A stretch of 64,000 nt of DNA, taken from Strigops habroptila (lineage: Eukaryota > Chordata > Aves > Psittaciformes > Psittacidae). Of the stretch, positions 1 through 64,000 are shown one piece after another. Made by a program: the position numbers and the translations under genes. Numbering within the stretch: the first letter of the stretch is position 1; each line of letters begins with the position of its first letter. The DNA is taken from contig NC_044282.2 of assembly GCF_004027225.2 (NCBI RefSeq), forward strand, positions 55,818,397 to 55,882,396, written 5' to 3'. A model generated the notes under the pieces. The model worked only from the letters and a program-made list of their open reading frames with translations, was not told the DNA's origin and made no database searches.

Positions 1-692
1 TTTTGTTTCAGCCTCCATTATTCTCGCTGTCCTCACGGGAGGATGGGAGATTGACACCAACTCCCACATGTGGAAGCTTTCACTTGTCTAAGTTTCTCAA
101 CAGAAAGCTTCAGGAGTTGCCCAGGACAAACATGACCTTCCTAGAACTTCATACACGTCTTTACTTCTTCACCAGAACGGTCGCATGTGGGTTCTCCGGA
201 GCCCCACCAGGCTTTGGGCAGGAGGAGAAGGTAAACCTGCCAGGGTCAGGGGACAGCGGACGTGGGACAGGGCGCTGCACATTCCCAAACATTACATTGC
301 TTTAAAAACACTGAAACCCTGCAGAATAATGGGAATTGTAATATTAGTCCCACCTACGGGATGGAAATCTAATCCTACTGACCCCTGACAGACATGACAA
401 TGGTCTTTTTTTTTTCCCTACAAATCCTCTGGTTTTACCACTGGCACAGAGAGCTGTGCACAAACGAAAGCAATGCTACAGCACCCATCTGAAATGGCAA
501 TAATTTTACATATATTAGTTGAAGTTTAGTTTAAGAAAATGATCTGAAATATTTTCCTCATTCTAACTCCCATCAGAGAAAAATACAAATACATGGTTCT
601 AAAAGAACTGCAAATAGGGACTGAGATCAATTACAGGAAGAGGAGCGAAGAAAGATGACAAAAACAAGCCAGGCTCACATAAACCCTAACTA
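1..692. other. Intronic sequence of WDCP copy 1, nothing recognised
   Basis: Lies downstream (minus sense) of the copy 1 main exon. I looked for the second exon, recognisable by VLLCDGK, and did not find it. Confidence 0.6.
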
Positions 693-699
693 ACTTTAA

Positions 700-1068
700 A
701 TAATCACAGAACTGGAAGGGACCTTAAAGCTCATCTAGTTCCAACCCCCTGCCATGGGCAAGGACACCTTCCACTAGAGCAGGTTGCTCAAAGCCCCATC
801 CAGCCTGGCCTTGAACACTGCCAGGGACGGGGCAGCCACAGCTTCTCTGGGCAACCTGTGCCCGTGTCTCACCACCCTCACAGGGAAGAATTTCTTCCAT
901 ATATCTAATCTAAACCTCCCCTCTTTCAGTTTAAAGCCATTCCCCCTTGTCCTATCCCTACGTGCCCTTGTAAAAAGTCCCTCTCCAGATTTCTTGTCAG
1001 CTCCTTTAGGTACTGGAAGCTGCTTCAGGGTCTCCCTGGAGCCTTCTCCAGGCTGAACAGGCTGAATA
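700..1068 (-). mobile_element. CR1 LINE fragment, 3' end
   Basis: Reads as the reverse complement of the CR1 3' region (CTAGTTCCAACCCCCTGCC..., GGCCTTGAACACTGCCAGGG). 5'-truncated, no coding capacity. It lies in the intron after the WDCP copy 1 main exon. Confidence 0.9.
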
Positions 1069-1254
1069 AGACTCCTGTTGGAATCACCTGCATGCATTGA
1101 GATCATTCATACATACCAATTAGCACATACTAAACATTCATAGGATGTCATCCTCCCAGCACACAATCTGACAAGAGTTCATGGTTTAAATCCGTACAAA
1201 GAACGGACATCCATAAACAGATTTTATCATTAAGGCTTCCAATATTAAAATTAC

Positions 1255-3114
1255 CTGGCAGGTGATGTTAATAAAAGGGGGTTCCTGAGAAGGTGGGTAC
1301 ACTGGAAGATTTCTCTTCGCAGATTTTAGCAGCTCAGTTAATTCACAGAGATGATGCTGTAATTCTGAGAAGTTACCAGACAGTTTTTCTACATTTTTTG
1401 AAAAGTAACTTGCTTCCTTTTCACTTAATAAGTTATTCTTGTAAGAATTGGGTACTTTGAAAGCTGCATCTGCCTGCCTTTTTGGAGATGTTGGCTTGAC
1501 AGAAGACGCCAGCGATGCGGCAGACAGTGCCGCTGCGCGATTAACCAGTTCAGCATCGAGACACTCAACTGCTGGAGAATAACTCATGGAAATCTTCTTA
1601 TCTTTGAGGTCACTCATGTTCGACAAGCTTTGTTCATAAACGGGACTCTTAATTTCTTCAATGAGTTTCCTTTTGCTGGTAGGGGACTGAATGGCAGCAC
1701 GATCCGGCATCAGGAGTCCACGGCTGAGAGGGTGAACGTCTCTAGAGAGATCATGCTGTATGTTGGAAAGGTTCAAATCGGAGCTCCCATTAACTGATGC
1801 TGATGTTGAAGGACCCATTTCAAATATTAGTTCCTTAATCATCAGTCGTATCATATATTTGTCTGATCTTGAAGAGGGAAGAAATGCAGGGTCAGTGAAT
1901 CTTTGTTTTCCAACCAGTATCAGTAACAATTTATTGGTCAAGAAGCACAAACCCTTTGGTTTCTCATTTTTCTCTAGCTGAATTTGTTGAATATTGGGTA
2001 AATTGGATGAAGTCAGCGAATAGACTAAAATAATGTTACAAGTATTGGAGGCAACTGATACAATTTGAGTTTTGGGGTCAAAAGCCATTATATCAGGAAC
2101 CAGAATGCCTGGGATGCTAACTTTTTTGGTAGAGGTAACCCTTCTTTCAAATGTCACCAAGATGAGATGTGAAGAATCCTGGCCACTTCCCGTTAGGTAG
2201 TCCTTGGGCCGCAGATGAAGAAGAGGACTAGAATCAGCACCCTGCTTGCTAGAAAGTATGTGAGTTAGATCCACAGGAGATGCAACAACAGACAGGGACT
2301 TCTCAGAGTCCAGCGACTTCTTCCCCCCATCCATGGAATACTCTTCCTCACCACATAAGCTGGACTGCGAGGGGAAGGACTCTGTTTCAATGCTGGCTGG
2401 AATTTCAAATGCCACACCAGCATTTAAGCCACAGATCTTGTCCAGAGGAAGCTCGGTAGCAACAGCAACTTGGAAATTCAGAGTAGCTTCCACAGCGCAG
2501 ACATAGCCTCCCACATCAAAGATTGGGCAAAAAGAACAAGCACTCAGTGTTTTCTGAGCATCATCCCAAATGTAAGAATGAAGGGCACTGCCTACTCCCA
2601 CCACTAAGCGATTGCCTTCCTTCGTCCAACAAGCGCAGTGGATGAGGCCGCTGCCTTTAATATCTGCACTAACTCTGGAGCTGTTGAGGTGAACAGAGTG
2701 TAGGACAGAAGCATCCTGTGTAGTTAGCACAGCCAGGATCTCCTTCTTGGGATGCCACACGCAGCCCTGGGGGAGCACTGGGAATGGCTCGCTGATGTCG
2801 CATATCTGAGATACTAAGAGCTTATTTCTTTCTGCAGCATTAAAACAGAGCTGCCAAATGGTGATATGCTTTTTATGTTGCACAGCGAGCAGAGCTGGGG
2901 CATCAGGGGGACATGGGCCCCAGTAGAGTCCATGGATGTGTTCAAACTGACCAACAACACTCGAGTCACCAAATTCTGGGTCTCCGTTATGAAGGTGTAA
3001 AGCAGTCAGTATCACCTGTTTCCCATCTGTCCAGGCAATGCCATGCACAGGGTGAATTGCTTGATATAAGGCATTAAGGCCAGTTCTCAGAAGCTTTGCC
3101 TTTCCCAGCTCCAT
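1255..3114 (-). CDS. WDCP: WDCP copy 1, large N-terminal coding exon (3' exons outside window)
   Basis: This exon encodes the first 620 residues of a WDCP family protein. Human WDCP is a WD-repeat and coiled-coil protein reported to bind the HCK SH3 domain and found fused to ALK in a colorectal tumour; its normal role is poorly known. The start is the ATG opening [12 protein letters not shown], the same start as human WDCP. WD-like blocks fill about residues 1-300 ([27 protein letters not shown]). The core [12 protein letters not shown] / [13 protein letters not shown] follows, then a Ser-rich linker, and a coiled coil at about residues 565-597. The exon ends in CQ and is followed on the minus strand by GTAAT, a phase 0 donor, so the 22 residues that can be read beyond it are intronic. 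A good acceptor (TTTGTTTAG) sits just upstream with the exon starting at 3133, implying a separate leader exon. The sequence is only moderately similar to copy 2 beyond residue 39. No stop or frameshift is seen. Confidence 0.93.
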
Positions 3115-3133
3115 GACTTTTCATGTGAGACAT

Positions 3134-5518
3134 CTAAACAAATCAGAATACAAAGAAAACCAAATTCATTTTGTAAGGATAAATTTTTGTGTCGAGGACA
3201 GAGGACAATACCCGTACGAGTATTTAGCTTGTGACACTGCCAGTGCTGAACTCCTCCTCCCAGTAAAGTCAATATACACATAACGTTCATCTGTGCTGAA
3301 TCCCCAGCCCTAGACATTTTTTGTTCATGATGTTTCCACAATGAAACACAATTCCAAGGAAAACCCTCTGCTGTTTACACAGGCTCAGGCTGCTGCGTTT
3401 CCACCACAAGACCAGTCCTGTCATTCGCATTAATAGGGTGCTGCTTCTCAGTATTTCTGAACGACATCAGGATTAAAAATTCTCAAACTATCACCTCTCA
3501 CTTGCATCTTCATGGACCGTCTGCACTCAGATAACGTAATCCCTTACAAGTATAACCAAGCATTGATGTATTATCCACAGATCCAATCCTGTATTAAGTT
3601 GGTGAGAATAAGGCATCTGTATGGTTATTCCAGAAAGCTCTCTCCAAAAGCAAATGCAGTTTTGAAGAAAGTTAGGATCAAAGCATGTTTTTCTTAGGAA
3701 ATGAATGAGAAAAGAATTTAAAAGAACTTAGAACACAGGAGAGGGACAGACCCATTTACCTCAGCCACCAGCCATGCTATGAATGACTCACAGTCTTCAA
3801 CGTCCTCCAATGCAGTGATTATCCCTTTTTCCCTTTTCCTAAGGGATTCAGCACCTTTTTGTCAAAGCTCACAAACCACTTTATAGCTCACTACTGTTTG
3901 CTGGGTGGAAGGGATGAAAGCAGTAGGCAGCTGACTGTGCCTGCAGCCTGGTATTTCCGCATACCTGAATATCCATACAAAACTATACAAACATTTTTAA
4001 ATGCCTTATATATACATATATTTAGTATCTGCAGTAATTCTGAGAACATTTTCATCATTTGGATATTGCTTTAAGAGTACTTATTTTCATATTGTCCTGC
4101 AAAGTAGAAATTACTGGTTTATAGGAAGGAAATAAAACCACAGAAAACCTTCATTCCACTATTTTTGAAAGATGGGTTACGTGATTTGCCTGATCAGAGC
4201 CTTTTCCTCTCTACATAACAGCTTCAAAAAGGAGAATGGGAAACTGCCAGCAATCATTATTCTCTATAACCTGGAACCAGAGACATGCAGAAGCCACACG
4301 CAAAACACCAAAACTTCAGAAGAGTTCAGGATTTCACATGTATTTCTAGTTTTTTAGCTAGAAATCCCTCCTCTGCGCACAGAAGCCAATTCAAAGGAAT
4401 TGATGGTTTCCTCACTTAAGATTCTCCATAGGATTTGACTCAGCTGCGAAGCCACGGCACAAGTTGCAGCTTTAGTATGAAACATGACAAAGAAGAAGAC
4501 AGTGTTTGAGAAAGTCGAACTGGAAGAGCTTATGACAATGTGCAGGGCCTGGCACTACTTGGTATTTTAATGAACTATTTGTGAATGATCCCAAACTTGG
4601 AGGAAGAAGGTTGGGAAAGCAGATTTCAGAGACTAAAATTAGACAGAAAAAGTTGTGTAATGATGATCAAGACAGCTTCTTCTCAAACTCAAAACAAGTG
4701 CAAAATAATATACTTAGTAAAGAAAAAGCCCAGAGCCATGGTTCTCTCCCCAGTAATAATTCCCTGGGTAGCAGTATAGCAAAAAGAACCTGGCTTACAC
4801 ATCACAAATCAATTTGGATCACATATTGAATGTTTCACTTATGTGAGAATGCTGCCAAGTAAGAGAGTATCATTCTGGAATGTTTTTAATAGGAATGCCA
4901 TACCCAAGGGAGATAATGACCCCACTTCCACAGAGGTAACAGTATCTCCACTGGAGTCCTGTGCCTAGTTCTGAGTTTAATAGTCCAAGGAGGATGGAGA
5001 TGCTTAACAGAGCTCAGGGACCAGAGAAACATGAGAAGCGGGTTCACTCAGTTTGGAGGAGACTCTGAGTGGAAGCGTGCAAACACCCACCAGTCTGCTG
5101 ACAAGAGAACACTGACCCCCTTGTTCTCCAGGTCTGCTCTGGATAGTGAGAGATAATAATCAGCTTAGTTTCAACAAAGGAGATTTAGGTCAGCTATTAA
5201 GGAAAAATTCTAACTACAAGTGATGGCTAAGCACTGAAGCAGGTTACTTTGGAGGGGGGGAAGAAGGCACTCCATGAATTTTACTATCTGTAAGAGCCAG
5301 TTAAGTAAACGTCTGTCAGGGATAAGTTTAAGTACACCGGATCCTGCCTCATGCTAAGACAGCATTTGAGATACTTTCCAATTAACTTCACCATCTACCT
5401 GGCTCTCCTCTAAACTCCAGTGTGACCGATCCCAACCTTGTTCAGCAACTGCCACTTGCAGGAAAATCAAAACGTTGGCTCTTTGGTGCTCTGAACCACA
5501 TGCACGCTGCTGGGCAAT
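3134..5518. other. Inferred first intron of WDCP copy 1
   Basis: Between the acceptor at 3134-3135 and the candidate donor at 5523-5524 on the minus strand. No coding similarity or CR1 seen. Confidence 0.5.
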
Positions 5519-5525
5519 ACTTACG
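5519..5525 (-). promoter_or_regulatory. Candidate splice donor of WDCP copy 1 leader exon
   Basis: On the minus strand CTCCC is followed by GTAAGTATT, a near-consensus donor, at the edge of the CpG island. Its partner would be the acceptor at 3134-3135 just before the WDCP copy 1 start. No coding sequence is implied: the human gene also begins with a non-coding exon. Confidence 0.45.
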
Positions 5526-5639
5526 GGAGATAATACGGTTTCTCATAAGATACACCACGGTTCTAAGCCTCCTGGGCCACCCGGGCAGCCTGCTGTGATA
5601 CACCAGACATTCTGTGCTCTCGCCAGCCGACCTGGAAAA

Positions 5640-6600
5640 GCAAGAGCAGCAAGATGCCCACTGCCCAGCGCCCAAACCACTCGCGCTCCACCCCTTCCAC
5701 ACCGGCACCTCGATGCGTGCCGCCACCGGCGCGGCCCGCCCCAGCCACCTCCCTCCTCACGGTCCCTCCTCACCCGCCCGGGCCTCGCCTCACGCCCTCG
5801 CACCGCGCCCCGGCGGAAGCCGAGCTCCGGGCGGGTCCCCACGCCCCTCTGCCGGGCGCCAGGGACGCGCTCCGGGGCTCCTCTGGCGGACTCCGGGCGC
5901 AGAGAGGGTCCGAACCCCACCGCCCGCGCCGCCGCTCTCCGCGCGGGCCCGCCCGCACCGATATTGCCCCTTTCCCCCAGCAGCCCGCCCCCTCCCCGCC
6001 GCGGCCGGCAGCTTCACCCTCCCGGCGGCTCAGCGCGGCTCCGGCTGGGCGGCTCCCGCGGCCGTGCAGCGGAGAGCGGCGCCCGGCTGCGGCGAGCACC
6101 CACGGGCCCAGCCCGGCCCCGCCTCCCGGCCCGGCCCGCACCCGCGCGGCCGGAGGGGGCGCTCTAGCGGGGCACGCTGAGCTCCACAGCCCAGCAGGCG
6201 GAGCCTACAAGAGGCGGGCGCTAGAACTACAGCTCCCAGAAGGCAATGGGGCGGCGCGGTGACGTATTTCCCGTCACATGTCGCCCCCGCCTCTGCGCGG
6301 GTCCCGGCAGGGCGCCGTAGCGGTCTCCGCGCCCGGAGGGGCCGGTGCCGTCGGCGGGCACGGACCGTGAGGCGTGTCCGTCCCGCGGCACTCTGCCCCT
6401 TCGTGAGGAGTGTCCCAGCGCAGGAGGCGTGTCTGGGCAGCAGCGCTGGGCCGGGCCTGGCCTGGCCTGGCCTGGCTGCCTGGGGTCGGTTCAGCCCCCT
6501 GCGGGAGGAGGGTGCAGCGCGGATGGCTCCTGCAGCCCGACAGGCGTGGCGCGGGCCCGAGCGCACAGTCCGCGGGTCCCAACAGTTACTGGGGTCCTTC
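5640..6600 (-). promoter_or_regulatory. CpG island, likely promoter of WDCP copy 1
   Basis: The base composition changes abruptly to GC-rich with many CpG dinucleotides, in contrast to the AT-rich flanks. It lies about 2.5 kb upstream of the copy 1 main exon, with a consensus minus-strand splice donor at its edge near 5525, so it probably contains the leader exon and start site. It includes a ZNF143-type element and a CRE-like TGACGTA at 6260-6266. A short CCTGG tandem run lies near 6460-6476. It could also be bidirectional, but no plus-strand gene is visible next to it. Long open frames on both strands here are compositional. Confidence 0.75.
6226..6239 (+). promoter_or_regulatory. ZNF143/THAP11-type promoter element
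   Basis: ACTACAGCTCCCAG matches the ACTACAnnTCCCAG element bound by ZNF143, common near start sites of CpG-island and bidirectional promoters. It sits inside the island next to a CRE-like TGACGTA. Binding is inferred from the motif only. Confidence 0.6.
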
Positions 6601-6628
6601 TGCACGAGATAAAGATGCGGAATGAAAT

Positions 6629-6945
6629 ATGTGCCTGCAGGAAGTCTGAAGAGGGACTTCTTACAAGGGCATGTAGGGACAGGACAAGGGGGAGTGGCTT
6701 TAAACTGAAAGGGGAGATTTAGATTAGGTATTCGGAAGTTCTTCCCTGTGAGGGTGGTGAGACACTGGCACAGGTTGACCAGAGAAGCTGTGGCTGCCCC
6801 ATCCCTGGCAGTGTTCAAGGCCAGGTTGGACACAGGGGCTTGGAGCAACCTGCTCTAGTGGAAGGTGTCCCTGCCCATGACGGGGTGGAACTGGATGAGC
6901 TTTAAGGTCCCTTCCAACTGAAGCCATTCAGTGGTTCTATGATTT
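6629..6945 (+). mobile_element. CR1 LINE fragment, 3' end
   Basis: Plus-strand CR1 3' region from GAGGGACTTCTTACAAGG to the CAGTGGTTCTATGAT tail, abutting CpG island 1. It is followed by a T/GT-rich stretch (about 6945-7015) that may be a degenerate tail. Confidence 0.9.
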
Positions 6946-7779
6946 GTTTTGTGCTTGTTTTGTGATTTGTTTTCTGTTGTGGTTTTATTTGTGGTGGTGT
7001 TTTGGGGTTTTTTGTCCCCTTGGGTGAAGGAAGCATATAAATATGTTACAGAACTACTCCAGTACATCTTCTGTGGTCCTGATTGATTGCATCGGGCATA
7101 ATTTCTTACACGTCTCTAAGACCACTTTAATTATATTGTAAGACTGTGCGAGTTTGTCACTACGTAGTACTGCAGAGCAGTGTGATTGTCCAGTTTTGGA
7201 AACCCATGCTTTTGATAGGATGTTGAAACAACTGGAAAAGATGTCTTAAACAGGTGCCAAAGGCGTGAAAAAAAATGCTCGAAATGGTTACAAGGTCAAA
7301 TATGTAAATAGCTCAAAGTTCCTGAAAGAACACTAGGGGGTGACTTGGGTACACTGCATGAGTGCCTTACAGAGAAAAACATCAGAGTTAAAGAGTTCTT
7401 TACGTGAGTAAAGGTTTAACAAGAGCCATGGATGGATTGACATATGTAAGACACAGCTGTAAGTTTGATTGATCCCCAGAACAAGCTACTAAGAGGGCAG
7501 ATCGTCTTCCAGTTGCAACTTGGTGACTTTCAGGGACATATTATTTAAATGCAGAGTTTGCCTCTGTCCCAGAAAAAATTCTGAACTTAATAAATGGATT
7601 TTAGATTAAATTCAGTGGCCTGTGATGCACTATAGGTGGATATCTATGTATGATGGGATACAAGGTAAAATTCCATGAGCCGTTTCTATCCAAAAATATA
7701 ATCTTTTCTGTGGTTATACTGGCAAGGGTTTGTGGAAGAGAAATTTGTGCCATTAGTTTCCAGGTTCCTTTGGAAGCTC

Positions 7780-8715
7780 ATTCAGCAGAGAAGTGAACAT
7801 GTCAGTGGCATGGACAGTGGAATCGAGTGCACCCTCAGCAAGTTTGCTGATGGCACCAAGCTGTGTGGTGTGGTCGACATGCTGAAGGGAAGGGATAACA
7901 TCCAGAGGGTCCTTGACACCCTTGAGAGATGGGCCAGTGCAAACATCATGAAGTTCAACAAGGCCAAGTGCAAGGTCCTGCACCTGGGTCGGGGCAATCC
8001 CAGGCACAAATACAGACTGGGAGGAGACTGGATTCAGAGCAGCCCTGAGGAGAAGGACTTGGGAGTGTTGGTTGATGAGAAACTGAACATGAGCCGGCTT
8101 CAGTGTGCACTCGCAGCCCAGAAAGCCAACCGTATCCTGGGCTGCATCAAAAGGAACATGACCAGCAGGTCGAGTGAGGTGATCCTGCCCCTCTACTCTG
8201 CTCTCGTGAGACCTCACCTGCAGTACTCCATCCAGCTCTGGGGAGAATGTGGAGCTGTTGGAACAACTCCAGAGGAGGCCACAAAGCGCTGGAGCACCTC
8301 TGCAATGGTGACTGGTTGAGAGAGTTGGGGTGGTTCAGCCTGGAGAAGAGAAGGCTGTGGAAGACCTTAAAGCAGCTTCAAGTGCCTAAAGGCACTGATA
8401 AGAAATCCGCAGAGGGACTTTTTACCAGGGCATGTAGAGATAGGAGATGGAGGAACGGCTTTAAACTGAAAGAGGGGAGATTTACATTAGATATTAGGAA
8501 GACGTTCTTCCCTGTGAGGGTGCTGAGGCGCTGGCACAGGTTGCCCAGAGAAGCTGTGGCTGCCCCATCGCTGGCAGTGTTCAAGGTCAGGTTTGATGGG
8601 GCTTTGAGCAACCTGCTTTTAGTGGAAGGTGTCCCTGCCTGTGGAAGGGGGCTGGAACTAGATGATCTTGAAGGTCCCTTCCAACCCAAACCGTTCTGTG
8701 ATGCTGTTTCTATGA
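7780..8715 (+). mobile_element. CR1 LINE, 5'-truncated, with end of the reverse transcriptase ORF
   Basis: Nearly 1 kb of CR1. The frame at about 7810-8245 is the last part of ORF2 ([59 protein letters not shown]), followed by the 3' UTR and tail (CCCAAACCGTTCTGTGATGC). The catalytic FADD of reverse transcriptase reads FADG and the element lacks its 5' half, so it is dead. Confidence 0.93.
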
Positions 8716-10159
8716 AGTGGCCATAGAGTAGGGACAGGAATGGCTAGAGGGCAAGAATAGGATTTGTTTGAACTTTTGTGGTTTTGAAATTACTGTAAGT
8801 CTTTCTGCCAGATTCAGGCACTTGATGCTGTGAGTTGCAGTACATAAATAAATGAAAACCAGATTTGAGTTAACTAATGGATTTCCACGGTTACATTTTT
8901 AGTTTAGAAAGACAAGCAGTAGACCCAAATGCCAGCTTTTCTGTGTTGCTCCATAAATACGCACTCTCTGGTGTATGAGGATTTATCAGAAAATGAACAA
9001 ACATGCATTTAGATTTCTGTGCTCTATTTTCTTTTTTCGCTGTCATTAACAACAGACAGGGTGCAGCTGCAGAAAGAACAATCCCAAATTAGCCCAGAAT
9101 GGAAAAGGAAATTGAAAATTTTCACATAGAAATCTACTCTACATTCACAATATATGGTACTCTCAGGGTTAGGGCCTTAGTATATCGTGTCTCAGAGAGA
9201 GGTGAGCAGAGATGAGCCCTGCCTAAGAGATGGTGACGATGATCATTGTATTTGCTCTTGTTCTTTTAGCTCTGGGACGTACACACTTACACAGTTGTGA
9301 GAATGGCACAGCACTAGGAATTCCTGCTCTCGCTTGCCTGTGTTGCACCTGGTGGGTTGGTAAGGGCTGTTTTCCAGTTCCACTCCCTTCTCTCTACAGG
9401 GTTTCATGTGCATGAACGCTCAACACTGTCGTACATCAGCTGTTGGCACAGAAGGTGCCTGGGGTGCTTGGTCCTGCGCATCACACAGGAGAAGACAGAG
9501 CATGTGCTTTCAATCTTGTTCTCCCTATGGATAACAAATAAGTGACCCAAAAATCCACCTCCTAAAGCACTCATGATCTGCTCTGTGATTTGTTTAGATT
9601 GATGGCAATGTGGCTTGCAAGTGCTGCCCAGGCTGTAAGAAAACTTTCTGGAACGTGTTACGGCGGTGAGGCTGGTGTGAAGCGTTTGTACTGTGAGGCA
9701 GAGACACCAGGGGACTTTACTGCACAGGAACAGGTCGCTGAGCATGATCCTGCTGCTGTATCTCACAAAGAATCTTGTTCAGCATGAATGATTTCACATT
9801 TTTCTCTTTTCATATAAACGGAAATTGACCATCCATATTACGATACAGAAATAAAACATTTAAAAATTGTTTTATCAACTAAAGAGATCACAATTTGAGA
9901 ATGCCTCAGAAGATATTTTCTTATTAAATGTTTATTTTTGTTTCCTATCCTTATAATTATACAGGTGTTTTTAAGGACTTCTATTTTCATCATGTAAATT
10001 CTCTTACATGTATAAATGCTAATTAAGTTATACAAATGAACCAAAAATATCACCAAAGCTTGTATTTGTTTGCAAGTCAGTAAAATATGGTCAGTTGTAT
10101 AATATCTTGATTGAAATGGAATTATCTCAGTCTACCAGCATGCCAGGATGGTGTGTGGG

Positions 10160-10398
10160 AGGGTAGATTTAGATTAGATACTAGGAAGGAATTCTTCCCT
10201 GTGAGGGTGGTGAGGCGCTGGCACAAGTTGCCCAGAGAAGCTGTGGCTGCCCCATCCCTGGCAGTGTTCAAGGCCAGGTTGGACAGGGCTTGGAGCAACC
10301 TGGTCAAGTGGAAGGTGTCCCTGCCCGTGGCAGGGGGTTGGAACTAGAGGATCTTGAAGGTCCCTTCCAACCCAAACCGTTCTGTGATTCTATGATTA
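10160..10398 (+). mobile_element. CR1 LINE fragment, 3' end
   Basis: Plus-strand CR1 3' UTR from AGATTTAGATTAGATACTAGG to TTCTGTGATTCTATGATT. 5'-truncated. Confidence 0.92.
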
Positions 10399-12117
10399 TT
10401 ACACGTGGGTGCTTATTTCTATGCCCAACAGTGTGTACTTTATTTATGTAACCATAGGCTGGTTATTTCATGTTGTAGAACAACCACACTAGCCATGGTG
10501 TGCATAGCCACAGTGGTTATTTCACAGTAGCTGTAATGCAAATAAACGTCTCTTGTTTTCTTTCTTTCCCCCCCCAGACATTTCAAGCTGTTTACTGCTG
10601 ATATATATGATGCATCTGTTACTTCAGGGATTTAAATGATGCAAAACCCCTTAGGAGACAGATACAAGGTAGAAAGTGGGGCAGTGAAATTATACAAGGA
10701 AAAGTGTTTAAAAAGCTGAAATTATAGAAATTGTTTCCTGTGGTCATGCTCATTTAAAGCACACGCGTCTTGTCTGTAAAAAATACATGTTCACATTCAA
10801 TCAGGCTTATCCTTAGACACTGAACAGCCTCACAAATCTCTTCTCAGCCCCTGCACTGAGAACAGATTTGCGTTCCCATAACTTGATTTGTTGTATCATT
10901 TGGGCGTCTGCTTTTCAAATTAGCTTGAAACACAACATTAATAAGAATATAGGACAGTCTGACAGAGAAGAGTGATGAACACCAGTTAGAAGGAAAGAAA
11001 GGCAGGGAAAGAAGGTGAAATGGATGTGATGGGGAGACGTGGTTTTTATGCACTTTGTAGATTTTTTTTTTCTTAATTTTTCTTACCGAATATGTACATA
11101 TTCAAAGAACATAATGTTATAAGGGAAGAGAATAATTTGAAGATACTTCCTGTTCATTAGCATCATCTTCTAAAAAAATATATTTAATCCAGGTTATGGA
11201 TGCTACTGAATGACGAAGTTCAGATCTCATCATCATATTTCTTAATGGGAAAACTTAATGAGGCACTGTCATGTAATTGTAATTTAGACCCCTGAAATAT
11301 CATATGATAAAGCCTGAGATCAGTAGCTAAAAGGTACAGATGTTTTATGTGCTTTTTGTTAGTACATTAAAAACGTTTCTTCTTAATTTTGGGAGGTGAT
11401 TAGTAATAAAGATAATATAAGATGAGCAATTTTGCAGGAAATTACCTAGACCCAAGGCAGTATCATGCTGTTACGAGAAGGCTGACATGCTGTGGGATGG
11501 GTGAACAGGATCATTGTGTGTCAGACACGTGAGTATCTTGTCTGTTCTACTTGGCTGAGTAAAGCCAGAAGGGTCACAGTATTTGCATAGCGTAGGCAAA
11601 ACTGAATTTTCTGCTCTGTAGCACCAGGCCTTGCAGGGCTTTTCCTTGTGGCTCCAGGCTTTGAGGAATGGAGAGGATCAATGACAGTTTTGGTGATTAG
11701 AACAGTGACAAAGTGAGTGGGAATTACTGCTTTTGTCTGCAACAGTACCTGCCATGCCTCGCCTCCTAACACAGTGAAGCCTGCCTTAGCAGGTCAGAAT
11801 TCAGCAGGTCAAACACTTTGCTTGTTCTTGGAGAGACAAAGCAGACACAGGCTGTGGTCTGAGTTAGTTTTCAAACAGCTGATTGTTACCTACTCTGGGA
11901 AGACGGCATCAGCAACAGAGAAAACTCATACTGCAGTGTTTTGTTATCCCTTGTTCATGATGTGACAGCCAAATTTTTCTGTATGTCAAAAGCTACACCT
12001 TTTTCATGTCTGAAACAGGCCTTCAACTTAATTCTACTAACTGCTGCAGTTTGAGATACTGAATGCTAGCCTAGGGCAAAGTAACAGGAGGTCCATGGTG
12101 GATGCCTATGAGAGAAA

Positions 12118-12345
12118 CTGGAGGTCTCCCTGAAGCCTTCTCTTCTCCAGGCTGAACAAGCCCAGCTCTCTCAGCCTGTCTCCATAGCAGAGGTGCTCCA
12201 GCCCTCTGAGCATTTCTGTGGCCTCCTCTGGACTCACTCCAACAGATCCACATCCTCCTTATGTTGGGGGCCCCAAAGTTGAATGCAGAACTGCAGGTGG
12301 GGTCTCACGAAAGCAGAGTAGAGGGGGAAGATCACCTTATAATAG
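12118..12345 (-). mobile_element. CR1 LINE fragment lacking its 3' terminus
   Basis: Reverse complement of internal CR1 (CTTCTCTTCTCCAGGCTGAA, GCAGGTGGGGTCTCACGA). The usual 3' tail is missing, so it is truncated at both ends. Confidence 0.88.
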
Positions 12346-14859
12346 TAATGCTTGTGGGCTGTGTACTGCCTTTCGTATTTTTTAAATGTATGTTTGATCT
12401 GAAAGAAGTGACTGTTGCCTCTGAAATGAACCAGTGGTTTGCATTTGTATGGAGTTTTGGTTCATTTTTGTCTGTAGCATTACGCTGTGGTGTTTAGATG
12501 TACTGCTCTCTGGCTGCCTGCTCTGTTTCGTTTGAGATATCATGGTGCCTGCTGACAAGTGGGATGGATCCTCGCCAAAGAGCAGAGGCTGTTGAGTATT
12601 AATGGTTTTAATTGGCAAAGTCACATCCCATGCAGGAAGTCTTTCTGTGCCAGTGCTCAACCTTGGCGCCACATGCCTCCAGACGTTTAATCACACCTGG
12701 CTGTTCACACATATGTGTCAAATAGTAGTGGAGGAAAGGGAAGCATAAAGTTCAAGGACAGTATTGGCTCCCTGCAAACAGAGGCTGAATTGCACTGAGC
12801 ACTTTGGAAACTCATATGAGAGGTACCCAAATGTCATTAGCTGGGAGATAAAGGCAGTCCTCTGCTTGTCCATTAGATAATAGTACAAGCAGGGAGGTAC
12901 TCAGTCTCAGCAAAATGAGTTTGCTTTTAACATACAGATTGCGAAATTGCCTCAGTCTGTTAGAAAAATAAAGCCATAATATTGACTAATTAACATCTAT
13001 AAACATATAAGATAAATATTAGCGTGTAAACCACTAATACATAAGTTAATTTCTGAAATGTGGGACAATGGAAAATAAATTAATACTTTCATGTGTGAAA
13101 TTGCATAACCCCTGGCATTTACCTCGCCTGGCTTCACATGCTTAAAAGTTAGGGCAGATGAGCCCAGATCTAAAGGGCTGGTTTCATAATTGCAATGTGG
13201 TACTATATGTTGGGTTTTTTAAGAACAAATTTGATAAATGTCTTTCAGGAGCTACTTAAGAATAATTGGCACTGTCTCGGATTAGAGAGAAAGACTCTTC
13301 AGCTACACATTGGTATGGGGAAATGGTCCAATGCTTGTGGTTTTCTATTAAGACAGGAAAACCTGAAAGTAAAAAATGGCTAAAAATATGTTTATTGTCC
13401 AAGCTGAGAAAACAGATAAAAATGAGAATCAGGGGAAAGAAAGTTAGGCTTGATGATACTGCTTATACTATTTCAGAGGTGGAAAAGATATTAAAGGAAA
13501 TTCACATGAGTATAGATAATACTATTCTGTAGTAATAGAGGAAAAAAGGGAGGAACTAGTTGCAGGGCCTACTTCATATACTTCCTGCAGTGATCTCTCA
13601 CTTTTTAGCTATTATGAAGAATATCAAAGTAATATTTCATTGTGCAAAGTCAGCATCATAGATTGGCCAGCAGAATTTCAGCTGACTTTGATTTTGTCAC
13701 AGTTAATTTTTATGTTGTTTTATTATTGTTCTCACAAAATTTTTTTCAATATCAAAAAAGAAAAAGCCTGTCTGGCATCTAGAACTTCTGTTGTTGGCAT
13801 TTTCTCAAGAAGTAGGTCAATACAAGAAACCATGAAGAGTAAGTAAAGCAGACTGCTGCGTGCTTAGCAGCAAAGTTATGGTAAATGTAAGGTAAGTTTT
13901 TGACTTTGAAGCAGATTGTACTTTTAAGTAAAGATATGCCAACTCCTGAAAACATACTGCAATGCATATAAATGTGCTGGATAAAGATGCAGAGTAATTA
14001 AAATGGAAATACAGATATGTTTAGTCCCTACAGGGAAAATGTTTGGGGGGAGCTGGTACATCATTTAGTTTTCTGAGCACCACTGGTATGGCATACTGAG
14101 TGGAGTCATTCTGCTTCGACTTCTGATTTAAACTCTTACTTTTCCTACTTTTCCTCTGTTCTAATTACAGAAGACAGACTCCCCTACTGGGTGCCTCTGG
14201 ACAGGAACCTAGCACCAGTAGTCTCACTATTCTTCCAGAGGAGCCTGTCCTTTCCATTGGTGGAATAAGGACCCTAAAAAAGGGGGTTAGCAACTTCAGG
14301 AAATTTAGGTGATCTGAACAACTCCTCTTTTTCTAAACTGATCAATTTTGGCTGTATAAAACAGCACTTCTGGAGGGTGGTGAATGCTTCTTGATGCTTT
14401 TCTCCTTTTCACAGCCTGCTGTCTGCTCTACTCATTTTGTCAAACTCTTTCTATCTTTCCGCATGCCTTTATCACTGTTTGTGCAAAAATCTTCTGTACA
14501 GCTTGTGCTTAATAGAACAGTCGTCTTATATCTCTCTTCTTCACTCCATCTGTTCTCCATCCAAACCAAAGCTGAAAATTTATCCTCTGCTTTGCATAAA
14601 TCTCTTCAGCACTTCTTCCAGTGCTGTTATTGCTTTCAATTTTAACTTTACAGCCCTGTGATAGACACTATAGAAGATAGTTGTGCACTGCATGGCACTC
14701 CTAAATCATTACCTGCAAACCAATATTTCTTCATTCAATTTTTATCCATTTTTAAGTGCATATATATGATTTAAACACTTATTTTCAAGTAAATGTACAT
14801 AATAGTGTGTTCATAAATGGGGGGCAGTGCTGTTCTTTAACATTATATGGTTTTAATTG

Positions 14860-14937
14860 ATCATAGAATCATAATAGAGTCACATAATGGTTCAGATTGG
14901 AAGGGACTTTAAAGATAGTCTAGTTCAAACCCCCCTG
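14860..14937 (-). mobile_element. Short CR1 3' end relic
   Basis: Reverse complement of the last 75 or so bases of CR1 (ATCATAGAATCATAATAGAG, GGAAGGGACTTTAAAGATAG). Confidence 0.8.
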
Positions 14938-16816
14938 TGACAGTATATAGTATAATTTCCTTAAGCCTTCCTAAAAAATTGTAAGTGTCCAACAAGATGA
15001 ACTGGGGTCCTCATTTGTTACCAGACTAATTGTGCTGAGTGCTGATAGCACCTTTGGGCAGATTTAGTTCTTACTTAGGGTCAGTAACCCTGGAATCATA
15101 GAGCAGGGGAAAACAATGTCACTCAAATTATAACAAATCCAAAAGTTCATTAAGCATCACAGAACTAAATTTTTAAGTTTTACAGCCAGTTATTCCCTGA
15201 AACTAATTGTTTTGTAATCTTAAAGTTTTTTTCCCCTCTTTTTATCTCTGCCAAACCAAACCAAGCCAAACTTTGATTCATAGAAGCTCCTTTCACTCCT
15301 GATCTTCTCAACATTCAGATTTACAGAAGAGTAATACATGTGCGACAGACTGACAATGATGTCTAGTGATAATTACAAGTTGTGAAGCATCTTTGATGTG
15401 TAGACACTTGCTGATCTCTGCTAGTTAAGATTTTCACCTTCTCAGAATTCCCCTTTTGGCTGTTGCAACAGCACAAAGGCATGAAGATGACACAAGGTGG
15501 AATGTATTTCTCTAGCAACAAGGAAGTCCTTATGAATAATGTATATAAATAATGAACTCAGAGAAACTGTACAGTACAAACAAAGGTGTCTTGGTGTGTT
15601 ATCAACCAATTTTTCCTCAAATTCATATGTTTAGAGTGTAGGAATGTTCCATACAATGTATTTTTCGTGTTTCATTAGTCTCATTTCAAGTGGACCAAAT
15701 TGTGGGACTACCACCCATAGAAGATAGTATTTGTAAGAAAAATTTTCTTTTAGTGTTTCCTTTTGTTGAGCCTACGTAGTCCTCTACAATATATCTTCCT
15801 ATCATTATAGTTAGTTATAATCAAGTTTTATTTAGCATAAGCATTGTAAATACCATATACTGTTGTGAGACACAAGGATGATGTTCAAGTGTATTTGCAG
15901 GATTGGAAACATCTGCTGCTTCAAAATGTGCTATGCCATTTAGAAATCTGATAACGTCTTCCCTCACCGTACTAAGTCCGTGAACCTCTGTGTTCCTTAC
16001 TTGGTTTCAATGATTTGTGCTGGTTTCTGTGAAGGAAAGCATGACTTAAACCAAATATTTAAAACAGTAATAATGCAAATACCTTTTTGAAACCAGTTTT
16101 AATGCTTAGTAGCTGGCAATCCAGTTAACAAAATAACTGTAAAGTAATAGATGCGTTTAATAGTTAAAAGATCAGATTTATTTTGTTTTGTTCTGTTTTC
16201 ACACAGGAATACTCCTCAAGGCTGCTTAAAAAGGTCTTTTTAAACAAGGTAGTACAAATATACCCAGCTACATTGCATACCTGTGGTTATAGGTGATACA
16301 GAATGATGATTCCTTTGTCTCTGAGAGGATACTTGCATGAGAATTGAAACTGTTTCCTTATTTCAGGAATTCAAACTGTTCCTCATGAGATTTTTGGCTG
16401 TATCCTGGAATGGTAGTAATGCCAAACCTCCAAACCTATTCAGTGACTTCAGACTATCTTCTCAATCCAGCCTTCGTATGGGGTGAAGTATTGCAACTGG
16501 ATTTTAGCGTCTCTGTGCCTTATAAGCAGGTTTGCCATGGTTCCCAGGCAGGAAATAGAAGACTCTCCAAGAGCAGTAACAAGATCCAAAATGCACAGTA
16601 TGGAAAAAAAGTCTTAGTAGTAGCTTAAATAAGTCTCATCCCTTTTATGTTTCCTTGAACATACAGGTTGGAGCAGGCATGCCTTTCCATGGTTTCCGCT
16701 GGGGCCTGTCCAGCAGTACAAAATGCCAGGCTGCACACACGTGGCTGCTCATTACACTTTATTCACCTCTTTCCATTTAGAGGATGAAAAGTTAGGGAGT
16801 TAATTCAGTTCTTCAG

Positions 16817-16952
16817 AGAATCACAGAATCACAGCATGGTTTGGGTTGGAAGGGACGTTGGGGCTAAATGCAGTACTGCAGGTGGGGTCTCACGAGAGCA
16901 GAGTAGAACGGGAGGATCATCTCCCTTGACCTGCTGGTCACACTTCTTCCCT
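16817..16952 (-). mobile_element. CR1 fragment with internal deletion
   Basis: About 40 bases of CR1 3' terminus (ATCACAGAATCACAGCATGG) are joined directly to a part of CR1 that normally lies several hundred bases further in (GCAGGTGGGGTCTCACGAGA). Confidence 0.85.
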
Positions 16953-17124
16953 TATGCCTTTTTCTGTCACAATAATCGTGATAGTTTCATTTTCACGAAT
17001 CTGCCTGCCTGCTTCTTGGATGTGTCTGTATTTCCTCTTGTCTCTGAGGGTGAGGTTAATCTGACTAAACGTAAATGTGTTTAAACTAGTTAGCTTGCTT
17101 TTGCAGTTAGTGGCAAGGAATAGG

Positions 17125-17143
17125 CACTTACTTACTTACTTAA
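17125..17143. repeat. (ACTT)n microsatellite
   Basis: Four or so perfect ACTT units in the region downstream of WDCP copy 2. Confidence 0.7.
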
Positions 17144-17943
17144 TAGAAATGGTTCACCACAATCAGTTTTAGAAATCTATGTTAGGGCATGAGTAATCTG
17201 CTGTAAAAGTGCTGTTCTTTTTTTGACTGATCATACAGGAGCCTAGATGACAAGTTCAGAGTAGACATCTGCATTCAGCCAAATTAAATTTATGTTCAAT
17301 GTCTTTGATCCTTAATTTACCTTGCAAGGTATTTTCTATCTTTTCTGTGTGCACATATAAATCTACATGCTGTGTAAGACACTCACAGGACACAGTGATG
17401 CAGCCTTTTTAGTAATTGAACATTTTCATATAAAAATGAAGCATCTCTGGAATGTTGCAGGTTTCCATGGGATCCAGCTGGAACAGAGAAGAGAGCCTGA
17501 AGCAGTTTTCCTTTTTTTTTCCTTTCCCAGTTTTCCTTAATGAATATAAATGCTCTTTAGTTGTATTTTCTTCAGCTTTTGTGTGGACCATACACCTGTA
17601 TTAGCTAGATTTGTTGTTACTGCATGATTTTTACATAATATTGTTTCTCCAAGAACATCCTGACCACAGTTAAAGTAGAGGCTAGTCTCTTTGCTTCGGT
17701 CCACTGGCAGCCATTAGTGACCACAGCTGTGGTAAACTTCACTCCAGGTCTCATCCTTCCGAAGAAATCATGAGGGTCCAGCCAACCCTAGGATTTAGCT
17801 ATAGTGTAACCATGCCATGGATTTTACAATTAAAATATATTGAAAGTATTGAAGACAGCTTCCTAGTCACTCAGTTTCTGACACTGCAGAATGTCTCTGT
17901 ATTGTATTAGACGAGAAGGTCATTAGCTGTCTTTGTTCAGAAA

Positions 17944-18110
17944 TTATGTCACTCTGCTTGGTGGTCGAATTGAAATGCTTTTTTTGTAGGAGTGACCTCC
18001 ACAGACTTCTGAACTGTCAGTTCCATCCCTTATGATTATCTCTTGTGCTGCTTTGAATATTAATGGCACAAAGCCATCCTTGTCTGCAGTGAGCACAATC
18101 CAAGAAGAGC
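17944..18110 (-). CDS. WDCP: WDCP copy 2, terminal coding exon with stop codon
   Basis: The acceptor TTTTTTGTAG on the minus strand precedes two bases that complete a Gly codon. The exon then reads [16 protein letters not shown] and the highly recognisable [10 protein letters not shown], ending in PSRVT and TAA. Human WDCP has SHWILLSADSEGFIPL and [10 protein letters not shown] at the same point, so this is the last coding exon. The bird tail after EIIIRDG is shorter than the human one, giving about 695 residues in total. The open frame continues upstream of the acceptor, but those residues are intronic. The 3' UTR should run toward lower coordinates; an AATAAA on the minus strand at 16758-16763 is one possible polyadenylation signal, unproven. 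Confidence 0.9.
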
Positions 18111-21100
18111 CTACAAAAAATAAGCAAAAAAAGAACATGAGTGTACTGCTCTGGTTACATAAAATGTACAAGCACGTTTTAAAAAGCCAGCCTGCATGCG
18201 AGCAGAGCAGCCTGTCTTCTTGTGCACTAAAGCCTTATTACGCTAATGACATTAAGGTCTGACAATCCATGCTGAACACACCTTCGTGTAAACGCAGAGA
18301 AGCTAAATGAAAGGTCTTGAAAGGTTTGAGGCATTTTGTCCCTTATTTAAATTAAGTTGAAAAACACGGTGCATCCTTGCTAGTTCTGATGAACAATAAG
18401 TATCTCCATTTTCTGAAAACTCAGCCAACCTTTCCATGCTGACTTTTGTTCTAGTGACATCTACTTCTGCTTATCCTTTTAGCTCATCTGCTCTACCCCA
18501 ATGACGAAGAGATCATAAAAACTGAAAAAGTTGGCAAAGAAATGATTGTGCTGTATTTGTTCTAGAAGGAAGTAGGGGTTTCCGTCTCCTTTACTGTCAA
18601 GCCAAGATTGTTCAGTATGTTTTCAAATTCATACAGCAAACGGAAGTTACACCTTGAAGAAGATTTACAAAAGATACCATGATTTACAAAAGACAATATA
18701 CAAAAGCTGATATAATAAAATTTCTTGTCCTTTCATTATTTATCAAATCTTCTCATAAAGAGAATGAACATTTTCAATCCTTTTTTTTTTCCTGAAGATA
18801 AAAAGAGGCAAGATTAAAAACCAAAGACATCAAAATCATGAAGGTTCACTTTATGTATTGCATAGAAGCAGAAAATAAACCTTTCCTGCCCTTGCTTTTT
18901 TACTTTCCTTTGCAAGTCAGCTTGAAAATGAAGCTATATGTACCATATGTATTTTTTTCTAGTGATTCATCTGTTTCTTTTTGGACTGGATATTGCAGTT
19001 CTTATAGAAAATAGTGAATTCTCTATTTGGCTTTGTTTTCAGTTTGACATTTTATGAAAAAGAAAAAAATCTGTGGCAACTGAGAAGCATTGTGGGAGCC
19101 CTTGTATGACACGTTTTTCTTACAGTGTATGATCCTGTCCTTACAGAGCAGAGGCATTAGCTGGGATATGAGGTAGAGAAAGACCTGATATGTTCTGTTG
19201 TTGAAATTTTTAATTTTGGGAGATAAAACTGTGTTTTGAAAAGGAGCGTGAAAAAAGGAAGTGTAGGAAAATCCAGGAGAACCGTGCTTAATTTTTGTCA
19301 GTCATGACAAAGCATGTTCCTGCACAAGGCAAATCTCCCCTCCTTGTACTACTAACAAAGCACTTTTCCAGGCTGCTACTCTATTGCATGTTGTCTTGTC
19401 ACCTGTTACATCATAAGAAGATTGTCATTCCAAACCATGAATCTTTAATCTTCTACTCTTAATTCTTTCTTTCTAATTCTGGACAGACTTCAGATTCTGT
19501 AAGCTATGGGCCTGAAAGTGGAAATCCTGCTGTCCAAATTGATGGTTGCATTGTTGGTCAAATGGATAAAGCATTTTTGTCAAACTCTTGGGACTTTTTC
19601 TTTTCATCCATTGAAATATTTGAAGTTCTCTGTGTCGTTGATAACACTTGCTTTGAAGGGTATCCCACAAAATATTTCAATGGTGGAGAAACCTTGTGTG
19701 GAATGTAATACCCTTTTGCTGTGGACAATTATTATGAAGACACCCTGCTGAAAAGAGAGACTTCTGTGTGCTAATAGCAGGGCACTATATGTTAAGCTGT
19801 ATTTAGCACAGGTAATGGCATTACAGTCCTGGGCTTAGAGTGCAAACAATGAGGACAAGTTCATTGCTCATATAACTCTGATGATCTTCATAGCTTTGCT
19901 GCGGGTATGAATTTGGCGTACAGCTGTGAACATTTTTCCCCCTGTATATTCAAGTTTAAGTGTTTATTCACAGTAAAAAATGCCAGGCTGTCACTGTAAT
20001 ACAAGCACACTCTTCATTACATCCCCTTTAATTATATGGTATTAAAGGATGGGAATGATATTTTTAAACTTCGCATTTAATATTCATGCCTCATGGCAAA
20101 GAAAAAATTTAGAAACATAAACCTGTACTGGTCAGAACTGAATAAGAGCTACGTAACTGCTTCTGCCCCAAACCTGATAATTTTGCAAGATTTTGGTGAG
20201 TTGTAGAAAGATTCTTGTTTCAGTTGTTCCTTTTGCTGTCAACAAACAGATTCAATTTCAGAAAAGCCAAGCACCACATTGAACAGAAAGAGAGAGAATT
20301 TAGGATGATTCTGAGGCACTGTCTTTTTGATATTTCTGAAGTCTAATGCATGAAATTGAGAAGTGGTGCTGTGCTAATTAAATATTACATATTCAACTGT
20401 TCTGTAGAGCTGAAAATAGGTTTTCTCAGGCCCATTATTTATTATTTTCATACCAAAATCTAAACCTCTTTTTTTCATTATGGGCATTTGTTTCCAAAAT
20501 CAAGAGCTGGAAGTACACGCCAAAAATGGTATCCTCCTTGCCCAAAGCTGCACTGTGTTATTGTAGAAACCTGCTGGGAAATGGCTCAGGCCTCAACAGC
20601 ACCTAGAGTTTTTTCATATATGCTTCCACTGCCCTGTAGAGGTGAGAGAGATTGCAAACAAAAATACAAAATCTGCATATCTTTATCTTCTGGAGCAACT
20701 CTGTGAAACTGCTGTAAGCCAGGGGAAAACTGAAATGGCCAAATGTGTCTTAAATAAAGGCAGCTCCCCTGATCTGTACTGTGGTTGTAGCCCCTTTTCT
20801 GCAATCTTGTGGTTTCATCAACAAGGAGATAAGCAGAATATGAATGGCAGAATAGTGCATATTTTGCATCTCTTTCTTCCAACTGTCATAGGTGCCAGCA
20901 CCAGTAACATCCCAGGCCTGGGTTCTTTTTCACAGTCTGGTATGTAACCGTCATTACTTAGAAGACCTTCAAGATCATCTAGTTCCAACCCTCTGCCATG
21001 GGCAGGGACACCTTCCACTAGCCCAGGTTGCTCCAAGCTCCGTCCAACCTGGCTTTGAACACTGCCAGGGATGGGGCAGCCACAGCTTCGCGTCACCACC

Positions 21101-22314
21101 CTCACAGGAAAGAACTTGTTCCTAATGTCTGATCTGAACCTCCCCTCTGTCAGTTTAAAGCCATTCCCCCTTGTCCTGTCACACACACCTGTGTAAAAAG
21201 TCCATCTCCATATTTCTTGTCAGCCCCTTTAGGCACTGGAGTGTGCTCTAAGGTCTCCCCAGAGCCTTCTCTTCTCTCAGCCTGTCTCCATAGGAGAGGT
21301 GCTCCAGCCCTCTGATCATCTTTGTGGCCTCCTCTGGACTTGCTCCAACAGGTCCACATCCTTCCCATGGTGGGGTCCCCAGAGCTGGAAGCAGTACTGT
21401 GGGGGTGGGGCTCACCAGAGTGAAGTAGAGGGGGAGAATCACCTCCTTTAACCTGCTGTCACACTTCTGGTGCACCCCAGGATGCGTTTGGCTTTCTGGG
21501 CTGCAAGTGCCCATTGCCAGCTCATGTTGAGCTTCTTATCCACCAACACCCCCAGGTCCTTCTCCTCAGGGCTGCTCTCAGTCCAGTCTCCACACAGCCT
21601 GTAGTTGTGCTTGGTTGGTTTCACCAACAGTTGAATTCATTTCTCATAAGACAGAGTATACTGGTTAAGCCGATATGTCTCAGCCACCTGAAGCATTATA
21701 CAGAAATGGCTAAAAAATAACAGTATGTGTGTTGCTGAGAAGGTAGCATATGTGAGCAGACAGTGACAAGGTAATTCAGAGACCAGCCTGGGGCTAGGAT
21801 GTCCCTAGCTGCTTCTGTCCTTACGAGTTAATCAGTAGTGAAAGGTAGAAATGTGAGATTGGCACATTAGAACATTGAGCTTCACTGTTTATCTTACATT
21901 AAAATAATCCCAAATGCCTCATGATACACATATATATCATATTCTGAGAATGAATTTTTCTCCAACCAACTTTCTATTGTCAGGTCTGGGACATGCTTGT
22001 AAAGATGGGCAAAGCAAAATGCCAAAAGGTGTCAAGGAAGCCTTTCTATTTCTAGGTAACACGGCGTACTGATTATTTTCTCAGCCTTCCTCTAATCTAA
22101 CATATTATTCTGGTAATGGGTAGTTCTGCAGTTACTTAGCATTTAAGTGATTTCAAGACACTCTGCCGTATTTCAGGCAAAGGAAAACACACACATCAAA
22201 AAAAAAAGTTATCTATCTCAGTTTATTACAGTATGGGGTGGTTATTCTACCACAAGTGCCTTTTACACTAAAAACCCCAGGTGAAACCAGATACCAGAAA
22301 TAAAAAGAACATAC
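18111..22314 (-). other. WDCP copy 2 intron 2
   Basis: Bounded on the minus strand by GTATG and TTTTTTGTAG, about 4.2 kb. Only the CR1 at 20960-21615 is recognised inside. Confidence 0.85.
20960..21615 (-). mobile_element. CR1 LINE fragment, 3' half
   Basis: Reverse-complement CR1 from the 3' UTR (ATCATCTAGTTCCAACCCTC) back to the end of ORF2 (CACCAACACCCCCAGGTCCT). It lies in intron 2 of WDCP copy 2. Small internal gaps are present. Confidence 0.9.
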
Positions 22315-22435
22315 CGTGCTTCATTTCAATAACAGGCAGATCAAACAGCTGCTGGACTAAATTCAAAGGGATCTTGCCATCACAGAGGAGAACATCTTTT
22401 GTTTCTTCAGAAACTGCTCCATTTGAAAAACTTTT
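22315..22435 (-). CDS. WDCP: WDCP copy 2, second coding exon
   Basis: This is a 121-base exon too short to stand out as an open frame. On the minus strand it follows TTGAAG and reads 40 codons beginning KSFSNGAVSEE, then VLLCDGK, VQQLFDLPVIEMKH, plus one base before the donor GTATG. Human WDCP has the counterpart VLLCDGK...VQQTFGLSLIEMLH in the same place, directly after the coiled-coil exon. The entry phase (0) matches the donor of 31808-33727, and the exit phase (1) matches the acceptor of 17944-18110. The intron before it is about 9.4 kb and the one after about 4.2 kb. Confidence 0.9.
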
Positions 22436-24886
22436 CTTCAAATGCATGGATGTAAAAGAAAAGATCTTGTTAAAGGCTTAGACATTGTGCCTGAGTTCTT
22501 TTAACCATTCCCCTGCTCTTACTCCTTTCAGTTCTTTATCAATTTGCTTTTTTCTTTGCCTGCATTTGCTACAATTTATAGATGACACCATCCTGCAGTG
22601 CAATTCTAAGCACAAACTCACAGTCCCAGGTGAAGAGGACTATGACTCTGCTTTTTGCACTTATGCAGCTCAAAATTACATCAGCCCTGTATATATAATG
22701 TTTCAGTTCATGTATGCGTGTGTCCGTTGGGCCTTTCTGCCTGAAGAGTCAATTCCATGGAAGGGAATACATCATGGCTGGAATGAAGTTGTCCAAGATG
22801 CTACCAGAGCAAATGAGTAATCTGCTCAGTTTCAGTTGTACGTGTGGGGGGGTTTGATAGTCACTGATGAGCTATGTCACCCCTCAGTTCTGTCACAGAG
22901 AGAACTGCAGAGAGACTGGGCATAGCAACAGTCTCTCCAAAAAGCTGTCATAACAAAGGAGCTTGGGAATCCTGTGACTTTCTTTGAGAGAGAGGGAATG
23001 TGTGGATTTACAGCCTCCCACAAAGGGAATGTGTGGAATTTGCTCTGCCATTCCCTAAAATAACACACAAACAAAGGTGGAGTATTCGTGCTTCATGACG
23101 TTTAGCTGGCCTTGAGAATCAACACCTTCGTGTTCTATCATTCTGATTACTGCAAAGTGCAAGGACCACAAATTAGTTGAGCTAATGTGGTTATGGAATG
23201 GATATATATTTACATTTAGATTTTCCTATCGGCTATTATTTGAAAGTCTTTTTAGCATTAAAAATTTTCCAGTGAGTCAAAGCCATTAGAAAATATATGT
23301 GAATTGGACATTTTCTTCTGAATAATCTTGTTATACTTTGTCGTTGGAATTTCATTTTGTTCTTTCCTCTCCATAATTACTACCTGTGTAGTTCCCATGT
23401 GTTAGGGTTTGGTTTTTATTCCTTTGGCAACCCTTATGTTTGCAGTAACGCCAGATTTAACATATTTGTTCTCTGAATTAACAGTTTTATTTACCCCATT
23501 TCCTAGACCTTTCTGTTTTGTCCATTCAGAAAGGATCCAAGCTAACATTTTAGAATGGATTGAAAAGATGTCATCCAACCTAACTCTTGTTCTAGTCCTG
23601 CCTTTTCAGTGTCGATTTCATGCCCTTGAATCTTTCTTGCTATATGAAACTTAACAGTTGAATGAATTCACGACATCATCTATTTCTGTGCGTAATAATC
23701 TAACCTTTGACTAAATAAATGTCTTTTTTAGTGCTTGTCTTTTTTCTAATTGTGCTGTCTTTTGACTCATTCACTCTCTCAGTGAACGTGTGCTTTTTTT
23801 TATGCCATGTAACGTGTACCAACCTTTCTAAATCAATCACTTTCCTTTTTCTACACATAATACATATGCTGTCATGCAACCACATTGGATTCTGTAAATG
23901 AGAATGTCTGCCAACTGTTGCAAAAGTATTTTTCCCCACTCTCTCATAAATTGACCATGCAGCTAGACTATGGCTGATGATTGTTATTTATTTATGTATT
24001 AGGATTGATTGAAGATGTCAGAACTGTAAGGATATCTCTGTTAAAAATGTAAGCTTCCCAGCTTTCGAAGGTCTTCTCATCTCTTTCCCCATTCAAAACA
24101 CACAGAAATTTGTTGCTGTGTAATTAATAAGGAATTCATCAAAGAAGTATATTATTTTTTTATTGTCATAAACCTATAGTAACTTTTTATTACAGCTATA
24201 ACTATATAACAGAATTTCTTTGTCATTTTTAGGTCTCCTCAAATTATATAGTAGTATGTTCTATTGAACCTAAAAACACTTAAAACTCAATGGGCTCAAA
24301 ACTAAATGCTCAGCAGCAGCAACTACTACTTTTTCCTGAAATCAGGTTGAAATAGCAGAGTTGATTCAAACTTGTACTTCAGTTAATGAATCACAGAAAA
24401 AAGTGGGCTGTAAATGAGACAGGTAACATTGTCTTGATCCAAGTGGTTCATTTTTTCACGTAGATAAGCTTCAACTCAAAATTAACCAAAAAACAATCTA
24501 TATCTGCCTCTGTTGACTTGAAATCAGTTAAATGGAAATCTATACTAAGGATGACTTTGTTCTAGTACATTTCCTAGTCAGCCTTGCAAGTTATTGGAAC
24601 AGCCATTGGAAGTGGAAGATAGTTTTGTATATGCAGAACTACATGGTATATTTTTTGTTTATCCTAAGCATTTTCTTAAGTACAGAGCTCAAAGCTTAAG
24701 TTTCAGAGTTGTTTCTTTCATCACTTGTGAGCATTCATATTAGCTATTCTCTCTGCCTTTGTCATATACTTTTGTTTATAATGATAAATGTAATCATCTT
24801 TACATTTATTTTTGTCTGCTGGCAAATTCTGTCAAGTCAAGAATCATCCTCTGTTTTAATCTTCTAATTATTTTGTCTTTTTTAGT

Positions 24887-24952
24887 GTAAGTGATGATAA
24901 CATGCCTTTAATGTTTAGTTTAAGTGATGATAACATGCCTTCTCTTTGAGGA
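24887..24952. repeat. Tandem direct repeat, two units
   Basis: AAGTGATGATAACATGCCTT occurs twice about 33 bases apart, a recent local duplication in intron 1 of WDCP copy 2. Confidence 0.8.
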
Positions 24953-24959
24953 ATATGTT

Positions 24960-25110
24960 CACATACATCATAACATGGATTAACTGATTTAAACCCTTGT
25001 CTTTTGAGAGGCAGGTAACTGTTAGTATTCCCTTTTTATAGATGATCAAACCATTACACAGGAAGATTAAGAGATTTACTCAAGGTCATGGAAGTAGTTT
25101 GTGACAGTTA
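24960..25110 (-). repeat. MIR-like SINE relic
   Basis: Resembles reverse-complement MIR: TATTCCCTTTTTATAGATGA and GAGATTTACTCAAGGTCATG correspond to the MIR core. Diverged, and recognised by eye. Confidence 0.5.
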
Positions 25111-25959
25111 TAAATACAAATAAAATCTCACCTTAGTACTTCCTATTTTCATGCCTTAAACCAAAGACAATTTCCTAGTCAAATCTACATTTAATCCACC
25201 TCTTCCCAAAATATGTGAGGGTTTTGCTCTGTTGCTATTTATCTCCAATAGAAGCCAGAGGACTTGCAATTCTCCGATTAAAATCCCTTAATGTTAGTTG
25301 TTTTATCCTAAACCAAAGTTTATTGGTAGACTAAGAACATATTAATCACAGAAAAAATGAAGAGATTTCTACTTATGTGAAGGGGTATTTTTGGATGAAG
25401 TTTCTTTAGCCAGCTTCCTGCAGTATGTCAAGTCCAACTCTCCCTCTACAAAATCCAACAGAAAGAAACCATCAATTCAGTAATTGTTTTTCCTTCATCC
25501 ATGTCAGCCTGCCCCTTGATTCTGATCATGACAGATCAGAATTTATGTCTATAAATCTGGGTCTTCTGGGCAGCGGCCAGCCCATCACAGTGTTGCCGAA
25601 TTGTCTTTCAAAAGTCGTGTTTTGGAAGGCAGATATATTGGAGAAGAAGATAATTTCCTAAGGCAAAAAGGGTTCCTGGATTAGATGTTATACACTAGAA
25701 GACTGCATGATAAACATGTCTTTTATCACTTTTTTGAGCCCCACTGAGCATTCAGCTAGTTCTGCCTCTTGACCTTTTTCATTATTTATATTTCCTCATG
25801 TACTGCCTACACCTGCCTGGATGCTAAAATCATCTTCATGAACTTGAATTCAATGACTGATGAAACAGTGAGGGAAATACGTATATGCTACTAATCAGAA
25901 ATGGTTTTACTAATTTTGGGTTACTAATGGATTTTCAGTTTGAATGTGTCTTTCTTGCA

Positions 25960-26610
25960 CATGGATGTAGGAATGTAAAACATTTTCCAGGTGAGGCCTC
26001 ACAGCTGTGTTGGCCAGTATTGCATTACTTACTGGGTGTACTTTGCCAATGTACTCACAGACTGCTTTGTTCTTTTTGTAAGCACATCACATTTTTTATT
26101 CATAGTCATCTTGTAGTCAATTAACACATGCAAGCTTTTGTCATCCATGGTTGTTTCCAGCTAATGAATATCCAGTTTATAACAGAAATTCCTTCTATTA
26201 ATCCTGGAATATATCACTATACCCTTCACATTAGTTCATTTCAATCCTTTTTTTTTTTTTTTAATTCTAGATGCTAAGGTCATCAAATTACAGGTGTGAT
26301 ATCCTTATCCTCTATTGAAAATACTACTGACTTCATGCCATACACAGATTTTATTGGCATATCTCATCAGATCATTAATGAAACTTTTAGATTAGCCTGA
26401 AGATCAATCGTGAGAAAATCCACTAGTAAATTTCTTCCTTTTTTTTTGTATATTACTATAATCGTTTACTATCTTCCTTCCAGCTAATTCCTTAACCATC
26501 TTATATATCTTCTATTAATCCCTATTCTCTGATGTTGAACAAATAATTTCCCCTGTGGCATGATTTCAAGTAGTGTACTGTATTACAGGCATTTTAAATA
26601 TTCTTCATGT
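25960..26610 (-). mobile_element. Ancient CR1/L3-like LINE relic
   Basis: Scattered matches to old amniote CR1/L3 LINEs in reverse orientation: CCAGGTGAGGCCTCACAGCT, CATCAGATCATTAATGAAAC, AATTCCTTAACCATCTTATA and CAAATAATTTCCCCTGTGG. Recognised by resemblance only. It lies in intron 1 of WDCP copy 2. Confidence 0.55.
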
Positions 26611-27485
26611 CCTTTGTGTCAATAATCTGTTCTTCTATAAAGGAAAGGTATCCAGTTAGTCACTCACAGCTCTGCACTGTAAGATGAATAGTGCTGTGGT
26701 TGGCCAGAACTCTGTTTTCATTTTCTTAAACCCTTGATTTCAGTTCTTTGTGTTGTGCTTCAGTGGTGATGTCAGTTTTGGTACCTTAGTACCCATTAGT
26801 CAGCTTGCTTTTGCCTTGCCCTCACATTCCTTGTGCAGGATGAGGAAAATCTAGTAAACAAAATAGACATGGGATTCTGGTCCAGGGGACAATGGAAAGA
26901 ATGTTAGATGGCTAAATGAGGCGGAATGAGAACCATGATTTTTGACATTCAAAGTACTGTGTTTTATTATGCCTTGTACAGCATTGCCATGGGTAGTATT
27001 AATTAGGTTTGGCAGCCTGCAGTGCTCCCCATTTCCTGTCATGATTTCCAATGTTGCTGTGATTCCTTATTGATTTTTGCTGGATCCTGATGTTATTTTG
27101 GTGGAGTTCTTAGTATCTAAGCTTGTCCTTATGCGGGACATTCCAGTTGCAACCCTAACTAAGATGTCAGAGAAGCATAAGCCTGTAAAACATTTACATT
27201 GAAAGAGATCTGATGTGCTCATGGGTGCTTAAATCCCAGTGCAGTTTGCATTTATGCACGTCGGCATTTCAGGTGATATGCTAGGATTTCTCTACGCTTG
27301 GCTCCCTGTTGATAGTTCTGCAACTACTGTTTCAGGTCAATTGTTATCTAAGATATACCCTTTGTCCTCAAGCTTGTGCTTTCATGATGATTATGTTTTC
27401 AGTGTGGGTTTGGTTTTTTTTTTTCAACTCAGGTATTTACTTTCTTTGTATAGTACGAAAACTTGGATTCATTTTCGACATTACA

Positions 27486-28120
27486 TGTGCAATGTGCGCT
27501 TGCAGCCCAGAAAGACAACTGTATCCTGGGCTGCACCAAAAGAAGTGTGACCAGCAGGTCAAGGGAGGTGATTCTCTGCCTCTACTTTGCTCTGGTGAGA
27601 CCCCACCTGCAGTACTGCATCCATCTCTGGGGGCCCCAACATAAGAAGGAAGTGGACATGTTGGAGCAAGTCCACAGGAAGCCACAAAGATGCTCAGAGG
27701 ACTGCAGCACCTCTGCTATGGAGACAGGCTGAGAGATTTGGGCTTGTTCAGTCTGGAGAAGAGAAGGCTCCAGGGAGACCTTAGAGCAGCTTCCAGTGCC
27801 TGAAGGGACTGATAAGAAATCCGGAGAGGGACTTTTTGTAAGGACGTGGAGTGACAGGACAACAGAGAATGGCTTTAAACTGAAAGACGGTAAATTTAGA
27901 TTAGATATTAGGAATAAGTTCTTTCCTGAAAGGGTGGTGAGGCACTGGCACAGGTTGCCCAGAGAAGCTGTGGCTGCCCCATCCCTGGCAGTGTTCAAGG
28001 CCAGGTTGGACGGGGCTTGAGCAACCTGGTCTGGTGGAAGGTGTCCCTGCCCATGGCAGGAGGGTTGGAACTAGATGATACTGAAGGTCCCTTCCAACCC
28101 AAACCACTTTGTGATACTGT
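27486..28120 (+). mobile_element. CR1 LINE fragment, 3' half
   Basis: Plus-strand CR1 starting in the end of ORF2 (QCALAAQKDNCILGC) and running to the tail (CCCAAACCACTTTGTGATAC). It lies in intron 1 of WDCP copy 2, antisense to it. Confidence 0.92.
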
Positions 28121-31100
28121 TCTTTGATATTCCTTTTCTTTTGCATCTATATATCCAACAAAGAAATAATCTGCTCTAACAAAAGGTATTGTGTCTCCTG
28201 TACAAAGCCCGCTTGTCTGCTATTGATCACTCTCAGAACATTGTTATCAGAATTTGTTCTTAACAAATTCCTCAACCTTTGCTCAAAATGTTACCTCTGC
28301 ATTAATCACACCTTCTCTTGACTACTGCAGGACTTTCTTTTACAGTGATCCTAAATCTCTTCCTTCTAACTTTAGGACGGCTGACCAGTTTCTTACTCCA
28401 GGGAGCAGTCATACCGCCTTTCACTTCCATCATTTTCATGACTTGCTTTCTATTGCTCAACCCAAGTCAAAATTGCCCCTTAGATTTCAGAAAGGTTCAT
28501 GGTCTTATTACAGTGGATCATTGCAGCCTACTGTGCCACCCTTATTCCTTCCTTCTTTATTTCATGTATTTCTATCAGAAGAACATTATTGCCATATGTT
28601 TGGATCCTTCCTATTTATCTCGCAGCTCTGTGCAGAAAAATTGTTTCTTTTATAGCTGACCTTGGCAATAAAGCTTCCCATAGTAAATTGTATGAAGATG
28701 CTATAAAAGTATAAATTGACTTGTATACAATTATTGGTGAGTGCTAAGAAAAAGAAATCATTGTGACTAATTGCTGAAAAGATAGTTATTTCCTGTTTAA
28801 TTATGCAATATATGCTCTCAGTGATATACACTTTTGACATAATACTGTTTGTGAGCAAAATGTGGGAGTTTTAAGATATTCTTCAGATTAAGATGAATCT
28901 TATTCGTCCTGGAGAGTTTGCCTAAATGCCATTAATTTCAAATCCAGATTGGCTTTATTTCCACTGTAATTAGCTTTTGAATGAGACTAGTTTAAATATT
29001 CTGCAGCTGTTTCTTTTCTGGGCGAAAAGGATGATAAAAGTATCTTTCTGCAAAATGAAACAGAAACAAATCTGTGACAGATCCTCATCTCTTCTTTGTT
29101 TTGGGGCTTTTTTTTCTTTCTAAATAATATCCTCTTACTGCATTTGTCTGTCTGCCCTCCCACACTATCCTGAATCACAAGTCTGTATGTGGTGAAAGAG
29201 CAATAATATTTGCTTTTCAGGGTTGAATGATCAAGTCACCTCTTGTGGTTGAATGCTATTACACAAGTGATAGTGCAGTGACATTTCCAATATGTGAGTG
29301 ATCATGTTTTTCTTTTATAGCTATGGGCTACAAATTCTGGTAGTGCTGCATGGACGTGGCTTCAAAGGAGTTATAGGTAGACTCGCAGTAACAGAATAAA
29401 CAAAGGTTTTGAGGACTATTTAGTAAGCAGACATTATGAATTCTTAAGTAATACACATTCTGCTTTATATTACGCTTTTCTAAGCAGAACTGGAAACATA
29501 CATAAACACATCAATAATGCGTCTACACAACAGTGTTCATAATTGCTTGTTAATTATTACTACATTTTTATCTATTATGTTTTAAGCTTCCCTTTTATGT
29601 TTTTAATGCATAAATATGGTTATGCAGTAGTGATCATTATATTTTATAGCACAATAGATTCCTCAATCAAGATTGAGCCTCTGCCGTGCTGGGGATTATA
29701 TAAACACTCAGGAAGACATGCACTTGGCACAAAAAACAGAAAGATAATGGCCATATTATTGACTGGACTGCAGTGTTCCTAAAGCTTAGAATGTTTTCCA
29801 CAGGCTGATATTTCTATCATAAGGCAATAAAGCTATTTCCTGACTTTTTGCACTGTGAACGTACAGCCTGGCTGGAACCCACAGCCCAGCTGGTCTCTGA
29901 GCTCACAGAGCACTAATCAAGTCCTGAAGGAGGAGCAAGGTTCAGATGTCTGAATCCAAACTAATCAAAACAACTATTTTCTGAGAAAATTATTAGCTGC
30001 CTATGAAGCAAATGTTTCCGTGTCTGTCTGGAGGCCTTTTTGCCATCAGTCTATTTTTCACTGTTTTTTGGCATCATGCTGTGATCCTGTTAGATTTCAG
30101 AAGAGGGGCTGAGCTATGCAAGGCATTAGTTGAGACATACAGAGAAAAGCTGTGTGCGTCGGAAAGACATTAAGTGGCTCTTTTTCTGTGTCACTATAAT
30201 GTGGTCCTAGCAGTGTTTCCTGCTGGTCCAATGTGAAACTAACCTGTTCAGATAAATAAGAGTCTTCCTTTCTAAATGTAGTTAGTCTAGCAGTATTTTA
30301 GAAGCACTAAGTATTTTTTTTTTCTTCAAAGGAAAAAAAACAGGATAATGAACTCTTACTGCTTGTGCAAGCAAATGTGCACAGTGACTTCAGATCTTAG
30401 ATTAATGTTACGTGTCAAAACCAAAACTTCTCTTTGGAAAGGTTAATCCAATCAAATCCAAGAGATAGGGCTGCTTGCTAAATAAATAAGTTAATTTATG
30501 TTAAGATATCAGAATTAATTCGAACATGCTGGAGAACAGAAGGGCTTGCTTCTTGGCAAATAAAATCCTAGATTATTTAAAATAGACGTTGCTTTTTTCA
30601 CCAGTTTTGTATAATGTATTCAAGTTAAATTATTGACTATAACAGATCAAAAGCTTTGCTTTTATTCAGAGTAGCTAACATAGTAGAATCTGCTTAAAAA
30701 CCAAGTAAACACTTGCTAAAAAGTAATGAATATGATGAATTGAGTCACCATTCCCTTAATGAGTGTTTAAGGAGGAGTACTTAGATGTCTGTATGGATTC
30801 CTTTAAAGTAAAAGGAAGTCAAATTGTCAAGTTTGTTTGAGAAGTACATTCTTCAGCATCATCACAATGTAATGTATTGCTTTGACATAGTGCTGCTTAT
30901 GTTGCAGTAGATAAGAATGCATTTATAATTGGCATCGACATCCTGAAAGCTTTAGCAACAATAACACCAGCCTCAGCATGACCAAAAATATTATCAATAT
31001 AATGTTAGTATTACTGCAAATAATACTAGGAATAATAACCAGAAATAATTACCCAACCTACATTCCTTAGTTGAAATTCTTACTGAAGCCAGTAGGAATT

Positions 31101-31807
31101 TTGCCAAAACAAAGGTGGGATAGGAACATGGTGATTTGACATTCACCTATTTATTTAATTAAATGATAATTACATATTGACAGATTCTTTTTTTCCCCAG
31201 AAAGTCTGAAGCGGTAATATGCTTTACAAATTGAGCATGTCCAACACTGTGAAGATTAGTGGTGAGAAATTAAAGTAGAAATACGCCAACTTCATGTCAT
31301 GCCCATGTAAATTTCCATAAACGAAGATTCAATACTACATTTCAGTCTTCATGAGAGTCTAGTTATCTCCAGACTTTGGATTTGAGCTCAGGTTTGCATG
31401 TATTATGTTTCTGGTGGACTACTGTACTGCTCTACTTATAGGCTCATCTCTACACTAAACAAACGTATAAACTTTCTGTACATTAACAACTGTTTGGCTC
31501 TGTTCTCTCTCTTTGATAGGTGCACACAAAATCAGCTAGCATCCAAGGCAGTTGTGCATAATCAAGCAAGAACAAACATAACTCTCCCATGTGAAGTATA
31601 CTCTTAAGTTACCCACATCATCCTGAGTTATTGTTTCAATGACACATCATAATACCATTTTAGATTAAGCTTGATGCCGAACTCAGGTTACATTTCTCAT
31701 GGGTTGATAAAAATTAAACTGCATCCTCTTGATTTAAAGCTAAATAAATACAAGATTGTTCTAAAATTGTGCCCATCACAATTTATTTAAGCTGACAAAA
31801 AAGTTAC

Positions 31808-33727
31808 CTGGTAAGTGATGTGAACGACAGGTGGTTCCTGTGAACACGGATAGGTTAAAGATATCCTCCTCCCATTTTTAGCAAGGTCTTTTATTTCAGA
31901 AAGACTCAGTTGTAGCTCACTGAAGCTGCCACAAAGTCTGTCTAAATTTCTAGATATATGACTCATTCCTCTTTCACTTGAAAAATTGTTGTTTTTAGGA
32001 GAACTTGATGTTTCTTGGATCACATTCAACTGCACTTTAGGGGAAGTTGGTCTGCTGGAAAGCCTGGTAGGTGTTCCAAAACCAAGAAGAGACACTGAAC
32101 GATTGGTAGGTTCAGCATCCAATGTTTCCAAGGCCACCGAGGGGTCACTTGGGAGCCTTTTTTCATCCAGGTCACTCACACTTGATGAAGAGCCCTGCTC
32201 ATAGCTAGGGTTCTTTATTTCTTCAATGAGTCTTCTCCTGCCACTAGGAGATTGAATAACTGTACTTCTTGGTACTAACAGCTCCCTGCTTTGAGGTTGG
32301 TCTTCTGTAGCAAGATTTTCAAAGAACTTTCTTTTTCCAGGAATATTAACAGAGGATTCAAAGTTATAGAATATATTCTGTTTAGTCTCTGGCAATGCTG
32401 AAGAATCTTCTTCCAGCATCAGTTCTTTGATCATCAGACGCATTACATACCTGTCTGAACTTGAAGATGGAATGAGACTAGGCTCAGGGAACTTCTGCTT
32501 GCCAATCAGAATCAATAGGAGTTTGTCTGTCAAAAAGCATAGGCCCTTTGGTCTTTCATTTTTTTCCAGCTGGATTTGTTGAACATGAGGCATACAGGAA
32601 GAGGTTACTGAATACACTAAAACAATGTTAGACGTATTAGAGGCCACTGCCACAATCTGAGCTCTCAAGTCAAAGGCCATTATATCAGGAACCAGAATAC
32701 CTGGGATGGTGACTTTTCTGGTGGTGGTTACCTTCCTCTCAAAAGTCACCAAGATCAAGTGAGAAGAATCTTGAGCATTTGTCATTGCAGAGTCTTTGCA
32801 TTTCAGAGTGATGAAAGGACCGGGATCAGACCGACGGTGGTTTGCAAGGATATGGGTTAAATCCACAGGACCTGACGAAGAAGAAGCAACTGAATCAACA
32901 CCTGATCGATCTGAATCTGTGGACTTTCTTCGCAGGTCCATGGAGTATTCCTCATCACCAAGCACCAGAGCAGACTGTGAGATTAAAGAACCAGTTTCTG
33001 TACCAGGTGTCATATCAAATGCAATGCCTGCATTCAAACCACAGATATTATCTAAAGGAAGCTCAGTAGCTACAGCAATTTGGAAATCCAGTGTGGCTTC
33101 TATAGCACAGATATAACCTCCCACATCAAAGACAGGGCAAAAGGAGCAGGTATTTAGAGTTTTCTGAGCATCATCCCATATGTAGGAATGCAGGGCACTG
33201 CCTATAGCAACTACTAAACGATTACCATCCTTAGTCCAGCAAGCACAGTGGATAAGCCCACTGCTTTTAATATCTGCCTTAACTCTAGTATTGTCAGTAC
33301 GAACAGCATGCAAGACTGAAGCATCTCTTTTTGTAAGCACAGCCAAGACCTCCTTCTTTGGATGCCAGACACAGCCCTGAGAAAGCAGTGGAAATGGCTC
33401 ACCAACTTCACAAGTCTGAGAAATCAAGGGTTTGTTCTTCTCTGCAGTGCTGTAGCCCAGCTGCCAGACACTAACATGCTTTTTATGCTGAACAGCAAGC
33501 AGAGCTGGGGTGTCCGTAGAGCAACATGGGCCCCAGTAAAGCCCATGAACGTGTTCGAATTGGCCAACAACGCTCGAGTCTCCAAACTTTAGCTCTCTGT
33601 TATGATAGTATAAAGCAGTCAGTATCACTTGCTTCCCATCTGTCCAGGCAATTCCATGCACGGGGTGGATGGCCTGATACAAAGCATTGAGGCCAGTTCT
33701 CAGCAGCTTTGCCTTTCCCAGCTCCAT
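31808..33727 (-). CDS. WDCP: WDCP copy 2, large N-terminal coding exon
   Basis: This exon encodes residues 1-640 of a second complete WDCP protein. The order is the same as in copy 1: an [12 protein letters not shown] start, WD-like blocks ([27 protein letters not shown]), the [12 protein letters not shown] and [13 protein letters not shown] core, a long Ser-rich linker and a coiled coil at about residues 584-616. The exon ends in YQ with a GTAAC donor in phase 0, at the same place as copy 1. The frame stays open for 12 codons upstream of the ATG, but the apparent earlier start at 33763 is TTG, so the ATG at 33727 (A at -3, G at +4) is chosen. The next exon found in phase is 22315-22435. The gene is divergent from FKBP1B, as in human, which makes this the positional orthologue of mammalian WDCP. 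Confidence 0.95.
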
Positions 33728-36581
33728 ACTTTTAAACCTTCTGTCTACTGGTGGTTGTTCCAAAGTAGAGGATCCATGGAATTCACTTGCAGATCACGAC
33801 GAGGAAATTTTTTCATCTCCTTCCCTTCCTTTCCAGAATCAAGCTGTTTTTTCTGCTGATAATCCAAGAGCCTACACTGTGAACTCCTTCCCAGTAAGCC
33901 TGCAGCTGGTCTTCTAAGTATAAATCTATGTCAAAGCTGCTTTTGCTATGTCTTTTCCTGGGAGGAGTTATCATCTTCATGTGATGGCTAACAGGTTTAA
34001 CCAATTACTGTACCTTTTCGTAGAAGCCTATTTTTAACTCTTCACTGCTGGAAGTATATTTAAAAATAACATTCTAATACCTTGACCTTCAGTGAATGAA
34101 GGTCTTTGGTGAAGGCTGGAGAGAGATCATACGCTGTTAAGCCCAAGTATTAAGCTATAACCTGAAATAATGACCTGACACTTCTTTCAGCCAGCCTTTG
34201 AAGGATAAAAGAAGATTTAAACATACCTGAGAACTGTACAAGACAGATTGCAATCTCTGATGGACAGCATCTTTCAAAGATACAAGATCCTAAGTGCTTA
34301 TGAAAGTAGAAAAGGGAAATCATGCTCTGTTCTGTTAACAGTAACAAAAAATGGAGGAAAGTGAAATTTAAAGAAAAGCAAAATAGGCTAAAAGCAAAGA
34401 CAGTTGACTAGTGCTCATTTTACTGGGACAGATTTCCTAGCTACAAATGCATATTGATTTCTTTTTTGGTGTTCCCAGCCACCTCTACTGAGGACCGTTC
34501 CCTCATCGTACAGCCAAAATGCAAAGAGAGAGCCAACATTCTCCTGTTTCCCTAAACTCTGCAGTTTCTACAATATGTAGCATAACATTATGCAAGGATC
34601 CTTGAGCTGACAAAGACCCAACCAGTAAACTCATATAACACAGTGGGGCTGTGCAAGGATATGTCACTTCGGTTTGGCTGTATTGTTTCAGGACAAGAGC
34701 TGGTTCAACTCGGGTGTCTCCATTCCTCCCTCCTCAGCATATCCTTTTCTGGGGTTAGTTTGGACGGAGCTCACATATCACTGAACAGAAATTGTTATGG
34801 TGAAATTCATTACTTAAATATAAGCAATCATTACTATTTTCATTGCCCTAGGATATCTGAGATAGCCACTCTGGGCTGGCAGATATAGCATAGGACTTAC
34901 TGAAGAGTAGTGCCATTCTGGAGTGACAGCTGGCAACAAAGAGATGATCCCTAGATAGTCCGTAGACAGTGTAAGATGGTATTAGAAGCTTATATACAGG
35001 TAACTGAATCCCATCCTCAGCATCTCTTCATCGTTCTTGTTTTGCCAGCATCTTCTTTCTGCTTTGATGGAACTTTTGTAACTTGCTGTTTGCATTAAAA
35101 AAATAATGTGAATAACTTAGACCTGGGCAGAGGTTTACAAATTATCAATATAATCACTATGGTTAAAGATGTATGACTTAACTATGCACATTCTGCATCT
35201 TTGGCTGATTTATACTCTATATTTTTTTATAGTACTGTGTGGGAAAAACGTGTTGAAGTCAATTGGACCTCTGTTGTAAGAATTTTTTTAGTATCCTTTT
35301 CCCAGGTGTGTTTACTGAGGATGGTGAGTACCACTAAAGAACTCCCAAATTTATGTAAAGTAATCGTATCATATTCCCATTCACAGCTACTTGGTTTTTA
35401 TAGATTAATTCATGACAATTACATTCAAAATCAAGACTTATTTTTTTATATTCATCAAGGACAAGCCAGTAGTGATGACTGGAATAGGTAAAAATTAAAA
35501 ATTTAAATACACAGGTTAGAAGATCCCTTTTTATGCAAGACTCCTAAGTTTTGGGCCCCATCTGTGCTTGCAGTGAAACCATGTTTTTTAATGCTTTTAC
35601 CTTACCCACTGCTGACAAAGATGCCCAGGCCACACTTAAGATGCCACACATACCTGTTTCACTAGGAGCTCTGACTATTCTGTACTTCCTCAAAGTCATA
35701 GCAGGTTTATTGTGTCATATATTACTGGTAGCTATTTACCCATAGTAGTTATAATGAATACATTACATTAAAATACAATCCCAGCAGCTCCACAAATTTG
35801 CAGAGTCTGTAGAAGATATTTTTGGTTTCCTTTAAAATAATGGTGCTTTGCTGCTTTTCTGTCTTCTGGATGTATTTTACTGAAACTGATAAAGCTATTC
35901 TTTAGCACAGCCATCTCATCTACATTCTGCACCACTGCGCTTTAAATATCATAACAAAACTACATTGCAGCTGGATTCTAGCAACCTAAAATGTGTTTTG
36001 GATGCAGAAACGTCTGCCTTAGTAGGATTGAATTGCTCAGAAGATGTTTTGCTAAGGATGATGTGTGTTCTGCCAGCGATGCAGACATCTTGAGATCATG
36101 GACTACTTGTGTGGAAGACTGGATGTTCCTTCCTGTTCTTTTCTTCATTTCATCATCTCTCAGCCTGCATCTGCTCTTCAGCAGTATCTGTGACATTATC
36201 AGAGGGTGATACAAGGCTGAATCTGTGAGATTTGTCAGTACCAGAATCATCCTCAATTTTTGAATTAAGGATGTCTCACAAACACTGAGGTCTTGAAAAA
36301 ATATTTGTAGCAGAGCCACAGTGAGGTTGTCCTCGATCTCTGAAAGCATTAGGAAGTAGGACTTCATCTGATGTACTTGTGTTTATTTCTAGTTAATTCT
36401 CTAAGATACTCAGATATAAAAATGATATCCACAAAGTTTCACTGGCGTGGCAGTGAGGTGGTGAGGTAGCGAGGTTGACGTTCACAGCTGATGGCTGCTT
36501 TGTCCAGTGTTAAGATTTTCTTTGACCCAAACTCTAGCACCTTTAGTTCACCAGGAGAATTCAGAATTCACCTCCCTGAAC

Positions 36582-36616
36582 ATTTCTTCTAGCATATGTA
36601 CATTTCTTCTAGCAAG
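36582..36616. repeat. Short tandem direct repeat
   Basis: ACATTTCTTCTAGCA appears twice with a 20-base period. No function evident. Confidence 0.75.
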
Positions 36617-39600
36617 TCTGAAGCCAATCAATAAAGGTGCTTAGCAGATAAGAAGTTACACAGTCCATTTAAAGCAAAGAAGGTTCAGAGCTCTCTGACT
36701 ACATGGAATTGTTTGTAATACAACTTCAGTGAATGTGAGATAACGCTCACTGAGAAAACAGAGAGACACAAAACCCTTAATGAGACTGCTGTGGCCTATT
36801 TAAAAATCTCTAAGGCTCACTGTTCCTTGAAATCTGCGGGGTTTGGACACACCGCAAGGCATATTCTGTAGCAATTGAGCTTGAACCTCAGGATCCATTG
36901 GGATAACATTTGAGGATCTTAAGGAAAATTTCCTCCCATAGTTCATTCTGTGGGGGTTTTTTTCCACTGAGAGAGAATAATGTGGGCAAGAAACTTCTGT
37001 GAGAACAGAATCATCTAGTACCTCCATAAACACCACATATGATAAACTAATTTGAGATAAGATTAACTTTCAGGGTGTATATTTAGAAAACTATGTCTAT
37101 AATGGAAGACTTGTAAATTACACAAAGGATAAAAACCCCCGTAAGTTATGCCATGATTACAGAATTTAAACAAGTTATACTCAGGACCAAAGTAAATTCC
37201 AGATGCAGGCACAAGGTGAATGAAAGAGACAATGAACTTCCATTTGGCATAGCCTCATTTTTCAAAAATAGGATAAAAATAGACAGGAAAAAAACAAGTT
37301 CCCCTCATTCAGTTAGCACATTTTTCTGGGAAAGAAGACTAAATAATATCTCTGGTCACCTTGGCATCTACAGCACACTCAAAATAAAGGCTGGTAATTG
37401 GAAATTGTCCTGGCTAGACTGCAGTTTTCTGTCAAGACCCAAGAAAGCAATACAAAGAGTAATCTGTTAGTAATCTGAGATACTCCAGTGACCGCAGTCT
37501 TTACACTGATCCTGAGCTAGATTCTGATCCTATTAGCATCTCCATGCTTCTGATTAACTTTGATATAACTCAGATCAGAATGTCACCTGTGGTTTAAACC
37601 AGAGGTGTTTCAGCTGGTGGCATCTTGGCTGGCTCTGTCCTGCAGAGTGATTCCAGCCAGCCAGTCTCTGTCACTTTGGAGGAGATGGTGGTTAGAAGTA
37701 GCATACAAACCCAAAACTGAACACCCCCCAGCAAGCTGCATATAGCTGTTAGGTAGTAGCCGTGAATTCCCATGGTTCGCAATGAATGCTGGAAAATCAA
37801 TTCAGCCTTCATCATTGCAGAGGTTGAGCTGCCGTTTTTTACAATACTGATTTTATATTGCTATTTTCCCACATTGCTATACTTACTATTCACCTGTCTT
37901 GGGAAACGGTGAACACATTTTGTGTTCAATATGGATCAGAGTTAATGAGTTCCAGGTTCTCAAATATATTTACCTGTCTATTTCTTGTCTAGTGGGAGAT
38001 CGGTATCTAAATATCTCGGGATCTGAGTTCAGTGCCTTGCTGGAAAAGCTGAGTTTCAGACTTCATTTTCTCCTTTATTCATGGTAAAATAACTCTTTCT
38101 GGGCTAGATCTTGCTTCAAGTTAATTAAATTGATGTTAATATTCCTGGTGACTTCAAAGGAAGACAGATCCAGCTCAATATGTAATAAAAACATAAGAGT
38201 AATAATTATTCTAATGCTAATTTAACTCCACTTTATGAAATGTCTCATGTGGTATTTTTACTTCAAAAATATTTCTATTTAAAGCTACTCACCATGATTT
38301 CACCAATTCAAGTCAATGTGTCATTTAGTTCAATACTTTCATGAAGCTTGAGTAATGTATTTATTTTTCCACCCTGACATTTCTTTGCTTTGAGATCTGA
38401 TTTTAAAAAATAGTTATCTGTCACAAGCTAACTGGAACAGAATGTAAAAATGATGCACAGTTAATAGAGATACAAAATACGTAATCTGTCAGAGCAGATC
38501 TACCGATGACACTATGTAAATCAGCATTCTTTGACAGTGATATGTTCGTGTGCTGTTACTGCTCTCAGAATGGGATTTAACCCACTTGCTAGCACATTTT
38601 TGTGTGTATGTCATGCAAAGTGGGGAAGATCTAATGGAAGATTGTATTCTTTTGCATAAATATATTTAATAAACTGTTAAGAAAATTGGTTAATTACCTA
38701 AAAAAAGTTATGCAAATTATCATGTAAAGATAAGGCCCTGATCTTTTCTATGCAGGCTATATTCAAACTAAGGAGGCTTCAGACAGGAAAGTCACAGCTT
38801 CTTCCTAAGACTATTTCTTTTATACTTGCAGTGCCATGGTCTTACCCTTCTAGGATGACTGCCTGGGCCAAATGTAACAGGCTAGCTTGATCTGCCATCT
38901 GCTAAATAGAGGCATCTAGTGTGGGGGGACATACAATGGAGGAGATGCTGCTGGAATACAGACAAAAGTTTTGCAGCTTCTTGTAGAAGTTCACAAATTC
39001 TGTGCGCTCACTTCCACACTCAGTGATATGCTGCTAGATGGCCGCTTTCCAAATGTAGTAAGTATATGACTAACTGCAGCGAGTCCTCCGACCTCCAATT
39101 CTCTGAAATCCCCCTGGATCTCAGAGATGCTCCGTCACAGCATTCCAACCTGAGCTATCCATCGGTCTTGCAGGAGTGCTGTCAATGGTCCTCTGGATGT
39201 TTGCGGTTCTTGGAACTCCCTGTCTTCTGTAATAGCAAGGCAAGTATCATACAGTTCTAACACCACAGTCCAGCAGGCTTGGGGGAGTAGAGTTGGCAGA
39301 GCATTTGTTAATCTCCCAAGCCTTCCCTTTTGTGTTTTAGAGTGAGGCTCTTGTGGTTCATTGGGGTAAGGAGAAGAGACACAGATTTTTTCAGAAGGCC
39401 ACTTCATTCTTGTTCTCAGCAAGACTGTTGGGCTCAAAGTTTTCCTGGCTTTCACAGTGCTAAAGCAAATAGGTGAGGAATTGGGAAGGAAAGCACATCA
39501 AGGGTGGTTATGCAAACACAGTCACAGAGAATGAGACTTGTTTAATTGTCGGGGTGGGATTCATCTCACGAATTAACATTTCTACATTGAGGTATATACA

Positions 39601-42600
39601 TATGGCTGCCTGCATGAAAGTAGTACCCGAGCTCCCAGGGGGCAACAGAGTTGAGCCTCAGCACTCTAACATATCACTAGACATATACACTGTAGTTGTC
39701 TAAGTCAGACCCTGTTTACTGATTCGCTTAAAAGTCAGTGGTGAGAAATAGATACTTTTAGGGCATGATTCATTCCATCCTAAAGTACCTAAAATAGATA
39801 AATGCTTCTTGTTTTATGAGTCTAGCAGAAGTATTCAGATAGGACATGGTTATGGACAGATGAATGCCAAGGAATGCGTAGTCATTACACGTGTCTGTTA
39901 TAACCAGCACATTTATCAATGATCAGCCCACTGATAGCTCTTTCCAGAGCTACATGCTTCCTACCCACATCCTTCCCACTACTGAATGCCCTCTCTGTCT
40001 CAAACCGCTATTTTGTGACTTAATACTCCCATATGCATATGTCAGTATCTTGTGCTTGCTTTATAAAGCAACCAAGTTTTTGATGGTGTTCTTAAAAAGG
40101 AATACTTCCTGAGCTTGATCTGGGTTTGTATGGAACAGAATCTTAAGAAAAGTGATAGGAACTCCAGTACTTGTGAAAATTAGTTATGAAAATTATACTA
40201 GGCAGAAGAGTATGAAATGTTCTTTAGGAAACATTCCTTTCTTGGCAAAGAGAAGGAACGAATGATCTAATAGGTCTTTCCATCTGTAAGTCAACATTCA
40301 GCTTCCAAATTTTGCCAGTCTTTTTCTTTCCTAGGCATTAAATGTGTTTGGTTTTGAAGACATCTCTTATTAGTACCTTCTTCTTTATATGATGAGGTAA
40401 ATTTGTACTTTTGAAATGATATTTTTATCATTTACACCAAACATATCAGATAACTGAGGAACTTCTTGCATGGCTAAATGCTCTTTGCTACAATGTGCAT
40501 GCTCAGTTAGATCACTCTCATTTGAAAGCCCATTGTGACTTGAAGAAGAACAAAGGATAGTAATATTTTAGCAGATATATATTTATCCCAGCTTGATAAT
40601 TTGTAGAAGTCACTTAAACCCTGCCTGCACTGGGTAAATAATTCATTATTTTAAAGGAATTCTGGACAGTGCCAGCTGAACATAACTCTCTATTGAAACT
40701 AGTTGGTTGACAGTGTAGACAGAGTCAAACTCTTAGCAACAGCTGCTTTAAAAAGTGCAAATTTCATAAAGTATATCAAAATTGGTTGCTTCTGAATCAT
40801 GTGGATTCTAGTACCTATTCAAGCAGTTAAACTGTGGTGGAGAATATTGATTGAGAAAGATCGTGCATCTAATTTTGCTTGATGTATGGGGTGAATATGA
40901 TGGTAATACTTCTGATGACCAGGTTACATGAACAGTTTTTCTGCTGCTGACACTGGTAAAGCTGTTCTACTTTAGGTAGGGGTGATTACGGGACAATTAC
41001 AGAAGTATCTGAAGAGGGCTGCCTCCCAGCCATGATTGGAAATTCTTGTAACAAATCACCTTTGACTTGGTATTCCCTAGAAATCTTCTTGCTAGTTAGA
41101 CTTAGCAGGATATCCCTACCTCTCCCTCCATGATACAGGCAAATATATTGGTGAATGTGTTCTAACACAAACCTAATGATTAGCATGAAGCAGTGTTAAC
41201 ATTGTGCTGCTATCCACCTGCTTTTTTAACTAGTTCACTTACAGCTTTCTGTGTAGGCTGAAACAGAGCCACAGTGGATGATGATTTTAATCCATAATCT
41301 TTAAATTAGTTTAAGTGTTCGGTAGAATTGTTTTGGAGGTCCTTTGGTGTCTACATTTTTACTGAAAGGCTGCAATGTTTGTTTTGGCCTTCTGTTTTGT
41401 CTCAGATAAGGCCTTAATTTAGAAGAAATAAAACAACCCAACAACCAACTACTGTTCTACTTCACTAGTAGGAAGGATTTGAAATTTTTCCATTTGAGGG
41501 TCAGTTTAAGCCTAAATACCTGTTTTTGAGGATTCAGCCACCTTGGCTCCATAGGGGCAAAACCCAGAAGGCTGACTCAGCCTTGCCTTTCTGTAAGAGA
41601 GCTAAAGGCCAAATGCTGGGTCAACCCTGATGAGGAGCTGAATACCAGAAAGATTAGTGTTTGTGTTTGTCCCAGAGATGAATGTAATAAGCCTGGGATT
41701 TTTAATGGCTGTTGTCAATCTGTTGGCACTTACCTAGAGCCAAAGCTGTCCCTGGAGTATCATGCAAAAAAACCCCCCAACTTTTTATAATCTGTCTGTG
41801 ATATCCTACTCATAGCTGTCTGGGTACGTGTACAGCCTGCCTCTGCCTGCTCATCTTTTAGTTGTAACTTCAGATCATTTTGGTTGGGAGGTTCTAGAAA
41901 CTCATTAAATAGTGTTATAATTGCACATGCAGAATGAAGGAAAACAAATACGGCCTTAATTTTCTGAATCCATTACCCAGCTCCCTTGATTCATTTATCT
42001 AGAGGATTGAGAATGCCAGTTAATTTCTTTTCCACAGTTACATTTCCAAAATCATCGAAAGACTAATCAGAGGCTTGTAGCTAATATTTGCAGTTTGTTT
42101 GGTTTTCTGCCGTTGTTTGAACTGCTTCCAATATGTCTTGCCAGTGACATTTCTTCACCAAGCAGAACAAATAACAAAACTATAGAGAAAAGAGTTTTAC
42201 TGGAGAAAGCAGCAAATGTGTTGCACTGTAAATACAAAGTTTCTCAAAGTCACTGACTTCCTTCTGCAACTTCCCTGGCAAGGAAATGACAGAGCTGAAA
42301 TAATTAGTTTACTGTTGATAGATGTGATTCCAGTACTGTTCTGTTCAATTAAAAAGATAGACTTACATCTTTTAATCCATTTTTTGCTATGAAAGATTGG
42401 ATGGAAGAGAAAATCTAATTCTCTTGGGCTGTATGCTTATGATATTGCTGCTATTATTGGAAATTGTATTTCTGAGACCACGTGGCATGACCCTGAGTTT
42501 CTGCTCTGGGCCCCAAGGTGTTACATTTATTTATAATTAAAAGAGGACCTCTGCCCCTGAATTCTTTGCAAACTAAACAGACAAGACAGAATGATCATTC

Positions 42601-42984
42601 TCATTATATAAATGAAATACCGAGGCACAGAGAAATTCAGAGCATATCTTCAGTTCAGCAAGCTGCCTTCAAAATGGTAGGCAGTGAAGCAATGTCAGTG
42701 CAGCAACCTGCATGTGCACTAGTTAGCCTGGTCGGATGCTGTCATTTCATATTTATATTGCACCTGAGATGCCACCTAGGTTTTACACATGCTGTTCTGC
42801 AGTGCCCAGTAGATGTATGGGCCACTTTGGAACATTATGCATTGTGAACAGAACCAAAATGATTTAGGGTCATGCAGTTGGTTTCAAAATCATGGTTAAT
42901 GTCACTACCACTTTTTTATTTCCTTCTCTTCTCCATTCTGTAGGAAAAATATTACAGGCTCATGAAGCATTTTAGGAGAAGGAA

Positions 42985-43345
42985 TCTTTGGAGGCCACAT
43001 GGTCCAACTGCTTGCTTGAAAAGGCTGATTTCAAAGTCTCAGGTTCCTCAAGCCTTTGTTTGATAACTCATCTTGTGAAGACTTTTTTTCCTATATTTAG
43101 TCAGAATTTCCCTTGCTGTGACTTGTGTCCGTTGGTTCTTGTCCTTTTGTTTGTCATTTCTGAGAAGAGCGTGGCACTATTGTCTCCACCAGCTGTTAGG
43201 TAGTTGTAGACAGCAGCTGAGATCCTTTCTTAGCATTGTCTTCTGCAGGCTGAACCAACCCAGCCCTCTCACTGTCTCCAGGTTCTCTAGCCACTAAGCA
43301 CCTTGGATTGGTTGGACTTACTCCAGTATGTCAGTGTCTTTTTTC
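42985..43345 (-). mobile_element. Old CR1 relic
   Basis: Diverged reverse-complement CR1: TGGTCCAACTGCTTGCTTGA near the 3' side, then GTTCTTGTCCTTTTG and CTGCAGGCTGAACCAACCCA. More decayed than the other copies. Confidence 0.7.
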
Positions 43346-46254
43346 GTACTGGGGAAACAGAGGCTTGTGGGAGCATGAGTCCATCTGAAAACATTAATCT
43401 AAACCCATGGGGTTTTTTGGAAGTGGTAAATTGCACTAATCCTTTCTGGAAGTGAGCTCCATTAGTTAGGTCCTGGTCTTGTGGCATTTTTGCCTCCATT
43501 CTGGAGCCTAAGCTACAAATTTCGTGGCTCTAGCAGCTGGTGGAGTATATCCTGATGAGCTGGAGCTCCTCCCTGTGCATACCTGAGGTGACCTCACCTA
43601 GTCCTGTAAAAGATTTTGAGGATCAGGATGAAAAATTACTCACATGTAAGTGCTTTGATAGTGAGTAAGTGAATATCTGAGGTGGGAAGAGCCCAGTGAG
43701 GCAGAGAAGAGGTGGCAGCTTTCAAGCCAGTGCTACTGAAAAATTCCAGCTCATAGCTACAGCTGCAAGAGGAAACTAAGGATACAGATGTGGATGAGGA
43801 CTTCCAAAAGGAAGATGAAGGTTCAGAATAATTGCTTCAGGAGGAAGCTTTATTCTTTTGGGGCATTTGGAACAAGCACCAGTTGGGAGGAGGCAACTGT
43901 GCTGCAGACCTATGGTAGCCAGCAGTGGTGAGAAGCGAGACAGGCTTCCTATGACAGGCACGTTCAGATTTTTGGTATGTTTTGATCCATTCATCAAATG
44001 GCTGTCACCATGGGTATGCTATCAGAATTGCCCTGGCACCTGCTTCAAGGGAAATCACTGATTCTGGCCTGACTCTCTGTTTTTTTTCATCAAGGCTCGT
44101 GATGCACAGGAACATTCTCAGGGACATGACCTGCTGAGCTGTGCAGGCTGGTGTTTATTTTGGTCGGGTTTTTTCTGGTGCGGTGCTGGTTTTGCATGTC
44201 CTCTACGCTTTTGGATTAAAGTTACTTGATGGTGCATGTTGATTCAGTGGGTGGAAAGGTCAGTATTTGTAAAACATTTTTAGTTTGCTTTCATTATTTG
44301 TCCATAGAACAGTGCTTGGGTTTCAAAGTAATGCTGAGTCTTTCTCCATGGATGCTGGAGAGGGAAATGTGTATTGTCTGGGGGTTTTTTGTGGCCCCCA
44401 AGAATTTATAAGTTTGCAGAATTTGTGCTTTCCATTTATGGGCAATTTAGTTCTTTGGCTTTCCAGGGGTGTTCTTTGTGTGCATATGGAATCTATTACA
44501 CATGATTGGTAGATCCTTTGTAGATTTTAGAAACAGTAAAGATGGGATTTCACAATATAGGAACTATGAATTAAACTGAAACTCCCTAAAAATTTGAAAA
44601 CTGTTTGTCTTCCTAAAACTGGAAATGCATAAATAGTTTGTAAACAGTGCAGTAGGGGTTTTAACTAAAGAAAATAAGACATTCAGCTGCTAAACTTTCA
44701 GGGTTTGGATTTCTGCAAAACCTCATGACTACGATCAGCCTGTCCGTTGAGGAATCTTAAATGTTTGAATTCATGTGGTTCCACCATAACTTTCAGGAAG
44801 GAGAGTTCAGAGAACCCCCTGCTTTTTCAGGCCGCTGTTTTTGTTGCCAGGATAAAAAGATGTGCTGTAGGAAGGTCTTGTGGTAAACCACTGTTCAGGA
44901 AGGTGAGCTCTACAGAGCCTTGAAAGCTGAGACTAATGGGCTTTATCCTTGACCCAGATACGCTGGATTCCAAAGGGGGGAAGGTGGATGTCATACAATA
45001 GTTTTCAAAGAGCGTTCTTTAAAACACTCATCTCCAGGTCTGCTTTGATAATTTGGTTTTAGTCATTTGCTTGGTTGTGGACTTTCTCTCTTAGCGCTTT
45101 TGTTTTCTTTGCCTCTCCTCCAATTCTTTGCCAGTTCTAAACCGCTTTCCCCTCTTTTTCAGAGGCTTTCTTGAAGATATGGGACACGCCCTGTCTCAGT
45201 CTTCTCTTCCAAAATCTTTATATGCTGTGTACGTGTTAACAACCGTGTCTTTGAGGACCTCGATGCCTCCAGTGAATACTATAAGGTGAAAAATAACATT
45301 ATTTGTTGTTCGGTATTTGTGGTGACAAAGATTTTTAAAAGTATTCACCCAAAAATTTTGAGATACCCTCTACAGATCCTTAGTTTTGTCTTGGAATTTG
45401 GTCTCACCTTTCTTTCCATGTGCTTGGGAATACAAGTGTGGAGAGTCTAATTAGCTCATGCCCAAAAGAAGCTCTGTGTCTGCATTTAGAGACCCAGCAT
45501 AGGGCAAGAGGCCGTGGATGGGATGATTAGAAGCACGGTGGGTTTAGACCTAGGTCACTGATTGCTCTCTTCTAATCCCATCTTGTGGCTTGTGCATTTT
45601 GCTTTTTTGTTATGGTTTTATGCCTGCCTGAGGATGCTGGGATCTGTGTTTAAAGCCTGTTATTTGTGATGACACTCAGAGTAGATATTCTGTGGTCCCT
45701 TCTGAACATATTATGTGATTGAGTCCAATGTCCTCCTGTCACAAGACGTGACTCAGGAACAGCTATTCTTCCACCATCATGGAGAGATATGTAGCCCTGA
45801 TAAAAGGAAGCATGTACTTATAGAGGCTCAAGGGAACCCAGCAAAGTATAAATTGCTTTTATTCAGCAGTTATGCCTTCTGATGTTCTGTCTGAGAGGAC
45901 AGAGACATCCACGTGGAGCCTGGATGAAAGCAGCTCTTTCCTGTAAAGTCAGGGGCCCTACTAGGAGACCGTGTACCTAGAATTTCACTTGATAGCTCCC
46001 CTTATATGCTCAGCATTTGCTGTGCTGTCCTTGTCACTCTGTAATGGCTCTGAGCCACATCTGGAATTAGCAATGTTCATGTATCCTTAATGCTTCTGTG
46101 CCACTTGTCTCCTCCCTGGCATTTTCCTGTTTCTCAAATGCAGTTTTAGTATCTTTGTACTGATGAGAAATCAAATGACATTCTGAGAGTGGCACTGAAA
46201 AAAATCCCTTTTCAGAATTTACGCTGCTACAAACCAGTTCTGTTGAACTGAAGC

Positions 46255-46665
46255 AAGTGCTGCTTTGGGGAGACCTGAGTGCAGCCTTCCAGCACCTAAG
46301 GGGGCCTACAAGAAACCTGGAGAGGGACTTTTTATAAGAGCATGTAATGACAGGACAAGGGGGAATGGCTTTAAATTGAAAGAGGGGAGATTTAGATTGG
46401 TATTGGGAAGAAATTCTTCCCTGTGAGGGTGCTGAGGCGCTGGCACAGGTTGCCCAGAGAAGCTGTGGCTGCCCCATCCCTGGTAGTGTTCAAGGCTAGG
46501 TTGGACAGAGCCTTGGGTGACATGGTCTAGTGTGAGGCATCCCTCCCCATGGCAGGGGGTTGGAACTGGATGATTTTAAGGTCATCCTTTATGGTCAAAC
46601 TCAAATCATTCTATGATTCTATGATCTTGAAGGTCCCTCCCAACCCAAACCATTCTGTGGTTCTG
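46255..46665 (+). mobile_element. CR1 LINE fragment with doubled 3' terminus
   Basis: CR1 3' region in plus orientation. After the normal terminus (CATTCTATGATTCTATGAT, about 46607-46625) a second terminal segment (CTTGAAGGTCCCTCCCAACC to TTCTGTGGTTCTGTG) follows directly. Confidence 0.9.
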
Positions 46666-48080
46666 TGTATGCTACATACCAATGCACAATTAACTGGGAT
46701 GAAGGCAGACTAAAAGAGATCTCCATCCAATCCTCATTACCACTTCTGAACTCAAGCTTTTCCCCCACCTTCCCACTTTTGGGGAGCTTCAGGCAGCCAG
46801 CCCCAGTAATTCTGGAGCGTCCAACTCACAATAAAACATACAGTAAAGCATGCCAGTGAATAGACAGTCCGATCAGAACAGCATGAAAAGCAGTGTGGAG
46901 ATGGTCGGTTTAATTCAGAGTGTAGCTGCAAGGGGCACATCATCGCAGTTACAAAACACAGTTACAGGAATTCCCCAGGTCAGTCATCCTGACAGCTGCC
47001 CCATGTAGATGAAGATCTTTTTTCCTGAGTGGAATCCCATTTGCAACAGATAAAAATCCTGAAAAAGCACAGTCAGAGAAGCATAAGCTGGAATTAGATG
47101 GATACAGACAGCTCTTTCAGCTGGAAAACTGATGATGTCAAGGTTCCATTTTTACTTTTCAACCCAGAACACACAGAACTGTAAACAGAACGATTCCTTT
47201 AGAGTCAGTGGGAACCGTGAGATTCATGTGCACAGTTAGTTTAGGAGGACATAGTATTTTTCATCTATTTCAGGTACACTCATCAGAAGTAGTTCTAGCT
47301 CTTGCACAGGCTTTTGAATTTATCATCTCACATCACGGGAGCACCTGAGCAACACGTACACGGATTTTCTTACTTAAAACATGGATGAGGACGGTTCGTT
47401 ATAGATTGTGTTGTGCCTTTGGAGCCCAGGGTACCTCGGAGTGTCCTGCTGGAGACCTGACGCTGCTGGCGGGCTGAGGCACTGCCGATGGGTACCGCAG
47501 CTCCTGCTGCTGCTCACACGCAGGCACCGAGTACCTTCACTTCACCGCGCACACGTAAGGTGCAAGTACGGGCGCTCGGCTCCCGGCTGTTCATAACCGG
47601 GAAGGTGCTGACTCTCGCACCCGCCTTCAGACCCGCCCTGGCCCGCTGCCCGGTTCCCTCCTGCCCAACTCCGGCGCACGCACGAAGCCGTCCCGCCGAG
47701 CAGCCTCCGGCCGGGGGTAAACGGTGGCAGGACCTCCGGGCAGCGCTCCGCCGGGCACCACACGCGGGCAGCCGGCAGTGCCCCAGCGGTAAGGCGGGCC
47801 CTGCCCGGGGGTAGGCAGCCACACCCCGGGGCGGTACGTGTGGGTACCCCCGGCCACGACGGCCCCAGGAAGGGACGATCGGCCCCCTTCCTCCCCTCCC
47901 CTCCGCGGCCTCCCCGCCCCTACCCCGCATTGGCTGCGGGTGGCTGACGGGCAGCCGGGGAGGCCCCTGCCAACCGGCGCGGCGGGGCATGCCTGCACTG
48001 GGGGTCCGGCTGCGCCGCGCCGAGCCGAGCTCCGCTGAGCTGAGGGGTGCTGAATCGAGCAGCGCCGCGCCAGTGCCGCC

Positions 48081-48117
48081 ATGGGGGTAGAGATCGAGAC
48101 CATCTCTCCGGGAGACG
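48081..48117 (+). CDS. FKBP1B: FKBP1B (FKBP12.6), first coding exon
   Basis: The ATG lies in an excellent initiation context (GCCGCCATGG) within a CpG island and reads MGVEIETISPGDG. That matches the N-terminus of FKBP12.6, as FKBP1A has MGVQVETISPGDG. FKBP12.6 is a cytosolic FK506-binding peptidyl-prolyl isomerase that binds and stabilises ryanodine receptors, mainly RyR2 in heart. The exon holds 12 codons plus one base and ends at a GTATGC donor, the conserved FKBP12-family splice position (phase 1). The downstream exon at 50773 continues in phase. Open frames that read through this donor are GC-rich artefacts. Confidence 0.95.
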
Positions 48118-50843
<2,726 letters not shown>

Positions 50844-53154
50844 TGATACCAACTGTCTTGCTTTCAAGAGTGATTTCCCATTTCAGATGTTCGTTGCATT
50901 TTTTTGCTTTGTTCTGTCACTCATAATCCATTTGATTATGTTCTGATGGGTTTCCTGGGTATATTTCACTTGTAGCTGAGTGGTTCAGGCTACAGTAGCT
51001 ACGTGTGCATGCTAGCAGATTTGCCGAGTGTGGCGTTCAGTGGTGAGAGGCTAACAGATGAAGCTGTGGACCTGATTCTTTAAGCCATTGTACTAGCTAA
51101 TGAAATCGAGCATGAAGCAGTGAAAATGCTGGGTCCATATTTTTCCAGCCTCTGATCTTGATACAGACAATTAATGATTGTATATATCTTAAAAGCATGT
51201 GTCTGTATATTGGCAGTGAAATTCATTCCAGATTGCAGAGATCAATACAAGGTCTATTTAACACCTGCTTTATGGACTTGTATGAATCTTAAGCGGTGAG
51301 TTGGTTAATGGAGCTGTTTGTGCTGCACCTTTGCGCAGAGGGAAGATGTCCTTTAAATCAGTTTGTAACATCATGTTCTGTATATAGTTACGTAAATTGT
51401 CAAAAGAATGCAAAGGCCTTTGCATTTCTAATCCCCAGCTGGGAAATTCACATCAAGAGTTGCCATTTTATGTGGTCTTTTCCTTAAGAAGGCAAAATGT
51501 AGGTGATGGGGGAGATTGACAGCTACTGATCTGGGCCTAGATCTGTGAGGTAATGTTTCCTTCTAGCATTCAGTATAATAAGAAAGTACTCACTGGTAAC
51601 TGTTGCTTGCTTTTGGTTTTGTACTTGTTTCTGTAGCTTACAACTGGAGCAAGGTCGGAACACTTTCCTGTAAATATAACTAATGAAGTAAAGCTATTTG
51701 TATTTTCAAGAAGTTTTTTGATTTAGTTTCAATTTTGTCACTCTTCAGGGAGTTAGTGCACTAGTTTGGGATGTAGCATGTCTGTGTTTAAGTTCTAGTA
51801 CATTTGTATATTCAGAGTATTTTGATCTGATGAGGATTTGTAGTTTGAATTATAAGTAGTTAAATACGTGGGTCTCCCATGCCAGTCTCGGCTCTTACTG
51901 ACGTTCCTCTGTAGCTTAGTTCTGGAAATAAATGTTTTGAAACTATTTTTGTGAAGATGTTGAAAGATTTGTTTCAGTTCCTGTCCAAACTTCAAAAATT
52001 TTATGAAATAAAATTGTCACTTCCCACCCCCAGTTAGTTTGAGATAAATTTAAGTGTCAGAACTGAAATGGGAAAAAAAAATACAAATGAGGCCAGTGGC
52101 TCCCACAAAGCACAGTTTTGCTGGATAAATTCCTAGAGAGTGTGAATGGTAAATGTGGAAAGATAACAAGATGCTGCATACTCTTATTGATGTTAGATAC
52201 CATCTTAGATGAGGCTATCATAAGCTGGCTTTGACATAAAAGACTATAAGAAAACTCATTAAATCAAACTCCAGCGTAAACTGTGCTTCCTCCATATATC
52301 TTTCTATTGGTGCTATGCAACCTCTCTAACTCTCAGATTCCAGATATCAGAAGAAGCTCATCCTTTCAGTTCCAATGCTGTGGCAATATCTAAGCAGTCT
52401 TTGGTGGTAATGTTTTTAAAGGGGGCCCATGGTTAGTGGATAAAGTGTTTTCTTCCAGTGGTCTGTGAAGCATGTGAGAAGGATGGCATAGGAATGTCAA
52501 GTTTTAATTTAAAACTATTCTATCTGAATACAACATAACTTCTTTTTATACTGATGCAATTCCAGATATGTCTGGGATTGATCTTGAAATGATCTCTGTC
52601 TTATTTATATAATCTTATTAGGCTTCACTGCACTTAATGCTTATCGTTACCACACTCCTGTGAGTCCTGCTTTAGGAGGTGGGTAGCTAAGTTAGAGATG
52701 TCTGCAGATATATCCAGAACATCTGTCTTTTCACCTAAAATTGGACTTAAAATTAAGACACCTAGGTGCAAGGAAATGATCCAGAAATCCTGCTTTCCAG
52801 AGCTGCTTAATACTGGGAGTATGTAAAGCTCACAAGTTGTTCAGCCCTTGTGTCACTCTGGAGCTAGGCAGATACCTGTGGGGAGGTGTGGTGGTCTGGG
52901 AAATGAGGGAACCACGCACTGACTGGACTGCACCAAGGTCTAGAGATCATTTGGATCCCCAGAAAAGCCTAACTTCACTGGAGTGCTCTGAACACAGCTC
53001 TGAATCCAGCATCAAGCACAGCAGAGAGCAACTTTAAGTCAAAAACAGTTTGTGGGGAACCCACTTTATGCATAATAGCCAAACAGTTGTTTCAGATGCG
53101 GCAAACCTATGCTCAGTTACCTTTTCCAACAGAAGAGAGTCATAGCTCTGTTTC

Positions 53155-53220
53155 ACTGAATGACAGTACGGTTTGGGTTGGAAGGGACCTTAAGGATCAT
53201 CTAGTTTCAACCCCCCCAGC
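53155..53220 (-). mobile_element. Short CR1 3' end relic
   Basis: Reverse complement of the CR1 terminus (GGTTTGGGTTGGAAGGGACC, ATCATCTAGTTTCAACCCCC) in intron 2 of FKBP1B. Confidence 0.85.
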
Positions 53221-55714
53221 ATGTTTGCCACATCCTTAATTGCAACCATTATGTTCTTGAGGAGGAGAAAGCTGAATTTTCCTGCTCCTTCCAGTTTAGC
53301 TTGGGACATTCAGCAGTGAAGAATGGGAGAGCCATGGGCAAGAAAAGGAGCAGGCAAGATGATAATTGGTTCAGGCACTCATGCAGGAGTATTGAAGGAG
53401 TTGTGTTCCAGTCCCTGACTTCAGGGATTAATTTTGTACTTTTTTAAATCCAGTGATTTTTCCCCTACAGTGGTGTCTAGTCTTGGCAGCTTGCTAGGCC
53501 ATGTAACTTCCTGCAGTGGCCCTACCTCTCTCATACGAACGCACACACTGTGGTGATGCAGCTCCTTAGCACAAACATGGTTGGTTCCATGATTCCCTGA
53601 AGGGCTAGGATTTTGCGCATGCATAGAAAAGACTTTGCCTGTTTACTAATTATTCATGTCTTGAGAGGAGACTAGAAGGAGCTTGTTCTGCCAGAGCAAG
53701 TTAGGAATTTCTAAGAAGACTCAAATGAGGAGCAGGCTGTGGACTCTATTTTGTCTTACTTCCCCATCTTGCCTTCCCTGTCCAGGAATCTCATAGATGT
53801 GCATTCACCATGTGATGGGGAGTAATCGCAGAGAGCATGGACAGGAGGGGACTCATAATACAGGAGTAAAAGGCCTGTGGCTTCCTTCTGAAGTGTCTTT
53901 GGGGGAAAAAGGCTTTTAGGAGCAAGCTGTCTGGATGCGTTGTCCTGGCAGTCCGTGCAGAAAAAGTCCAGAGGGTGCTGAAGGCTGGTACCCTAGGTAT
54001 TTGGCAGAACTTTAGAGTCCTGTCTGCTCATCCTCCAGGATCTTATGATTCATGCATCGCCAAGGTAGGGATTCAGCAGGGTAGTTTCTAGTCTGACGTC
54101 CCTACACGTTCTGGAGAAGTGGGAAGTGAGAACTGGAATCTCCTCAAGATGAAGGAGAACTGTGACTGAGTTTTACACTTCTGCTGTCAGCACTCTAGCT
54201 ATTAGGCTGTTATATGCGGCAGCATTATCTCTTTCTCTCCTTGTTCAACTAGATGTATAATCTCAGGAGCACACTTTGTAGTTTGATTCCAAAATGCATT
54301 TTATGCCTTAATGGACAGACCTAGGTTCCCATGGCAGTGGGAGTTAATGTGCAACCTCACTAGGGAACAGTTTAGACGGAACCTCTTAGTTTAAGCCTTA
54401 AGGAGTAGTTCTTGGCTGCTTTACAATTAGAGCAGGATTTTTGGATTACCCTGCAGAAGTACCTAACTGCCCTTTCTGGCTACATAACATGCCTTCGTGC
54501 CTAACTGGTACTGTAAATCACCTCTTGATTTTTCAGCTTTGGCCAGCCTGAGTTAAGTATACAAATAGCTGCTCCAGATTATTGCAGAAGATTAGATAGG
54601 AGGACTGTGACAGAACATGAAAACAAGTTCCGATCTTAGGATGTGATGGAAGAATGTGGTCAGATTCCCGTATGTTTTATCTTTGTTAAGAAATGTAAAA
54701 AATACAGTAATTTCTTCTTACCACCCAGCATCAGTGTTGTGTCTCAAAAGTTACCTGACACAATATTTTAAAAATGGGATTAACAGATAAGGTAGCGCGT
54801 TGGCACCGAAGTGCATTTCCAGCGTTTCCATGTTTTTGTCAGGGATTTCATTGAGCAAGCTTCTGAAAGCCTTTGGCAATCTGCTTACTCCTTCTGTTTT
54901 CCATCTGCAAAATGATAGTTGTACTTTGTCTGTCTCATGTAGATAGATTGCAAGCAATTTGAGGTACAAACTGCCTCCTTCTTCATGCCTAACGTAATGG
55001 CGTCCTAATCTTGATTGGGTCTTCAGGTTACACTGCGGTACTGATAGCAATATAAGTAAACAAATTACAGTGTCATTAGTTCTGGAGTGTGTCAATGGAA
55101 TTGAGGCATTTTCTTCAGTTTCATTTCCTGTGTTTTACATTTGTTGACTCTGGCAATGGGAATTAGCAGTGCAGAGTTTTCAAAGATTTACGAAGGTGAT
55201 ACAAAACATGACTTTCAGTTAGAAATGTGCCTAAACAAAATGTTTGCTGAGGTCGGGAATGCTCTGTCTAGAGACTGGGGGGTAAAAGCTGTACTCAGGA
55301 AACTGAATCCCAGTCCTGGCCCTCTTGTTGGGTGATGGTGTGCCCTCAAACAAGCTTTGTGTACGCTGGTCCCAAATCTGCTCTTAATAGTGAGAGGGCA
55401 GGTTTTTTTCCAAGTTATTCAGAGCTGACATTCTTTCCTGTTGTCCCATGTAGCTTGTGGCACAGCTGAACTCTTAACCTCTTAATCTTTCTCCTTGGCC
55501 ACCTATAAATCTGTGATATCAATACAACTACCCTTTTTAAGAAACTAGTGATGTTCGGTATTTGTGGCGTGCTGGAATAGTGAGATGATAAAGGCACACT
55601 AAATCATTAATTACTTAGTAAACTGGACATCTATCAGAGAAGATTTTCTGTAGACTTTTTAGGCTAGAGCAATGGCTACAAAATCGCACCAAATACATTT
55701 AGAGTAGAACAGAA

Positions 55715-56085
55715 ATAGACTATTTCGGTTGGAAGGGACCTACAACAATCATCTAGTTCAACTGCCTGACCACTTCAGGGCTCGCCAAAAGTGACCTGGT
55801 CTAGTGGAGGGCAGAACTAGATGATTGTTAAGGTCTCTTCCAACCCAAACCATTTTATGATTCTGTGTTGTTAAGGGCATTGTCCAAATGCCTCTTAAAC
55901 ACTGACAGGCTTGGAGCATTGACCACCTCTCCAGGAAGCCTGTTCCAGTGTTAGACCACACTTAGTGAAAAAATGCTTCCTCGTGTTCAGTCTAAACCTC
56001 CCCTGGTGCAGCTTTGAACTATTCCCACATATCCTGTCACTGGATCACAGGGAGAAGAGATCAGCACCTCCATCTCTACTTCAAC
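55715..56085 (-). mobile_element. Older CR1 interrupted by a nested CR1 in opposite orientation
   Basis: The outer element is on the minus strand: 55715-55790 (TTGGAAGGGACCTACAACAA) and 55870-56085 (CCAAATGCCTCTTAAACACT, CTAAACCTCCCCTGGTGCAG), belonging to a different CR1 subfamily from the younger copies. Between them 55793-55868 is a short plus-strand CR1 3' end (GACCTGGTCTAGTGGAGG to TTTTATGATTCTGTG). Confidence 0.85.
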
Positions 56086-59000
56086 ATTTCAATACTGAGA
56101 AGTAGATTTATTTATGCTTTTTTTAATGCTTAAAGTGAAATTCCCTGTTGAAATAAATGAATACTACTCCATTTATTTCAGCTGAGTTGTAAAACTCATT
56201 CCATTTTAGGAAGCAGGCCTTTATTTAAGGCAGAACAAATGATTAATTGTTCTTTTTCTAGTGATGTAAGGACAAATTAATATCATTTTCTTTTCCCATA
56301 TATTACCAAAATTACTATATATTGTTTCTTTGGCTTTGGCAGTGGTGTAGCATTGAGAGTTATGGTTGTCTCTGTGAAGTTGAAAGCCTTTTTTTATATT
56401 TTTTTTTAATAACAAAAGCATACTGCATAGATGCAGATTAACAGTAATTTATAGAATATGCTTGATCTATCATGATTTTTTTAAAAAAAGCATTTTCTAT
56501 TTGATACAGTACAAACATAATGCAATTCCCTTGAAATAACTCATGCCAAAAAGATAACAGATCTGCCTATTTTTCTTGGATCAAAATCAAACCAGTCTTA
56601 AGCATGTGTAGTAATAGCCAGAGATTTCTCTATACTGACACACTCAAAAAGACTAACATAAATTCAGAGTAACTTTGCAGAGTCATATATTTGTCTATGA
56701 GCTTCGGCATCTGTATGACTGGGTGTACATTAGCTTCATGTGAAAGCACTTTGTGCCTGGTGAGTACAGGAGAATGTTACTTCTTTGGTCATCAGAAACA
56801 TCTATACCACTCCAGTGGGAGCTGTGTATGTTTATCTGAGGGGAAAATTGAAGTAAGGAAGGAATTTAATCAAAAATCTTTGTCTCCAGGAAGCTGTCTA
56901 GCTGGGTTTGGGAGAGGATAGTGAACACCTTAATGAAGAGTTATCATTAATAAGAACTGTATTGTAACAGATGTTAGAATTGAGCCTTGAATTATAGCCA
57001 ACTAAATCTCGCTTACCTAGAAAGAGCTTAATTGTTTTATCAAACATGTTCCCAAGATACATTATACCAGGAGAGTGTGATGTCTGTCCATCTTCTGGGG
57101 CCTGCCAATTTTCTGTATTTTTTTTTTTTTACTTAATTTCTTCAAATTGCCCTGGTTTGAAAGGATGAAAGCCTTTTACTTCTGCAGAGATCTTGGTGGC
57201 AGCTAAGCACTTACAAGCATCCTTTTCCTTTGGTGAAATATAACTGTAAAAAGCAGTTTTAATCCCTAGTGAAGAATGTGGTCTTTTCCTGCCCCTCAGA
57301 AACGATTTGCAAGTCTCAAAACTCCCTTGGTAAAAGAAGTAAAATTCTCATCTTTGCTTATTTAATGTAGATTGGTTACCTCTGGAAATGTTTTAGCAGT
57401 GACTTCAGCCTGATAGTGATCAGAGTCCAGAAGCAAAAGTTCGAGGAGAAGAGATTTCTCCTACGCATTTTACTGCCAGCTTAGTGATTGATTCAGGTAT
57501 ATTACTTGCTCTTTCATTTTTTAAATTTGACAGAAAAGGGGACTGTGCCTCTCCAAATGGTGATGAAATTAATGTTTGCAAGTACTGTGAGAGTTGCTGT
57601 AAGGAGAGGCTATTGACATGAAAAAATGATTTGATGAATATAAAACGGTTCAGAAATTTGTAAGGAAAAATGTAGCAGCTGCAGCAGCTGAATTGGGGAG
57701 TTTAAATTGAACATACCAGATTGTTGCCTGATGGAAGAGGATCGGTGTAATAAACTGTAGCCTCAAGTTTCCCGATTGCTCCTCCTTTGCGCTGAACACT
57801 GCATTACTGTGTACTGTGCCCATCAGTTGCACTGAAATTACTTGTGGTATTAGGTGCTGTTTGATGTGGGTGATTGAAACAGAAAAGGAGCTTGAAATTA
57901 TCCAACAACATCCTTATTGGCAACCTCAGCTGAGAAGTGATGGCTTGACTAAGAACGTGAAGTCTCTTCCCGTAAAGGTGTTCTCCATGGCATTGAGGTG
58001 TTATTTGGACAGCTGCTAACATGCTTTGTGCAAAGAAAGGGAAGACTTCAGGATTGCGTGTGAATGCCGTCTTATATTCATTTAGGAAAAAGACAGGATG
58101 AGGTTCTTTCTTGGAGAGTAAAGATGATAATAAAAAGATTTCTTCAAGATAACATACATGGGCACTTTCTCCTCTGTAGGAAACACACTGAATGATTTGG
58201 TGACTGCTCGCTTTGATTCTGGAGCGCCTACTAGCCTCTACAGGATTTCCTTTCATGGAGGAATTGTAGCGTCATGATCCCTTCCTATTGTGCATAGAAA
58301 TGGAGCTGATAGCAAATAATTTAACCTCCTACTCCTACATCACAAAAGCCTTGAAGAAGTGGATTTCAAGATATTAAAAAAAGGTTCACAAAGCAGATTA
58401 TGTAAAGTAGCAGGGGACTTACAGCCTCTGTTCATCAAGTTTTTAAAAGCTCAGAACTGCTCCAAACCAGTGCCATCTTTTAGAAAATTAGGCTGCTGTT
58501 CTCAGACAAAATATTTTTGCTGGGCCCTCTTTGCACTTATTTTCAATGATTCCAGTGTGCCACTCTGCCTGCTTGCAGCTCATATGTGTATTTAGGGACT
58601 AGGACCTGAAAGGTTTGCATCAATTCTTGATCATTAGAATTCCAGATCCTTGCAAGAATTACATAATTTTCTAATAATTTATGGCCCCCAAAATCAAAGA
58701 AATAACTGTGCAATGAGTAGCATTTGTTAATGTAAAATGTACAAATGGTTACTATCTCAGGTAAATGAGAAAATCTGTCAGCTGGCACCAGTGATAGGCT
58801 CGTCGCCCTTTACTGACAAAATAGAACTGACATCACCGTATTTACTTAATTAAGAAGTCTAAATTGAGAGCTTAGTTACCTTAAGCTACCTAAATAGTTA
58901 GCCTTTGGATATGCCTCTCTCTATCAATTAGATAAAAAGCTTAATGCGGTTCCTAAGTCAGGCAATGCAGGTAGGCAGGGTTTGTGGAAGAGGTACTGTT

Positions 59001-60049
59001 TTCTTAATTACACAACATGTGGTGTCATCTCTCTGCAGTGGATACGTGGCAGCCACGTTCAGGTGTATTACCCAAGCAGTTGCTGTGTGGCCGGAGATAT
59101 CTGCAGGCTTATGATCCTCAGAGCAAAATGGGTTGGTCTGAGTGCTGCAGTGATGTGTGTGGGACATCCCTGGGGAGGACCATTCCAAGATGCACGTACA
59201 GTGCCCATCTTTTGGCGCTGATAGGTAACGGAATGGGTGGGCTCAGAGGAAACACGTACTCCTGCTGGAAGCAGTGATTTGGCGTTGGCATGAGTTCTGC
59301 TGAGTCTTGCTGAACCAGTGCCAGGGGGCTTTATATTGAAAGTGACATCTCTCAATTGAGATACATTATTTAGCTTTAGTTACTCAAGGGCATTGTAAAT
59401 CTTTTTTATTTTTTTTCCACAAGACTGCTGGCTGCAGAAGTTTATACTCCCTTGCACATCACTCAGTGCGAGGGATCTTAAATGTTGTAGCCATGGTGTC
59501 ATCAGGCAGAGCCAATGGATCTTTGTCGCTGGGGCAGCAGCCGATCCATGCAGTCAGGCAGTATAGTCCTTTGTCTCCAATCCAGCTTCCTAGGTCTTCT
59601 AAAACTCAGTGTTACAGCAGTGGTTGTGAGGCACACTTGATTTGTAGCTCTCTGTCTCTGCTTATAGTATCCCAAGTCTGGCTTCCCCTTCCAAATCTTT
59701 TCCATTTACTCCTGCATAGTTACTGGTTCTTAGTTTTCTCTTGCTGCTCTAAATCACTTCCCTTTGCACACAGATGCAGCTGCCTTGGTTTAGCAAGGTT
59801 CTGTTCTCAGTGAGAAATTGAAGACTTTTGGTTTGGTAAGGGTGGTTTCCTCCTGGGCAGAGGAAAAGACCTAACAATTTGTTCATTTTCCAATTTATGA
59901 TTGCTACAAACAATACACTCCCTCATGCATTGGTTCTGTCTAGTTTTAAATGACCAAAGTGAATAATGATAAAACCCATTGAAGTTGCTGCTGTTGCAAC
60001 ATTAAAAGTAGCATCTTTCTGTTGAAATTCTTTACCCTGCATTAGGAAA

Positions 60050-60175
60050 ACAAGCAAACAAAAACCCCACCAAACCAAAACAAAAATACCAACAAAACAA
60101 GTGGTTGTTTGGAAATTACACTGTAATACTATAATAATATAGGGATTACTATAATAATATAGGGATTATAGTTAT
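60050..60175. repeat. A/AAAC-rich low-complexity tract and 20-base tandem repeat
   Basis: A CAAA/ACAAAA-rich stretch at about 60050-60102 is followed by two copies of ACTATAATAATATAGGGATT in tandem at about 60128-60168. Confidence 0.75.
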
Positions 60176-60526
60176 GGGAATTTATACTTTCATTCTTCTC
60201 TGTGTATAAATTTCTATTTCTGTTATAAGCAGGGATTTCCAGGAAAAGAGGAGGGCCTCATAGTTCGAGAGGTGAAATCTAGCCATATCTAGGGCACATA
60301 AAAGAAAATGGAAGATGAGTCACATCGTGGACAAGTTCCTGAGGCATCACCATGAAGTGTTGCCATTTCCAGACTGCAATGTACGATTTTCAGCCTCAAG
60401 AATTGAAGTAAATTTTTGTTGTTGTGAAAGCTGTACTTTTGGTGGAAAAGCCTTTCCAACAAATTTTATTTTGAAAGTTGAGGATCTGACACTGGAATTC
60501 ATAGGCTAGCTGCCAACTCTACTGTA

Positions 60527-61615
60527 GAATTACAGAATGGTTCGGGTTGAAGGGACCTTCAAGACCATCCAGTTCCCACCCCCTGCCATGGGCAGGGACA
60601 CCTTCCACTAGACCAGGTTGCTCCAAGCCCCGTCCAACCTGGCCTTGAACACTGCCAGGGATGGGGCAACCACAGCTCCTCTGGGCAACCTGTGCCAGTG
60701 TCTCACCACCCTCACAGTGAAGAAGTTCTTCCAAATACCTAATCTAAATCTCCCCTCTTTCAGTTTAAAGCCATTACCCCTTGTTTTGTCCCTGCAGGCC
60801 TTGGTAAAAAGTCTCTCCCTGTCTTTCTTATAATCCCCTTTTAAGTACTGAAACTCTGCAGCAAGGTTTCCCCAGAGCCTTCTCCAGGCTGAACAAGTCC
60901 AACTCTCTCAGCCTGTCTCCATAGGAGAGACATTCCAGCCTTCCAACCATTTTCATGACCCTCCTCTGTTCCCCTGGCTATGGTTGATTTTCGGGGCTGC
61001 AAGCATACATTATCCAATTCTTCATCCACCAGTATACCCAAGTCCTTCTCCATAGGGCTGCTCTCAATCCATTCATTCCTCAGTCTGTTGATACTGGGGA
61101 CTGCCCTAATCCAGGTGCAGGACCTTGCACTTGGCCTTGTTGAACTTCATGGGATTCACATGGGCCCACTCCTAAAGCCTGTCGAGGTCCCTCTGATGGC
61201 ATCCCTTCCCTGAAGTGAGTCAGCTGCATCACACAGCTTGGTGTCATGTGAAACCTTGCTGAGGGTGCACTTGATCCCACTGTCAATGTCATTAGTAAAG
61301 ATATTGAACAGTACTGGTCCCAGTATCAACCCTTGAGAGACACCACTTGTTACTGATCTCCATTTGGACATCGAGCCATTGACTGCATCTTTTTGGATGT
61401 GGGCATCTGGATTCAGCTAATTCCTTATCCATTAAATAGTCCATCCATCAAATCCATACCTTTCCAATTTAGAGACAAGGATGTTGTGTGGGACCATGTC
61501 AAAGGCTGTACAGCGGTCAAGATCAATGACATCAGTTGTTCTTCCTTTATCCACCAATGCAGTCATTCCATTGTAGAAAGTCATCAAGGTAGTCATACTG
61601 GTCTGAGATAAAGAA
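60527..61615 (-). mobile_element. CR1 LINE, longest copy in the window, partial reverse transcriptase
   Basis: About 1.09 kb of reverse-complement CR1. It includes the 3' UTR (60527-60960) and decayed ORF2 pieces: LVDEELDNVCLQ, SKVSHDTKLCDA, VTSGVSQGLILGPVLFNIF and [19 protein letters not shown]. The FADD catalytic site reads VSHD and frames are broken, so it is inactive. It lies in FKBP1B intron 2. Confidence 0.93.
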
Positions 61616-62844
61616 TGTACATTAACTAAAATTTGTGGCAATATTTAAAGTTGTGAATCTGCATTTTTCAGCTCAGGCTTATCTTCAGTTGTAATCTGAA
61701 TTAGCCTTACATGGTTTCTGCCCATTTTCATTGTAAAGCAAATTTATTTTTTCTTATTAGGAAGTTCTTTCTTGCTTGCAAGTTGTATTACATGATGGTC
61801 ACCCTGCTACACATGTGCAGTCACATTAGAAGCATCCAACCACAGTTTGCAGTACCTCTGTACGTGACCACTATCCATACACACTTAAATTACAGAGTAA
61901 AAGCAGAATTACATGTAATCTTCTCTCATTCTGAAACTGTTCTCCTTTTTTTTTCTGGAAGAAGTTGGAACAGTAATCACAAAGACTAACTTTCACTGTG
62001 GGGGAGAAGTCTTCTTCAATGACATCTGTCATTCATGGAGAGGAACTACCTTTTCTGCAGCGTCATGCTGAAATACCTGACCTTGGCTTGGGCTTGAGAT
62101 CACTCTGTGCAAGTGTCTCCACTGATAAGAGTAGAACATGTTCCTCTGTCACGCTGCCTGTGTGACCAGCTCCCCAAACCCTCCCTGTCCCACAGTGGCC
62201 AGCTGGCAACAGCTCTGGAAAAGCTGTGGCTGTGGCTGTCTCACCCTGCCAGGGCAGCTTCTGATGTGCACAGAAACCCCATCAATAGCTTTCATTTTAT
62301 GCTTTTTTGAATTTTCTTCTGCTGTCATTTGCACCTTGTCTTTAGTCAGATAGATAGCAGGGGCAGGTTCACAGCTCTTACTTAGCTCAGTCAGCCACAG
62401 CACAGCTGAGGGCTATCATCTAACGTGGGTTGAGCGCATTTTGAAATGTCCTACCTTTTCCTGGCTGTAACTCAAAAGTCATGACCTTTTATATGTGAAC
62501 ACTGAGGTCTTGCAGAGCCTGTAACTATAAGAAGCGATGTTGTAAAGGCATTGAAATGGGATGGAAGTGCCGCATTAAAAAATGATCCTTACTGGTTCCA
62601 TTAAGACTTGTTCTATGTGAAACCACTTGTACAGCTCATCTCCTTTCCAACATTTATTCCAATTCCTGGCTGGGAGTGTAGGAGTTCTAAACACTTATGA
62701 GTCAAGTGCAAACTCAGGGTTGCTACAGTCATGAAGAACTGCTGTCATTAGTCCCCTGTGGACAATTTAAAAACTTGAATCTCATAGAAGTGCTATATCC
62801 TTCATTCATAAACCCCTTTGGAAAGGGAAAAGCATTGTTTATTC

Positions 62845-62935
62845 TCTTTTTTAAAAGACAGGGATATTCAGAAGGGAAATGATTTGTCCAGGGAACACAG
62901 CAAGCCTCTGATAAAGCTGAGGTAGAATTTAATGT
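62845..62935 (-). repeat. MIR-like SINE relic
   Basis: AAATGATTTGTCCAGGGAAC and ACAGCAAG resemble the reverse complement of the MIR core. Short and diverged; weak call. A similar trace (GAGGCACAGAGAAATTCAG) lies near 42620. Confidence 0.35.
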
Positions 62936-62989
62936 GCTTTTAAAGTCCTTATCTGTTATATTTACCTATGTATTTATTACATTATCAGC

Positions 62990-63056
62990 CTACATGATAC
63001 ATATATGTGTATGTATATGTAGATATATGCGTGTGTGTGTATATATATATATGTAG
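62990..63056. repeat. TA/TG microsatellite
   Basis: Interrupted (TG)n/(TA)n run, likely length-polymorphic. Confidence 0.85.
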
Positions 63057-63429
63057 CCTCTATCAGTGCTGTGGAAGACCCGTTTCTTTTTTGACAGACC
63101 CCAGAAGTGTTTAACTTTTGAGAACAAACTATTTAAATTAAGATGAATGGTGAAAAATTATGAAGGACTTGAGTTTTTGTTATGTTTTCTGTCTTGCTCT
63201 AACCAGTACTGATTTGATTGGTTATATAAGCATTGTAAACAGATTAAAGCCTCAATCCTTCCCTGCTATAAAGAATAATTGGGGATTTAATTGTAATGAT
63301 TCACTTTATTTCAATAAAGTAACTAAAGCCTGCAATACATTGATTCACTAAAACTGCAGAGCCATTTCTGAAGTGCTTCCCTAAGACTTGTTGTCATGTA
63401 CATTCAAAGCTCCTCTTCAGATGCAAAAG

Positions 63430-64000
63430 TTTCTGTAGATCATCTAGTTCCAACCCTGCTGCGTTGGGCCAGGACGCCTCACACTAGCCCGTGTCGCGCA
63501 AGACTCCTCCCAGCCTGGCCTTGAACACTGCCAGGAATGGAGCATTTACCACTTCTCTGGGCAACCTGTGCCAGTGCCTCACCACCCTCACAGGGAAGAA
63601 CTTCTTCCTTATATCTGACCTGAACTTCCCCTGTTTAAACCCATTCCCCCTTGTCCTATCACTACAGTCCCTGATGCAGAGTCCCTCTCGGCATCCTTTT
63701 AGGCCCCCTTCAGATACTGGAAGGTTGCTATGAGGTCTCCACGCAGCCTTCTCTTCTCCAGGCTGAACAGCCCCAACTTCCTCAGCCTGTCTTCATACGG
63801 GAGGTGCTCCAGCCCCCTTATCATCCTTGTGGCCCTCCTCTGGACTCACTCCAACAGCTCCATGTCCTTTTTATGTTGAGGACACCAGAACTGCACACTG
63901 TGCTCCAAATGAGGTCTCACAAGAGCAGAGTAGAGGGGCAGGATCACCTCCTTTGACCTGCTGGTCATGCTTCTTCCGATGCAGCCCAGGATACGGTTGG
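63430..64000 (-). mobile_element. CR1 LINE fragment running off the window
   Basis: Reverse-complement CR1 from the 3' UTR (ATCATCTAGTTCCAACCCTG) to ORF2 end (CAGCCCAGGATACGGTTGG) at the window edge. Confidence 0.92.

Follow-up and report, generated by a model that had tools for sequence, protein, structure and literature searches.

An old tandem pair of WDCP genes under constraint in Strigops habroptila

WDCP (C2orf44), the WD repeat and coiled-coil-containing protein (Pfam PF15390), is poorly understood. Mammals are not known to have more than one WDCP gene. The human protein is assumed here to bind the HCK SH3 domain through a proline-rich motif, and its gene presumably lies at 2p23 between MFSD2B and FKBP1B, in the same gene order as in the bird locus described below. 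Duplication of WDCP was not mentioned in titles or abstract openings among the literature matches listed, and automatic bird annotation may list a second copy.

The locus considered here was analysed from a stretch of 64,000 nucleotides (the window, C6:55818397-55882396) and carries two WDCP genes, referred to as copy 1 (on the MFSD2B side) and copy 2 (on the FKBP1B side). Very probably, the pair stems from an ancient tandem duplication at the DNA level, which took in the entire coding gene of WDCP within the MFSD2B-FKBP1B interval, after which both full-length copies were kept by purifying selection.

Two complete WDCP genes between MFSD2B and FKBP1B

A six-frame search of the bird's own assembly (1,148,577,936 bases in 89 contigs) with PF15390 gave six exon matches from seven scored candidates. 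All six are on C6 and comprise two main, two second and two last exons, which makes two WDCP genes; no third was found by this search of 1.149 Gb. Both genes are read on the minus strand. The main coding exon of copy 1 (1255..3114; 620 codons; 974 bits against PF15390) begins with an ATG at 3114 and ends CAG|gta at 1255, and part of the intron 3' of it fills positions 1..1254. Its second coding exon (C6:55816615-55816498) and its last, stop codon included (C6:55814443-55814172), lie to the left of the window, so the possibility that copy 1 lacks downstream exons, raised by the initial annotation of the window, does not apply. Copy 2 lies wholly within the window, with a main coding exon at 31808..33727 (640 codons; 1034 bits), a second at 22315..22435 (entered in phase 0, left in phase 1) and a last, again with its stop codon, at 17944..18110.

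Each copy therefore has three coding exons. Both main exons have an uninterrupted frame and the same ...CAG|gta end in phase 0, all intron borders are GT-AG, and the phases (0, then 1) match between the copies. Of these borders, the one at the 5' end of the copy 2 second exon (AAG|AAAAGT) is the most open to doubt, because the pyrimidine tract there is weak and an alternative AG is close by. The initial annotation had described two intact main exons in the same orientation, 20 codons apart in length and identical over their first 39 residues; its coordinates, common start, exon end and splice phase all hold. With the same orientation, common intron positions and phases, neighbouring places on one chromosome and all three coding exons present in both copies, the tandem duplication that it proposed is real. 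Upstream of copy 1 (window 3115-3140), two out-of-frame ATGs would precede the start codon if the main exon begins at the TTTAG about 20 bases 5'; these could lower translation or act as a translational control.

As introns are kept at the same positions and phases in both copies, neither is a retrocopy. The wider suggestion that one copy is a pseudogene or processed retrocopy is extremely improbable: the retrocopy form is rejected, and decay of either gene is unlikely given open frames over 749 and 735 codons, whereas frames simulated without selection were lost early (of 300 runs each, 9, 2 and 0 were still open at 0.05, 0.1 and 0.2 substitutions per site, respectively).

The local gene order is UBXN2A-type, MFSD2B, WDCP1, WDCP2, FKBP1B, SF3B6. 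The first of these is represented by a SEP-domain exon at C6:55763090, and MFSD2B, named from its MFS_2 match and its position, by exons at C6:55783433-55807714. The synteny anchor on the other side is the first coding exon of FKBP1B (MGVEIETISPGDG; 48081..48119, plus strand), matched to a provisional FKBP1B sequence. A piece of the second coding exon (residues 13-29) follows at 50772..50822 (plus), and beyond the right edge of the window further exons of the gene lie near C6:55909030 and at C6:55910852-55910980, where the last matched exon ends; the intron after the second coding exon spans about 40 kb, from window position 50822 to about C6:55909030. SF3B6 follows on the minus strand (about C6:55917417-55921207). 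The pair of FKBP_C matches on C6 are exons of a single gene, and no further FKBP1B was detected in the neighbourhood. Since this order agrees with the one that we take to hold at human 2p23, the WDCP duplication happened in place.

Between the two copies, eight longer open frames, which are a sample of the 347 window frames of at least 55 amino acids and not an annotation, gave no Pfam match over the cut-off; one of them had two matches below it (E 0.007-0.008). Copies of an interspersed repeat family, presumably CR1-like, occupy larger intervals at 713-1059, 6638-6944, 7899-8715, 10159-10397, 12122-12337, 20964-21614, 27490-28121, 46263-46625, 60525-61206 and 63437-64000. Long open frames lie in this family at 7732-8726, and two of them had no Pfam match at E 0.001.

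Elsewhere in the genome, at C13:15244191-15269962, an FKBP1-type gene accompanies SEP-domain and MFS_2 exons with the order and strands seen on C6. We take these genes to be NSFL1C, an MFSD2-like gene and FKBP1A. The block probably goes back to the whole-genome duplications of vertebrates, as a partner of the C6 region, and no WDCP was detected in it by profile search.

Age of the duplication and selective constraint

The two proteins are 749 (copy 1) and 735 (copy 2) residues long and 61.3% identical over 714 aligned residues. Nonsynonymous divergence (dN) between the copies is 0.27-0.28, and synonymous divergence (dS) is 1.21 (LWL85), 1.34 (ML), 1.58 (NG86) or 2.19 (YN00), with a range of 1.02-1.53 for LWL85 over 100 bootstraps. 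At four-fold sites, 92 of 208 positions are identical, giving a JC distance of 1.02 (0.78-1.34). Non-repeat blastn similarity between the two gene regions, with repeat matches filtered out and uncounted, is confined to coding exons (five of five kept matches, overhangs of at most 15 bases).

These values bear on whether one gene has simply been counted as two, through separate haplotypes or through duplication in the assembly. Only their adjacency in one contig speaks for such an artefact. The copies sit in a single contig of 76.4 Mb, similarity of their non-repeat introns is undetected beyond a few bases at exon borders, and the protein identity of 61% and dS above 1 agree with the statement in the initial annotation that two haplotypes are not involved. 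The artefact has next to no probability.

As a yardstick, a published table gives great tit and chicken a median dS of 0.339, and the largest of its seven values, that for turkey, is 0.346 (PMC4231635, Table 1). By this measure the duplication precedes the splits among the tabulated birds; ostrich-type birds are absent from this table. The dS between copy 1 and copy 2 is 3.6-6.5 times that great tit-chicken median, and the duplication is therefore probably older than the living birds, with the proviso that dS is near-saturated and that the sole outgroup is a provisional human sequence. Only the age class "old" is safe, because of this near-saturation and because a single gene can depart from the median.

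A recent duplication confined to a single bird lineage, after which one copy diverged fast, would fit the rapid change of the middle region, where four 40-codon blocks from 441 to 600 retain 35-55% identical residues. It is nevertheless highly unlikely, as it conflicts with the synonymous divergence set out above and with the roughly even distribution of copy-unique changes. Among 681 ungapped sites in an alignment of both copies with the provisional human WDCP, 291 are the same in all three sequences, 136 are common to the two copies only, 117 differ in all three, 77 are common to copy 1 and human (changes unique to copy 2) and 60 to copy 2 and human (changes unique to copy 1). The difference between 77 and 60 is small, so neither copy has run away, a division of change that rests on the provisional outgroup. 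This sequence scores 1177.6 bits over the full Pfam model and is thus at least a good WDCP sequence.

The same outgroup bears on an older date. A Poisson distance of 0.489 separates the copies, and their distances to the provisional human WDCP are 0.627 and 0.682. Under roughly even rates, these distances would make the duplication younger than the separation of mammals and sauropsids but much older than the living birds, which is a lead only: three sequences cannot root themselves, and a fast human lineage could therefore mimic such a placement. A duplication before the split, followed by loss of one copy in mammals, is compatible at the DNA level with a dS near saturation; the rate on the mammalian branch may differ, and human shares somewhat more sites with copy 1 than with copy 2. 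However, each copy is nearer to its partner than to the human protein, and the distances would then need a fast human branch or gene conversion. Such an early origin is unlikely, if less so than a recent one.

Pairwise dN/dS is 0.13-0.22 depending on the method, as an average over both copies, and falls to about 0.10-0.13 in the WD region (aligned codons 40-240). As judged from this pairwise constraint, purifying selection has acted on the WDCP pair ever since it arose.

The 39 N-terminal residues shared by the copies are encoded by codons of which 11 of 39 differ synonymously. Their dS of 0.44-0.53 is below that of the rest, over few sites, and the longest run of identical codons, seven, is of ordinary length (permutation p 0.20). 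A gene-conversion tract at the 5' end was considered and is ruled out by the 11 synonymously differing codons and the ordinary length of this run. The synonymous differences mean that identity was held at the protein level, and it is explained by protein-level selection.

Putative promoters and divergence between the copies

By composition, the 124 kb examined contain two CpG islands, and each WDCP copy has one of them upstream. The island at 5521..6720 lies 2.4 kb upstream of the copy 1 start codon and, because of this distance and with no other recognised gene beside it, is read as the putative promoter of copy 1. The island at 47321..48820 surrounds the first coding exon of FKBP1B (plus strand) upstream of copy 2 (minus strand), and may be a bidirectional promoter common to these two genes. 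Copy 2 keeps the head-to-head CpG-island position beside FKBP1B, and copy 1 the tail-to-tail position beside MFSD2B with a CpG island of its own.

Both full proteins match PF15390 over the whole model (1-694 of 694; 1090.5 bits for copy 1 and 1142.4 bits for copy 2), far over the curated cut-off of 25.3 bits, and both are members of the WDCP family. The N-terminal WD-repeat fold was checked by profile, and propeller (WD-repeat) families gave matches below the cut-off only. AlphaFold predictions from two-sequence alignments reached a mean pLDDT of 29.8 and 28.4 for the two copies, and the models are unusable; a C-terminal helix, spanning 565-601 in copy 1 and 588-617 in copy 2, is seen only in these models of very low confidence. 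By sequence, the copy 2 main exon had no solved relative, three ferritin matches at E of about 0.5 being taken as chance. A scan of viral contigs with two peptide patterns returned 48 pattern matches and no relative.

Besides the fast middle region, the tail is divergent, with 32% identity over the last 34 aligned codons and a longer tail in copy 1. The tail encoded by the last exon of copy 1 is long and rich in serine, and it contains an internal near-repeat (SSKTLDIISS / SSESLDITSS / SSKALDG) that is missing from copy 2.

The copies also differ in SH3-type motifs. The provisional human WDCP has a single PxxPxR, PRLPQR at 540, and copy 1 has exactly one, PTSPKR at 541, at about the same place. 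No PxxPxR occurs in the copy 2 protein, in which the matching place (residue 560) reads PTSPKV. The automatic three-way alignment does not align these stretches, since it opens a gap within the human motif, and 7.7% of 2000 shuffles of copy 1 carry at least one PxxPxR. The related pattern [RK]xxPxxP is found at 587 in the provisional human WDCP and at 601 in copy 1, shortly before its main exon ends. Copy 2 is without it at that place and has one at 523. The match in place of PxxPxR is a lead, and no more, for a functional split between the copies.

How might both genes have been retained? Both copies may share an ancestral adaptor or scaffold role of WDCP, and separate promoters leading to different expression would be the simplest reason for keeping both. 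Further divergence may then have followed in the variable middle region and tail, possibly with loss of the SH3-binding site in copy 2. For subfunctionalisation of the pair, as proposed in the initial annotation, the motif difference is only suggestive. A more far-reaching scenario, which we hold as tentative and rather doubtful, is that birds, perhaps together with crocodiles or turtles, have had two differently working WDCPs for well over 100 million years. Copy 1 would have kept the ancestral SH3-binding site (PTSPKR), and copy 2 would have lost it (PTSPKV) and have SH3-independent roles, each gene with its own CpG-island promoter. If true, the pair would divide naturally between two proteins the work that mammals leave to one WDCP.

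Comparison with known systems

An old, constrained pair is informative about a poorly understood protein. It marks near-invariant parts of WDCP (the first 39 residues and the WD region) as well as variable ones (the middle, the tail and the SH3-type motif). It also warns that orthologues assigned as "WDCP" in birds may be a mixture of the two paralogues.

Compared with known WDCP, both copies match the full-length profile and occupy the MFSD2B-FKBP1B location expected from the presumed human order. Relative to the provisional human protein, copy 1 keeps a PxxPxR at about the same place, whereas copy 2 is without one. The arrangement differs from that known in mammals in having two tandem genes instead of a single gene, and copy 1 in having a longer, serine-rich C-terminal tail. 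Set against old tandem duplicates in general, nothing structurally unusual was found in the pair; the event is real, yet of a fairly common kind, and reveals no new type of system. Like the old tandem duplicates kept in birds and other sauropsids, the two WDCP genes are neighbouring, intact paralogues, here with a dN/dS of about 0.13-0.22.
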